Positions 1 to 64,000 of a stretch of DNA of 64,000 nucleotides are shown piece after piece. Origin of the DNA: Paratinospora sagittata (Eukaryota; Streptophyta; Magnoliopsida; Ranunculales; Menispermaceae); NCBI GenBank assembly GCA_035771175.1, contig CM069610.1:26750501-26814500 (forward strand), read 5' to 3'. The first letter of the stretch is position 1; the number at the start of each line of letters is the position of its first letter. A model generated the notes under the pieces. The model had not been told where the DNA came from. It searched no databases and saw only the letters and a list, made by a program, of their open reading frames with translations. The position numbers were made by a program, and so were the translations under genes.

Positions 1-1181
1 TTGTCTCGCATGCCCAAAAAAACTTTAGATTAAACAATGTTTTGAATTCAAATCATTTTGAACTCTCTTGCTCTTTAACCCGCAACTTTTAATTTTATAA
101 AACACCTATTCTCTGATTTTCAAAAATACAACACACACAATTTTTGCAAGTTAGATTGAGCTTTCCCAAGAGTTTTTCAGGAGAAGAAAGTAATGATTCT
201 TGCATTTGTGAAAAGAAGCTTCGAATAGAATCAGAATTGCAATCTGTCTTGATGATAACGTCGTTCATCATCAAGTTCTTGATTTTATCCCTTTTGTGCT
301 TAAATTTGCAAAGGCTATCCATTGTTTTAAGTTGTAAGTATATGAAGTGGTCTCGGTAAGATAACACAACAAAAAAGAACACATCAATTGTCTTGCATCA
401 AGAACACATCAAACAATAGCTTTCGAAGTCTACAAAGATCAAGCTCGTAAAACGAAGACATATGTCTTGCCTAATGCATTTGTTTGATCTTTGTTGTGTA
501 GGGTAACCTCTCGATCAAGCTCAGCACTAAAACTCTGAAAATTACAAAGTCTTCAAAATCACTTCGATATAGTATTTCATTTTGAAAAAATGTTTTCCGA
601 AAGGTTTTAATCATAATTTCAATGAGTTTTGAATTATTTAAAAGTTTTTAATCTTATATCAATATGTTTTGAGTTAATGGAATGGTTCCTGAGTGTCAAA
701 ATATTAATTTTTCAAAAATAGGTCTATCCAGCAATTTGTCAAAATTTTCCTGAAGGCACTAGCGCACTATCAGTGTTGATAGCACGCTGATAGGGTTCTA
801 TAATAAAACATATTTTTTTCTGGAATATTGTCTATAGCGTGCTATCCCCTTTGATAACTCGCTATAAAGCTGTTGCCGTGATCTTTCCATTTTTAGTAAA
901 ATGGGCAATAGCGCGCTATAGGCCTCGATAACACGCTATCGGAAAGTCCGTAAAACTCGAGCTCTGGGTTTGTGTATATCGACCTGCTATAGCCTGCTAT
1001 CTGTCAATTGAGAACATGATACACAACCCAACAGCTCGCTATTCACGTCTGGGAAAAAAATCTGATATTTCTAACGAGAAAAATCTGGGCACTTCTGCTT
1101 GCTCGATTTTTCTATTCCATACACAATTTCTCCAGGTTATCTTAATTGAAATATTCTCTACTAACACCTAGATGATTCCTA
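1..1181. repeat. Satellite monomer 1 (1,181 bp, tail A)
   Basis: The phase is set by the landmark at position 1 and is arbitrary. Bases 1-964 are identical to 7080-8043 in monomer 7. From 965 on the two differ, and this monomer has tail A like monomer 2. Confidence 0.95.
758..1050. repeat. Cluster of degenerate CGCTAT near-palindromes (example in monomer 1)
   Basis: About nine variants of an ATAGCRCGCTAT-like motif lie within roughly 290 bp: near 769, 779, 833, 852, 907, 928, 983, 993 and 1031. The copy near 907 contains the perfect palindrome TAGCGCGCTA. Neighbouring motifs are often spaced 10 to 25 bp. The same cluster occurs at the matching place in every full monomer, and it is the most GC-rich part. 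Function is unknown. It may be an older short repeat built into the satellite, or a protein-binding cluster. Confidence 0.75.
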
Positions 1182-2364
1182 TTGTCTCGCATGCCCAAAA
1201 CAACTTTAGATTAAACAATGTTTTTAATTCAAATCATTTTGTACTCTCTTGTTCTTTAACCCGCAACTTCTAATTTTATAAAACACTAATTCTCTGATTT
1301 TCAAAAATACAACACACACGATTTTTGCAAGTTAGATTGAGCTTTCCAAAGAGTTTTTCAAGAGAAGAAAGTAATGATTCTTGCATTTGTCAAAACAAGC
1401 TTCGAATAGAATCAAAATTGCAATCTGTCTTGATGATAACGTCGTTGATCAGCAAGTTCTTCATTTTATCCCTTTTGTGCTTAAATTTGCAGAGGGTATC
1501 CATTGTTTTAAGTTGTAAGTATATGAAGTGGTCTCGGTAAGATAACACAACAAAAAAGAACACATCAATTGTCTTGCATCAAGAACACATCAGACAATAG
1601 CTTTTGAAGTCTACAAATATCAAGTTCGTAGAACGAAGACATATCTCATGCCTAATGCATTAGTTTGATCTTTGGCGTGTAGGGTAACCTCTCGATCAAT
1701 CTCAGCACTAAAACTCTGAAAATTGCAAAGTCTTCAAAATCACTTCGATATAGTATTTCATTTTGAAAAAATGTTTTCCGAAAGGTTTTAATCATAATTT
1801 CAATGAGTTTTGAATTATTTAAAAGTTTTTAATCTTATATCAATATGTTTTGAGTTAGTGGAATGGTTCTTGAGTGTCAAAATATTAATTTTTCTAAAAT
1901 AAGGCTATCCAGCAATTTGCCAAAATTTTCATGAAGGCACTAGCACACTATCAGTGTTGATAGCACGCTGATAGGGTTCTATAAAAAAATATTTGTTTTT
2001 CTGAAAAAATTGTGTATACCGCGCTATCCCCTTTGATACCTCGCTATAAAGTTGTGGCCGTGATCTTTCTATTTTTAGTAAAATGGGCAATAGCGCGCTA
2101 TAGGCCTCGATAACACGCTATCGGAAAGTCCGTGAAACTCGAGCTCTCGGGTTTGTGTATATCGACCTGCTATAGCCTGCTATCTGTCAATTGAGAACAT
2201 GATACACAACCCAACAGCTCGCTATTCACGTCTGGGAAAAAAATCAGATATTTCTAACGAGAAAAATGTGGGCACTTCTGCTTGCTCGATTTTTCTATTC
2301 CATACACAATTTCTCCAGGTTATCTTAATTGAAATATTCTCTACTAACACCTAGATGATTCCTA
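1182..2364. repeat. Satellite monomer 2 (1,183 bp, tail A)
   Basis: It resembles monomers 3 to 5 in its first two thirds (for example CAAAACAAGCTTCGAATAG near 1394), with ACACTAATTCTCTG near 1283 where monomers 1 and 7 read ACACCTATTCTCTG. Confidence 0.95.
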
Positions 2365-3544
2365 TTGTCTCGCATGCCCAAAACAACTTTAGATTAAACA
2401 ATGTTTTGAATTCAAATTATTTTGTACTCTCTTGCTCTTTAACCTGCAACTTCTAATTTTATAAAACACTAATTCTCTGATTTTCAAAAATACAACACAC
2501 ACGATTTTTGCAAGTTAGATTGAGCTTTCCAACGAGTTTTTCAAGAGAAGAAAGTAATGATTCTTGGATTTGTCAAAACAAGCTTCGAATAGAATCAAAA
2601 TTGCAATCTGTCTTGATGATAACGTCGTTGATCAGCAAGTTCTTCATTTTATCCCTTTTGTGCTTAAATTTGCAGAGGCTATCCATTGTTTTAAGTTGTA
2701 AGTATATGAAGTGGTCTCGGTAAGATAACACAACAAAAAAGAACACATCAATTGTCTTGCATCAAGAACACATCAAACAATAGCTTTCGAAGTCTACAAA
2801 GATCAAGCTCGTAAAACGAAGACATGTCTTGCCTACTGCATTTGTTTGATCTTTGGTGTGTAGGGTAACCTCTCGATCAATCTCAGCACTAAAACTCTGA
2901 AAATTGCAAAGTCTTCAAAATCACTTCGACATAGTATTTCATTTTGAAAAAATGTTTTCCGAAAGGTTGTAATCATAATTTCAATGAGTTTTGAATTATT
3001 TAAAAGTTTTTAATCTTATATCAATATGTTTTGAGTTAATGGAATGGTTCTTGAGTGTCAAAATATTAATTTTTCTAAAATAAGGCTATCCAGCAATTTC
3101 CCAAAATTTTCCTGAAGGCACTAGCACACTATCAGTGTTGATAGCACGCTGATAGGGTTCTATAAAAAAACTTTTGTTTTTCTGAAAAAATAGTGTATAC
3201 CGCGCTATCCCTTTTGATACTTCGCTATAAAGTTGTTGTCGTGATCTTTCTATTTTTAGTAAAATGGGCAATAGCGCGCTATAGGCCTCGATAACACGCT
3301 ATCGGAAAGTCCGTAAAACTCGAGCTCTCGGGTTTGTGTATATCGACCTGCTATAGCCTGCTATCTGTCAATTGAGAACATGATACACAACCCAACAGCT
3401 CGCTATTCACGTGTGGGAAAAAAATCAGATATTTCTAACGAGAAAATTTGGGCACTTCTGCTTGCTCGATTTTTCTATTCCATACACAATTTCTCCAAGT
3501 TATCTTAATCGAAATATTCTCTACTAACACCTAGATGATTCCTA
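2365..3544. repeat. Satellite monomer 3 (1,180 bp, tail A)
   Basis: Close to monomers 2, 4 and 5. It reads GAAGACATGTCTTG near 2820 where most monomers read GAAGACATATGTCTTG, a 2-bp loss. Confidence 0.95.
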
Positions 3545-4715
3545 TTGTCTCGCATGCCCAAAACAACTTTAGATTAAACAATGTTTTTAATTCAAATCAT
3601 TTTGTACTCTCTTGCTCTTTAACCCGCAACTTCTAATTTTATAAAACACTAATTCTCTGATTTTCAAAAATACAACACACACAATTTTTGCAAGTTTGAT
3701 TGAGCTTTTCAAAGAGTTTTTCAAGAGAAGAAAGTAATGATTCTTGCATTTGTCAAAACAAGCTTCGAATAGAATCAAAATTGCAATCTGTCTTGATGAT
3801 AACGTCGTTGATCAGCAAGTTCTTCATTTTATCCCTTTTGTGCTTAAATTTGCAGAGGCTATCCATTGTTTTAAGTTGTAAGTATATGAAGTGGTCTCGA
3901 ACAAAAAAGAACACAACAATTGTCTTGCATCAAGAACACATCAAACAATAGCTTTCGAAGTCTGCAAAGATCAAGCTCGTAAAACGAAGACATATGTCTT
4001 GCCTAATGCATTTGTTTGATCTTTGGTGTGTAGGGTAACCTCTCGATCAATCTCAGCACTAAAACTCTGAAAATTGCAAAGTCTTCAAAATCACTTCGAT
4101 ATAGTATTTCATTTTGAAAAAATGTTTTCCGAAAGGTTTTCATCATAATTTCAATGAGTTTTGAATTATTTAAAAGTTTTTAATCATATATCAATATGTT
4201 TTGAGGTAATGGAATGGTTCTTGAGTGTCAAAATATTAATTTTTCTAAAATAAGGGTATCCAGCAATTTGCCAAAATTTTCCTGAAGGCACTAGCACACT
4301 ATCAATGTTGATAGCACGCTGATAGGGTTCTATAAAAAAACATTTGTTTTTCTGAAAAAATTGTGTATACCGCGCTGTCCCCTTTGATACTTCGCTATAA
4401 AGTTGTTGCCGTGATCTTTCTACTTTTAGTAAAATAGGCAATAGCGCGCTATAGGCCTCGATAACACGCTATCAGAAAGTCCGTAAAACTCGAGCTCTCG
4501 GGTTTGTGTATATCGACCTGCTATAGCCTGCTATCTGTCAATTGAGAACATGATACACAACCCAACAGCTCGCTATTCACGTCTGGGAAAAAAATCAGAT
4601 ATTTCTAACGAGAAAAATGTGGGCACTTCTGCTTGCTCGATTTTTCTATTCCATACACAATTTCTCCAGGTTATCTTAATTGAAATATTCTCTACTAACA
4701 CCTAGATGATTCCTA
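3545..4715. repeat. Satellite monomer 4 (1,171 bp, 12-bp deletion)
   Basis: The shortest full monomer. After TGGTCTCG at 3899 the 12 bases GTAAGATAACAC found in other monomers are missing, leaving TGGTCTCGAACAAAAAAG. Confidence 0.95.
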
Positions 4716-5896
4716 TTGTCTCGCATACCCAAAACAACTTTAGATTAAACAATGTTTTGAATTCAAATTATTTTATACTCTCTTGCTCTTTAACCTGTAA
4801 CTTCTAATTTTATAAAACACTAATTCTCTGATTTTCAAAAATACAACACACACGATTTTTGCAAGTTAGATTGAGCTTTCCAAAGAGTTTTTCAAGAGAA
4901 GAAAGTAATGATTCTTGCATTTGTCAAAACAAGCTTCGAATAGAATCAAAATTGCAATCTGTCTTGATGATAACGTCGTTGATCAGCAAGTTCTTCATTT
5001 TATCCCTTTTGTGCTTAAATTTGCAGAGGGTATCCATTGTTTTAAGTTGTAAGTATATGAAGTGGTCTCGGTAAGATAACACAACAAAAAAGAACACATC
5101 AATTGTCTTGCATCAAGAACACATCGGACAATAGCTTTTGAAGTCTATCAATATCAAGTTCGTAGAACGAAGACATATCTCATGCCTAATGCATTTGTTT
5201 GATCTTTGGCGTGTGGGGTAACCTCTCGATCAATCTCAGCACTAAAACTCTAAAAATTGCAAAGTCTTCAAAATCACTTCGATATAGTATTTCATTTTGA
5301 AAAAATGTTTTTCGAAAGGTTTTAATCATAATTTCAATGAGTTTTGAATTATTTAAAAGTTTTTAATCTTATACAATATGTTTTGAGTTAATGGAATGGT
5401 TCTTGAGTGTCAAAATATTAATTTTTCAAAAATAAGGCTATCCAGCAATTTGCCAATACTTTCCTGAGGGCACTAGCGTACTGTCAGTGTTGATAGCACG
5501 CTGATAGGGTTCTATAATAAAACATTTGTTTTTTTGAAAAAATTGTGTATACCGCGCTATCCCCTTTGATACTTCGCTATAAAGCTGTTGTCGTGATCTT
5601 TCCATTTTTAGTAAAATGGGCAACAGTGCGCTATAGGCCTCGATAACACGCTATCAGAAAGTCCGTAAAACTCGAGATCTTGGGTTTGTGTATATCGACC
5701 TGCTATAGCCTGCTATCTGTCAATTGAGAACATGATACACAACCCAATAGCACGCTATCCACGTCTGAGACAAAAATCTAATATTTTAACGAGAAAAATG
5801 TGGGCATTTCTGCTTGCTCGATTTTTCAATTCCTTACACAATTTTTCTAGGTTATCTTAATTGAAATATTCTCTACTAACACCTAGATGATTTCTA
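4716..5896. repeat. Satellite monomer 5 (1,181 bp, tail B)
   Basis: The first monomer in the window with tail B (AATAGCACGCTATCCACG near 5746). Its 5' two thirds are still close to monomers 2-4, so the tail type and body type are not linked. The landmark reads TTGTCTCGCATACCC. Confidence 0.95.
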
Positions 5897-7079
5897 TTGT
5901 CTCGCATGCCCAAAACAACTTTAGATTAAACAATGTTTTGAATTAAAATCATTTTGTACTCTCTTGCTCTTTAACCCGCAACTTCTAATTTTATAAAACA
6001 CTCATTCTCTGATTTTTAAAAATACAACACACACGATTTTTGCAAGTTAGATTGAGCTTTCCAAAGAATTTTTCAAGAGAAGAAAGTAATGATTCTTGCA
6101 TTTGTCAAAACAAGCTTCGAATAGAATCAAAATTGCAATCTGTCTTGATGATAATGTCGTTGATCAGCAAGTTCTTCATTTTATCCCTTTTGTGCTTAAA
6201 TTTGTAGAGGCTATCCATTGTTTTAAGTTGTAAGTATATGAAGTGGTCTCGGTAAGATAACACAACAAAAAAGAACACATCAATTGTCTTGCATCAAGAA
6301 CACATCAAAGAATAGCTTTCGAAGTCTACAAAGATGAAGGTCGTAAAACGAAGACATATCTCATGCCTAATGCATTAGTTTGATCTTTGGTGTGTAGGGT
6401 AACCTCTCGATCAATCTCAGCACTAAAACTCTGAAAATTGCAAAGTATTCAAAATCACTTCGATATAGTATTTCATTTTGAAAAAATGTTTTCCGAAAGG
6501 TTTTAATCATAATTTCAATGAGTTTTGAATTATTTAAAAGTTTTTAATCTTATATCAAAATGTTTTGAGTTAATGGAATGGTTCTTGAGTGTCAAAATAT
6601 TAATTTTTCAAAAATAAGGCTATCCAGGAATTTGGCAAAAGTTTCCTAAAGGCACTAGCGCACTATCAGTGTTGATAGCACGCTGATAGGGTTCTATAAT
6701 AAAACATTTGTTTTTCTGAAAAAATTGTGTATATCGCGCTATCCCCTTTAATGCTTCGCTATAAAGTTGTTGCCGTGATCTTTCCATTTTTAGTAAAATG
6801 GGCAATAACGCGCTATAGGCCTCGATAACACGCTATCGGAAAGTCCGTAAAACTCGAGATCTCGGGTTTGTGTATATCGACCTGCTATAGCCTGCTATCT
6901 GTCAATTGAGAACATGATACACAACCCAATAGCACGCTATCCACGTTTGAGGCAAAAATCTAATATTTCTAACGAGAAAAATGTGGGCGCTTCTGCTTGC
7001 TCGATTTTTCTATTCCATACACAATTTTTCTAGGTTATCTTAATTGAAACATTCTCTACTAACACCTAGATGATTCCTA
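5897..7079. repeat. Satellite monomer 6 (1,183 bp, tail B)
   Basis: It has AATTTTTCAAGAGAAG near 6067 (AGTTTTTC in monomers 1-5) and a CGCTTCTGCTTG variant near 6987. It leads into the monomer 7 copy of monomer 1. Confidence 0.95.
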
Positions 7080-8261
7080 TTGTCTCGCATGCCCAAAAAA
7101 ACTTTAGATTAAACAATGTTTTGAATTCAAATCATTTTGAACTCTCTTGCTCTTTAACCCGCAACTTTTAATTTTATAAAACACCTATTCTCTGATTTTC
7201 AAAAATACAACACACACAATTTTTGCAAGTTAGATTGAGCTTTCCCAAGAGTTTTTCAGGAGAAGAAAGTAATGATTCTTGCATTTGTGAAAAGAAGCTT
7301 CGAATAGAATCAGAATTGCAATCTGTCTTGATGATAACGTCGTTCATCATCAAGTTCTTGATTTTATCCCTTTTGTGCTTAAATTTGCAAAGGCTATCCA
7401 TTGTTTTAAGTTGTAAGTATATGAAGTGGTCTCGGTAAGATAACACAACAAAAAAGAACACATCAATTGTCTTGCATCAAGAACACATCAAACAATAGCT
7501 TTCGAAGTCTACAAAGATCAAGCTCGTAAAACGAAGACATATGTCTTGCCTAATGCATTTGTTTGATCTTTGTTGTGTAGGGTAACCTCTCGATCAAGCT
7601 CAGCACTAAAACTCTGAAAATTACAAAGTCTTCAAAATCACTTCGATATAGTATTTCATTTTGAAAAAATGTTTTCCGAAAGGTTTTAATCATAATTTCA
7701 ATGAGTTTTGAATTATTTAAAAGTTTTTAATCTTATATCAATATGTTTTGAGTTAATGGAATGGTTCCTGAGTGTCAAAATATTAATTTTTCAAAAATAG
7801 GTCTATCCAGCAATTTGTCAAAATTTTCCTGAAGGCACTAGCGCACTATCAGTGTTGATAGCACGCTGATAGGGTTCTATAATAAAACATATTTTTTTCT
7901 GGAATATTGTCTATAGCGTGCTATCCCCTTTGATAACTCGCTATAAAGCTGTTGCCGTGATCTTTCCATTTTTAGTAAAATGGGCAATAGCGCGCTATAG
8001 GCCTCGATAACACGCTATCGGAAAGTCCGTAAAACTCGAGCTCTCGGGTTTGTGTATATCGACCCGCTATAGCCTGCTATCTGTCAATTGAGAACATGAT
8101 ACACAACCCAATAGCACGCTATCCACGTCTGAGACAAAAATCTATTATTTCTAACGAGAAAAATGTGGGCATTTCTGCTTGCTCGATTTTTCTATTCCTT
8201 ACACAATTTTTCTAGGTTATCTTAATTGAAATATTCTCTACTAACACCTAGATGATTCCTA
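7080..8261. repeat. Satellite monomer 7 (1,182 bp, tail B)
   Basis: The first 964 bp are identical to monomer 1. The remainder has CTCTCGGG and tail B, unlike monomer 1. It shares with monomer 1 the diagnostic GTGAAAAGAAGCTTCG near 7286. Confidence 0.95.
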
Positions 8262-9442
8262 TTGTCTCGCATGCCCAAAACAACTTTAGATTAAACAATG
8301 TTTTGAATTCAAATCATTTTGTACTCTCTTGCTCTTTAACCCGCAACTTCTAATTTTATAAAACACTCATTCTCTGATTTCCAAAAATACAACACACACG
8401 ATTTTTGCAAGTTAGATTGAGCTTTCCAAGAATTTTTCAAGAGAAGAAAGTAATGATTCTTGCATTTGTCAAAAATAGCTTCGAATAGAATAAAATTTGC
8501 AATCTGTCTTGATGATAACGTCGTTGATCAGCAAGTTCTTCATTTTATCCCTTTTGTGCTTAGATTTGCAGAGGCTATCCATTGTTTTAAGTTGTAAGTA
8601 TATGAAGTGGTCTCGGTAAGATAACACAACAAAATAGAACACATCAATTGTCTTGCATCAAGAACACATCAAACAATAGCTTTCGAAGTGTACAAAGATC
8701 AAGCTCGTAAAACGAAGACATATGTCTTGCCTAACGCATTTGTTTGATCTTTGTTGTGTAGGGTAACCTCTCGATCAATCTCAGCACTAAAACTCTGAAA
8801 ATTGCAAAGTCTTCCAAATCACTTCGATATAGTATTTCATTTTGAAAAAATGTTTTCCGAAAGGTTTCAATCATAATTTCAATGAGTTTTGAATTATTTA
8901 AAAGTTTTTAATCTTATATCAATATGTTTTGAGTAATGGAATGGTTCTTGAGTGTCAAAATATTAATTTTTCAAAAATAAGGCTATCCAGCAATTTGCCA
9001 AAATTTTCCTGAAGGCACTAGTACACTATCAGTGTTGATAGCACGTTGATAGGGTTCTATAAAAAAACATTTGTTTTTCTGAAAAAATTGTGTATACCGC
9101 GCTATCCCCTTTGATACTTCGCTATAAAGCTGTTGCCGTGATCTTTCTATTTTTAGTAAAATGGGCAATAGCGCGCTATAGGCCTCGATAACACGCTATC
9201 GGAAAGTCCGTAAAACTCGAGCTCTCGGGTTTGTGTATATCGACCCGCTATAGCCTGCTATCTGTCAATTGAGAACATGATACACAACCCAATAGCACGC
9301 CATCCACGTCTGAGACAAAAATCTATTATTTCTAACGAGAAAAATGTGGGCATTTCTGCTTGCTCGATTTTTCTATTCCTTACACAATTTTTCTAGGTTA
9401 TCTTAATTGAAATATTCTCTACTAACACCTAGATGATTCCTT
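8262..9442. repeat. Satellite monomer 8 (1,181 bp, tail B)
   Basis: It has CAAAAATAGCTTCG near 8469, a marker also seen in monomers 9, 13 and 14. Its tail B has a point change (CACGCCATCC near 9296). Confidence 0.95.
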
Positions 9443-10627
9443 TTGTCTCGCATGCCCAAAACAACTTTAGATTAAACAATGTTTTGAATTCAAATCATTT
9501 TGTACTCTCTTGCTCTTTAACCCGCAACTTCTAATTTTATAAAACACTCATTCTCTTATTTCCAAAAATACAACACACACGATTTTTGCAAGTTAGATTG
9601 AGCTTTCCAAAGAATTTTTCAAGAGAAGAAAAAGTAATGATTCTTGCATTTGTCAAAAATAGCTTCGAATAGAATCAAATTTGCAATTTGTCTTGATGAT
9701 AACGTCATTGATCAGCAAGTTCTTCATTTTATCCCTTTTGTGCTTAAATTTGCAGAGGCTATCCATTGTTTTAACTTGTAAGTATATGAAGTGGTCTCGG
9801 TAAGATAACACAACAAAATAGAACACATCAATTGTCTTGCATCAAGAACACATCAAACAATAGCTTTCGAAGTCTACAAAGATCAAGCTCGTAAAACGAA
9901 GACATATGTCTTGCCTAATGCATTTGTTTGATCTTTGTTGTGTAGGGTAACCTCTCGATCAATCTCAGCACTAAAACTCTGAAAATTGGAAAGTCTTCAA
10001 AATCACTTCGATATAGTATTTCATTTTGAAAAAATGTTTTCCGAAAGGTTTCAATCATAATTTCAATGAGTTTTGAATTATTAAAAAGTTTTTAATCTTA
10101 TATCAATATGTTTTGAGATAATGGAATGGTTCCTGAGTGTCATAATATTAATTTTTCAAAAATAAGGCTATCCAGCAATTTGCCAAAATTTTCCTAAAGG
10201 CACTAGCACACTATCAGTGTTGATAGCACGTTGATAGGGTTCTATAAAAAAACGTTTGTTTTTCTGAAAAAATTGTGCATACCGCGCTATCCCCTTTGAT
10301 ACTTCGCTATAAAGTTGTTGCCGTGATCTTTCTATTTTTAGTAAAATGGGCAATAGCGCGCTATAGGCCTCGATAACACGCTATCGAAAAGTCCGTAAAA
10401 CTCGAGCTCTCGGGTTTGTGTATATCGACCTGCTATAACCTGCTATCTCTCGATTGAGAACATGATACAAAACCCAATAGCACGCTATCCACATCTGAGT
10501 CAAAAATCTGATATTTCTATCGAGAAAAATGTGGGCATTTCTGCTTGCGCGATTTTTCTATTCCTTACACAATTTTTCTAGGTTATCTTAATTGAAATAT
10601 TCTCTACTAACACCTAGATGATTCCTA
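9443..10627. repeat. Satellite monomer 9 (1,185 bp, tail B)
   Basis: The longest monomer. It has an A-run gain in GAAGAAAAAGTAATG near 9626 (GAAGAAAGTAATG elsewhere) and a tail B variant reading CCACATCTGAGTC near 10491. Confidence 0.95.
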
Positions 10628-11809
10628 TTGTCTCGCATGCCCAAAACAACTTTAGATTAAACAGTGTTTTGAATTCAAATCATTTTGTACTCTCTTGCTC
10701 TTTAACCCGCAACTTCTAATTTTATAAAACGCTCATTCTCTGATTTTCTAAAATACAACACACACGATTTTTGTAAGTTAGATTGAGCTTTCCAAAGAAT
10801 TTTTCAAGAGAAGAAAGTAATGATTCTTGCATTTGTCAAAAATAGCTACGAATAGAATCAAATTTGCAATCTGTCTTGATGATAACGTCGTTGATCAGCA
10901 AGTTCTTCATTTTATACCTTTTGTGCTTAAATTTGCAGAGGCTATCCATTGTTTTAAGTTGTAAGTATATGAAGTGGTCTCGGTAAGATAACACAACAAA
11001 ATAGAACACATCAATTGTCTTGCATCAAGAACACATCGAACAATTGCTTTCGAAGTCTACAAAGATCAAGCTCGTAAATCGAAGACATATGTGTTCCCTA
11101 ATGCATTTGTTTGATCTTTGGTGTGTAGGGTAACCTCTCGATCAATCTCTGCACTAAAACTCTGAAAATTGCAAAGTCTTCAAAATCACTTCGATATAGT
11201 ATTTCATTTTGACAAAATGTTTTTCGAAAGGTTTTAATCATAATTTCAATGAGTTTTGAATTATTTAAAAGTTTTCAATCTGATAACAATATGTTTTGAG
11301 TTAATGGAATGGTTCTTGAGTGTCAAAAAATTAATTTTTCAAAAATAAGGCTATCCAGCAATTTGCCAAATTTTTCCTGAAGGCACTAGCACACTATCAG
11401 TGTTGATAGCACGCTGATAGGGTTCTATAAAAAAACATTTGTTTTTCTGAAAAAATTGTGTATACCGCGCTATCCCCTTTGATACTTCGCTATAAAGTTG
11501 TTGCCGTGATGTTTCTATTTTTAGTAAAATGGGCAATAGCGCGCTATAGGCCTCGATAACACGCTATCAGAAAGTCCGTAAAACTCGAGCTCTCGGGTTT
11601 GTGTATATCGACCTGCTATAGCCTGCTATCTGTCAATTGAGGACATGATACACAACCCAACAGCTCGCTATTCACGTCTGGGAAAAAATCTAATATTTCT
11701 AACGAGAAAAATGTGGGCACTTCTGCTTGCTCGATTTTTCTATTCCATACACAATTTCTCCAGGTTATCTTAATTGAAATATTCTCTACTAACACCAAGA
11801 TGATTCCTA
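10628..11809. repeat. Satellite monomer 10 (1,182 bp, tail A)
   Basis: Tail A reappears here near 11659 after five tail B monomers. It has TTTTGACAAAATG near 11207, shared with monomer 13. Confidence 0.95.
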
Positions 11810-12991
11810 TTGTCTCGAATGCCCAAAACAACGTTAGATTAAACAATGTTTTGAATTCAAATCATTTTGTACTCTCTTGCTCTTTAACCCGCAACTTCTA
11901 ATTTTATAAAACACTCATTCTCTGATTTTCAAAAATACAACAACCACGATTTTTGCAAGTTAGATTGAGCTTTCCAAAGAATTTTTCAAGAGAAGAAAGT
12001 AATGATTCTTGCATTTGTCAAAAATAGTTTCGAATAGAATCAAATTTGCAATCTGCCTAGATGATAACGTCGTTGATCAGCAAGTTCTTCATTTTCTCCC
12101 TTTTGTGCTTAAATTTGCAGAGGCTATCCATTGTTTTAAGTTGTAAGTATATGAAGTGGTCTCGGTAAGATAACACAACAAAAAGAAACACATCAATTGT
12201 CTTGCATCAAGAACACATCAAACAATAGCTTTCGAAGTCTACAAAGATCAAGCTCGTAAAACGAAGACATATGTCTTGCCTAATGCATTTGTTTGATCTT
12301 TGTTGTGTAGGGTAACCTCTCGATCAATATCAGCACTAAAACTCTGAAAATTGCAAAGTCTTCAAAATCACTTCGATATAGTATTTCATTTTGAAAAAAT
12401 GTTTTCCGAAAGGTTTTAATCATAATTTCAATGACTTTTGAATTATTTAAAAGTTTTTAATCTTATATCAATATGTTTTGAGTTAATGGAATGGTTCCTG
12501 AGTGTCAAAATATTAATTTTTCAAAAATAAGTCTATCCAACAATTTGTCAAAATTTTCCTGAAGGCACTAGCGCAGTATCAGTGTTGATAGCACGCTGAT
12601 AGGGTTCTATAATAAAACATTTGTTTTTCTGGAATATTGTCTATAGCGCGCTATCCCCTTTGATAACTCGCTATAAAGCTGTTGCCGTGATCTTTCTATT
12701 TTTAGTAAAATGGGCAATAGCGCGCTATAGGCCTCGATAACACGCTATCGGAAAGTCCATAAAACTCGAGCTCTCGGGTTTGTGTATATCGACCCGCTAT
12801 AGCCTGCTATCTGTCAATTGAGAACATGATACACAACCCAATAACACGCTATCCACGTCTGAGACAAAAATCTATTATTTCTAACGAGAAAAATGTGGGC
12901 ACTTCTGCTTGCTTGATTTTTCTATTCCATACACAATTTCTCCAGGTTATCTTAATTGAAATATTCTCTACTAACACCAAGATGATTCCTA
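11810..12991. repeat. Satellite monomer 11 (1,182 bp, tail B)
   Basis: The landmark is altered to TTGTCTCGAATGCCC. It has ACAACCACGATTTTTG near 11940 and a tail B variant AATAACACGCTATCC near 12840. Confidence 0.95.
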
Positions 12992-14172
12992 TTGTCTCGC
13001 ATGCCCAAAACAACTTTAGATTAAACAATGTTTTCAATTCAAATCATTTTGTACTCTCTTGCTCTTTAACCCGCAACTTCTAATTTTATAAAACACTCAT
13101 TCTCTGATTTTCAAAAATACAACAACCACGATTTTTGCAAGATAGATTGAGCTTTCCAAAGAATTTGTCAAGAGAAGAAAGTAATGATTCTTGCATTTGT
13201 CAATATAGCTTGGAATAAAATCAAATTTGCAATCTGTCTTGATGATAACGTCGTTGATCAGCAAGTTCTTCATTTTATCCCTTTTGTGCTTAAATTTGCA
13301 AAGGCTATCCATTGTTTTAAGTTGTAAGTATATGAAGTGGTATCGGTAAGATAACACAACAAAAAAGAACACATCAATTGTCTTGCATCAAGAACACATC
13401 AAACAATAGCTTTCGAAGTCTACAAAGATCAAGCTCGTAAAACGAAGACATATGTCTTGCCTAATGCATTTGTTTGATCTTTGGTGTGTAGGGTAACCTC
13501 TCGATCAATCTCAGCACTAAAACTCTGAAAATTGCAAAGTCTTCAAAATCACTTCGATATAGTATTTCATTTTGAAAAAATGTTTTCCGAAAGGTTTTAA
13601 TCATAATTTCAATGAGTTTTGAATTATTTAAAAGTTTTTAATCTTATATCAATATGTTTTGAGTTAATGGAATGGTTCTTGAGTGTCAAAATATTGATTT
13701 TTCAAAAATAAGTCTATCCAGCAATTTGTTAAGATTTTCCTGAAGGCACTAGCTCACTATCAGTGTTGATAGCACGCTGATAGGGTTCTATAATAAAACA
13801 TTTGTTTTTCTGGAATATTGTCTATAGCGCGCTATCCCCTTTGATAACTCGCTATAAAGCTGTTGCCGTGATCTTTCCATTTTTAGTAAAATGGGCAATA
13901 GCGCGCTATAGGCCTCGATAACACGCTATCGGAAAGTCCGTAAAACACGAGCTCTCGGGTTTGTGTATATCGACACGCTATAGCCTGCTATCTGTCAATT
14001 GAGAACATGATACACAACCCAATAGCACGCTATCCACGTCTGAGACAAAAATCTATTATTTCTAACGAGAAAATTGTGGGCATTTCTGCTTGCTCGATTT
14101 TTCTATTCCTTACACAATTTTTCTAGGTTATCTTAATTGAAATATTCTCTACTAACACCTAGATGGTTCCTA
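12992..14172. repeat. Satellite monomer 12 (1,181 bp, tail B)
   Basis: It shares ACAACCACG with monomers 11 and 14 and has TGGTATCGG near 13338 where most monomers read TGGTCTCGG. Confidence 0.95.
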
Positions 14173-15355
14173 TTGTCTCGCATGCCCAAAACAACTTTAG
14201 ATTAAACAATGTTTTGAATTCAAATCATTTTGTACTCTCTTGCTCTTTAACCCGCAACTTCTAATTTTATAAAACGCTCATTCTCTGATTTTCTAAAATA
14301 CAACACACACGATTTTTGCAAGTTAGATTGAGCTTTCCAAAGAATTTTTCAAGAGAAGAAAGAAATGATTCTTGCATTTGTCAAAAATAGCTTCGAATAG
14401 AATCAAATTTGCAATTTGTCTTGAAGATAACGTCGTTGATCAGCAAGTTCTTCATTTTATCCCTTTTGTGCTTAAATTTGCAGAGGCTATCCATTGTTTT
14501 AAGTTGTAAGTATATGAAGTGGTCTCGGTAAGATAACACAACAAAATAGAACACATCAATTGTCTTGCATCCAGAACACATCGAACAATAGATTTCGAAG
14601 TCTACAAAGATCAAGCTCGTAAAACGAAGACATATGTCTTGCCTAATGCATTTGTTTGATCTTTGGTGTGTAGGGTAACCTCTCGATCAATCTCAGCACT
14701 AAAACTCTGAAAATTGCAAAAGTCTTCAAAATCACTTCGATAGAGTGTTTCATTTTGACAAAATGTTTTTCGAAAGGTTTTAATCATAATTTCAATGAGT
14801 TTTGAATTATTTAAAAGTTTTTAATCTTATATCAATATGTTTTGAGTTAATGGAATGGTTCTTGAGTGTCAAAATATTAATTTTTCAAAAATAAGTCTAT
14901 CCAGCAATTTGTCAAATTTTTCCTGAAGGCACTAGCACACTATCAGTGTTGATAGCACGCTGATAAGGTTCTATAATAAAACATTTGTTTTTCTGGAATA
15001 TTGTCTATAGCGCGCTATCCCCTTTGATAACTCGCTATAAAGCTGTTGCCGTGATCTTTCCATTTTTAGTAAAATGGGCAATAGCGCGCTATATGCCTCG
15101 ATAACACGCTATCAGAAAGTCCGTAAAACTCGAGCTCTCGGGTTTGTGTATATCGACCGGCTATAGCCTGCTATCTGTAAATTGAGAACATGATACACAA
15201 CCCAACAGCTCGCTATTCACGTCTGGGAAAAAAATATGATATTTCTAATGAGAAAAATGTGGGCACTTCTGCTTGCTCGATTTTTCTATTCCATACACAA
15301 TTTCTTCAGGTTATCTTAATTGAAATATTCTCTACTAACACCAAGATGATTCCTA
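14173..15355. repeat. Satellite monomer 13 (1,183 bp, tail A)
   Basis: Tail A near 15201 with GGCTATAGCCTGCTATCTGT just before it. It has ATAGAGTGTTTC near 14742 where others read ATATAGTATTTC. Confidence 0.95.
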
Positions 15356-16536
15356 CTGTCTCGCATGCCCAAAACAACTTTAGATTAAACAATGTTTTGA
15401 ATTCAAATCATTTTGTACTCTCTTGCTCTTTAACCCGCAACTTCTAATTTTATAAAACACTCATTCTCTGATTTTCAAAAATACAACAACCACGATTTTT
15501 GCAAGTTAGATTGAGCTTTCCAAAGAATTTTTCAAGAGAAGAAAGTAATGATTCTTGCATTTGTCAAAATAGCTTCGAATAGAATCAAATTGGCAATCTG
15601 TCTTGATGATAACGTCGTTGATCAGCAAGTTCTTCATTTTATCCCTTTTGTGCTTAAATTTGCAAAGGCTATCCATTGTTTTAAGTTGTAAGTATATGAA
15701 GTGGTATCGGTAAGATAACACAACAAAAAAGAACACATCAATTGTCTTGCATCAAGAACACATCAAACAATAGCTTTCGAAGTCTACAAAGATCAAGCTC
15801 GTAAAACGAAGACATATGTCTTGCCTAATGCATTTGTTTGATCTTTGTTGTGTAGGGTAACCTCTCGATCAATCTCAGCACTAAAACTCTGAAAATTGCA
15901 AAGTCTTCAAAATCACTTCGATATAGTATTTCATTTTGAAAAAATGTTTTCCGAAAGGTTTTAATCATAATTTCAATGAGTTTTGAATTATTTAAAAGTT
16001 TTTAATCTTATATCAATATGTTTTGAGTTAATGGAATGGTTCCTGAGTGTCAAAATATTAATTTTTCAAAAATAAGTCTATCCAGCAATTTGTCAAAATT
16101 TTCCTGAAGGCACTAGCGCACTCTCAGTGTTGATAGCACGCTGATAGGGTTCTATAATAAAACATTTGTTTTTCTGGAATATTGTCTATAGCGCGCTATT
16201 CCCTTTGATAACTCGCTATAAAGCTGTTGCCGTGATCTTTCCATTTTTAGTAAAATGGGCAATAGCGCGCTATAGGCCTCGATAACACGCTATCGGAAAG
16301 TCCGTAAAACTCGAGCTCTCGGGTTTGTGTATATCGACCCGCTATAGCCTGCTATCTGTCAATTGAGAACACGATACACAACCCAATAGCACGCTATCCA
16401 CGTCTGAGACAAAAATCTATTATTTCTAACGAGAAAAATGTGGGCATTTCTGCTTGCTCGATTTTTCTATTCCTTACACAATTTTTCTAGGTTATCTTAA
16501 TTGAAATATTCTCTACTAACACCTAGATGATTCCTA
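15356..16536. repeat. Satellite monomer 14 (1,181 bp, tail B)
   Basis: The landmark starts CTGTCTCG. It has TGGTATCGG near 15702 and ACAACCACG near 15484 like monomer 12. It is the last complete monomer before the 5S array. Confidence 0.95.
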
Positions 16537-17421
16537 TTGTCTCGCATGCCCAAAACAACTTTAGATTAAACAATGTTTTGAATTCAAATCATTTTGTACT
16601 CTCTTGCTCTTTAACCCGCAACTTCTAATTTTATAAAACGCTCATTCTCTGATTTTCTAAAATACAACACACACGATTTTTGCAAGTTAGATTGAGCTTT
16701 CCAAAGAATTTTTCAAGAGAAGAAAGTAATGATTCTTGCATTTGTCAAAAATAGCTTCGAATAGAATCAAATTTGCAATTTGTCTTGATGATAACGTCGT
16801 TGATCAGCAAGTTCTTCATTTCATCCCTTTTGTGCTTAAATTTGCAGAGGCTATCCATTGTTTTAAGTTGTAAGTATATGAAGTGGTCTCAGTAAGATAA
16901 CACAACAAAAAAGAACACATCAATTGTCTTGCATCAAGAACACATCAAACAATAGCTTTCGAAGTCTACAAAGATCAAGCTCGTAAAACTAAGACATATG
17001 TCTTGCCTAATGCATTTGTTTGATCTTTGGTGTGTAGGGTAACCTCTCGATCAATCTCAGCACTAAAACTCTGAAAATTGCAAAGTCTTCAAAATCACTT
17101 CGATATAGTATTTCATTTTGATAAAATGTTTTTCGAAAGGTTTTAATCATAATTTCAATGAGTTTTGAATTATTTAAAAGTTTTTAATCTTATATCAATA
17201 TGTTTTGAGTTAATGGAATGGTTCTTGAGTGTCAAAATATTGATTTTTCAAAAATAAGTCTATCCAGCAATTTGTCAAAATTTTCCTGAAGGCACTAGCG
17301 CACTATCAGTGTTGATAGCACGTTGATCGGGTTCTATAATAAAACATTTGTTTTTCTGGAATATTGTCCATAGCGCGCTATCCCCTTTGATAACTCGCTA
17401 TAAAGCTGTTGCCGTGATCTT
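16537..17421. repeat. Truncated satellite monomer 15 (885 bp)
   Basis: It follows the normal monomer up to GCCGTGATCTT at 17411-17421, inside the CGCTAT motif cluster, where the other monomers go on TCCATTTTTAG. Here the sequence switches to 5S spacer. About the last 297 bp of the monomer are missing. Confidence 0.95.
17417..17421. other. Satellite / 5S rDNA junction with 5-bp microhomology
   Basis: ATCTT at this position fits both partners. Leftward the sequence matches satellite (GCCGTGATCTT). Rightward it matches the end of a 5S spacer of the CTGTATCTTACCATTTAAATAC type, seen intact before copies 42, 89, 93, 99 and 103. Most other units read ATCTCACC, so the ancestral 5S partner was probably of the ATCTTACC type. 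Confidence 0.9.
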
Positions 17422-17425
17422 ACCA

Positions 17426-17455
17426 TTTAAATACGTTTTCCGTCGCGTATCTCAT
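17426..17455 (+). promoter_or_regulatory. 5' flanking Pol III promoter of the first 5S gene
   Basis: TTTAAATA at 17426-17433 lies 30 to 23 bp before the gene, where plant 5S genes carry their TATA-like element. A GC dinucleotide sits near -11. The base at -1 is T, while many plant 5S genes have C there. Only about 9 bp beyond the TATA-like box are 5S-derived before satellite begins, so the junction spared the minimal upstream promoter. The same layout precedes nearly every other gene. Confidence 0.8.
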
Positions 17456-17574
17456 GGGTGCGATCATACCAGCACTAATGCACCGGATCCCATCAGAACT
17501 CCGCAGTTAAGAGTTCTTGGGCGAGAGTAGTACTAGGATGGGTGACCTCCTGGGAAGTCCTCGTGTTGCACCCC
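17456..17574 (+). rRNA. 5S: 5S rRNA gene, copy 1 (class E)
   Basis: 119 nt with C57A and G60T. The first gene after the satellite; its upstream DNA is satellite beyond about -39. Confidence 0.96.
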
Positions 17575-17886
17575 TCTTTTACGTTTTCTTTCGTTCTATT
17601 TCTTTTTTTTTTTCCCTCCCGTCGGAACTCCCTTTTAGACTCTCTCACTGATTTTTTCTTTCGCTCTTGACAGTTGCTATTTTACGTTATCCAACGCCTC
17701 GAAAATATAATAAAAACAGGAAAAACGCTACCTACTGCGTATTGGTACACGGGCAGTAACTTTTTCTACCGATGTCCGTTTTCGGTGCACTTTTTTTTTT
17801 ATTTTTGGTGGCTTTACGAGATCTACTAGCCGCAAACTGCTCCCTGTATCTCACCATTTAAATACGTTTTCCGTCGCGTATCTCAT

Positions 17887-18005
17887 GGGTGCGATCATAC
17901 CAGCACTAATGCACCGGATCCCATCAGAACTCCGCAGTTAAGCGTGCTTAGGCGAGAGTAATACTAGGATGGGTGACCTCCTCGGAAGTCCTCGTGTTGC
18001 ACCCC
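17887..18005 (+). rRNA. 5S: 5S rRNA gene, copy 2
   Basis: 119 nt with G64A, G75A and G97C, a combination not seen elsewhere in the window. Confidence 0.96.
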
Positions 18006-18209
18006 TCTTTTACTTTTTCTTTCGTTCTATTTCCTCTTTTTTTCCCTCCCGTCGGAACTCCCTTTTAGACTCTCTGACTGATTTTTTCTTTCGCTCTTGA
18101 CAGTTGCTATTTTACGTTATCCAACGCCGCGAAAATATAATAAAAACTAGAAAAATGCTACCTACTGCGTATTGGTACTACGGGCAGTAACTTTTTCTAC
18201 CGATGTCCG

Positions 18210-18242
18210 TTTTCGGTGCACTTTTTTTTTCATTTTCGGTGC
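18210..18242. repeat. Short direct repeat in the 5S spacer (TTTTCGGTGC x2)
   Basis: TTTTCGGTGC occurs at 18210-18219 and again at 18233-18242, separated by the T9 tract. Many units show the same pair; others have TTTTCGATGC in the first position, a marker that helps tell spacer lineages apart. Confidence 0.8.
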
Positions 18243-18317
18243 CTTTACGAGATCTACTAGCCGCAAACTGCTCCCTGTATCTCACCATTTAAATACGTTT
18301 TCCGTCGCGTATCTCAT

Positions 18318-18436
18318 GGGTGCGATCATACCAGCACTAATGCACCGGATCCCATCAGAACTCTGCAGTTAAGCGTTCTTTGGCGAGAGTAGTACTAGGA
18401 TGGGTGACCTCCTCGGAAGTCCTCGTGTTGCACCCC
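18318..18436 (+). rRNA. 5S: 5S rRNA gene, copy 3 (class B)
   Basis: 119 nt with C47T, G60T, G64T and G97C. Two helix II pairs (18-60 and 15-64) are lost. Confidence 0.96.
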
Positions 18437-18749
18437 TCTTTTACTTTTTCTTTCGTTCTATTTCCTCTTTTTTTTCCCTCCCGTCGGAACTCCCTTTTAG
18501 ACCCTCTGACTGATTTTTTCTTTCGCACTTGACAGTTGCTATTTTACGTTATCCAACGCCGCGAAAATATAATAAAAACAGGAAAAACGCTACCTACTGC
18601 GTATTGGTTCTACGGGCAGTAACTTTTTCTACCGATGTCCGTTTTCGGTGCACTTTTTTTTTTATTTTCGGTGCCTTTACGAGATCTACTAGCCGCAAAC
18701 TTCTCCCTGTATCTCACCATTTAAATACGTTTTCCGTCGCGTATCTCAT

Positions 18750-18868
18750 GGGTGCGATCATACCAGCACTAATGCACCGAATCGCATCAGAACTCCGCAG
18801 TTAAGATTTCTTGGGCGAGAGTAGTACTAGGATGGGTGACCTCCTGGGAAGTCCTCGTGTTGCACCCC
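18750..18868 (+). rRNA. 5S: 5S rRNA gene, copy 4 (D-like)
   Basis: 119 nt with G31A, C35G, C57A, G58T and G60T. It lacks the A100C of class D. G31A plus C35G is shared only with the edge copies 105 and 107. Confidence 0.96.
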
Positions 18869-19180
18869 TCTTTTACTTTTTCTTTCGTTCTATTTCCTTT
18901 TTTTTTCCCTCCCGTCGGAACTCCCTTTTAGACTCTCTCACTGATTTTTTCTTTCGCTCTTGACAGTTGCTATTTTACGTTATCCAACGCCGCGAAAATA
19001 TAATAAAAACAGGAAAAACGCTACCGACTGCGTATTGGTTCTACGGGCAGTAACTTTTTCTACGGATGTCCCTTTTCGATGCACTTTTTTTTTCATTTTC
19101 GGTGCCTTTACGAGATCTACTAGCCGCAAACTGCTCACTGTATCTCACCATTTAAATACGTTTTCCGTCGCGTATCTCAT

Positions 19181-19299
19181 GGGTGCGATCATACCAGCAC
19201 TAATGCACCGGATCCCATCAGAACTCCGCAGTTAAGAGTTCTTGGGCGAGAGTAGTACTAGGATGGGTGACCTCCTGTGAAGTCCTCGTGTTGCACCCC
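19181..19299 (+). rRNA. 5S: 5S rRNA gene, copy 5 (class E)
   Basis: 119 nt with C57A, G60T and a private G98T. Confidence 0.96.
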
Positions 19300-19611
19300 T
19301 CTTTTACGTTTTCTTTCGTTCTATTTCTTTTTTTTTTCCCTCCCGTCGGAACTCCCTTTTAGACTCTCTGACTGATTTTTTCTTTCGCTCTTGACAGTTG
19401 CTATTTTACGTTATCCAACGCCTCGAAAATATAATAAAAACAGGAAAAACGCTACCTACTGCGTATTGGTTCTACGGGCAGTAACTTTTTCTACCGATGT
19501 CCGTTTTCGGTGCACTTTTTTTTTTATTTTCGGTGGCTTTACGAGATCTACTAGCCGCAAACTGCTCCCTGTATCTCACCATTTAAATACGTTTTCCGTC
19601 GCGTATCTCAT

Positions 19612-19730
19612 GGGTGCGATAATACCAGCACTAATTCACCGGATCACATCAGAACTCCGCAGTTAAGCGTGCTCGGGGGAGAGTAGTACTAGGATGGGTG
19701 ACCTCCTGGGAAGCCCTCGTGTTGCACCCC
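19612..19730 (+). rRNA. 5S: 5S rRNA gene, copy 6 (class A)
   Basis: 119 nt with C10A, G25T, C35A, T63C, C67G and T103C, identical in the gene to copy 15. Confidence 0.96.
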
Positions 19731-20041
19731 TCTTTTACTTTTTCTTTCGTTCTATTTCCTTTTTTTTTCCCTCCCGTCGGTACTCCCTTTTAGACTCTAT
19801 GACTGATTTTTTCTTTCGCTCTTGACAGTTGCTATTTTACGTTATCCAACGCCGCAAAAATATAATAAAAACAAGAAAAACGCTACCTACTGCGTATTGG
19901 TTTTACAGGCAGTAACTTTTTCTACCAATGTCCGTTTTCGGTGCACTTTTTTTTTCATTTTCGGTGCCTTTCGTGATCTACTAGCCGCAAACTGCTCCCT
20001 GTATCTCACCATTTAAATACGTTTTCCGTCGCGTATCTCAT

Positions 20042-20160
20042 GGGTGCGATCATACCAGCACTAATGCACCGGATCCCATCAGAACTCTGCAGTTAAGCGT
20101 TCTTTGGCGAGAGTAGTACTAGGATGGGTGACCTCCTCGGAAGTCCTCGTGTTGCACCCC
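20042..20160 (+). rRNA. 5S: 5S rRNA gene, copy 7 (class B)
   Basis: 119 nt, same four changes as copy 3. Confidence 0.96.
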
Positions 20161-20472
20161 TCTTTTACTTTTTCTTTCGTTCTATTTCCTCTTTTTTTTC
20201 CCTCCCGTCGGAACTCCCTTTTAGACCCTCTGACTGATTTTTTCTTTCGCTCTTGACAGTTGCTATTTTACGTTATCCAACGCCACGAAAATATAATAAA
20301 AACAGGAAAAACGCTACCTACTGCGTATTGGTTCTACGGGCAGTAACTTTTTCTACCGATGTCCGTTTTCGGTGCACTTTTTTTTCATTTTCGGTGCCTT
20401 TACGAGATCTACTAGCCGCAAACTTCTCCATGTATCTCACCATTTAAATACGTTTTCCGTCGCGTATCTCTT

Positions 20473-20591
20473 GGGTGCGATCATACCAGCACTAATGAAC
20501 CGGATCCCATCAGAACTCCGCAGTTAAGCGTGCTTAGGCGAGGGTAGTACCAGGATGGGTGATCTCCTCGGAAGTCCTCGTGTTGCACCCC
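20473..20591 (+). rRNA. 5S: 5S rRNA gene, copy 8 (class C)
   Basis: 119 nt with C26A, G64A, A71G, T79C, C91T and G97C. Upstream reads CTCTT instead of CTCAT. The spacer after it is a crossover product (see 20622-20664). Confidence 0.96.
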
Positions 20592-20905
20592 TCTTTTACT
20601 TTTTCTTTCGTTCTATTTCCCTTTTTTTTTCCCTTCCGTCGGAACTCCCTTTTAGACTCTCTGAATGATTTTTTCTTTCGCTCTTGACAGTTGCTATTCT
20701 ACGTTATCCAACGCCGCGAAAATATAATAAAAACAGGAAAAACGCTACCTACTGCGTATTGGTTCTACTGGCAGAAACTTTTTCTACGGATGTCCGTTTT
20801 CGATGCACTTTTTTTTTTCATTTTCGGTGCCTTTACGAGATCTACTAGCCGCAAACTGCTCCCTGTATCTCACCATTTAAATACGTTTTCCGTCGCGTAC
20901 CTCAT

Positions 20906-21024
20906 GGGTGCGATCATACCAGCACTAATGCACCGGATCCCATCAGAACTCCGCAGTTAAGATTTCTTAGGCGAGAGTAGTACTAGGATGGGTGACCTCC
21001 TGGGCAGTCCTCGTGTTGCACCCC
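20906..21024 (+). rRNA. 5S: 5S rRNA gene, copy 9 (class D)
   Basis: 119 nt with C57A, G58T, G60T, G64A and A100C. Upstream has GTACCTCAT. Confidence 0.96.
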
Positions 21025-21336
21025 TCTTTTACTTTTTCTTTCGTTCTATTTCCTTTTTTTTTCCCTCCCGTCGGAACTCCCTTTTAGAGTCTCTAACTGA
21101 TTTTTTCTTTCGCTCTTGATAGTTGCTATTTTACGTTATCCAACGCCGCGAAAATATAATAAAAACAGGAAAAACGCTACCGACTGCGTATTGGTTCTAC
21201 GGGCAGTAACTTTTTCTACGGATGTCCGTTTTCGATGCACTTTTTTTTTCATTTTCGGTGCCTTTACGAGATCTACTAGCCGCAAACTGCTCCCTATATC
21301 TCTCCATTTAAATACGTTTTCCGTCGCGTATCTCAT

Positions 21337-21455
21337 GGGTGCGATCATACCAGCACTAATGCACTGGATCCCATCAGAACTCCGCAGTTAAGAGTTCTTG
21401 GGCGAGAGTAGTACTAGGATGGGTGACCTCCTGGGAAGTCCTCGTGTTGCACCCC
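21337..21455 (+). rRNA. 5S: 5S rRNA gene, copy 10 (class E)
   Basis: 119 nt with C29T, C57A and G60T. Upstream reads ATATCTCTCCATTTAAATA. Confidence 0.96.
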
Positions 21456-21766
21456 TCTTTTACGTTTTCTTTCGTTCTATTTCTCTTTTTTTCCCTCCCG
21501 TCGGAACTCCATTTTAGACTCTCTGACTGATTTTTTCTTTCGCTCTTGACAGTTGCTATTTTACGTTATCCAACGCCTCGAAAATATAATAAAAATAGGA
21601 AAAACGCTACCTACTGCGTATTGGTTTAACGGGCAACAACTTTTTCTACCGATGTCCGTTTTCGGTGCACTTTTTTTTTCATTTTCGGTGCCTTTACGAG
21701 ATCTACTAGCCGCAAACTGCTCCCTGTATCTCACCATTTAAATACGTTTTCCGTCGCGTATCTCAT

Positions 21767-21884
21767 GGGTGCGATCATACCAGCACTAATGCACCGGATC
21801 CCATCAGAACTCCGCAGTTAAGCGTGCTTGGGCGAGAGTAATACTAGGATTGGTGACCTCCTTGGAGTCCTCTTGTTGCACCCC
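21767..21884 (+). rRNA. 5S: 5S rRNA gene, copy 11 (class F, 118 nt)
   Basis: G75A, G85T, G97T, one base lost at about 98-101, and G108T. Box C and the 3' arm are altered; possibly non-functional. Confidence 0.94.
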
Positions 21885-22195
21885 TCTTTTACTTTTTCTT
21901 TCGTTCTATTTCCTTTTTTTTTCCCTCCCGTCGGAACTCCCTTTTAGACTCTCTAACAGATTTTTTCTTTCGCTCTTGACAGTTGCTATTTTACGTTATC
22001 CAACGCCGCGAAAATATAATAAAAACAGGAAAAACGCCACCTACTGCGTATTGGTTCTACGGGCCGTAACTTTTTCTACCGATGTCCGTTTTCGGTGCAC
22101 TTTTTTTTTATTTTCGGTGGCTTTACGAAATCTACTAGCCGCAAACTGCTCCCTGTATCTCACCATTTAAATACGTTTTCCGTCGCGTATCTCAT

Positions 22196-22314
22196 GGGTG
22201 CGATCATACCAGCACTAATGCACCGGATCCCATCAGAACTCCGCAGTTAAGCGTGCTTGGGCGAGAGTAATACTAGGATGGGTGACCTCCTTGGAAGTCC
22301 TCTTGTTTCACCCC
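22196..22314 (+). rRNA. 5S: 5S rRNA gene, copy 12 (class G)
   Basis: 119 nt with G75A, G97T, G108T and G113T. G113T breaks the C6-G113 pair of helix I. Confidence 0.95.
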
Positions 22315-22626
22315 TCTTTTACTTTTTCTTTCGTTTTATTTCCTCTTTTTTTTCCCTCCCGTCGGAACTCCCTTTTAGACTCTCTGACTGATTTTTTCTT
22401 TCGCACTTGACAGTTGTTATTTTACGTTATCCAACGCCGCGAAAATATAATAAAAACAGGAAAAACGCTACCTACTGCGTATGGTTCTACGGCCAGTAAC
22501 TTTTTCTACCGATGTCCGTTTTCGATGCACTTTTTTTTTCATTTTCGGTGCCTTTACGAGATCTACTAGCCGCAAACTGCTCCCTGTATCTCACCATTTA
22601 AATACGTTTTCCGTCGCGTATCTCAT

Positions 22627-22745
22627 GGGTGCGATCATACCAGCACTAATGCACCGGATCCCATCAGAACTCCGCAGTTAAGCGTGCTTAGGCGAGAGTA
22701 GTACTAGGATGGGTGATCTCCTCGGAAGTCCTCGTGTTGCACCCC
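22627..22745 (+). rRNA. 5S: 5S rRNA gene, copy 13 (class H)
   Basis: 119 nt with G64A, C91T and G97C; standard upstream element. Confidence 0.96.
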
Positions 22746-23058
22746 TCTTTTACTTTTTCTTTCGTTCAATTTCCCTTTTTTTTTCCCTCCCGTCGGAACT
22801 CCCTTTTAGACTCTCTAACTGATTTTTTCTTTCGCTCTTGACAGTTGCTATTTTACGTTATCCAACGCCGCGAAAATATAATAAAAATAGGAAAAACGCT
22901 ACCTACTGCGTATTGGTTCTACGGGCAGTAACTTTTTCTACCGATGTCCCTTTTCGGTGCACTTTTTTTTTCATTTTCGGTGCCTTTACGAGATCTACTA
23001 GCCGCAAACTGCTCCCTGTATCTCACCATTTAAATACGTTTTCCGTCGTTTATCTCAT

Positions 23059-23176
23059 GGGTGCGATCATACCAGCACTAATGCACCGGATCCCATCAAA
23101 ACTCCGCAGTTAAGCGTTCTTGGGCGAGAGTAGTACTAGGATGGGTGACCTCCTGGAAGTCATCGTGTTGCACCCC
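23059..23176 (+). rRNA. 5S: 5S rRNA gene, copy 14 (class I, 118 nt)
   Basis: G41A, G60T, one G lost at 97-99, C105A. Upstream CGTCGTTTATC is private to this copy. Confidence 0.94.
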
Positions 23177-23490
23177 TTTTTTACTTTTTCTTTCGTTCTA
23201 TTTCCTTTTTTTTTTCCCTCCCGTAGGAATTCCCTTTTAGACTCTCTGACTAATTTTTTTTTTTCGCTCTTGACAGTTGCTATTTTACGTTATCCAACGC
23301 CTGGAAAATATAATAAAAACAGCAAAAACGCTACCTACTGCGTATTGGTTCTACGGGCAGTAACTTTTTCTACCGATATCCGGTTTCGGTGCACTTTTTT
23401 TTTCATTTTCGGTGCCTTTACGAGATCTACTAGCCGCAAACTGCTCCCTGTATCTCACCATTTAAATACGTTTTCCGTCGCGTATCTCAT

Positions 23491-23609
23491 GGGTGCGATA
23501 ATACCAGCACTAATTCACCGGATCACATCAGAACTCCGCAGTTAAGCGTGCTCGGGGGAGAGTAGTACTAGGATGGGTGACCTCCTGGGAAGCCCTCGTG
23601 TTGCACCCC
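23491..23609 (+). rRNA. 5S: 5S rRNA gene, copy 15 (class A)
   Basis: 119 nt, same six changes as copy 6, 3,879 bp downstream of it. Confidence 0.96.
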
Positions 23610-23920
23610 TCTTTTACTTTTTCTTTCGTTCTATTTCCTTTTTTTTTCCCTCCCGTCGGTACTCCCTTTTAGACTCTCTGACTGATTTTTTCTTTCGCTC
23701 TTGACAGTTGCTATTTTACGTTATCCAACGCCGCAAAAATATAATAAAAACAAGAAAAACGCTACCTACTGCGTATTGGTTTTACAGGCAGTAACTTTTT
23801 CTACCAATGTCCGTTTTCGGTGCACTTTTTTTTTCATTTTCGGTGCCTTTCGTGATCTACTAGCCGCAAACTGCTCCCTGTATCTCACCATTTAAATACG
23901 TTTTCCGTCGCGTATCTCAT

Positions 23921-24039
23921 GGGTGCGATCATACCAGCACAAATGCACCGGATCCCATCAGAACTCTGCAGTTAAGCGTTCTTTGGCGAGAGTAGTACTA
24001 GGATGGGTGACCTCCTCGGAAGTCCTCGTGTTGCACCCC
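23921..24039 (+). rRNA. 5S: 5S rRNA gene, copy 16 (class B)
   Basis: 119 nt, class B changes plus a private T21A. Confidence 0.96.
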
Positions 24040-24351
24040 TCTTTTACTTTTTCTTTCGTTCTATTTCCTCTTTTTTTTCCCTCCCGTCGGAACTCCCTTT
24101 TAGACCCTCTGACTGATTTTTTCTTTCGCTCTTGACAGTTGCTATTTTACGTTATCCAACGCCACGAAAATATAATAAAAACAGGAAAAACGCTACCTAC
24201 TGCGTATTGGTTCTACGGGCAGTAACTTTTTCTACCGATGTCCGTTTTCGGTGCACTTTTTTTTCATTTTCGGTGCCTTTACGAGATCTACTAGCCGCAA
24301 ACTTCTCCATGTATCTCACCATTTAAATACGTTTTCCGTCGCGTATCTCTT

Positions 24352-24470
24352 GGGTGCGATCATACCAGCACTAATGAACCGGATCCCATCAGAACTCCGC
24401 AGTTAAGCGTGCTTAGGCGAGGGTAGTACCAGGATGGGTGATCTCCTCGGAAGTCCTCGTGTTGCACCCC
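24352..24470 (+). rRNA. 5S: 5S rRNA gene, copy 17 (class C)
   Basis: 119 nt, same changes as copy 8, but its spacer is an unrecombined C-type (GACTGATT, CTCTGGACAG). Confidence 0.96.
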
Positions 24471-24783
24471 TCTTTTACTTTTTCTTTCGTTCTATTTCCC
24501 TTTTTTTTTCCCTCCCGTCGGAACTCCTTTTTAGACTCTCTGACTGATTTTTTCTTTCGCTCTGGACAGTTGCTATTTTACGTTATCCAACGCCGCGAAA
24601 ATATAATAAAAACAAGAAAAATGCTACCTACTGCGTATTGGTTCTACGGGCAGTAACTTTTTCTACCGATGCCCGTTTTCGGTGCACTTTTTTTTTCATT
24701 TTCGGTGCCTTTACAAGATCTACTAGCCGCAAACTGCTCCCTGTATCTCACCATTTAAATACGTTTTCCGTCGCGTATCTCAT

Positions 24784-24902
24784 GGGTGCGATCATACCAG
24801 CACTAATGCACCGGATCCCATCAGAACTCCGCAGTTAAGCGTGCTTGGGCGAGAGTAGTACTAGGATGGGTGACCTCCTGGGCAGTCCTCGTGTTGCACC
24901 CC
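24784..24902 (+). rRNA. 5S: 5S rRNA gene, copy 18 (class J, near-canonical)
   Basis: 119 nt with A100C as the only change. With copies 69 and 82 it is the closest to canonical in the window. It has no counterpart between copies 8 and 9. Confidence 0.97.
24833..24880 (+). promoter_or_regulatory. Internal control region (example, copy 18)
   Basis: In plant 5S genes box A spans nts 50-64, the intermediate element 67-72 and box C 80-97, bound by TFIIIA. In this copy they map to 24833-24847, 24850-24855 and 24863-24880 and all three are canonical. That makes copy 18 a good reference: its only change in the gene is A100C, outside the region. Classes B, C, D, E, H, I, K, N and O all carry changes in box A. 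Confidence 0.85.
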
Positions 24903-24915
24903 TCTTTTACTTTTT
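24903..24915 (+). terminator. Pol III T-run terminator (example, copy 18)
   Basis: TCTTTTACTTTTT directly follows the terminal CCCC. The first T4 run ends 6 nt past the gene and a T5 run follows. All copies have an equivalent T-run. Class I copies read CCCCTTTTTTAC, copy 104 CCCCTATTTTAC and copy 108 CACCCTTATTTTAC. Confidence 0.85.
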
Positions 24916-25214
24916 CTTTCCTTCTATTTCCTTTTTTTTCCCTTCCGTCGGAACTCCCTTTTAGACTCTCTGAATGATTTTTTCTTTCGCTCTTGACAGT
25001 TGCTATTCTACGTTATCCAACGCCGCGAAAATATAATAAAAACAGGAAAAACGCTACCTACTGCGTATTGGTTCTACTGGCAGAAACTTTTTCTACGGAT
25101 GTCCGTTTTCGATGCACTTTTTTTTTTCATTTTCGGTGCCTTTACGAGATCTACTAGCCGCAAACTGCTCCCTGTATCTCACCATTTAAATACGTTTTCC
25201 GTCGCGTACCTCAT
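24903..25214. other. 5S non-transcribed spacer (example, 312 bp)
   Basis: The order is terminator T-runs, a C/T-rich stretch with a T8-T9 tract, CGTCGGAACTCCCTTTTAGA, a second TTTTTTCTTTCG block, an A-rich AATATAATAAAAA block, an ACTTTTTCTAC block, a T9-T10 tract, GATCTACTAGCCGCAAACTG, then the TATA-like box. Lengths of the two T tracts differ between units and account for most of the 428-433 bp variation in unit length. Open frames crossing the spacer are shadows of its low stop density. Confidence 0.85.
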
Positions 25215-25333
25215 GGGTGCGATCATACCAGCACTAATGCACCGGATCCCATCAGAACTCCGCAGTTAAGATTTCTTAGGCGAGAGTAGTACTAGGATGG
25301 GTGACCTCCTGGGCAGTCCTCGTGTTGCACCCC
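25215..25333 (+). rRNA. 5S: 5S rRNA gene, copy 19 (class D)
   Basis: 119 nt, same as copy 9. First gene of a 9-unit duplication. Confidence 0.96.
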
Positions 25334-25645
25334 TCTTTTACTTTTTCTTTCGTTCTATTTCCTTTTTTTTTCCCTCCCGTCGGAACTCCCTTTTAGAGTC
25401 TCTAACTGATTTTTTCTTTCGCTCTTGATAGTTGCTATTTTACGTTATCCAACGCCGCGAAAATATAATAAAAACAGGAAAAACGCTACCGACTGCGTAT
25501 TGGTTCTACGGGCAGTAACTTTTTCTACGGATGTCCGTTTTCGATGCACTTTTTTTTTCATTTTCGGTGCCTTTACGAGATCTACTAGCCGCAAACTGCT
25601 CCCTATATCTCTCCATTTAAATACGTTTTCCGTCGCGTATCTCAT

Positions 25646-25764
25646 GGGTGCGATCATACCAGCACTAATGCACTGGATCCCATCAGAACTCCGCAGTTAA
25701 GAGTTCTTGGGCGAGAGTAGTACTAGGATGGGTGACCTCCTGGGAAGTCCTCGTGTTGCACCCC
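25646..25764 (+). rRNA. 5S: 5S rRNA gene, copy 20 (class E)
   Basis: 119 nt with C29T, C57A, G60T, as copy 10. Confidence 0.96.
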
Positions 25765-26075
25765 TCTTTTACGTTTTCTTTCGTTCTATTTCTCTTTTTT
25801 TCCCTCCCGTCGGAACTCCATTTTAGACTCTCTGACTGATTTTTTCTTTCGCTCTTGACAGTTGCTATTTTACGTTATCCAACGCCTCGAAAATATAATA
25901 AAAATAGGAAAAACGCTACCTACTGCGTATTGGTTTAACGGGCAACAACTTTTTCTACCGATGTCCGTTTTCGGTGCACTTTTTTTTTCATTTTCGGTGC
26001 CTTTACGAGATCTACTAGCCGCAAACTGCTCCCTGTATCTCACCATTTAAATACGTTTTCCGTCGCGTATCTCAT

Positions 26076-26193
26076 GGGTGCGATCATACCAGCACTAATG
26101 CACCGGATCCCATCAGAACTCCGCAGTTAAGCGTGCTTGGGCGAGAGTAATACTAGGATTGGTGACCTCCTTGGAGTCCTCTTGTTGCACCCC
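26076..26193 (+). rRNA. 5S: 5S rRNA gene, copy 21 (class F, 118 nt)
   Basis: Same changes as copy 11. Confidence 0.94.
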
Positions 26194-26503
26194 TCTTTTA
26201 CTTTTTCTTTCGTTCTATTTCCTTTTTTTTCCCTCCCGTCGGAACTCCCTTTTAGACTCTCTAACAGATTTTTTCTTTCGCTCTTGACAGTTGCTATTTT
26301 ACGTTATCCAACGCCGCGAAAATATAATAAAAACAGGAAAAACGCCACCTACTGCGTATTGGTTCTACGGGCCGTAACTTTTTCTACCGATGTCCGTTTT
26401 CGGTGCACTTTTTTTTTATTTTCGGTGGCTTTACGAAATCTACTAGCCGCAAACTGCTCCCTGTATCTCACCATTTAAATACGTTTTCCGTCGCGTATCT
26501 CAT

Positions 26504-26622
26504 GGGTGCGATCATACCAGCACTAATGCACCGGATCCCATCAGAACTCCGCAGTTAAGCGTGCTTGGGCGAGAGTAATACTAGGATGGGTGACCTCCTT
26601 GGAAGTCCTCTTGTTTCACCCC
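26504..26622 (+). rRNA. 5S: 5S rRNA gene, copy 22 (class G)
   Basis: 119 nt, same as copy 12. Confidence 0.95.
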
Positions 26623-26934
26623 TCTTTTACTTTTTCTTTCGTTTTATTTCCTCTTTTTTTTCCCTCCCGTCGGAACTCCCTTTTAGACTCTCTGACTGAT
26701 TTTTTCTTTCGCACTTGACAGTTGTTATTTTACGTTATCCAACGCCGCGAAAATATAATAAAAACAGGAAAAACGCTACCTACTGCGTATGGTTCTACGG
26801 CCAGTAACTTTTTCTACCGATGTCCGTTTTCGATGCACTTTTTTTTTCATTTTCGGTGCCTTTACGAGATCTACTAGCCGCAAACTGCTCCCTGTATCTC
26901 ACCATTTAAATACGTTTTCCGTCGCGTATCTCAT

Positions 26935-27053
26935 GGGTGCGATCATACCAGCACTAATGCACCGGATCCCATCAGAACTCCGCAGTTAAGCGTGCTTAGG
27001 CGAGAGTAGTACTAGGATGGGTGATCTCCTCGGAAGTCCTCGTGTTGCACCCC
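26935..27053 (+). rRNA. 5S: 5S rRNA gene, copy 23 (class H)
   Basis: 119 nt, same as copy 13. Confidence 0.96.
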
Positions 27054-27366
27054 TCTTTTACTTTTTCTTTCGTTCAATTTCCCTTTTTTTTTCCCTCCCG
27101 TCGGAACTCCCTTTTAGACTCTCTAACTGATTTTTTCTTTCGCTCTTGACAGTTGCTATTTTACGTTATCCAACGCCGCGAAAATATAATAAAAATAGGA
27201 AAAACGCTACCTACTGCGTATTGGTTCTACGGGCAGTAACTTTTTCTACCGATGTCCCTTTTCGGTGCACTTTTTTTTTCATTTTCGGTGCCTTTACGAG
27301 ATCTACTAGCCGCAAACTGCTCCCTGTATCTCACCATTTAAATACGTTTTCCGTCGTGTATCTCAT

Positions 27367-27484
27367 GGGTGCGATCATACCAGCACTAATGCACCGGATC
27401 CCATCAAAACTCCGCAGTTAAGCGTTCTTGGGCGAGAGTAGTACTAGGATGGGTGACCTCCTGGAAGTCATCGTGTTGCACCCC
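27367..27484 (+). rRNA. 5S: 5S rRNA gene, copy 24 (class I, 118 nt)
   Basis: Same gene changes as copy 14; upstream reads CGTCGTGTATC. Confidence 0.94.
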
Positions 27485-27798
27485 TTTTTTACTTTTTCTT
27501 TCGTTCTATTTCCTTTTTTTTTTCCCTCCCGTAGGAATTCCCTTTTAGACTCTCTGACTAATTTTTTTTTTTCGCTCTTGACAGTTGCTATTTTACCTTA
27601 TCCAACGCCTGGAAAATATAATAAAAACAGCAAAAACGCTACCTACTGCGTATTGGTTCTACGGGCAGTAACTTTTTCTACCGATATCCGGTTTCGGTGC
27701 ACTTTTTTTTTCATTTTCGGTGCCTTTACGAGATCTACTAGCCGCAAACTGCTCCCTGTATCTCACCATTTAAATACGTTTTCCGTCGCGTATCTCAT

Positions 27799-27917
27799 GG
27801 GTGCGATAATACCAGCACTAATTCACCGGATCACATCAGAACTCCGCAGTTAAGATTTCTTAGGCGAGAGTAGTACTAGGATGGGTGACCTCCTGGGCAG
27901 TCCTCGTGTTGCACCCC
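27799..27917 (+). rRNA. 5S: 5S rRNA gene, copy 25 (A/D chimera)
   Basis: 119 nt. The 5' part is class A (C10A, G25T, C35A) and the 3' part class D (C57A, G58T, G60T, G64A, A100C). The switch lies between nts 36 and 56 (27834-27854). Confidence 0.96.
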
Positions 27918-28229
27918 TCTTTTACTTTTTCTTTCGTTCTATTTCCTTTTTTTTTCCCTCCCGTCGGAACTCCCTTTTAGAGTCTCTAACTGATTTTTTC
28001 TTTCGCTCTTGATAGTTGCTATTTTACGTTATCCAACGCCGCGAAAATATAATAAAAACAGGAAAAACGCTACCGACTGCGTATTGGTTCTACGGGCAGT
28101 AACTTTTTCTACGGATGTCCGTTTTCGATGCACTTTTTTTTTCATTTTCGGTGCCTTTACGAGATCTACTAGCCGCAAACTGCTCCCTATATCTCTCCAT
28201 TTAAATACGTTTTCCGTCGCGTATCTCAT

Positions 28230-28348
28230 GGGTGCGATCATACCAGCACTAATGCACTGGATCCCATCAGAACTCCGCAGTTAAGAGTTCTTGGGCGAGA
28301 GTAGTACTAGGATGGGTGACCTCCTGGGAAGTCCTCGTGTTGCACCCC
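28230..28348 (+). rRNA. 5S: 5S rRNA gene, copy 26 (class E)
   Basis: 119 nt with C29T, C57A, G60T. Confidence 0.96.
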
Positions 28349-28659
28349 TCTTTTACGTTTTCTTTCGTTCTATTTCTCTTTTTTTCCCTCCCGTCGGAAC
28401 TCCATTTTAGACTCTCTGACTGATTTTTTCTTTCGCTCTTGACAGTTGCTATTTTACGTTATCCAACGCCTCGAAAATATAATAAAAATAGGAAAAACGC
28501 TACCTACTGCGTATTGGTTTAACGGGCAACAACTTTTTCTACCGATGTCCGTTTTCGGTGCACTTTTTTTTTCATTTTCGGTGCCTTTACGAGATCTACT
28601 AGCCGCAAACTGCTCCCTGTATCTCACCATTTAAATACGTTTTCCGTCGCGTATCTCAT

Positions 28660-28777
28660 GGGTGCGATCATACCAGCACTAATGCACCGGATCCCATCAG
28701 AACTCCGCAGTTAAGCGTGCTTGGGCGAGAGTAATACTAGGATTGGTGACCTCCTTGGAGTCCTCTTGTTGCACCCC
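28660..28777 (+). rRNA. 5S: 5S rRNA gene, copy 27 (class F, 118 nt)
   Basis: Class F changes. Its spacer switches from F type to the type that precedes class D, marking a duplication junction. Confidence 0.94.
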
Positions 28778-29089
28778 TCTTTTACTTTTTCTTTCGTTCT
28801 ATTTCCTTTTTTTTCCCTCCCGTCGGAACTCCCTTTTAGACTCTCTAACAGATTTTTTCTTTCGCTCTTGACAGTTGCTATTCTACGTTATCCAACGCCG
28901 CGAAAATATAATAAAAACAGGAAAAACGCTACCTACTGCGTATTGGTTCTACTGGCAGAAACTTTTTCTACGGATGTCCGTTTTCGATGCACTTTTTTTT
29001 TTCATTTTCGGTGCCTTTACGAGATCTACTAGCCGCAAACTGCTCCCTGTATCTCACCATTTAAATACGTTTTCCGTCGCGTACCTCAT

Positions 29090-29208
29090 GGGTGCGATCA
29101 TACCAGCACTAATGCACCGGATCCCATCAGAACTCCGCAGTTAAGATTTCTTAGGCGAGAGTAGTACTAGGATGGGTGACCTCCTGGGCAGTCCTCGTGT
29201 TGCACCCC
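29090..29208 (+). rRNA. 5S: 5S rRNA gene, copy 28 (class D)
   Basis: 119 nt, same as copies 9 and 19; 3,875 bp after copy 19. Confidence 0.96.
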
Positions 29209-29520
29209 TCTTTTACTTTTTCTTTCGTTCTATTTCCTTTTTTTTTCCCTCCCGTCGGAACTCCCTTTTAGAGTCTCTAACTGATTTTTTCTTTCGCTCT
29301 TGATAGTTGCTATTTTACGTTATCCAACGCCGCGAAAATATAATAAAAACAGGAAAAACGCTACCGACTGCGTATTGGTTCTACGGGCAGTAACTTTTTC
29401 TACGGATGTCCGTTTTCGATGCACTTTTTTTTTCATTTTCGGTGCCTTTACGAGATCTACTAGCCGCAAACTGCTCCCTATATCTCTCCATTTAAATACG
29501 TTTTCCGTCGCGTATCTCAT

Positions 29521-29639
29521 GGGTGCGATCATACCAGCACTAATGCACTGGATCCCATCAGAACTCCGCAGTTAAGAGTTCTTGGGCGAGAGTAGTACTA
29601 GGATGGGTGACCTCCTGGGAAGTCCTCGTGTTGCACCCC
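29521..29639 (+). rRNA. 5S: 5S rRNA gene, copy 29 (class E)
   Basis: 119 nt with C29T, C57A, G60T; counterpart of copy 20. Confidence 0.96.
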
Positions 29640-29950
29640 TCTTTTACGTTTTCTTTCGTTCTATTTCTCTTTTTTTCCCTCCCGTCGGAACTCCATTTTA
29701 GACTCTCTGACTGATTTTTTCTTTCGCTCTTGACAGTTGCTATTTTACGTTATCCAACGCCTCGAAAATATAATAAAAATAGGAAAAACGCTACCTACTG
29801 CGTATTGGTTTAACGGGCAACAACTTTTTCTACCGATGTCCGTTTTCGGTGCACTTTTTTTTTCATTTTCGGTGCCTTTACGAGATCTACTAGCCGCAAA
29901 CTGCTCCCTGTATCTCACCATTTAAATACGTTTTCCGTCGCGTATCTCAT

Positions 29951-30068
29951 GGGTGCGATCATACCAGCACTAATGCACCGGATCCCATCAGAACTCCGCA
30001 GTTAAGCGTGCTTGGGCGAGAGTAATACTAGGATTGGTGACCTCCTTGGAGTCCTCTTGTTGCACCCC
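29951..30068 (+). rRNA. 5S: 5S rRNA gene, copy 30 (class F, 118 nt)
   Basis: Counterpart of copy 21. Its spacer has one extra A in the GGAAAAAACG run near 30210, the only length difference I found from the earlier duplicate. Confidence 0.94.
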
Positions 30069-30379
30069 TCTTTTACTTTTTCTTTCGTTCTATTTCCTTT
30101 TTTTTCCCTCCCGTCGGAACTCCCTTTTAGACTCTCTAACAGATTTTTTCTTTCGCTCTTGACAGTTGCTATTTTACGTTATCCAACGCCGCGAAAATAT
30201 AATAAAAACAGGAAAAAACGCCACCTACTGCGTATTGGTTCTACGGGCCGTAACTTTTTCTACCGATGTCCGTTTTCGGTGCACTTTTTTTTTATTTTCG
30301 GTGGCTTTACGAAATCTACTAGCCGCAAACTGCTCCCTGTATCTCACCATTTAAATACGTTTTCCGTCGCGTATCTCAT

Positions 30380-30498
30380 GGGTGCGATCATACCAGCACT
30401 AATGCACCGGATCCCATCAGAACTCCGCAGTTAAGCGTGCTTGGGCGAGAGTAATACTAGGATGGGTGACCTCCTTGGAAGTCCTCTTGTTTCACCCC
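30380..30498 (+). rRNA. 5S: 5S rRNA gene, copy 31 (class G)
   Basis: 119 nt, counterpart of copy 22. Confidence 0.95.
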
Positions 30499-30810
30499 TC
30501 TTTTACTTTTTCTTTCGTTTTATTTCCTCTTTTTTTTCCCTCCCGTCGGAACTCCCTTTTAGACTCTCTGACTGATTTTTTCTTTCGCACTTGACAGTTG
30601 TTATTTTACGTTATCCAACGCCGCGAAAATATAATAAAAACAGGAAAAACGCTACCTACTGCGTATGGTTCTACGGCCAGTAACTTTTTCTACCGATGTC
30701 CGTTTTCGATGCACTTTTTTTTTCATTTTCGGTGCCTTTACGAGATCTACTAGCCGCAAACTGCTCCCTGTATCTCACCATTTAAATACGTTTTCCGTCG
30801 CGTATCTCAT

Positions 30811-30929
30811 GGGTGCGATCATACCAGCACTAATGCACCGGATCCCATCAGAACTCCGCAGTTAAGCGTGCTTAGGCGAGAGTAGTACTAGGATGGGTGA
30901 TCTCCTCGGAAGTCCTCGTGTTGCACCCC
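30811..30929 (+). rRNA. 5S: 5S rRNA gene, copy 32 (class H)
   Basis: 119 nt, counterpart of copy 23. Confidence 0.96.
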
Positions 30930-31242
30930 TCTTTTACTTTTTCTTTCGTTCAATTTCCCTTTTTTTTTCCCTCCCGTCGGAACTCCCTTTTAGACTCTCT
31001 AACTGATTTTTTCTTTCGCTCTTGACAGTTGCTATTTTACGTTATCCAACGCCGCGAAAATATAATAAAAATAGGAAAAACGCTACCTACTGCGTATTGG
31101 TTCTACGGGCAGTAACTTTTTCTACCGATGTCCCTTTTCGGTGCACTTTTTTTTTCATTTTCGGTGCCTTTACGAGATCTACTAGCCGCAAACTGCTCCC
31201 TGTATCTCACCATTTAAATACGTTTTCCGTCGTGTATCTCAT

Positions 31243-31360
31243 GGGTGCGATCATACCAGCACTAATGCACCGGATCCCATCAAAACTCCGCAGTTAAGCG
31301 TTCTTGGGCGAGAGTAGTACTAGGATGGGTGACCTCCTGGAAGTCATCGTGTTGCACCCC
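31243..31360 (+). rRNA. 5S: 5S rRNA gene, copy 33 (class I, 118 nt)
   Basis: Counterpart of copy 24. Confidence 0.94.
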
Positions 31361-31674
31361 TTTTTTACTTTTTCTTTCGTTCTATTTCCTTTTTTTTTTC
31401 CCTCCCGTAGGAATTCCCTTTTAGACTCTCTGACTAATTTTTTTTTTTCGCTCTTGACAGTTGCTATTTTACCTTATCCAACGCCTGGAAAATATAATAA
31501 AAACAGCAAAAACGCTACCTACTGCGTATTGGTTCTACGGGCAGTAACTTTTTCTACCGATATCCGGTTTCGGTGCACTTTTTTTTTCATTTTCGGTGCC
31601 TTTACGAGATCTACTAGCCGCAAACTGCTCCCTGTATCTCACCATTTAAATACGTTTTCCGTCGCGTATCTCAT

Positions 31675-31793
31675 GGGTGCGATAATACCAGCACTAATTC
31701 ACCGGATCACATCAGAACTCCGCAGTTAAGATTTCTTAGGCGAGAGTAGTACTAGGATGGGTGACCTCCTGGGCAGTCCTCGTGTTGCACCCC
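31675..31793 (+). rRNA. 5S: 5S rRNA gene, copy 34 (A/D chimera)
   Basis: 119 nt. Same intragenic chimera as copy 25, copied by the 9-unit duplication rather than formed again. Confidence 0.96.
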
Positions 31794-32105
31794 TCTTTTA
31801 CTTTTTCTTTCGTTCTATTTCCTTTTTTTTTCCCTCCCGTCGGAACTCCCTTTTAGAGTCTCTAACTGATTTTTTCTTTCGCTCTTGATAGTTGCTATTT
31901 TACGTTATCCAACGCCGCGAAAATATAATAAAAACAGGAAAAACGCTACCGACTGCGTATTGGTTCTACGGGCAGTAACTTTTTCTACGGATGTCCGTTT
32001 TCGATGCACTTTTTTTTTCATTTTCGGTGCCTTTACGAGATCTACTAGCCGCAAACTGCTCCCTATATCTCTCCATTTAAATACGTTTTCCGTCGCGTAT
32101 CTCAT

Positions 32106-32224
32106 GGGTGCGATCATACCAGCACTAATGCACTGGATCCCATCAGAACTCCGCAGTTAAGAGTTCTTGGGCGAGAGTAGTACTAGGATGGGTGACCTCC
32201 TGGGAAGTCCTCGTGTTGCACCCC
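32106..32224 (+). rRNA. 5S: 5S rRNA gene, copy 35 (class E)
   Basis: 119 nt with C29T, C57A, G60T; counterpart of copy 26. Confidence 0.96.
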
Positions 32225-32535
32225 TCTTTTACGTTTTCTTTCGTTCTATTTCTCTTTTTTTCCCTCCCGTCGGAACTCCATTTTAGACTCTCTGACTGAT
32301 TTTTTCTTTCGCTCTTGACAGTTGCTATTTTACGTTATCCAACGCCTCGAAAATATAATAAAAATAGGAAAAACGCTACCTACTGCGTATTGGTTTAACG
32401 GGCAACAACTTTTTCTACCGATGTCCGTTTTCGGTGCACTTTTTTTTTCATTTTCGGTGCCTTTACGAGATCTACTAGCCGCAAACTGCTCCCTGTATCT
32501 CACCATTTAAATACGTTTTCCGTCGCGTATCTCAT

Positions 32536-32653
32536 GGGTGCGATCATACCAGCACTAATGCACCGGATCCCATCAGAACTCCGCAGTTAAGCGTGCTTGG
32601 GCGAGAGTAATACTAGGATTGGTGACCTCCTTGGAGTCCTCTTGTTGCACCCC
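32536..32653 (+). rRNA. 5S: 5S rRNA gene, copy 36 (class F, 118 nt)
   Basis: Class F changes; unlike copy 27 it is followed by a normal F-to-G spacer. Confidence 0.94.
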
Positions 32654-32963
32654 TCTTTTACTTTTTCTTTCGTTCTATTTCCTTTTTTTTCCCTCCCGTC
32701 GGAACTCCCTTTTAGACTCTCTAACAGATTTTTTCTTTCGCTCTTGACAGTTGCTATTTTACGTTATCCAACGCCGCGAAAATATAATAAAAACAGGAAA
32801 AACGCCACCTACTGCGTATTGGTTCTACGGGCCGTAACTTTTTCTACCGATGTCCGTTTTCGGTGCACTTTTTTTTTATTTTCGGTGGCTTTACGAAATC
32901 TACTAGCCGCAAACTGCTCCCTGTATCTCACCATTTAAATACGTTTTCCGTCGCGTATCTCAT

Positions 32964-33082
32964 GGGTGCGATCATACCAGCACTAATGCACCGGATCCCA
33001 TCAGAACTCCGCAGTTAAGCGTGCTTGGGCGAGAGTAATACTAGGATGGGTGACCTCCTTGGAAGTCCTCTTGTTTCACCCC
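32964..33082 (+). rRNA. 5S: 5S rRNA gene, copy 37 (class G)
   Basis: 119 nt. The last class G copy in the window; right-hand blocks go from F straight to H. Confidence 0.95.
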
Positions 33083-33394
33083 TCTTTTACTTTTTCTTTC
33101 GTTTTATTTCCTCTTTTTTTTCCCTCCCGTCGGAACTCCCTTTTAGACTCTCTGACTGATTTTTTCTTTCGCACTTGACAGTTGTTATTTTACGTTATCC
33201 AACGCCGCGAAAATATAATAAAAACAGGAAAAACGCTACCTACTGCGTATGGTTCTACGGCCAGTAACTTTTTCTACCGATGTCCGTTTTCGATGCACTT
33301 TTTTTTTCATTTTCGGTGCCTTTACGAGATCTACTAGCCGCAAACTGCTCCCTGTATCTCACCATTTAAATACGTTTTCCGTCGCGTATCTCAT

Positions 33395-33513
33395 GGGTGC
33401 GATCATACCAGCACTAATGCACCGGATCCCATCAGAACTCCGCAGTTAAGCGTGCTTAGGCGAGAGTAGTACTAGGATGGGTGATCTCCTCGGAAGTCCT
33501 CGTGTTGCACCCC
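33395..33513 (+). rRNA. 5S: 5S rRNA gene, copy 38 (class H)
   Basis: 119 nt with G64A, C91T, G97C; upstream still CGTCGCGTATC. Confidence 0.96.
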
Positions 33514-33826
33514 TCTTTTACTTTTTCTTTCGTTCAATTTCCCTTTTTTTTTCCCTCCCGTCGGAACTCCCTTTTAGACTCTCTAACTGATTTTTTCTTT
33601 CGCTCTTGACAGTTGCTATTTTACGTTATCCAACGCCGCGAAAATATAATAAAAATAGGAAAAACGCTACCTACTGCGTATTGGTTCTACGGGCAGTAAC
33701 TTTTTCTACCGATGTCCCTTTTCGGTGCACTTTTTTTTTCATTTTCGGTGCCTTTACGAGATCTACTAGCCGCAAACTGCTCCCTGTATCTCACCATTTA
33801 AATACGTTTTCCGTCGTGTATCTCAT

Positions 33827-33944
33827 GGGTGCGATCATACCAGCACTAATGCACCGGATCCCATCAAAACTCCGCAGTTAAGCGTTCTTGGGCGAGAGTA
33901 GTACTAGGATGGGTGACCTCCTGGAAGTCATCGTGTTGCACCCC
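33827..33944 (+). rRNA. 5S: 5S rRNA gene, copy 39 (class I, 118 nt)
   Basis: Class I changes without G70C. It leads into class K, an order repeated through the right half. Confidence 0.94.
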
Positions 33945-34258
33945 TTTTTTACTTTTTCTTTCGTTCTATTTCCTTTTTTTTTTCCCTCCCGTAGGAATTC
34001 CCTTTTAGACTCTCTGACTAATTTTTTTTTTTCGCTCTTGACAGTTGCTATTTTACGTTATCCAACGCCTGGAAAATATAATAAAAACAGCAAAAACGCT
34101 ACCTACTGCGTATTGGTTCTACGGGCAGTAACTTTTTCTACCGATATCCGGTTTCGGTGCACTTTTTTTTTCATTTTCGGTGCCTTTACGAGATCTACTA
34201 GGCGCAAACTTCTCCTTGTATTTCACCATTTAAATACGTTTTCCGTCGCATATCTAAT

Positions 34259-34377
34259 GGGTGCGATCATACCAGCACTAATGCACCGGATCCCATCAGA
34301 ATTCCATAGTGAAGCGTGCTTGGGCGAGAGTAGTACTAGGATGGGTGACCTCCTGGGAAGTCCTCGTGTTGCACCCC
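34259..34377 (+). rRNA. 5S: 5S rRNA gene, copy 40 (class K)
   Basis: 119 nt with G48A, C49T, T53G and a private C44T. Upstream reads CCGTCGCATATCTAAT. Confidence 0.96.
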
Positions 34378-34688
34378 TCTTTTACTTTTTCTTTCGTTCT
34401 ATTTCCTTTTTTTTCCCTCCCGTCGGAACTCCCTTTTAGACTCTCTAACTGATTTTTTCTTTCGCTCTTGACAGTTGCTATTTTACGTTATCCAACGCCG
34501 CGAAAATATAATAAAAACAGGAAAAACGCTACCTACTGCGTATTGGTTCTACGGGCAGTAACTTTTTCTACCGATGTCCGTTTTCGGTGCACTTTTTTTT
34601 TTACTTTCGGTGGCTTTACGAGATCTACTAGCCGCAAACTGCTCCCTGTATCTCACCATTTAAATACGTTTTCCGTCGCGTTTCTCAT

Positions 34689-34804
34689 GGGTGCGATCAT
34701 ACCAGCACTAATGCACCGGATCCCATCAAAACTCCGCAGTTAAGCGTGCTTGGGCGATAGTACTAGGATGGGTGACCTCCTGGGAAGTCCTCGTGTTGCA
34801 CCCC
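34689..34804 (+). rRNA. 5S: 5S rRNA gene, copy 41 (class M, 116 nt)
   Basis: G41A and a 3-nt loss within 68-76 (GGGCGATAGTACTAGG), next to the intermediate element. Probably non-functional. Confidence 0.93.
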
Positions 34805-35116
34805 TCTTTTACTTTTTCTTTTGTTCTATTTCCTCTTTTTTTTCCCTCCCGTCGGAACTCCCTTTTAGACTCTCTGACTGATTTTTTCTTTCGCTCTTGA
34901 CAGTTGCTATTTTACGTTATCCAACGCCGCGAAAATATAATAAAAACAGGAAAAACGCTACCTACTGCGTATTTGTTCTACGGGCAGTAACTTTTTCTAC
35001 CGATGTCCGTTTTCGGTGCATTTTTTTTTCATTTTCGGTGCCTTTACGAGATCTACAAGCCGTAAACTGCTCCCTGTATCTTACCATTTAAATACGTTTT
35101 CCGTCGCGTATTTCAT

Positions 35117-35235
35117 GGGTGCGATCATACCAGCACTAATGCACCGGATCCCATCAGAACTCCGCAGTTAAGAGTTCTTGGGCGAGAGTAGTACTAGGAT
35201 GGGTGACCTCCTGGGAAGTCCTCGTGTGGCACCCC
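35117..35235 (+). rRNA. 5S: 5S rRNA gene, copy 42 (class N)
   Basis: 119 nt with C57A, G60T, T112G. T112G removes the G7-U112 pair. Upstream has ATCTTACC and GTATTTCAT. Confidence 0.96.
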
Positions 35236-35547
35236 TCTTTTACTTTTTCTTTCGTTCTATTTCCTTTTTTTTTCCCTCCCGTCGGAACTCCCTTTTAGAC
35301 TCTCTGACTGATTTTTTCTTTCGCTCTTGACAGTTGCTATTTTACGTTATCCAACGCCGCGAAAATATAATAAAAACAAGAAAAACGCTACCTACTGCGT
35401 ATTGGTTCTACGGGCAGTAACTTTTTCTACCGATGTCCGTTTTCGGTGCATTTTTTTTTTCATTTTCGGTGCCTTTACGAGATCTACTAGCCGCAAACTG
35501 CTCCCTGTATCTCACCATTTAAATACGTTTTCCGTCGCGTTTCTCAT

Positions 35548-35663
35548 GGGTGCGATCATACCAGCACTAATGCACCGGATCCCATCAAAACTCCGCAGTT
35601 AAGCGTGCTTGGGCGATAGTACTAGGATGGGTGACCTCCTGGGAAGTCCTCGTGTTGCACCCC
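35548..35663 (+). rRNA. 5S: 5S rRNA gene, copy 43 (class M, 116 nt)
   Basis: Same changes as copy 41, and the same GCGTTTCTCAT upstream. Confidence 0.93.
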
Positions 35664-35975
35664 TCTTTTACTTTTTCTTTTGTTCTATTTCCTCTTTTTT
35701 TTCCCTCCCGTCGGAACTCCCTTTTAGACTCTCTGACTGATTTTTTCTTTCGCTCTTGACAGTTGCTATTTTACGTTATCCAACGCCGCGAAAATATAAT
35801 AAAAACAAGAAAAACGCTACCTACTGCGTATTGGTTTTACAGGCAGTAACTTTTTCTACCAATGTCCGTTTTCGGTGCACTTTTTTTTTCATTTTCGGTG
35901 CCTTTCGTGATCTACTAGCCGCAAACTGCTCCCTGTATCTCACCATTTAAATACGTTTTCCGTCGCGTATCTCAT

Positions 35976-36094
35976 GGGTGCGATCATACCAGCACTAATG
36001 CACCGGATCCCATCAGAACTCTGCAGTTAAGCGTTCTTTGGCGAGAGTAGTACTAGGATGGGTGACCTCCTCGGAAGTCCTCGTGTTGCACCCC
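35976..36094 (+). rRNA. 5S: 5S rRNA gene, copy 44 (class B)
   Basis: 119 nt with C47T, G60T, G64T, G97C. Confidence 0.96.
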
Positions 36095-36406
36095 TCTTTT
36101 ACTTTTTCTTTCGTTCTATTTCCTCTTTTTTTTCCCTCCCGTCGGAACTCCCTTTTAGACCCTCTGACTGATTTTTTCTTTCGCTCTTGACAGTTGCTAT
36201 TTTACGTTATCCAACGCCACAAAAATATAATAAAAACAGGAAAAACGCTACCTACTGCGTATTGGTTCTACGGGCAGTAACTTTTTCTACCGATGTCCGT
36301 TTTCGGTGCACTTTTTTTTCATTTTCGGTGCCTTTACGAGATCTACTAGCCGCAAACTTCTCCATGTATCTCACCATTTAAATACGTTTTCCGTCGCGTA
36401 TCTCTT

Positions 36407-36525
36407 GGGTGCGATCATACCAGCACTAATGAACCGGATCCCATCAGAACTCCGCCGTTAAGCGTGCTTAGGCGAGGGTAGTACTAGGATGGGTGATCTC
36501 CTCGGAAGTCCTCGTGTTGCACCCC
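36407..36525 (+). rRNA. 5S: 5S rRNA gene, copy 45 (class C)
   Basis: 119 nt with C26A, A50C, G64A, A71G, C91T, G97C and upstream CTCTT. A 6-bp repeat (TTTTTCTTTTTCTTTCG) lengthens its spacer. Confidence 0.96.
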
Positions 36526-36844
36526 TCTTTTACTTTTTCTTTTTCTTTCGTTCTATTTCCCTTTTTTTTTCCCTCCCGTCGGAACTCCCTTTTACACTCT
36601 CTGACTGATTTTTTCTTTCGCTCTGGACAGTTGCTATTTTACGTTATCCAACGCCGCGAAAATATAATAAAAACAAGAAAAATGCTACTTACTGCGTATT
36701 GGTTCTACGGGCAGTAACTTTTTCTACCGATGCCCGTTTTCGGTGCACTTTTTTTTTCATTTTCGGTGCCTTTACAAGATCTACTAGCCGCAAACTGCTC
36801 CCTGTATCTCACCATTTAAATACGTTTTCTGTCGCGTATCTCAT

Positions 36845-36963
36845 GGGTGCGATCATACCAGCACTAATGTACCGGATCCCATCAGAACTCCGCAGTTAAG
36901 CGTGCTTGGGCGAGAGTAGTACTAGGATGGGTGACCTCCTGGGCAGTCCTCGTGTTGCACCCC
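36845..36963 (+). rRNA. 5S: 5S rRNA gene, copy 46 (class J)
   Basis: 119 nt with C26T and A100C; upstream TTTTCTGTCGCG. First complete gene of a 10-unit duplication. Confidence 0.96.
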
Positions 36964-37275
36964 TCTTTTACTTTTTCTTTCCTTCTATTTCCTTTTTTTT
37001 CCCTTCCGTCGGAACTCCCTTTTAGACTCTCTGAATGATTTTTTCTTTCGCTCTTGACAGTTGCTATTTTACGTTATCCAACGCCGCGAAAATATAATAA
37101 AAACAGGAAAAACGCTACCTACTGCGTATTGGTTCTACTGGCAGTAACTTTTTCTACGGATGTCCGTTTTCGATGCACTTTTTTTTTTCATTTTCGGTGC
37201 CTTTACGAGATCTACTAGCCGCAAACTGCTCCCTGTATCTCACCATTTAAATACGTTTTCCGTCGCGTATCTCAT

Positions 37276-37394
37276 GGGTGCGATCATACCAGCACTAATG
37301 CACCGGATCCCATCAGAACTCCGCAGTTAAGATTTCTTGGGCGAGAGTAGTACTAGGATGGGTGACCTCCTGGGCAGTCCTCGTGTTGCACCCC
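37276..37394 (+). rRNA. 5S: 5S rRNA gene, copy 47 (class D)
   Basis: 119 nt with C57A, G58T, G60T, A100C; no G64A. Confidence 0.96.
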
Positions 37395-37705
37395 TCTTTT
37401 ACTTTTTCTTTCGTTCTATTTCCTTTTTTTTCCCTCCCGTCGGAACTCCCTTTTAGACTCTCTAACTGATTTTTTCTTTCGCTCTTGACAGTTGCTATTT
37501 TACGTTATCCAACGCCGCGAAAATATAATAAAAACAAGAAAAACGCTACCGACTGCGTATTGGTTCTACGGGCAGTAACTTTTTCTACGGATGTCCCTTT
37601 TCGATGCACTTTTTTTTTCATTTTCGGTGCCTTTACGAGATCTACTAGCCGCAAACTGCTCACTGTATCTCACCATTTAAATACGTTTTCCGTCGCGTAT
37701 CTCAT

Positions 37706-37824
37706 GGGTGCGATCATACCAGCACTAATGCACCGGATCCCATCAGAACTCCGCAGTTAAGAGTTCTTGGGCGAGAGTAGTACTAGGATGGGTGACCTCC
37801 TGGGAAGTCCTCGTGTTGCACCCC
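37706..37824 (+). rRNA. 5S: 5S rRNA gene, copy 48 (class E)
   Basis: 119 nt with C57A and G60T only. Confidence 0.96.
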
Positions 37825-38136
37825 TCTTTTACGTTTTCTTTCGTTCTATTTCTTTTTTTTTTCCCTCCCGTCGGAACTCCCTTTTAGACTCTCTGACTGA
37901 TTTTTTATTTCGCTCTTGACAGTTGCTATTTTACGTTATCCAACGCCTCGAAAATATAATAAAAACAGGAAAAACGCTACCTACTGCGTATTGGTTCTAC
38001 GGGCAGTAACTTTTTCTACCGATGTCCGTTTTCGGTGCACTTTTTTTTTTATTTTCGGTGGCTTTACGAGATCTACTAGCCGCAAACTGCTCCCTGTATC
38101 TCACCATTTAAATACGTTTTCCGTCGCGTATCTCAT

Positions 38137-38255
38137 GGGTGCGATAATACCAGCACTAATTCACCGGATCACATCAGAACTCCGCAGTTAAGCGTGCTTG
38201 GGCGAGAGTAGTACTAGGATGGGTGACCTCCTGGGAAGTCCTCGTGTGGCACCCC
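38137..38255 (+). rRNA. 5S: 5S rRNA gene, copy 49 (class A)
   Basis: 119 nt with C10A, G25T, C35A, T112G; lacks the T63C, C67G and T103C of copies 6 and 15. Confidence 0.96.
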
Positions 38256-38566
38256 TCTTTTACTTTTTCTTTCGTTCTATTTCCTTTTTTTTTCCCTCCC
38301 GTCGGTACGCCCTTTTAGACTCTATGACTGATTTTTTCTTTCGCTCTTGACAGTTGCTATTTTACGTTATCCAACGCCGCGAAAATATAATAAAAACAAG
38401 AAGAACGCTACCTACTGCGTATTGGTTTTACAGGCAGTAACTTTTTCTACCAATGTCCGTTTTCGGTGCACTTTTTTTTTCATTTTCGGTGCCTTTCGTG
38501 ATCTACTAGCCGCAAACTGCTCCCTGTATCTCACCATTTAAATACGTTTTCCGTCGCGTATCTCAT

Positions 38567-38685
38567 GGGTGCGATCATACCAGCACTAATGCACCGGATC
38601 CCATCAGAACTCCGCAGTTAAGATTTCTTGGGCGAGAGTAGTACTAGGATGGGTGACCTCCTGGGCAGTCCTCGTGTTGCACCCC
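38567..38685 (+). rRNA. 5S: 5S rRNA gene, copy 50 (class D)
   Basis: 119 nt with C57A, G58T, G60T, A100C. Confidence 0.96.
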
Positions 38686-38996
38686 TCTTTTACTTTTTCT
38701 TTCGTTCTATTTCCTTTTTTTTCCCTCCCGTCGGAACTCCCTTTTAGACTCTCTAACTGATTTTTTCTTTCGCTCTTGACAGTTGCTATTTTACGTTATC
38801 CAACGCCGCGAAAATATAATAAAAACAGGAAAAACGCTACCGACTGCGTATTGGTTCTACGGGCAGTAACTTTTTCTACGGATGTCCGTTTTCGATGCAC
38901 TTTTTTTTTCATTTTCGGTGCCTTTACGAGATCTACTAGCCGCAAAATGCTCCCTATATCTCACCATTTAAATACGTTTTCCGTCGCGTATCTCAT

Positions 38997-39115
38997 GGGT
39001 GCGATCATACCAGCACTAATGCACCGGATCCCATCAGAACTCCGCAGTTAAGAGTTCTTGGGCGAGAGTAGTACTAGGATGGGTGACCTCCTGGGAAGTC
39101 CTCGTGTTGCACCCC
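38997..39115 (+). rRNA. 5S: 5S rRNA gene, copy 51 (class E)
   Basis: 119 nt with C57A, G60T; upstream spacer has GCAAAATGCTCCCTATATC. Confidence 0.96.
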
Positions 39116-39426
39116 TCTTTTACGTTTTCTTTGGTTCTATTTCTTTTTTTTTCCCTCCCGTCGGAACTCCCTTTTAGACTCTCTGACTGATTTTTTCTTT
39201 CGCTCTTGACAGTTGCTATTTTACGTTATCCAACGCCTCGAAAATATAATAAAAATAGGAAAAACGCTACCTACTGCGTATTGGTTTAACGGGCAACAAC
39301 TTTTTCTACCGATGTCCGTTTTCGGTGCACTTTTTTTTTCATTTTCGGTGCCTTTACGAGATCTACTAGCCGCAAACTGCTCCCTGTATCTCACCATTTA
39401 AATACGTTTTCCGTCGCGTATCTCAT

Positions 39427-39544
39427 GGGTGCGATCATACCAGCACTAATGCGCCGGATCCCATCAGAACTCCGCAGTTAAGCGTGCTTGGGCGAGAGTA
39501 ATACTAGGATTGGTGACCTCCTTGGAGTCCTCTTGTTGCACCCC
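39427..39544 (+). rRNA. 5S: 5S rRNA gene, copy 52 (class F, 118 nt)
   Basis: Class F changes plus A27G, the form found in all right-half class F copies. Confidence 0.94.
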
Positions 39545-39856
39545 TCTTTTACTTTTTCTTTCGTTCTATTTCCTTTTTTTTTCCCTCCCGTCGGAACTCC
39601 CTTTTAGACTCTCTAACAGATTTTTTCTTTCGCTCTTGACAGTTGCTATTTTACGTTATCCAACGCCGCGAAAATATAATAAAAACAGGAAAAACGCTAC
39701 CTACTGCGTATTGGCTCTACGGCCAGTAACTTTTTCTACCGATGTCCGTTTTCGATGCACTTTTTTTTTCATTTTCGGTGCCTTTACGAGATCTACTAGC
39801 CGCGAACTGCTCCCTGTATCTCACCATTTAAATACGTTTTCCGTCGTGTATCTCAT

Positions 39857-39975
39857 GGGTGCGATCATACCAGCACTAATGCACCGGATCCCATCAGAAC
39901 TCCGCAGTTAAGCGTGCTTAGGCGAGAGTAGTACTAGGATGGGTGATCTCCTCGGAAGTCCTCGTGTTGCACCCC
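39857..39975 (+). rRNA. 5S: 5S rRNA gene, copy 53 (class H)
   Basis: 119 nt with G64A, C91T, G97C; upstream CGTCGTGTATC, unlike left-half class H copies. Confidence 0.96.
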
Positions 39976-40288
39976 TCTTTTACTTTTTCTTTCGTTCAAT
40001 TTCCCTTTTTTTTTCCCTCCCGTCGGAACTCCCTTTTAGACTCTCTAACTGATTTTTTCTTTCGCTCTTGACAGTTGCTATTTTACGTTATCCAACGCCG
40101 CGAAAATATAATAAAAATAGGAAAAACGCTACCTACTGCGTATTGGTTCTACGGGCAGTAACTTTTTCTACCGATGCCCCTTTTCGGTGCACTTTTTTTT
40201 TCATTTTCGGTGCCTTTACGAGATCTACTAGCCGCAAACTACTCCCTGTATCTCACCATTTAAATACGTTTTCCGTCGTGTATCTCAT

Positions 40289-40406
40289 GGGTGCGATCAT
40301 ACCAGCACTAATGCACCGGATCCCATCAAAACTCCGCAGTTAAGCGTTCTTGGGCGACAGTAGTACTAGGATGGGTGACCTCCTGGAAGTCATCGTGTTG
40401 CACCCC
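40289..40406 (+). rRNA. 5S: 5S rRNA gene, copy 54 (class I, 118 nt)
   Basis: Class I changes plus G70C, the right-half form. Confidence 0.94.
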
Positions 40407-40719
40407 TTTTTTACTTTTTCTTTCGTTCTATTTCCTTTTTTTTTTCCCTCCCGTCGGAATTCCCTTTTAGACTCTCTGACTGATTTTTTTTTTCGCTCTT
40501 GACAGTTTCTATTTTACGTTATCCAACGCCTGGAAAATATAATAAAAACAGCAAAAACGCTACCTACTGCGTATTGGTTCTACGGGCAGTAACTTTTTCT
40601 ACCGATATCCGGTTTCGGTGCACTTTTTTTTTCATTTTCGGTGCCTTTACGAGATCTACTAGGCGCAAACTTCTCCTTGTATCTCACCATTTAAATACGT
40701 TTTCTGTCGCATATCTAAT

Positions 40720-40838
40720 GGGTGCGATCATACCAGCACTAATGCACCGGATCCCATCAGAACTCCATAGTGAAGCGTGCTTGGGCGAGAGTAGTACTAG
40801 GATGGGTGACCTCCTGGGAAGTCCTCGTGTTGCACCCC
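40720..40838 (+). rRNA. 5S: 5S rRNA gene, copy 55 (class K)
   Basis: 119 nt with G48A, C49T, T53G. Followed by the C-type spacer with the 6-bp repeat also found after copy 45, so it marks a duplication junction. Confidence 0.96.
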
Positions 40839-41157
40839 TCTTTTACTTTTTCTTTTTCTTTCGTTCTATTTCCCTTTTTTTTTCCCTCCCGTCGGAACTC
40901 CCTTTTAGACTCTCTGACTGATTTTTTCTTTCGCTCTGGACAGTTGCTATTTTACGTTATCCAACGCCGCGAAAATATAATAAAAACAAGAAAAATGCTA
41001 CCTACTGCGTATTGGTTCTACGGGCAGTAACTTTTTCTACCGATGCCCGTTTTCGGTGCACTTTTTTTTTCATTTTCGGTGCCTTTACAAGATCTACTAG
41101 CCGCAAACTGCTCCCTGTATCTCACCATTTAAATACGTTTTCTGTCGCGTATCTCAT

Positions 41158-41276
41158 GGGTGCGATCATACCAGCACTAATGTACCGGATCCCATCAGAA
41201 CTCCGCAGTTAAGCGTGCTTGGGCGAGAGTAGTACTAGGATGGGTGACCTCCTGGGCAGTCCTCGTGTTGCACCCC
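41158..41276 (+). rRNA. 5S: 5S rRNA gene, copy 56 (class J)
   Basis: 119 nt with C26T and A100C; counterpart of copy 46, 4,313 bp on. Confidence 0.96.
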
Positions 41277-41588
41277 TCTTTTACTTTTTCTTTCCTTCTA
41301 TTTCCTTTTTTTTCCCTTCCGTCGGAACTCCCTTTTAGACTCTCTGAATGATTTTTTCTTTCGCTCTTGACAGTTGCTATTTTACGTTATCCAACGCCGC
41401 GAAAATATAATAAAAACAGGAAAAACGCTACCTACTGCGTATTGGTTCTACTGGCAGTAACTTTTTCTACGGATGTCCGTTTTCGATGCACTTTTTTTTT
41501 TCATTTTCGGTGCCTTTACGAGATCTACTAGCCGCAAACTGCTCCCTGTATCTCACCATTTAAATACGTTTTCCGTCGCGTATCTCAT

Positions 41589-41707
41589 GGGTGCGATCAT
41601 ACCAGCACTAATGCACCGGATCCCATCAGAACTCCGCAGTTAAGATTTCTTGGGCGAGAGTAGTACTAGGATGGGTGACCTCCTGGGCAGTCCTCGTGTT
41701 GCACCCC
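41589..41707 (+). rRNA. 5S: 5S rRNA gene, copy 57 (class D)
   Basis: 119 nt, counterpart of copy 47. Confidence 0.96.
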
Positions 41708-42018
41708 TCTTTTACTTTTTCTTTCGTTCTATTTCCTTTTTTTTCCCTCCCGTCGGAACTCCCTTTTAGACTCTCTAACTGATTTTTTCTTTCGCTCTTG
41801 ACAGTTGCTATTTTACGTTATCCAACGCCGCGAAAATATAATAAAAACAAGAAAAACGCTACCGACTGCGTATTGGTTCTACGGGCAGTAACTTTTTCTA
41901 CGGATGTCCCTTTTCGATGCACTTTTTTTTTCATTTTCGGTGCCTTTACAAAATCTACTAGCCGCAAACTGCTCACTGTATCTCACCATTTAAATACGTT
42001 TTCCGTCGCGTATCTCAT

Positions 42019-42137
42019 GGGTGCGATCATACCAGCACTAATGCACCGGATCCCATCAGAACTCCGCAGTTAAGAGTTCTTGGGCGAGAGTAGTACTAGG
42101 ATGGGTGACCTCCTGGGAAGTCCTCGTGTTGCACCCC
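42019..42137 (+). rRNA. 5S: 5S rRNA gene, copy 58 (class E)
   Basis: 119 nt, counterpart of copy 48; upstream spacer reads TTTACAAAATCTAC where the earlier copy has TTTACGAGATCTAC. Confidence 0.96.
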
Positions 42138-42449
42138 TCTTTTACGTTTTCTTTCGTTCTATTTCTTTTTTTTTTCCCTCCCGTCGGAACTCCCTTTTAG
42201 ACTCTCTGACTGATTTTTTATTTCGCTCTTGACAGTTGCTATTTTACGTTATCCAACGCCTCGAAAATATAATAAAAACAGGAAAAACGCTACCTACTGC
42301 GTATTGGTTCTACGGGCAGTAACTTTTTCTACCGATGTCCGTTTTCGGTGCACTTTTTTTTTTATTTTCGGTGGCTTTACGAGATCTACTAGCCGCAAAC
42401 TGCTCCCTGTATCTCACCATTTAAATACGTTTTCCGTCGCGTATCTCAT

Positions 42450-42568
42450 GGGTGCGATAATACCAGCACTAATTCACCGGATCACATCAGAACTCCGCAG
42501 TTAAGCGTGCTTGGGCGAGAGTAGTACTAGGATGGGTGACCTCCTGGGAAGTCCTCGTGTGGCACCCC
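42450..42568 (+). rRNA. 5S: 5S rRNA gene, copy 59 (class A)
   Basis: 119 nt, counterpart of copy 49 including T112G. Confidence 0.96.
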
Positions 42569-42878
42569 TCTTTTACTTTTTCTTTCGTTCTATTTCCTTT
42601 TTTTTCCCTCCCGTCGGTACGCCCTTTTAGACTCTATGACTGATTTTTTCTTTCGCTCTTGACAGTTGCTATTTTACGTTATCCAACGCCGCGAAAATAT
42701 AATAAAAACAAGAAAAACGCTACCTACTGCGTATTGGTTTTACAGGCAGTAACTTTTTCTACCAATGTCCGTTTTCGGTGCACTTTTTTTTTCATTTTCG
42801 GTGCCTTTCGTGATCTACTAGCCGTAAACTGCTCCCTGTATCTCACCATTTAAATACGTTTTCCGTCGCGTATCTCAT

Positions 42879-42997
42879 GGGTGCGATCATACCAGCACTA
42901 ATGCACCGGATCCCATCAGAACTCCGCAGTTAAGATTTCTTGGGCGAGAGTAGTACTAGGATGGGTGACCTCCTGGGCAGTCCTCGTGTTGCACCCC
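42879..42997 (+). rRNA. 5S: 5S rRNA gene, copy 60 (class D)
   Basis: 119 nt, counterpart of copy 50. Confidence 0.96.
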
Positions 42998-43308
42998 TCT
43001 TTTACTTTTTCTTTCGTTCTATTTCCTTTTTTTTCCCTCCCGTCGGAACTCCCTTTTAGACTCTCTAACTGATTTTTTCTTTCGCTCTTGACAGTTGCTA
43101 TTTTACGTTATCCAACGCCGCGAAAATATAATAAAAACAGGAAAAACGCTACCGACTGCGTATTGGTTCTACGGGCAGTAACTTTTTCTACGGATGTCCG
43201 TTTTCGATGCACTTTTTTTTTCATTTTCGGTGCCTTTACGAGATCTACTAGCCGCAAAATGCTCCCTATATCTCACCATTTAAATACGTTTTCCGTCGCG
43301 TATCTCAT

Positions 43309-43427
43309 GGGTGCGATCATACCAGCACTAATGCACCGGATCCCATCAGAACTCCGCAGTTAAGAGTTCTTGGGCGAGAGTAGTACTAGGATGGGTGACC
43401 TCCTGGGAAGTCCTCGTGTTGCACCCC
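43309..43427 (+). rRNA. 5S: 5S rRNA gene, copy 61 (class E)
   Basis: 119 nt, counterpart of copy 51. Confidence 0.96.
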
Positions 43428-43737
43428 TCTTTTACGTTTTCTTTGGTTCTATTTCTTTTTTTTTCCCTCCCGTCGGAACTCCCTTTTAGACTCTCTGACT
43501 GATTTTTTCTTTCGCTCTTGACAGTTGCTATTTTACGTTATCCAACGCCTCGAAAATATAATAAAAATAGGAAAAACGCTACCTACTGCGTATTGGTTTA
43601 ACGGGCAACAACTTTTTCTACCGATGTCCGTTTTCGGTGCACTTTTTTTTCATTTTCGGTGCCTTTACGAGATCTACTAGCCGCAAACTGCTCCCTGTAT
43701 CTCACCATTTAAATACGTTTTCCGTCGCGTATCTCAT

Positions 43738-43855
43738 GGGTGCGATCATACCAGCACTAATGCGCCGGATCCCATCAGAACTCCGCAGTTAAGCGTGCTT
43801 GGGCGAGAGTAATACTAGGATTGGTGACCTCCTTGGAGTCCTCTTGTTGCACCCC
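43738..43855 (+). rRNA. 5S: 5S rRNA gene, copy 62 (class F, 118 nt)
   Basis: Class F plus A27G; counterpart of copy 52 and parent-like of copy 70. Confidence 0.94.
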
Positions 43856-44167
43856 TCTTTTACTTTTTCTTTCGTTCTATTTCCTTTTTTTTTCCCTCCC
43901 GTCGGAACTCCCTTTTAGACTCTCTAACAGATTTTTTCTTTCGCTCTTGACAGTTGCTATTTTACGTTATCCAACGCCGCGAAAATATAATAAAAACAGG
44001 AAAAACGCTACCTACTGCGTATTGGTTCTACGGCCAGTAACTTTTTCTACCGATGTCCGTTTTCGATGCACTTTTTTTTTCATTTTCGGTGCCTTTACGA
44101 GATCTACTAGCCGCGAACTGCTCCCTGTATCTCACCATTTAAATACGTTTTCCGTCGTGTATCTCAT

Positions 44168-44286
44168 GGGTGCGATCATACCAGCACTAATGCACCGGAT
44201 CCCATCAGAACTCCGCAGTTAAGCGTGCTTAGGCGAGAGTAGTACTAGGATGGGTGATCTCCTCGGAAGTCCTCGTGTTGCACCCC
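44168..44286 (+). rRNA. 5S: 5S rRNA gene, copy 63 (class H)
   Basis: 119 nt with G64A, C91T, G97C. Confidence 0.96.
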
Positions 44287-44599
44287 TCTTTTACTTTTTC
44301 TTTCGTTCAATTTCCCTTTTTTTTTCCCTCCCGTCGGAACTCCCTTTTAGACTCTCTAACTGATTTTTTCTTTCGCTCTTGACAGTTGCTATTTTACGTT
44401 ATCCAACGCCGCGAAAATATAATAAAAATAGGAAAAACGCTACCTACTGCGTATTGGTTCTACGGGCAGTAACTTTTTCTACCGATGCCCCTTTTCGGTG
44501 CACTTTTTTTTTCATTTTCGGTGCCTTTACGAGATCTACTAGCCGCAAACTACTCCCTGTATCTCACCATTTAAATACGTTTTCCGTCGTGTATCTCAT

Positions 44600-44717
44600 G
44601 GGTGCGATCATACCAGCACTAATGCACCGGATCCCATCAAAACTCCGCAGTTAAGCGTTCTTGGGCGACAGTAGTACTAGGATGGGTGACCTCCTGGAAG
44701 TCATCGTGTTGCACCCC
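44600..44717 (+). rRNA. 5S: 5S rRNA gene, copy 64 (class I, 118 nt)
   Basis: Class I plus G70C. Confidence 0.94.
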
Positions 44718-45031
44718 TTTTTTACTTTTTCTTTCGTTCTATTTCTTTTTTTTTTTCCCTCCCGTCGGAATTCCCTTTTAGACTCACTGACTGATTTTTT
44801 TTTTTCGCTCTTGACAGTTTCTATTTTACGTTATCCAACGCCTGGAAAATATAATAAAAACAGCAAAAACGCTACCTACTGCGTATTGGTTCTACGGGCA
44901 GTAACTTTTTCTACCGATATCCGGTTTCGGTGCACTTTTTTTTTCATTTTCGGTGCCTTTACGAGATCTACTAGGCGCAAACTTCTCCTTGTATCTCACC
45001 ATTTAAATACGTTTTCTGTCGCATATCTAAT

Positions 45032-45150
45032 GGGTGCGATCATACCAGCACTAATGCACCGGATCCCATCAGAACTCCATAGTGAAGCGTGCTTGGGCGA
45101 GAGTAGTACTAGGATGGGTGACCTCCTGGGAAGTCCTCGTGTTGCACCCC
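45032..45150 (+). rRNA. 5S: 5S rRNA gene, copy 65 (class K)
   Basis: 119 nt with G48A, C49T, T53G; followed by a TTCAATTTCCC spacer rather than the C-type spacer of copy 55. Confidence 0.96.
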
Positions 45151-45461
45151 TCTTTTACTTTTTCTTTCGTTCAATTTCCCTTTTTTTTTCCCTCCCGTCG
45201 GAACTCCCTTTTAGACTCTCTAACTGATTTTTTCTTTCGCTCTTGACAGTTGCTATTTTACGTTATCCAACGCCGCGAAAATATAATAAAAATAGGAAAA
45301 ACGCTACCTACTGCGTATTGGTTCTACGGGCAGTAACTTTTTCTACCGATGTCCGTTTTCGGTGCACTTTTTTTTATTTTCGGTGGCTTTACGAGATCTA
45401 CTAGCCGCAAACTGCTCCCTGTATCTCACCATTTAAATACGTTTTCCGTCGCTTATCTCAT

Positions 45462-45577
45462 GGGTGCGATCATACCAGCACTAATGCACCGGATCCCATC
45501 AAAACTCCGCAGTTAAGCGTGCTTGGGCGATAGTACTAGGATGGGTGACCTCCTGGGAAGTCCTCGTGTTGCACCCC
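45462..45577 (+). rRNA. 5S: 5S rRNA gene, copy 66 (class M, 116 nt)
   Basis: G41A and the 3-nt loss. Upstream reads GCTTATCTCAT. Its spacer has a 1-bp gain (CCCTGTCGG). Confidence 0.93.
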
Positions 45578-45891
45578 TCTTTTACTTTTTCTTTTGTTCT
45601 ATTTCCTCTTTTTTTTCCCTCCCTGTCGGAACTCCCTTTTAGACTCTCTGACTGATTTTTTCTTTCGCTCTTGACAGTTGCTATTTTACGTTATCCAACG
45701 CCGCGAAAATATAATAAAAACAAGAAAAACGCTACCTACTGCGTATTGGTTTTACAGGCAGTAACTTTTTCTACCAATGTCCGTTTTCGGTGCACTTTTT
45801 TTTTTCATTTTCGGTGCCTTTCGTGATCTACTAGCCGCAAACTGCTCCCTGTATCTCACCATTTAAATACGTTTTCCGTCGCGTATCTCAT

Positions 45892-46010
45892 GGGTGCGAT
45901 CATACCAGCACTAATGCACCGGATCCCATCAGAACTCTGCAGTTAAGCGTTCTTTGGCGAGAGTAGTACTAGGATGGGTGACCTCCTCGGAAGTCCTCGT
46001 GTTGCACCCC
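45892..46010 (+). rRNA. 5S: 5S rRNA gene, copy 67 (class B)
   Basis: 119 nt with C47T, G60T, G64T, G97C. Confidence 0.96.
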
Positions 46011-46322
46011 TCTTTTACTTTTTCTTTCGTTCTATTTCCTCTTTTTTTTCCCTCCCGTCGGAACTCCCTTTTAGACCCTCTGACTGATTTTTTCTTTCGC
46101 TCTTGACAGTTGCTATTTTACGTTATCCAACGCCACGAAAATATAATAAAAACAGGAAAAACGCTACCTACTGCGTATTGGTTCTACGGGCAGTAACTTT
46201 TTCTACCGATGTCCGTTTTCGGTGCACTTTTTTTTCATTTTCGGTGCCTTTACGAGATCTACTAGCCGCAAACTTCTCCATGTATCTCACCATTTAAATA
46301 CGTTTTCCGTCGCGTATCTCTT

Positions 46323-46441
46323 GGGTGCGATCATACCAGCACTAATGAACCGGATCCCATCAGAACTCCGCAGTTAAGCGTGCTTAGGCGAGGGTAGTAC
46401 CAGGATGGGTGATCTCCTCGGAAGTCCTCGTGTTGCACCCC
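46323..46441 (+). rRNA. 5S: 5S rRNA gene, copy 68 (class C)
   Basis: 119 nt with C26A, G64A, A71G, T79C, C91T, G97C, the left-half form of class C. Confidence 0.96.
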
Positions 46442-46754
46442 TCTTTTACTTTTTCTTTCGTTCTATTTCCCTTTTTTTTTCCCTTCCGTCGGAACTCCCT
46501 TTTAGACTCTCTGACTGATTTTTTCTTTCGCTCTGGACAGTTGCTATTTTACGTTATCCAACGCCGCGAAAATATAATAAAAACAAGAAAAATGCTACCT
46601 ACTGCGTATTGGTTCTACGGGCAGTAACTTTTTCTACCGATCCCCGTTTTCGGTGCACTTTTTTTTTCATTTTCGGTGCCTTTACAAGATCTACTTGCCG
46701 CAAACTGCTCCCTGTATCTCACCATTTAAATACGTTTTCCGTCGCGTATCTCAT

Positions 46755-46873
46755 GGGTGCGATCATACCAGCACTAATGCACCGGATCCCATCAGAACTC
46801 CGCAGTTAAGCGTGCTTGGGCGAGAGTAGTACTAGGATGGGTGACCTCCTGGGCAGTCCTCGTGTTGCACCCC
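46755..46873 (+). rRNA. 5S: 5S rRNA gene, copy 69 (class J, near-canonical)
   Basis: 119 nt with A100C only. Its spacer starts J-type and ends as the type preceding class F, marking a duplication junction. Confidence 0.97.
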
Positions 46874-47184
46874 TCTTTTACTTTTTCTTTCCTTCTATTT
46901 CCTTTTTTTTCCCTTCCGTCGGAACTCCCTTTTAGACTCTCTGAATGATTTTTTCTTTCGCTCTTGACAGTTGCTATTTTACGTTATCCAACGCCTCGAA
47001 AATATAATAAAAATAGGAAAAACGCTACCTACTGCGTATTGGTTTAACGGGCAACAACTTTTTCTACCGATGTCCGTTTTCGGTGCACTTTTTTTTTCAT
47101 TTTCGGTGCCTTTACGAGATCTACTAGCCGCAAACTGCTCCCTGTATCTCACCATTTAAATACGTTTTCCGTCGCGTATCTCAT

Positions 47185-47302
47185 GGGTGCGATCATACCA
47201 GCACTAATGCGCCGGATCCCATCAGAACTCCGCAGTTAAGCGTGCTTGGGCGAGAGTAATACTAGGATTGGTGACCTCCTTGGAGTCCTCTTGTTGCACC
47301 CC
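47185..47302 (+). rRNA. 5S: 5S rRNA gene, copy 70 (class F, 118 nt)
   Basis: Class F plus A27G; 3,447 bp after copy 62. Confidence 0.94.
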
Positions 47303-47614
47303 TCTTTTACTTTTTCTTTCGTTCTATTTCCTTTTTTTTTCCCTCCCGTCGGAACTCCCTTTTAGACTCTCTAACAAATTTTTTCTTTCGCTCTTGACAG
47401 TTGCTATTTTACGTTATCCAACGCCGCGAAAATATAATAAAAACAGGAAAAACGCTACCTACTGCGTATTGGTTCTACGGCCAGTAACTTTTTCTACCGA
47501 TGTCCGTTTTCGATGCACTTTTTTTTTCATTTTCGGTGCCTTTACGAGATCTACTAGCCGCGAACTGCTCCCTGTATCTCACCATTTAAATACGTTTTCC
47601 GTCGTGTATCTCAT

Positions 47615-47733
47615 GGGTGCGATCATACCAGCACTAATGCACCGGATCCCATCAGAACTCCGCAGTTAAGCGTGCTTAGGCGAGAGTAGTACTAGGATGG
47701 GTGATCTCCTCGGAAGTCCTCGTGTTGCACCCC
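47615..47733 (+). rRNA. 5S: 5S rRNA gene, copy 71 (class H)
   Basis: 119 nt with G64A, C91T, G97C; counterpart of copy 63. Confidence 0.96.
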
Positions 47734-48046
47734 TCTTTTACTTTTTCTTTCGTTCAATTTCCCTTTTTTTTTCCCTCCCGTCGGAACTCCCTTTTAGACT
47801 CTCTAACTGATTTTTTCTTTCGCTCTTGACAGTTGCTATTTTACGTTATCCAACGCCGCGAAAATATAATAAAAATAGGAAAAACGCTACCTACTGCGTA
47901 TTGGTTCTACGGGCAGTAACTTTTTCTACCGATGCCCCTTTTCGGTGCACTTTTTTTTTCATTTTCGGTGCCTTTACGAGATCTACTAGCCGCAAACTAC
48001 TCCCTGTATCTCACCATTTAAATACGTTTTCCGTCGTGTATCTCAT

Positions 48047-48164
48047 GGGTGCGATCATACCAGCACTAATGCACCGGATCCCATCAAAACTCCGCAGTTA
48101 AGCGTTCTTGGGCGACAGTAGTACTAAGATGGGTGACCTCCTGGAAGTCATCGTGTTGCACCCC
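48047..48164 (+). rRNA. 5S: 5S rRNA gene, copy 72 (class I, 118 nt)
   Basis: Class I plus G70C and a private G81A in box C. Confidence 0.94.
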
Positions 48165-48477
48165 TTTTTTACTTTTTCTTTCGTTCTATTTCCTTTTTTT
48201 TTCCCTCCCGTCGGAATTCCCTTTTAGACTCTCTGACTGATTTTTTTTTTTCGCTCTTGACAGTTTCTATTTTACGTTATCCAACGCCTGGAAAATATAA
48301 TAAAAACAGCAAAAACGCTACCTACTGCGTATTGGTTCTACGGGCGGTAACTTTTTCTACCGATATCCGGTTTCGGTGCACTTTTTTTTTTATTTTCGGT
48401 GCCTTTACGAGATCTACTAGGCGCAAACTTCTCCTTGTATCTCACCATTTAAATACGTTTTCTGTCGCATATCTAAT

Positions 48478-48596
48478 GGGTGCGATCATACCAGCACTAA
48501 TGCACCGGATCCCATCAGAACTCCATAGTGAAGCGTGCTTGGGCGAGAGTAGTACTAGGATGGGTGACCTCCTGGGAAGTCCTCGTGTTGCACCCC
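48478..48596 (+). rRNA. 5S: 5S rRNA gene, copy 73 (class K)
   Basis: 119 nt with G48A, C49T, T53G; counterpart of copy 65. Confidence 0.96.
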
Positions 48597-48909
48597 TCTT
48601 TTACTTTTTCTTTCGTTCAATTTCCCTTTTTTTTTTCCCTCCCGTCGGAACTCCCTTTTAGACTCTCTAACTGATTTTTTCTTTCGCTCTTGACAGTTGC
48701 TATTTTACGTTATCCAACGCCGCGAAAATATAATAAAAATAGGAAAAACGCTACCTACTGCGTATTGGTTCTACGGGCAGTAACTTTTTCTACCGATGTC
48801 CGTTTTCGGTGCACTTTTTTTTTATTTTCGGTGGCTTTACGAGATCTACTAGCCGCAAACTGCTCCCTGTATCTCACCATTTAAATACGTTTTCCGTCGC
48901 GTATCTCAT

Positions 48910-49025
48910 GGGTGCGATCATACCAGCACTAATGCACCGGATCCCATCAAAACTCCGCAGTTAAGCGTGCTTGGGCGATAGTACTAGGATGGGTGACCTC
49001 CTGGGAAGTCCTCGTGTTGCACCCC
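48910..49025 (+). rRNA. 5S: 5S rRNA gene, copy 74 (class M, 116 nt)
   Basis: G41A and the 3-nt loss; upstream element standard, unlike copies 41, 43 and 66. Confidence 0.93.
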
Positions 49026-49337
49026 TCTTTTACTTTTTCTTTTGTTCTATTTCCTCTTTTTTTCCCTCCCGTCGGAACTCCCTTTTAGACTCTCTGACTG
49101 ATTTTTTCTTTCGCTCTTGACAGTTGCTATTTTACGTTATCCAACGCCGCGAAAATATAATAAAAACAAGAAAAACGCTACCTACTGCGTATTGGTTTTA
49201 CAGGCAGTAACTTTTTCTACCAATGTCCGTTTTCGGTGCACTTTTTTTTTTCATTTTCGGTGGCTTTCGTGATCTACTAGCCGCAAACAGCTCCCTGTAT
49301 CTCACCATTTAAATACGTTTTCCGTCGCGTATCTCAT

Positions 49338-49456
49338 GGGTGCGATCATACCAGCACTAATGCACCGGATCCCATCAGAACTCTGCAGTTAAGCGTTCTT
49401 TGGCGAGAGTAGTACTAGGATGGGTGACCTCCTCGGAAGTCCTCGTGTTGCACCCC
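49338..49456 (+). rRNA. 5S: 5S rRNA gene, copy 75 (class B)
   Basis: 119 nt with C47T, G60T, G64T, G97C. Confidence 0.96.
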
Positions 49457-49768
49457 TCTTTTACTTTTTCTTTCGTTCTATTTCCTCTTTTTTTTCCCTC
49501 CCGTCGGAACTCCCTTTTAGACCCTCTGACTGATTTTTTCTTTCGCTCTTGACAGTTGCTATTTTACGTTATCCAACGCCACGAAAATATAATAAAAACA
49601 GGAAAAACGCTACCTACTGCGTATTGGTTCTACGGGCAGTAACTTTTTCTACCGATGTCCGTTTTCGGTGCACTTTTTTTTCATTTTCGGTGCCTTTACG
49701 AGATCTACTAGCCGCAAACTTCTCCATGTATCTCACCATTTAAATACGTTTTCCGTCGCGTATCTCTT

Positions 49769-49887
49769 GGGTGCGATCATACCAGCACTAATGAACCGGA
49801 TCCCATCAGAACTCCGCCGTTAAGCGTGCTTAGGCGAGGGTAGTACTAGGATGGGTGATCTCCTCGGAAGTCCTCGTGTTGCACCCC
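49769..49887 (+). rRNA. 5S: 5S rRNA gene, copy 76 (class C)
   Basis: 119 nt with C26A, A50C, G64A, A71G, C91T, G97C, matching copy 45 rather than its positional counterpart 68, including the 6-bp spacer repeat. Confidence 0.96.
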
Positions 49888-50206
49888 TCTTTTACTTTTT
49901 CTTTTTCTTTCGTTCTATTTCCCTTTTTTTTTCCCTCCCGTCGGAACTCCCTTTTAGACTCTCTGACTGATTTTTTCTTTCGCTCTGGACAGTTGCTATA
50001 TTACGTTATCCAACGCCGCGAAAATATAATAAAAACAAGAAAAATGCTACCTACTGCGTATTGGTTCTACGGGCAGTAACTTTTTCTACCGATCCCCGTT
50101 TTCGGTGCACTTTTTTTTTCATTTTCGGTGCCTTTACAAGATCTACTAGCGGCAAACTGCTCCCTGTATCTCACCATTTAAATACGTTTTCCGTCGCGTA
50201 TCTCAT

Positions 50207-50325
50207 GGGTGCGATCATACCAGCACTAATGCACCGGATCCCATCAGAACTCCGCAGTTAAGCGTGTTTGGGCGAGAGTAGTACTAGGATGGGTGACCTC
50301 CTGGGCAGCCCTCGTGTTGCACCCC
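50207..50325 (+). rRNA. 5S: 5S rRNA gene, copy 77 (class J)
   Basis: 119 nt with C61T, A100C and T103C. Confidence 0.96.
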
Positions 50326-50636
50326 TCTTTTACTTTTTCTTTCCATCTATTTCCTTTTTTTTCCCTTCCGTCGGAACTCCCTTTTAGACTCTCTGAATGA
50401 TTTTTTCTTTCGCTCTTGACAGTTGCTATTTTACGTTATCCAACGCCGCGAAAATATAATAAAAACAGGAAAAACGCTACCTACTGCGTATTGGTTCTAC
50501 TGGCAGTAACTTTTTCTACGGATGTCCGTTATCGATGCACTTTTTTTTTCATTTTCGGTGCCTTTACGAGATCTACTAGCCGCAAACTGCTCCCTGTATC
50601 TCACCATTTAAATACGTTTTCCGTCGCGTATCTCAT

Positions 50637-50755
50637 GGGTGCGATCATACCAGCACTAATGCACCGGATCCCATCAGAACTCCGCAGTTAAGATTTCTTG
50701 GGCGAGAGTAGTACTAGGATGGGTGACCTCCTGGGCAGTCCTCGTGTTGCACCCC
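50637..50755 (+). rRNA. 5S: 5S rRNA gene, copy 78 (class D)
   Basis: 119 nt with C57A, G58T, G60T, A100C. Confidence 0.96.
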
Positions 50756-51066
50756 TCTTTTACTTTTTCTTTCGTTCTATTTCCTTTTTTTTCCCTCCCG
50801 TCGGAACTCCCTTTTAGACTCTCTAACTGATTTTTTCTTTCGCTCTTGACAGTTGCTATTTTACGTTATCCAACGCCGCGAAAATATAATAAAAACAAGA
50901 AAAACGCTACCGACTGCGTATTGGTTCTACGGGCAGTAACTTTTTCTACGGATGTCCCTTTTCGATGCACTTTTTTTTTCATTTTCGGTGCCTTTACGAG
51001 ATCTACTAGCCGCAAACTTCTCCATGTATCTCACCATTTAAATACGTTTTCCGTCGCGTATCTCTT

Positions 51067-51185
51067 GGGTGCGATCATACCAGCACTAATGCACCGGATC
51101 CCATCAGAACTCCGCAGTTAAGCGTGCTTAGGCGAGAGTAGTACTAGGATGGGTGATCTCCTCGGAAGTCCTCGTGTTGCACCCC
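51067..51185 (+). rRNA. 5S: 5S rRNA gene, copy 79 (class H with C-type promoter)
   Basis: 119 nt with G64A, C91T, G97C, but the flank reads AACTTCTCCATG and CTCTT, as before class C. C26 and A71 are canonical, so the C-to-H switch lies between about -2 and nt 26. Confidence 0.96.
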
Positions 51186-51498
51186 TCTTTTACTTTTTCT
51201 TTCGTTCAATTTCCCTTTTTTTTTCCCTCCCGTCGGAACTCCCTTTTAGACTCTCTAACTGATTTTTTCTTTCGCTCTTGACAGTTGCTATTTTACGTTA
51301 TCCAACGCCGCGAAAATATAATAAAAATAGGAAAAACGCTACCTACTGCGTATTGGTTCTACGGGCAGTAACTTTTTCTACCGATGCCCCTTTTCGGTGC
51401 ACTTTTTTTTTCATTTTCGGTGCCTTTACGAGATCTACTAGCCGCAAACTACTCCCTGTATCTCACCATTTAAATACGTTTTCCGTCGTGTATCTCAT

Positions 51499-51616
51499 GG
51501 GTGCGATCATACCAGCACTAATGCACCGGATCCCATCAAAACTCCGCAGTTAAGCGTTCTTGGGCGACAGTAGTACTAGGATGGGTGACCTCCTGGAAGT
51601 CATCGTGTTGCACCCC
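51499..51616 (+). rRNA. 5S: 5S rRNA gene, copy 80 (class I, 118 nt)
   Basis: Class I plus G70C. Its spacer has one A fewer (CCTGGAAATATAAT). Confidence 0.94.
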
Positions 51617-51931
51617 TTTTTTACTTTTTCTTTCGTTCTATTTCCTTTTTTTTTTCCCTCCCGTCGGAATTCCCTTTTAGACTCTCTGACTGATTTTTTT
51701 TTTTCGCTTTTGACAGTTTCTATTTTACGTTATCCAACGCCTGGAAATATAATAAAAACAGCAAAAACGCTACCTACTGCGTATTGGTTCTACGGGCGGT
51801 AACTTTTTCTACCGATATCCGGTTTCGGTGCACTTTTTTTTTTTCATTTTCGGTGCCTTTACGAGATCTACTAGGCGCAAACTTCTCCTTGTATCTCACC
51901 ATTTAAATACGTTTTCTGTCGCATATCTAAT

Positions 51932-52050
51932 GGGTGCGATCATACCAGCACTAATGCACCGGATCCCATCAGAACTCCATAGTGAAGCGTGCTTGGGCGA
52001 GAGTAGTACTAGGATGGGTGACCTCCTGGGAAGTCCTCGTGTTGCACCCC
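51932..52050 (+). rRNA. 5S: 5S rRNA gene, copy 81 (class K)
   Basis: 119 nt with G48A, C49T, T53G; preceded by an unusually long T11 tract near 51834. Confidence 0.96.
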
Positions 52051-52362
52051 TCTTTTACTTTTTCTTTCGTTCAATTTCCCTTTTTTTTTCCCTCCCGTCG
52101 GAACTCCCTTTTAGACTCTCTAACTGATTTTTTCTTTCGCTCTTGACAGTTGCTATTTTACGTTATCCAACGCCGCGAAAATATAATAAAAATAGGAAAA
52201 ACGCTACCTACTGCGTATTGGTTCTACGGGCAGTAACTTTTTCTACCGATGTCCGTTTTCGGTGCACTTTTTTTTCATTTTCGGTGCCTTTACGAGATCT
52301 ACTAGCCGCAAACTTCTCCATGTATCTCACCATTTAAATACGTTTTCTGTCGCGTATCTCAT

Positions 52363-52481
52363 GGGTGCGATCATACCAGCACTAATGCACCGGATCCCAT
52401 CAGAACTCCGCAGTTAAGCGTGCTTGGGCGAGAGTAGTACTAGGATGGGTGACCTCCTGGGCAGTCCTCGTGTTGCACCCC
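52363..52481 (+). rRNA. 5S: 5S rRNA gene, copy 82 (class J, near-canonical)
   Basis: 119 nt with A100C only. The upstream spacer is a mosaic: post-K start, AACTTCTCCATG from the C lineage, then TTTTCTGTCGCG as before copies 46 and 56. Confidence 0.97.
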
Positions 52482-52793
52482 TCTTTTACTTTTTCTTTCC
52501 TTCTATTTCCTTTTTTTTCCCTTCCGTCGGAACTCCCTTTTAGACTCTCTGAATGATTTTTTCTTTCGCTCTTGACAGTTGCTATTTTACGTTATCCAAC
52601 GCCGCAAAAATATAATAAAAACAGGAAAAACGCTACCTACTGCGTATTGGTTCTACTGGCAGTAACTTTTTCTACGGATGTCCGTTTTCGATGCACTTTT
52701 TTTTTTCATTTTCGGTGCCTTTACGAGATCTACTAGCCGCAAACTGCTCCCTGTATCTCACCATTTAAATATGTTTTCCGTCGCGTATCTCAT

Positions 52794-52912
52794 GGGTGCG
52801 ATCATACCAGCACTAATGCACCGGATCCCATCAGAACTCCGCAGTTAAGATTTCTTGGGCGAGAGTAGTACTAGGATGGGTGACCTCCTGGGCAGTCCTC
52901 GTGTTGCACCCC
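52794..52912 (+). rRNA. 5S: 5S rRNA gene, copy 83 (class D)
   Basis: 119 nt with C57A, G58T, G60T, A100C; upstream TTTAAATATGTTTTCC. Confidence 0.96.
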
Positions 52913-53223
52913 TCTTTTACTTTTTCTTTCGTTCTATTTCCTTTTTTTTCCCTCCCGTCGGAACTCCCTTTTAGACTCTCTAACTGATTTTTTCTTTCGC
53001 TCTTGACAGTTGCTATTTTACGTTATCCAACGCCGCGAAAATATAATAAAAACAGGAAAAACGCTACCGACTGCGTATTGGTTCTACGGGCAGTAACTTT
53101 TTCTACGGATGTCCGTTTTCGATGCACTTTTTTTTTCATTTTCGGTGCCTTTACGAGATCTACTAGCCGCAAAATGCTCCCTATATCTCACCATTTAAAT
53201 ACGTTTTCCGTCGCGTATCTCAT

Positions 53224-53342
53224 GGGTGCGATCATACCAGCACTAATGCACCGGATCCCATCAGAACTCCGCAGTTAAGAGTTCTTGGGCGAGAGTAGTA
53301 CTAGGATGGGTGACCTCCTGGGAAGTCCTCGTGTTGCACCCC
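53224..53342 (+). rRNA. 5S: 5S rRNA gene, copy 84 (class E)
   Basis: 119 nt with C57A and G60T. The left boundary of a 4,305-bp duplication falls inside this gene. Confidence 0.96.
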
Positions 53343-53653
53343 TCTTTTACGTTTTCTTTGGTTCTATTTCTTTTTTTTTCCCTCCCGTCGGAACTCCCTT
53401 TTAGACTCTCTGACTGATTTTTTCTTTCGCTCTTGACAGTTACTATTTTACGTTATCCAACGCCTCGAAAATATAATAAAAATAGGAAAAACGCTACCTA
53501 CTGCGTATTGGTTTAACGGGCAACAACTTTTTCTACCGATGTCCGTTTTCGGTGCACTTTTTTTTTCATTTTCGGTGCCTTTACGAGATCTACTAGCCGC
53601 AAACTGCTCCCTGTATCTCACCATTTAAATACGTTTTCCGTCGCGTATCTCAT

Positions 53654-53771
53654 GGGTGCGATCATACCAGCACTAATGCGCCGGATCCCATCAGAACTCC
53701 GCAGTTAAGCGTGCTTGGGCGAGAGTAATACTAGGATTGGTGACCTCCTTGGAGTCCTCTTGTTGCACCCC
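53654..53771 (+). rRNA. 5S: 5S rRNA gene, copy 85 (class F, 118 nt)
   Basis: Class F plus A27G. The spacer has CCCCCCGTCGG, a private change. Confidence 0.94.
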
Positions 53772-54083
53772 TCTTTTACTTTTTCTTTCGTTCTATTTCC
53801 TTTTTTTTTCCCCCCCGTCGGAACTCCCTTTTAGACTCTCTAACAGATTTTTTCTTTCGCTCTTGACAGTTGCTATTTTACGTTATCCAACGCCGCGAAA
53901 ATATAATAAAAACAGGAAAAACGCTACCTACTGCGTATTGGTTCTACGGCCAGTAACTTTTTCTACCGATGTCCGTTTTCGATGCACTTTTTTTTTCATT
54001 TTCGGTGCCTTTACGAGATCTACTAGCCGCGAACTGCTCCCTGTATCTCACCATTTAAATACGTTTTCCGTCGTGTATCTCAT

Positions 54084-54202
54084 GGGTGCGATCATACCAG
54101 CACTAATGCACCGGATCCCATCAGAACTCCGCAGTTAAGCGTGCTTAGGCGAGAGTAGTACTAGGATGGGTGATCTCCTCGGAAGTCCTCGTGTTGCACC
54201 CC
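54084..54202 (+). rRNA. 5S: 5S rRNA gene, copy 86 (class H)
   Basis: 119 nt with G64A, C91T, G97C. Confidence 0.96.
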
Positions 54203-54515
54203 TCTTTTACTTTTTCTTTCGTTCAATTTCCCTTTTTTTTTCCCTCCCGTCGGAACTCCCTTTTAGACTCTCTAACTGATTTTTTCTTTCGCTCTTGACA
54301 GTTGCTATTTTAAGTTATCCAACGCCGCGAAAATATAATAAAAATAGGAAAAACGCTACCTACTGCGTATTGGTTCTACGGGCAGTAACTTTTTCTACCG
54401 ATGCCCCTTTTCGGTGCACTTTTTTTTTCATTTTCGGTGCCTTTACGAGATCTACTAGCCGCAAACTACTCCCTGTATCTCACCATTTAAATACGTTTTC
54501 CGTCGTGTATCTCAT

Positions 54516-54633
54516 GGGTGCGATCATACCAGCACTAATGCACCGGATCCCATCAAAACTCCGCAGTTAAGCGTTCTTGGGCGACAGTAGTACTAGGATG
54601 GGTGACCTCCTGGAAGTCATCGTGTTGCACCCC
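54516..54633 (+). rRNA. 5S: 5S rRNA gene, copy 87 (class I, 118 nt)
   Basis: Class I plus G70C; the preceding spacer has TTTTAAGTTATCC instead of TTTTACGTTATCC. Confidence 0.94.
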
Positions 54634-54945
54634 TTTTTTACTTTTTCTTTCGTTCTATTTCCTTTTTTTTTCCCTCCCGTCGGAATTCCCTTTTAGACTC
54701 TCTGACTGATTTTTTTTTTCGCTCTTGACAGTTTCTATTTTACGTTATCCAACGCCTGGAAAATATAATAAAAACAGCAAAAACGCTACCTACTGCGTAT
54801 TGGTTCTACGGGCAGTAACTTTTTCTACCGATATCCGGTTTCGGTGCACTTTTTTTTTCATTTTCGGTGCCTTTACGAGATCTACTAGGCGCAAACTTCT
54901 CCTTGTATCTCACCATTTAAATACGTTTTCTGTCGCATATCTAAT

Positions 54946-55064
54946 GGGTGCGATCATACCAGCACTAATGCACCGGATCCCATCAGAACTCCATAGTGAA
55001 GCGTGCTTGGGCGAGAGTAGTACTAGGATGGGTGACCTCCTGGGAAGTCCTCGTGTTGCACCCC
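54946..55064 (+). rRNA. 5S: 5S rRNA gene, copy 88 (class K)
   Basis: 119 nt with G48A, C49T, T53G. Confidence 0.96.
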
Positions 55065-55376
55065 TCTTTTACTTTTTCTTTCGTTCAATTTCCCTTTTTT
55101 TTTCCCTCCCGTCGGAACTCCCTTTTAGACTCTCTAACTGATTTTTTCTTTCGCTCTTGACAGTTGCTATTTTACGTTATCCAACGCCGCGAAAATATAA
55201 TAAAAACAGGAAAAACGCTACCTACTGCGTATTTGTTCTACGGGCAGTAACTTTTTCTACCGATGTCCGTTTTCGGTGCATTTTTTTTTCATTTTCGGTG
55301 CCTTTACGAGATCTACAAGCCGTAAACTGCTCCCTGTATCTTACCATTTAAATACGTTTTCCGTCGCGTATCTCAT

Positions 55377-55495
55377 GGGTGCGATCATATCAGCACTAAT
55401 GCACCGGATCCCATCAGAACTTCGCAGTTAAGAGTTCTTGGGCGAGAGTAGTACTAGGATGGGTGACCTCCTGGGAAGTCCTCGTGTGGCACCCC
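55377..55495 (+). rRNA. 5S: 5S rRNA gene, copy 89 (class N)
   Basis: 119 nt with C14T, C46T, C57A, G60T, T112G. C14T turns the 14-65 pair into U-G. Confidence 0.96.
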
Positions 55496-55807
55496 TCTTT
55501 TACTTTTTCTTTCGTTCTATTTCCTTTTTTTTTCCCTCCCGTCGGAACTCCCCTTTAGACTCTCTGACTGATTTTTTCTTTCGCTCTTGACAGTTGCTAT
55601 TTTACGTTATCCAACGCCGCGAAAATATAATAAAAACAAGAAAAATGCTACCTACTGCGTATTGGTTCTACGGGCAGTAACTTTTTCTACCGATGTCCGT
55701 TTTCGGTGCAATTTGTTTTTCATTTTCGGTGCCTTTACGAGATCTACTAGCCGCAAACTGCTCCCTGTATCTTACCATCTAAATACGTTTTCCGTCGCGT
55801 ATCTCAT

Positions 55808-55926
55808 GGGTGCGATCATACCAGCACTAATGCACCGGATCCCATCAGAACTCCGCAGTTAAGAGTTCTTGGGCGAGAGTAGTACTAGGATAGGTGACCT
55901 CCTGGAAAGTCCTCGTGTTGCACCCC
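55808..55926 (+). rRNA. 5S: 5S rRNA gene, copy 90 (class E)
   Basis: 119 nt with C57A, G60T, G85A, G99A. The TATA-like box is altered to CATCTAAATA. Confidence 0.96.
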
Positions 55927-56237
55927 TCTTTTACTTTTTCTTTCGTTCTATTTCCTTTTTTTTTCCCTCCCGTCGGAACTCCCTTTTAGACTCTATGACT
56001 GATTTTTTCTTTCGCTCTTGACAGTTGCTATTTTACGTTATCCAACGCCTGGAAAATATAATAAAAACAGGAAAAACGCTACCTACTGCGTATTGGTTCT
56101 ACGGGCAGTAACTTTTCTACCGATGTCCGTTTTCGGTGCACTTTTTTTTTCATTTTCGGTGCCTTTACGAGATCTACTAGCCGCAAACTGCTCCCTGTAT
56201 CCCACCATTTAAACACGATTTCCGTCGCGTATCTCAT

Positions 56238-56356
56238 GGGTGCGATCATACCAGCACTAATGCACCGGATCCCATCAGAACTCCGCAGTTACGTGTTCTT
56301 GGGCGAGAGTAGTACTAGGATGGGTGACCTCCTGGGAAGTCCTCGTGTTGCACCCC
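56238..56356 (+). rRNA. 5S: 5S rRNA gene, copy 91 (class O)
   Basis: 119 nt with A55C, C57T, G60T in box A. The upstream box is TTTAAACACGATTTCC, so both promoter parts are changed. Confidence 0.95.
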
Positions 56357-56667
56357 TCTTTTACTTTTTCTTTCGTTCTATTTCCTTTTTTTTTCCCTCC
56401 CATCGGAACTCCCTTTTAGACTCTCTGACTGATTTTTTCTTTCACTCTTGACAGTTTCTATTTTACGTTATCCAACGCCTCGAAAATATAATAAAAATAG
56501 GAAAAACGCTACCTACTGCGTATTGGTTCTACGGGCAGTAACTTTTCTACCGATGTACGTTTTCGGTGCTCTTTTTTTTTCATTTTCGGTGCCCTTACGA
56601 GATCTACTAGCCGCAAACTGCTCCCTGTATCTCGCCATTTAAATACGTTTTCCGTCGCGTATCTCAT

Positions 56668-56786
56668 GGGTGCGATCATACCAGCACTAATGCACCGGAT
56701 CCAATCAGAACTCCATAGTGAAGCGTGCTTGGGCGAGAGTAGTACTAGGATGGGTGACCTCCTGGGAAGTCCTCGTGTTGCACCCC
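56668..56786 (+). rRNA. 5S: 5S rRNA gene, copy 92 (class K)
   Basis: 119 nt with C36A, G48A, C49T, T53G, behind a standard CCGTCGCGTATCTCAT flank rather than the K-type flank. Confidence 0.96.
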
Positions 56787-57097
56787 TCTTTTACTTTTTC
56801 TTTCGTTCTATTTCTTTTTTTTTTCCCTCCCGTCGGAACTCCCTTTTAGACTCTCTAACTGATTTTTTCTTACGCTCTTGACAGTTGCTATTTTACGTTA
56901 TCCAACGCCGCGAAAATATAATAAAAACAGGAAAAACGCTACCTACTGCGTATTGGTTCTACGGGCAGTAACTTTTTCTACCGATGTCCGTTTTCGGTGC
57001 ATTTTTTTTTCATTTTCGGTGCCTTTACGAGATCTACTAGCCGCAAACTGCTCCCTGTATCTTACCATTTAAATACGTTTTCCGTCGCGTATCTCAT

Positions 57098-57216
57098 GGG
57101 TGCGATCATACCAGCACTAATGCACCGGATCCCATCAGAACTCCGCAGTTAAGAGTTCTTGGGCGAGAGTAGTACTAGGATGGGTGACCTCCTGGGAAGT
57201 CCTCGTGTGGCACCCC
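57098..57216 (+). rRNA. 5S: 5S rRNA gene, copy 93 (class N)
   Basis: 119 nt with C57A, G60T, T112G; upstream ATCTTACC. Confidence 0.96.
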
Positions 57217-57527
57217 TCTTTTACTTTTTCTTCCGTTCTATTTCCTTTTTTTTCCCTCCCGTCGGAACTCCCTTTTAGACTCTCTGACTGATTTTTTCTT
57301 TCGCTCTTGACAGTTGCTATTTTACGTTATCCAACGCCGCGAAAATATAATAATAACAAGAAAAATGCTACCTACTGCGTATTGGTTCTACGGGCAGTAA
57401 CTTTTTCTACCGATGTTCGTTTTCGGTGCATTTTTTTTTTCATTTTCGGTGCCTTTACGAGATTGACTAGCCGCAAACTGCTCCCTGTATCTTACCATCT
57501 AAATACGTTTTCCGTCGCGTATCTCAT

Positions 57528-57646
57528 GGGTGCGATCATACCAGCACTAATGCACCGGATCCCATCAGAACTCCGCAGTTAAGAGTTCTTGGGCGAGAGT
57601 AGTACTAGGATGGGTGACCTCCTGGGAAGTCCTCGTGTTGCACCCC
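57528..57646 (+). rRNA. 5S: 5S rRNA gene, copy 94 (class E, duplication junction)
   Basis: 119 nt with C57A and G60T. The promoter CATCTAAATA matches copies 90, 100 and 104, but G85A and G99A are absent and the spacer after it matches copy 84. Confidence 0.96.
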
Positions 57647-57958
57647 TCTTTTACGTTTTCTTTGGTTCTATTTCTTTTTTTTTCCCTCCCGTCGGAACTC
57701 CCTTTTAGACTCTCTGACTGATTTTTTCTTTCGCTCTTGACAGTTACTATTTTACGTTATCCAACGCCTCGAAAATATAATAAAAATAGGAAAAACGCTA
57801 CCTACTGCGTATTGGTTTAACGGGCAACAACTTTTTCTACCGATGTCCGTTTTCGGTGCACTTTTTTTTTTCATTTTCGGTGCCTTTACGAGATCTACTA
57901 GCCGCAAACTGCTCCCTGTATCTCACCATTTAAATACGTTTTCCGTCGCGTATCTCAT

Positions 57959-58076
57959 GGGTGCGATCATACCAGCACTAATGCGCCGGATCCCATCAGA
58001 ACTCCGCAGTTAAGCGTGCTTGGGCGAGAGTAATACTAGGATTGGTGACCTCCTTGGAGTCCTCTTGTTGCACCCC
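57959..58076 (+). rRNA. 5S: 5S rRNA gene, copy 95 (class F, 118 nt)
   Basis: Class F plus A27G; 4,305 bp after copy 85. Confidence 0.94.
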
Positions 58077-58388
58077 TCTTTTACTTTTTCTTTCGTTCTA
58101 TTTCCTTTTTTTTTCCCTCCCGTCGGAACTCCCTTTTAGACTCTCTAACAGATTTTTTCTTTCGCTCTTGACAGTTGCTATTTTACGTTATCCAACGCCG
58201 CGAAAATATAATAAAAACAGGAAAAACGCTACCTACTGCGTATTGGTTCTACGGCCAGTAACTTTTTCTACCGATGTCCGTTTTCGATGCACTTTTTTTT
58301 TCATTTTCGGTGCCTTTACGAGATCTACTAGCCGCGAACTGCTCCCTGTATCTCACCATTTAAATACGTTTTCCGTCGTGTATCTCAT

Positions 58389-58507
58389 GGGTGCGATCAT
58401 ACCAGCACTAATGCACCGGATCCCATCAGAACTCCGCAGTTAAGCGTGCTTAGGCGAGAGTAGTACTAGGATGGGTGATCTCCTCGGAAGTCCTCGTGTT
58501 GCACCCC
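58389..58507 (+). rRNA. 5S: 5S rRNA gene, copy 96 (class H)
   Basis: 119 nt, counterpart of copy 86. Confidence 0.96.
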
Positions 58508-58820
58508 TCTTTTACTTTTTCTTTCGTTCAATTTCCCTTTTTTTTTCCCTCCCGTCGGAACTCCCTTTTAGACTCTCTAACTGATTTTTTCTTTCGCTCT
58601 TGACAGTTGCTATTTTACGTTATCCAACGCCGCGAAAATATAATAAAAATAGGAAAAACGCTACCTACTGCGTATTGGTTCTACGGGCAGTAACTTTTTC
58701 TACCGATGCCCCTTTTCGGTGCACTTTTTTTTTCATTTTCGGTGCCTTTACGAGATCTACTAGCCGCAAACTACTCCCTGTATCTCACCATTTAAATACG
58801 TTTTCCGTCGTGTATCTCAT

Positions 58821-58938
58821 GGGTGCGATCATACCAGCACTAATGCACCGGATCCCATCAAAACTCCGCAGTTAAGCGTTCTTGGGCGACAGTAGTACTA
58901 GGATGGGTGACCTCCTGGAAGTCATCGTGTTGCACCCC
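58821..58938 (+). rRNA. 5S: 5S rRNA gene, copy 97 (class I, 118 nt)
   Basis: Class I plus G70C; counterpart of copy 87 without its spacer change. Confidence 0.94.
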
Positions 58939-59251
58939 TTTTTTACTTTTTCTTTCGTTCTATTTCCTTTTTTTTTTCCCTCCCGTCGGAATTCCCTTTT
59001 AGACTCTCTGACTGATTTTTTTTTTCGCTCTTGACAGTTTCTATTTTACGTTATCCAACGCCTGGAAAATATAATAAAAACAGCAAAAACGCTACCTACT
59101 GCGTATTGGTTCTACGGGCAGTAACTTTTTCTACCGATATCCGGTTTCGGTGCATTTTTTTTTTCATTTTCGGTGCCTTTACGAGATCTACTAGGCGCAA
59201 ACTTCTCCTTGTATCTCACCATTTAAATACGTTTTCTGTCGCATATCTAAT

Positions 59252-59370
59252 GGGTGCGATCATACCAGCACTAATGCACCGGATCCCATCAGAACTCCAT
59301 AGTGAAGCGTGCTTGGGCGAGAGTAGTACTAGGATGGGTGACCTCCTGGGAAGTCCTCGTGTTGCACCCC
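59252..59370 (+). rRNA. 5S: 5S rRNA gene, copy 98 (class K)
   Basis: 119 nt, counterpart of copy 88. Confidence 0.96.
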
Positions 59371-59681
59371 TCTTTTACTTTTTCTTTCGTTCAATTTCCC
59401 TTTTTTTTTCCCTCCCGTCGGAACTCCCTTTTAGACTCTCTAACTGATTTTTTCTTTCGCTCTTGACAGTTGCTATTTTACGTTATCCAACGCCGCGAAA
59501 ATATAATAAAAACAGGAAAAACGCTACCTACTGCGTATTTGTTCTACGGGCAGTAACTTTTTCTACCGATGTCCGTTTTCGGTGCATTTTTTTTCATTTT
59601 CGGTGCCTTTACGAGATCTACAAGCCGTAAACTGCTCCCTGTATCTTACCATTTAAATACGTTTTCCGTCGCGTATCTCAT

Positions 59682-59800
59682 GGGTGCGATCATATCAGCA
59701 CTAATGCACCGGATCCCATCAGAACTTCGCAGTTAAGAGTTCTTGGGCGAGAGTAGTACTAGGATGGGTGACCTCCTGGGAAGTCCTCGTGTGGCACCCC
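59682..59800 (+). rRNA. 5S: 5S rRNA gene, copy 99 (class N)
   Basis: 119 nt with C14T, C46T, C57A, G60T, T112G; same as copy 89. Confidence 0.96.
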
Positions 59801-60112
59801 TCTTTTACTTTTTCTTTCGTTCTATTTCCTTTTTTTTTCCCTCCCGTCGGAACTCCCCTTTAGACTCTCTGACTGATTTTTTCTTTCGCTCTTGACAGTT
59901 GCTATTTTACGTTATCCAACGCCGCGAAAATATAATAAAAACAAGAAAAATGCTACCTACTGCGTATTGGTTCTACGGGCAGTAACTTTTTCTACCGATG
60001 TCCGTTTTCGGTGCAATTTTTTTTTCATTTTCGGTGCCTTTACGAGATCTACTAGCCGCAAACTGCTCCCTGTATCTTACCATCTAAATACGTTTTCCGT
60101 CGCGTATCTCAT

Positions 60113-60231
60113 GGGTGCGATCATACCAGCACTAATGCACCGGATCCCATCAGAACTCCGCAGTTAAGAGTTCTTGGGCGAGAGTAGTACTAGGATAGGT
60201 GACCTCCTGGAAAGTCCTCGTGTTGCACCCC
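60113..60231 (+). rRNA. 5S: 5S rRNA gene, copy 100 (class E)
   Basis: 119 nt with C57A, G60T, G85A, G99A; same as copy 90, with the CATCTAAATA promoter. Confidence 0.96.
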
Positions 60232-60542
60232 TCTTTTACTTTTTCTTTCGTTCTATTTCCTTTTTTTTTCCCTCCCGTCGGAACTCCCTTTTAGACTCTA
60301 TGACTGATTTTTTCTTTCGCTCTTGACAGTTGCTATTTTACGTTATCCAACGCCTGGAAAATATAATAAAAACAGGAAAAACGCTACCTACTGCGTATTG
60401 GTTCTACGGGCAGTAACTTTTCTACCGATGTCCGTTTTCGGTGCACTTTTTTTTTCATTTTCGGTGCCTTTACGAGATCTACTAGCCGCAAACTGCTCCC
60501 TGTATCCCACCATTTAAACACGATTTCCGTCGCGTATCTCAT

Positions 60543-60661
60543 GGGTGCGATCATACCAGCACTAATGCACCGGATCCCATCAGAACTCCGCAGTTACGTG
60601 TTCTTGGGCGAGAGTAGTACTAGGATGGGTGACCTCCTGGGAAGTCCTCGTGTTGCACCCC
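60543..60661 (+). rRNA. 5S: 5S rRNA gene, copy 101 (class O)
   Basis: 119 nt with A55C, C57T, G60T; same as copy 91 including the altered TATA-like box. Confidence 0.95.
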
Positions 60662-60972
60662 TCTTTTACTTTTTCTTTCGTTCTATTTCCTTTTTTTTTC
60701 CCTCCCATCGGAACTCCCTTTTAGACTCTCTGACTGATTTTTTCTTTCACTCTTGACAGTTTCTATTTTACGTTATCCAACGCCTCGAAAATATAATAAA
60801 AATAGGAAAAACGCTACCTACTGCGTATTGGTTCTACGGGCAGTAACTTTTCTACCGATGTACGTTTTCAGTGCTCTTTTTTTTTCATTTTCGGTGCCCT
60901 TACGAGATCTACTAGCCGCAAACTGCTCCCTGTATCTCGCCATTTAAATACGTTTTCCGTCGCGTATCTCAT

Positions 60973-61091
60973 GGGTGCGATCATACCAGCACTAATGCAC
61001 CGGATCCCATCAGAACTCCATAGTGAAGCGTGCTTGGGCGAGAGTAGTACTAGGATGGGTGACCTCCTGGGAAGTCCTCGTGTTGCACCCC
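60973..61091 (+). rRNA. 5S: 5S rRNA gene, copy 102 (class K)
   Basis: 119 nt with G48A, C49T, T53G; like copy 92 but without C36A. Confidence 0.96.
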
Positions 61092-61402
61092 TCTTTTACT
61101 TTTTCTTTCGTTCTATTTCCTTTTTTTTTCCCTCCCGTCGGAACTCCCTTTTAGACTCTCTAACTGATTTTTTCTTACGCTCTTGACAGTTGCTATTTTA
61201 CGTTATCCAACGCCGCGAAAATATAATAAAAACAGGAAAAACGCTACCTACTGCGTATTGGTTCTACGGGCAGTAACTTTTTCTACCGATGTCCGTTTTC
61301 GGTGCATTTTTTTTTCATTTTCGGTGCCTTTACGAGATCTACTAGCCGCAAACTGCTCCCTGTATCTTACCATTTAAATACGTTTTCCGTCGCGTATCTC
61401 AT

Positions 61403-61521
61403 GGGTGCGATCATACCAGCACTAATGCACCGGATCCCTTCAGAACTCCGCAGTTAAGAGTTCTTGGGCGAGAGTAGTACTAGGATGGGTGACCTCCTGG
61501 GAAGTCCTCGTGTGGCACCCC
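61403..61521 (+). rRNA. 5S: 5S rRNA gene, copy 103 (class N)
   Basis: 119 nt with A37T, C57A, G60T, T112G. Confidence 0.96.
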
Positions 61522-61832
61522 TCTTTTACTTTTTCTTCCGTTCTATTTCCTTTTTTTTCCCTCCCGTCGGAACTCCCTTTTAGACTCTCTGACTGATTTT
61601 TTCTTTCGCTCTTGACAGTTGCTATTTTACGTTATCCAACGCCGCGAAAATATAATAAAAACAAGAAAAATGCTACCTACTGCGTATTGGTTCTACGGGC
61701 AGTAACTTTTTCTACCGATGTTCGTTTTCGGTGCATTTTTTTTTTCATTTTCGGTGCCTTTACGAGATTTACTAGCCGCAAACTGCTCCCTGTATCTTAC
61801 CATCTAAATACGTTTTCCGTCGCGTATCTCAT

Positions 61833-61951
61833 GGGTGCGATCATACCAGCACTAATGCACCGGATCCCATCAGAACTCCGCAGTTAAGAGTTCTTGGGCG
61901 AGAGTAGTACTAGGATAGGTGACCTCCTGGAAAGTCCTCGTGTTGCACCCC
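61833..61951 (+). rRNA. 5S: 5S rRNA gene, copy 104 (class E)
   Basis: 119 nt with C57A, G60T, G85A, G99A. Terminator reads CCCCTATTTTAC. Last unit that fits the repeating class order. Confidence 0.95.
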
Positions 61952-62263
61952 TATTTTACGTTTTCTTTCGTTCTATTTCTTTTTTTTTTCCCTCCCGTCG
62001 GAACTCCCTTTTAGACTCTCTGACTGATTTTTTCTTTCACTCTTGACAGTTGCTATTTTACGTTATCCAACGCCTCGAAAATATAATAAAAATAGGAAAA
62101 ACGCTACCTACTGCGTATTGGTTCTACGGGCAGTAACTTTTTCTACCGATGTACGTTTTCAGTGCTCTTTTTTTTTCATTTTCGGTGCCCTTACGAGAAC
62201 TACTAGCCGCAAACTGCTCCCTGTATCTCGCCATTTAAATACGTTTTCCGTCGCGTATCTCAT

Positions 62264-62382
62264 GGGTGGGATCATACCAGCACTAATTCACTGAATCGCA
62301 TCAGAACTCCGCAGTCAAGCGTGCTTGGGCAAGAGTAGTACTATGATGGGTGACCTCCTCGGAGGTCCTCGTGTTGCACCCC
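62264..62382 (+). rRNA. 5S: 5S rRNA gene, copy 105 (divergent, likely pseudogene)
   Basis: 119 nt with about ten changes: C6G, G25T, C29T, G31A, C35G, T53C, G68A, G81T, G97C and A101G. C6G breaks helix I, and box A, the intermediate element and box C are all hit. The most altered gene in the window. Confidence 0.92.
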
Positions 62383-62694
62383 TCTTTTACTTTTTCTTTC
62401 GTTATATTTCCCTTTTTTTTCCCTCCCGTCGGAACTCCCTTTTAGACTCTCTGACTGATTTTTTCTTTCGCTCTTGACAGTTCCTATTTTACGTTATCCA
62501 ACGCCGCGAAAATATAATAAAAATAGGAAAAATGCTACCTACTGCGTATTGGTTCCTCGGGCAGTAATTTTTTCTACCGATGTCCGTTTTCGGTGCACTT
62601 TTTTTTTCATTTTCGGTGCCTTTACGAGATCTACTAGCCGCAAACTGCTCCTTGTATCTCACCATTTAAATACGTTTTCCGTCGCATATCTCAT

Positions 62695-62813
62695 GGGTGC
62701 GATCATACCAGCACTAATGCATCGGATCCCATCAGAACTCCGTAGTTAAGCGCGTTTGGGCGAGAGTAGTACTAGGATTGGTGACCTCCTGGGAAGTCCT
62801 CGTGTTGCACCCC
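62695..62813 (+). rRNA. 5S: 5S rRNA gene, copy 106 (divergent)
   Basis: 119 nt with C28T, C49T, T59C, C61T and G85T, none of them part of the usual class sets. Upstream CGTCGCATATCTCAT. Confidence 0.94.
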
Positions 62814-63127
62814 TCTTTTACTTTTTCTTTCGTTCTACTTCCTTTTTTTTTTCTCTCTCGTCGGAACTCCCTTTTAGACTCTCTGACTGATTTTTTCTTT
62901 CGCTCTTGACATTTGCTATTTTACATTATCCAACGCCGCGAAAATATAATAAAAATAGGAAAAACTCTACCTACTGCGTATTGGTTCTACGGGCAGTAAC
63001 TTTTTCTACCGATGTTCGTTTTCGGTGCACTTTTTTTTTTCATTTTCGGTGCCTTTACGAGATCTACTAGCCGCAAACTGCTCCCTGTATCTCACCATTT
63101 AAATACGTTTTCCGTCGCGTATTTCAT

Positions 63128-63246
63128 GGGTGCGATAATACCAGCACTAATTCACCGAATCGCATCAGAACTCCGCAGTTAAGCGTGCTTGGGCGAGAGT
63201 AGTACTAGGATGGGTGACCTCCTGGGAAGTCCTCGTGTTGCACCCC
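63128..63246 (+). rRNA. 5S: 5S rRNA gene, copy 107 (A-like)
   Basis: 119 nt with C10A, G25T, G31A and C35G. The internal control region is canonical throughout. Confidence 0.96.
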
Positions 63247-63557
63247 TCTTTTACTTTTTCTTTCGTTCTATTTCCTTTTTTTTTCCCTCCCGTCGGAACT
63301 CCCTTTCAGACTCTCTAACTGATTTTTTCTTTCGCTCTTGACAGTTGCTATTTTACGTTATCAAACGCCGCGAAAATATAATAAAAACCGGAAAAACGCT
63401 ACCTACTGCGTATTGGTTCTACGGGCAGTAACTTTTTCTACCGATGTCCGTTTTCGGTGCACTTTTTTTTTATTTTCGGTGGCTTTACGAGATCTACTAG
63501 CCGCAAACTGCTCCCTGTATCTCACCATTTAAATACATTTTCCGTCGCGTATCTCAT

Positions 63558-63676
63558 GGGTGCGATCCTACCAGCACTAATGCACCGGATCCCATCAGAA
63601 CTCCGCAGTTAAGCGTGCTTGGGCGAGAGTAATACGTGGATGGGTGACCTCCTCGGAACTCCTCTTGTTGCACCCT
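63558..63676 (+). rRNA. 5S: 5S rRNA gene, copy 108 (divergent)
   Basis: 119 nt with A11C, G75A, T79G, A80T, G97C, G102C, G108T and C119T. The terminator is shifted to CTTATTTTAC. Likely weak or non-functional. Confidence 0.92.
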
Positions 63677-63988
63677 TATTTTACTTTTTCTTTCGTTCTA
63701 TTTCCTCTTTTTTTTCCCTCCCGTCGGAACTCCCTTTTAGACTCTCTGACTGATTTTTTCTTTCGCACTTGACAGTTGCTATTTTACGTTATCCAACGCC
63801 GCGAAAATATAATAAAAACAGGAAAAACGCTACCTACTGTGTATTGGTTCTACGGGCAGTAACTTTTTCTACCGATATCCGTTTTCGGTGCATTTTTTTT
63901 TCATTTTCGGTGCCTTTACGAGATCTACTAGCCGCAAACTGCTCCCTGCATCTTACCATTTAAATACGTTTTCCGTCGCGTATCTCAT

Positions 63989-64000
63989 GGGTGCGATCAT
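63989..64000 (+). rRNA. 5S: 5S rRNA gene, copy 109 (cut by window edge)
   Basis: The first 12 nt (GGGTGCGATCAT) are present after a normal TTTAAATA flank; the rest is outside the window. Confidence 0.85.

What the first reader, a model, noticed from the sequence alone, without database searches (positions are those of the whole stretch)
17456..63676. None of 108 complete 5S genes has the canonical plant sequence
Each copy has at least one change from the conserved 119-nt plant 5S rRNA. The closest are copies 18, 69 and 82 (A100C only). Since 5S rRNA is among the most conserved plant genes, the main expressed copies may lie elsewhere, or this species may use a variant such as A100C. The canonical sequence here is from established knowledge, not a search.
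Basis: partly seen in the sequence, partly recalled or inferred. Interest (0 to 1): 0.75.

Follow-up and report, generated by a model that had tools for sequence, protein, structure and literature searches.

The report
Unhomogenised edge block of 5S genes
The 108 5S genes in this window all differ from the standard plant sequence because they lie in an inverted, poorly homogenised end block of a larger array; exact standard copies sit about 143,000 bases further along the same chromosome and elsewhere in the genome, so this is a clear example of a known pattern and not a plant with an unusual 5S RNA.

Summary
In detail: 0 of 108 copies match the 119-nt canonical plant 5S gene, and copies 18, 69 and 82 carry A100C alone. 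It is not evidence of a non-canonical 5S RNA. The majority consensus of the 108 copies equals the canonical gene at all 119 positions, and the window's own genome (1.29 Gb) holds 551 exact canonical copies. The nearest listed one on the same contig is 143 kb right of the window, in the opposite orientation. The window holds 108 of the 126 copies of a plus-strand block (0 of 126 canonical). Then come 9 more diverged inverted copies, about 131 kb without 5S matches, and a minus-strand array whose first block has 51 of 104 copies canonical. Gene (3.2%) and spacer (2.5%) both differ from consensus about four times more than in that array (0.84%, 0.54%). The array's spacer carries a three-base haplotype in 206 of 212 units; 0 of 125 units of the window's block carry it. 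A100C is in 0 of 297 other units examined; the C57A/G60T word has 29 genome matches, all in this block. Best reading: an edge block cut off from homogenisation, drifting and re-amplified in multi-unit segments. Expression was not testable.

The parts
17456..63676 (+). 108 complete 5S rRNA genes in ~431-bp tandem units, 0 of 108 canonical; first 108 of 126 plus-strand copies (block ends at contig C22:26821918, outside the window)
17417..64000 (+). tandem array of ~431-bp 5S units (gene plus ~312-bp spacer), continuing beyond the window end
   Evidence: Tandem Repeats Finder row 17417-64000, period 431; 5S-unit matches run to window coordinate 71749 in the extended sequence
24784..24902 (+). 5S copy 18, A100C only (one of the three closest to canonical)
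46755..46873 (+). 5S copy 69, A100C only
52363..52481 (+). 5S copy 82, A100C only
53224..61521 (+). duplicated 10-unit block: copies 84-93 repeated as copies 94-103 (mean 1.50 differences per unit)
36845..44717 (+). duplicated 9-unit block: copies 46-54 repeated as copies 56-64 (mean 1.11 differences per unit)
25215..32224 (+). duplicated 8-unit block: copies 19-26 repeated as copies 28-35 (mean 0.12 differences per unit)
1..17428 (+). 1181-bp satellite array that borders the 5S block on the left
   Evidence: 15 BLAST segments, mean identity 95.5%; periodic rows
17417..17428 (.). satellite/5S junction: alignments of satellite and 5S unit overlap by 12 bp

Best explanation
The window covers the outer left end of a bipartite 5S rDNA locus. 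This plus-strand block (126 copies, bordered by a satellite on the left and by a short inverted, still more diverged remnant on the right) descends from canonical 5S units but no longer exchanges sequence effectively with the minus-strand array beyond a ~131-kb interval. Mutations therefore accumulated in gene and spacer alike, and unequal exchange inside the block copied runs of 6-10 units, multiplying the resulting variant classes. SHOWN: no canonical copy in 126; canonical majority consensus; equal mutability of gene and spacer; multi-unit duplications; absence of the array's diagnostic spacer haplotype; 551 exact canonical copies elsewhere in the genome. INFERRED: that inversion and/or the inserted interval is what cut off exchange, that most copies of the block are weakly transcribed or silent, and that the ribosome uses canonical 5S from the other arrays.
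For: 0 of 126 copies canonical here against 51 of 104 and 22 of 76 in two minus-strand blocks of the same contig and 9 of 35 further right; 551 exact canonical copies genome-wide. Consensus of the 108 = canonical at 119 of 119 positions. Divergence from consensus: gene 3.17%, spacer 2.49% here (125 units) against 0.84% and 0.54% (178 minus units), so both rise about fourfold. Spacer haplotype at 302/373/374: CGC in 206 of 212 C22 minus units, 0 of 125 here; GAG in 107 of 125 here and in 74 of 77 units from C10/C1020/C312/C407, so the array changed and this block did not follow. No constraint visible in the gene: 52 of 119 gene and 130 of 312 spacer sites vary; base-adjusted ratio 0.90 (0.68-1.17), and a gene rate of 0.6 x spacer would give 52 or more variable sites with P=0.005; alleles do not avoid Rfam-conserved positions (23 of 61, 19.3 expected) or base pairs (23 of 61 break a pair, 25.1 expected). 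Parallel runs at lags 10, 9, 6. C57A/G60T word: 29 genome matches, all C22:26768004-26821871 plus strand.
Against: Lack of constraint does not mark this block out: canonical loci also show no depletion of variants in the gene (base-adjusted ratio 1.47), so it cannot by itself prove the block non-functional. 'Edge means diverged' fails at another boundary: the left end of the minus array, next to the 131-kb interval, is the most uniform part (20 of 20 canonical). Within the window there is no gradient of divergence with distance from the left edge (Spearman -0.04, p=0.68). The 8 of 108 copies with an intact control region 50-97 could be transcribed. nt 1-24 were less variable than expected in the window (5 of 24 sites, 10.2 expected), although not in the whole 126-copy block (10 of 24). 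No expression, methylation or read data.
Confidence: 0.82

Rival explanations
1. The block is a functional, specialised 5S class (tissue- or stage-specific, or the species' true 5S), so its variants are real ribosomal RNA variants.
For: All 108 copies score above the Rfam 5S cut-off (80-110 bits against 38) and the spacer keeps the T-rich stretch after the gene and the TTTAAATA stretch upstream. A fully expressed 5S type 6% diverged is described in Cardamine amara (PMC13087485, passages read). 8 of 108 copies have an intact 50-97 control region.
Against: 37 different gene sequences, none dominant (largest class 10 of 108); alleles are random with respect to conserved positions and base pairs; the classes tested are confined to this block; canonical copies are abundant elsewhere. 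The Cardamine case is a single homogenised majority type, which this is not.
Confidence: 0.08
2. The variants are errors of assembly or consensus in a repeat.
For: Tandem repeats are hard to assemble, and reported 5S copy numbers differ between assemblies of one Arabidopsis accession (PMC9757041, passages read).
Against: Linked multi-site haplotypes recur in order over runs of up to 10 units; changes are mostly substitutions spread over gene and spacer; the same assembly gives long runs of identical canonical copies nearby (20 of 20).
Confidence: 0.04
3. The block came from another genome (hybridisation or introgression) and diverged there before arrival.
For: It lacks the spacer changes of the adjacent minus array and shares the GAG state with C10 and C1020 units.
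Against: Its consensus is closest to the adjacent C22 array (3 substitutions, against 6 to C10 and 13-14 to C1020/C312/C407), and GAG is also the state of all the other loci tested, so it is simply the state the C22 array left.
Confidence: 0.06

Closest known systems
Maize Mo17 5S array on chromosome 2L (PMC10335936, passages read)
   Same: One end mostly one genotype, the other end more diverse with more transposon insertions, taken by its authors as older.
   Different: All maize copies have one orientation; here the diverged block is inverted relative to the canonical array and holds no canonical copy in 126.
Edge-located, less homogenised and pseudogenised rDNA copies in human and wheat (review PMC10462631, passages read)
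   Same: Same principle: edge copies of a cluster escape homogenisation.
   Different: Here the canonical array also begins abruptly, with its most uniform copies at its left boundary.
Wheat 5B 5S pools 52 and 89 (PMC5688495, passages read)
   Same: One cluster with mutated genes and transposon insertions beside a more homogeneous one, with identical consensus RNA structure.
   Different: Wheat pools were BAC pools with merged repeats; here unit order is resolved.
C. elegans N2 5S cluster (PMC8961926, passages read)
   Same: Ordered unit variants next to canonical units in one cluster.
   Different: About 976-bp units; that text reported few SNPs in the coding sequence from earlier work.
Pike (Esox) 5S arrays (PMC5437419, passages read)
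   Same: Higher-order organisation of 5S units.
   Different: In pike the gene is more homogeneous than the spacer and pseudogenes are not significant; here gene and spacer are equally diverged.

Membership tests
Edge-located, poorly homogenised 5S rDNA block | tandem 5S units with full-length gene and spacer | tested here: met
   108 full-length Rfam matches, period 431
Edge-located, poorly homogenised 5S rDNA block | divergence clearly above the main array of the same genome | tested here: met
   gene 3.17% v 0.84%, spacer 2.49% v 0.54%
Edge-located, poorly homogenised 5S rDNA block | lies at an end of the cluster | tested here: met
   satellite at window 1-17428 on the left; on the right 9 inverted copies, then 130,921 bp without 5S-unit matches
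Edge-located, poorly homogenised 5S rDNA block | no exchange with the main array | tested here: met
   diagnostic spacer haplotype CGC: 206 of 212 array units, 0 of 125 block units
Edge-located, poorly homogenised 5S rDNA block | divergence graded with distance from the edge | tested here: not met
   Spearman -0.04, p=0.68 within the 108 copies
5S pseudogene cluster | gene evolves like spacer, without constraint | tested here: met
   base-adjusted ratio 0.90, CI 0.68-1.17; but canonical arrays also fail to show depletion
5S pseudogene cluster | C>T and G>A excess from methylated cytosine | tested here: inconclusive
   transitions 33 of 79 gene alleles and 101 of 190 spacer alleles; no clear CG or CHG excess
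5S pseudogene cluster | not transcribed | not testable with these tools
   no RNA data
Functional variant 5S class | one homogenised majority variant | tested here: not met
   37 gene sequences, largest class 10 of 108
Functional variant 5S class | secondary structure preserved | tested here: not met
   23 of 61 alleles break a pair, random expectation 25.1

The most novel reading that the evidence does not exclude
In arrays that still work, the 5S transcription unit is a mutation hot spot, while selection keeps only the majority sequence of each array canonical. Within canonical loci the gene carries more distinct alleles per site than its spacer (base-adjusted 1.47, CI 1.17-1.86), against 0.96 in the window's block, and coding-strand G>T is raised (20 of 105 gene site-chances v 10 of 129 spacer) but C>A is not (10 of 99 v 24 of 246). 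Between loci the gene consensus never differs (0 gene differences v 11, 16 and 19 spacer differences). That would fit transcription-associated mutation in active arrays and its loss in the window's block. Against it: with circular shifts the gene window ranks only 63 of 431 and the -39..119 window 13 of 431; one of three canonical loci alone has a CI including 1 (1.17, 0.72-1.82); G>T is also raised in the window's block (15 of 35 v 9 of 43), where activity is doubted.
Probability: 0.15. Interest if true: 0.55.

Novelty: new member of a known kind. Interest (0 to 1): 0.33.

Why it matters
It settles a tempting misreading: a window full of non-canonical 5S genes does not mean non-canonical ribosomes. 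It also gives a resolved natural comparison within one locus, a block cut off from homogenisation beside an array that was swept by a new spacer variant, and private signatures (C57A/G60T, A100C) that make the block's expression directly testable from existing RNA reads. The comparison shows that, in this genome, selection is not visible on single copies and is visible only in the sequence each array holds as its majority.

Tried and rejected
A-box inactivation as a selected state: the window has 10 of 15 A-box sites variable (6.1 expected, P=0.025) and A box plus IE 14 of 21 (P=0.009), but box limits are recalled, several regions were tried, and in the allele-level test on the 125-unit block A box plus IE is P=0.085 and A box alone P=0.045, while canonical loci give P=0.33 and 0.20. 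Left as weak.

Methylation-type decay: no clear C>T/G>A context excess. Edge gradient: none. Total 5S copy number: the pattern search was asked and never answered, so the canonical fraction genome-wide is unknown; one search scored only 47 of 25,993 candidates. The right end of the C22 array was not reached (units run on to 27142000). McDonald-Kreitman-type tables for the window's block against C22 minus (0 v 3 differences, p=0.56) and C10 (0 v 8, p=0.11) are not significant; against C1020/C312/C407 p=0.012. One search stopped with an error after four loci and was rerun without the inverted set.

Rows left out: unit comparisons used 125 of 126 plus, 8 of 9 inverted, 103 of 104, 75 of 76 and 34 of 35 minus copies, 43 of 46 C10 and 22 of 23 C1020 copies, and 6 of 7 each from L001 and L003, because a unit needs a neighbour; L002 and L004-L008 were counted but not put in the unit alignment.
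Full report
OBSERVATION. Rfam finds 108 plus-strand 5S genes at 17456-63676 in 431-bp tandem units. None of the 108 equals the canonical 119-nt plant gene; copies 18, 69 and 82 differ by A100C only. The canonical sequence was typed from recall. It is supported here by being the majority consensus of the 108 copies at all 119 positions, by 551 exact matches in the genome with 0 for the reversed control, and by being the majority gene of 9 of 10 unit sets. The copies are 37 distinct gene sequences and 83 distinct units, multiplied in parallel runs of up to 10 units. At this divergence, having no canonical copy is not itself surprising (Poisson P(0)=0.64 over 37 sequences, 0.15 over 108 if independent).

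NEIGHBOURHOOD. The window is C22:26750501-26814500 of a 1.29-Gb, 4049-contig genome. I read the contig on to 27044500 and a further stretch 27127001-27142000. Order: satellite (window 1-17428); plus block of 126 copies, 0 canonical, mean 4.0 changes; an inversion junction inside a 5S gene after nt 21; 9 minus copies, mean 8.0 changes, 0 canonical; 130,921 bp without 5S-unit matches, with many repeated pairs of sequence inside it; minus block 1, 104 copies, 51 canonical; a 10,115-bp insertion; minus block 2, at least 76 copies, 22 canonical. At 27127001-27142000, 9 of 35 copies are canonical. The first canonical copy on this contig, C22:26957529, lies 143 kb from the window's right end. Samples of contig C10 (7 of 46 copies canonical) and unplaced contig C1020 (3 of 23) also hold canonical copies.

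WHY THE WINDOW'S COPIES DIFFER. Divergence from consensus is 3.17% in the gene and 2.49% in the spacer of this block (125 units), against 0.84% and 0.54% in the two minus blocks (178 units). Gene and spacer rise together, which points to less homogenisation rather than to a change in the gene's function. At spacer positions 302, 373 and 374 the minus array reads CGC in 206 of 212 units, while units of C10, C1020, C312 and C407 read GAG in 74 of 77 and this block reads GAG in 107 of 125 and CGC in 0 of 125. The simplest account is that a new spacer type swept the minus array and never entered this block. Its consensus is nevertheless closest to the minus array (3 substitutions; 6 to C10, 13-14 to C1020/C312/C407).

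CONSTRAINT. In the window 52 of 119 gene and 130 of 312 spacer sites vary. Adjusted for base composition the allele ratio is 0.90 (0.68-1.17), and a gene rate of 0.6 x the spacer rate would give 52 or more variable gene sites with P=0.005. Alleles neither avoid positions conserved in Rfam nor base pairs. Canonical loci show no depletion either; there the gene is, if anything, more variable (1.47, CI 1.17-1.86). Lack of constraint is therefore general and not a mark of this block. Constraint appears between loci: gene consensus differences are 0 in three comparisons of canonical loci, against 11, 16 and 19 in the spacer (Fisher p=0.008, 0.0016, 0.0004). These tests treat sites as independent, and C1020, C312 and C407 are unplaced contigs that may be one locus (consensus differences 0-1).

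'Main copies elsewhere' is right for DNA; expression is untested. 'The species uses A100C or another class' is not supported: A100C and C57A are in 0 of 297 aligned units outside the block, and the C57A/G60T word has 29 genome matches, all in the block. G60T alone does occur in 5 of 75 units of minus block 2, G64A in 5 of 103 units of minus block 1 and G97C in 3 of 212 minus units, so single changes recur.

KNOWN OR NEW. Edge copies that escape homogenisation are described for human and wheat rDNA (PMC10462631, passages). A 5S array with one uniform and one diverse, transposon-rich end is described in maize (PMC10335936, passages), and a degenerate beside a uniform 5S cluster in wheat (PMC5688495, passages). 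Large numbers of 5S pseudogenes are mentioned for Thinopyrum, wheat and Solanaceae in PMC11070557 (passages). I file this as a new member of that kind. I did not find a paper on this species or its spacer (six spacer words, no paper).

Noticed in passing
window 1-17428: A 1181-bp satellite (15 BLAST segments, mean 95.5% identity to the first monomer) borders the 5S block; within the contiguous 294 kb examined it was found only there.
   Followed up: partly
C22:27001556-27011670 (window coordinates 251056-261170, outside the window): A 10,115-bp insertion with ~2.9-kb terminal repeats (98.3% identical, 9 mismatches, 41 gap positions) interrupts a 5S gene between the two canonical blocks; the flanks look like a 5-bp target duplication (read by eye). 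A young LTR retrotransposon, by its structure.
   Followed up: partly
C22:26822247 (window coordinate ~71747, outside the window): The plus block ends inside a 5S gene after nt 21, fused to inverted 5S spacer; the 9 inverted copies beyond are the most diverged of the locus (mean 8.0 changes).
   Followed up: partly
C22 minus blocks, C10, C1020/C312/C407 samples: In canonical loci the gene carries more alleles per site than the spacer (base-adjusted 1.47), with coding-strand G>T raised in the gene; circular-shift support is modest.
   Followed up: partly
window 27799-27917 and 31675-31793 (copies 25, 34): These two identical genes combine C10A/G25T/C35A of one class with C57A/G58T/G60T/G64A/A100C of another, which looks like exchange inside the gene.
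   Followed up: no
window 34689, 35548, 45462, 48910 (copies 41, 43, 66, 74): Four copies share a 3-nt deletion (nt 70-72) in the recalled intermediate element of the internal promoter.
   Followed up: no
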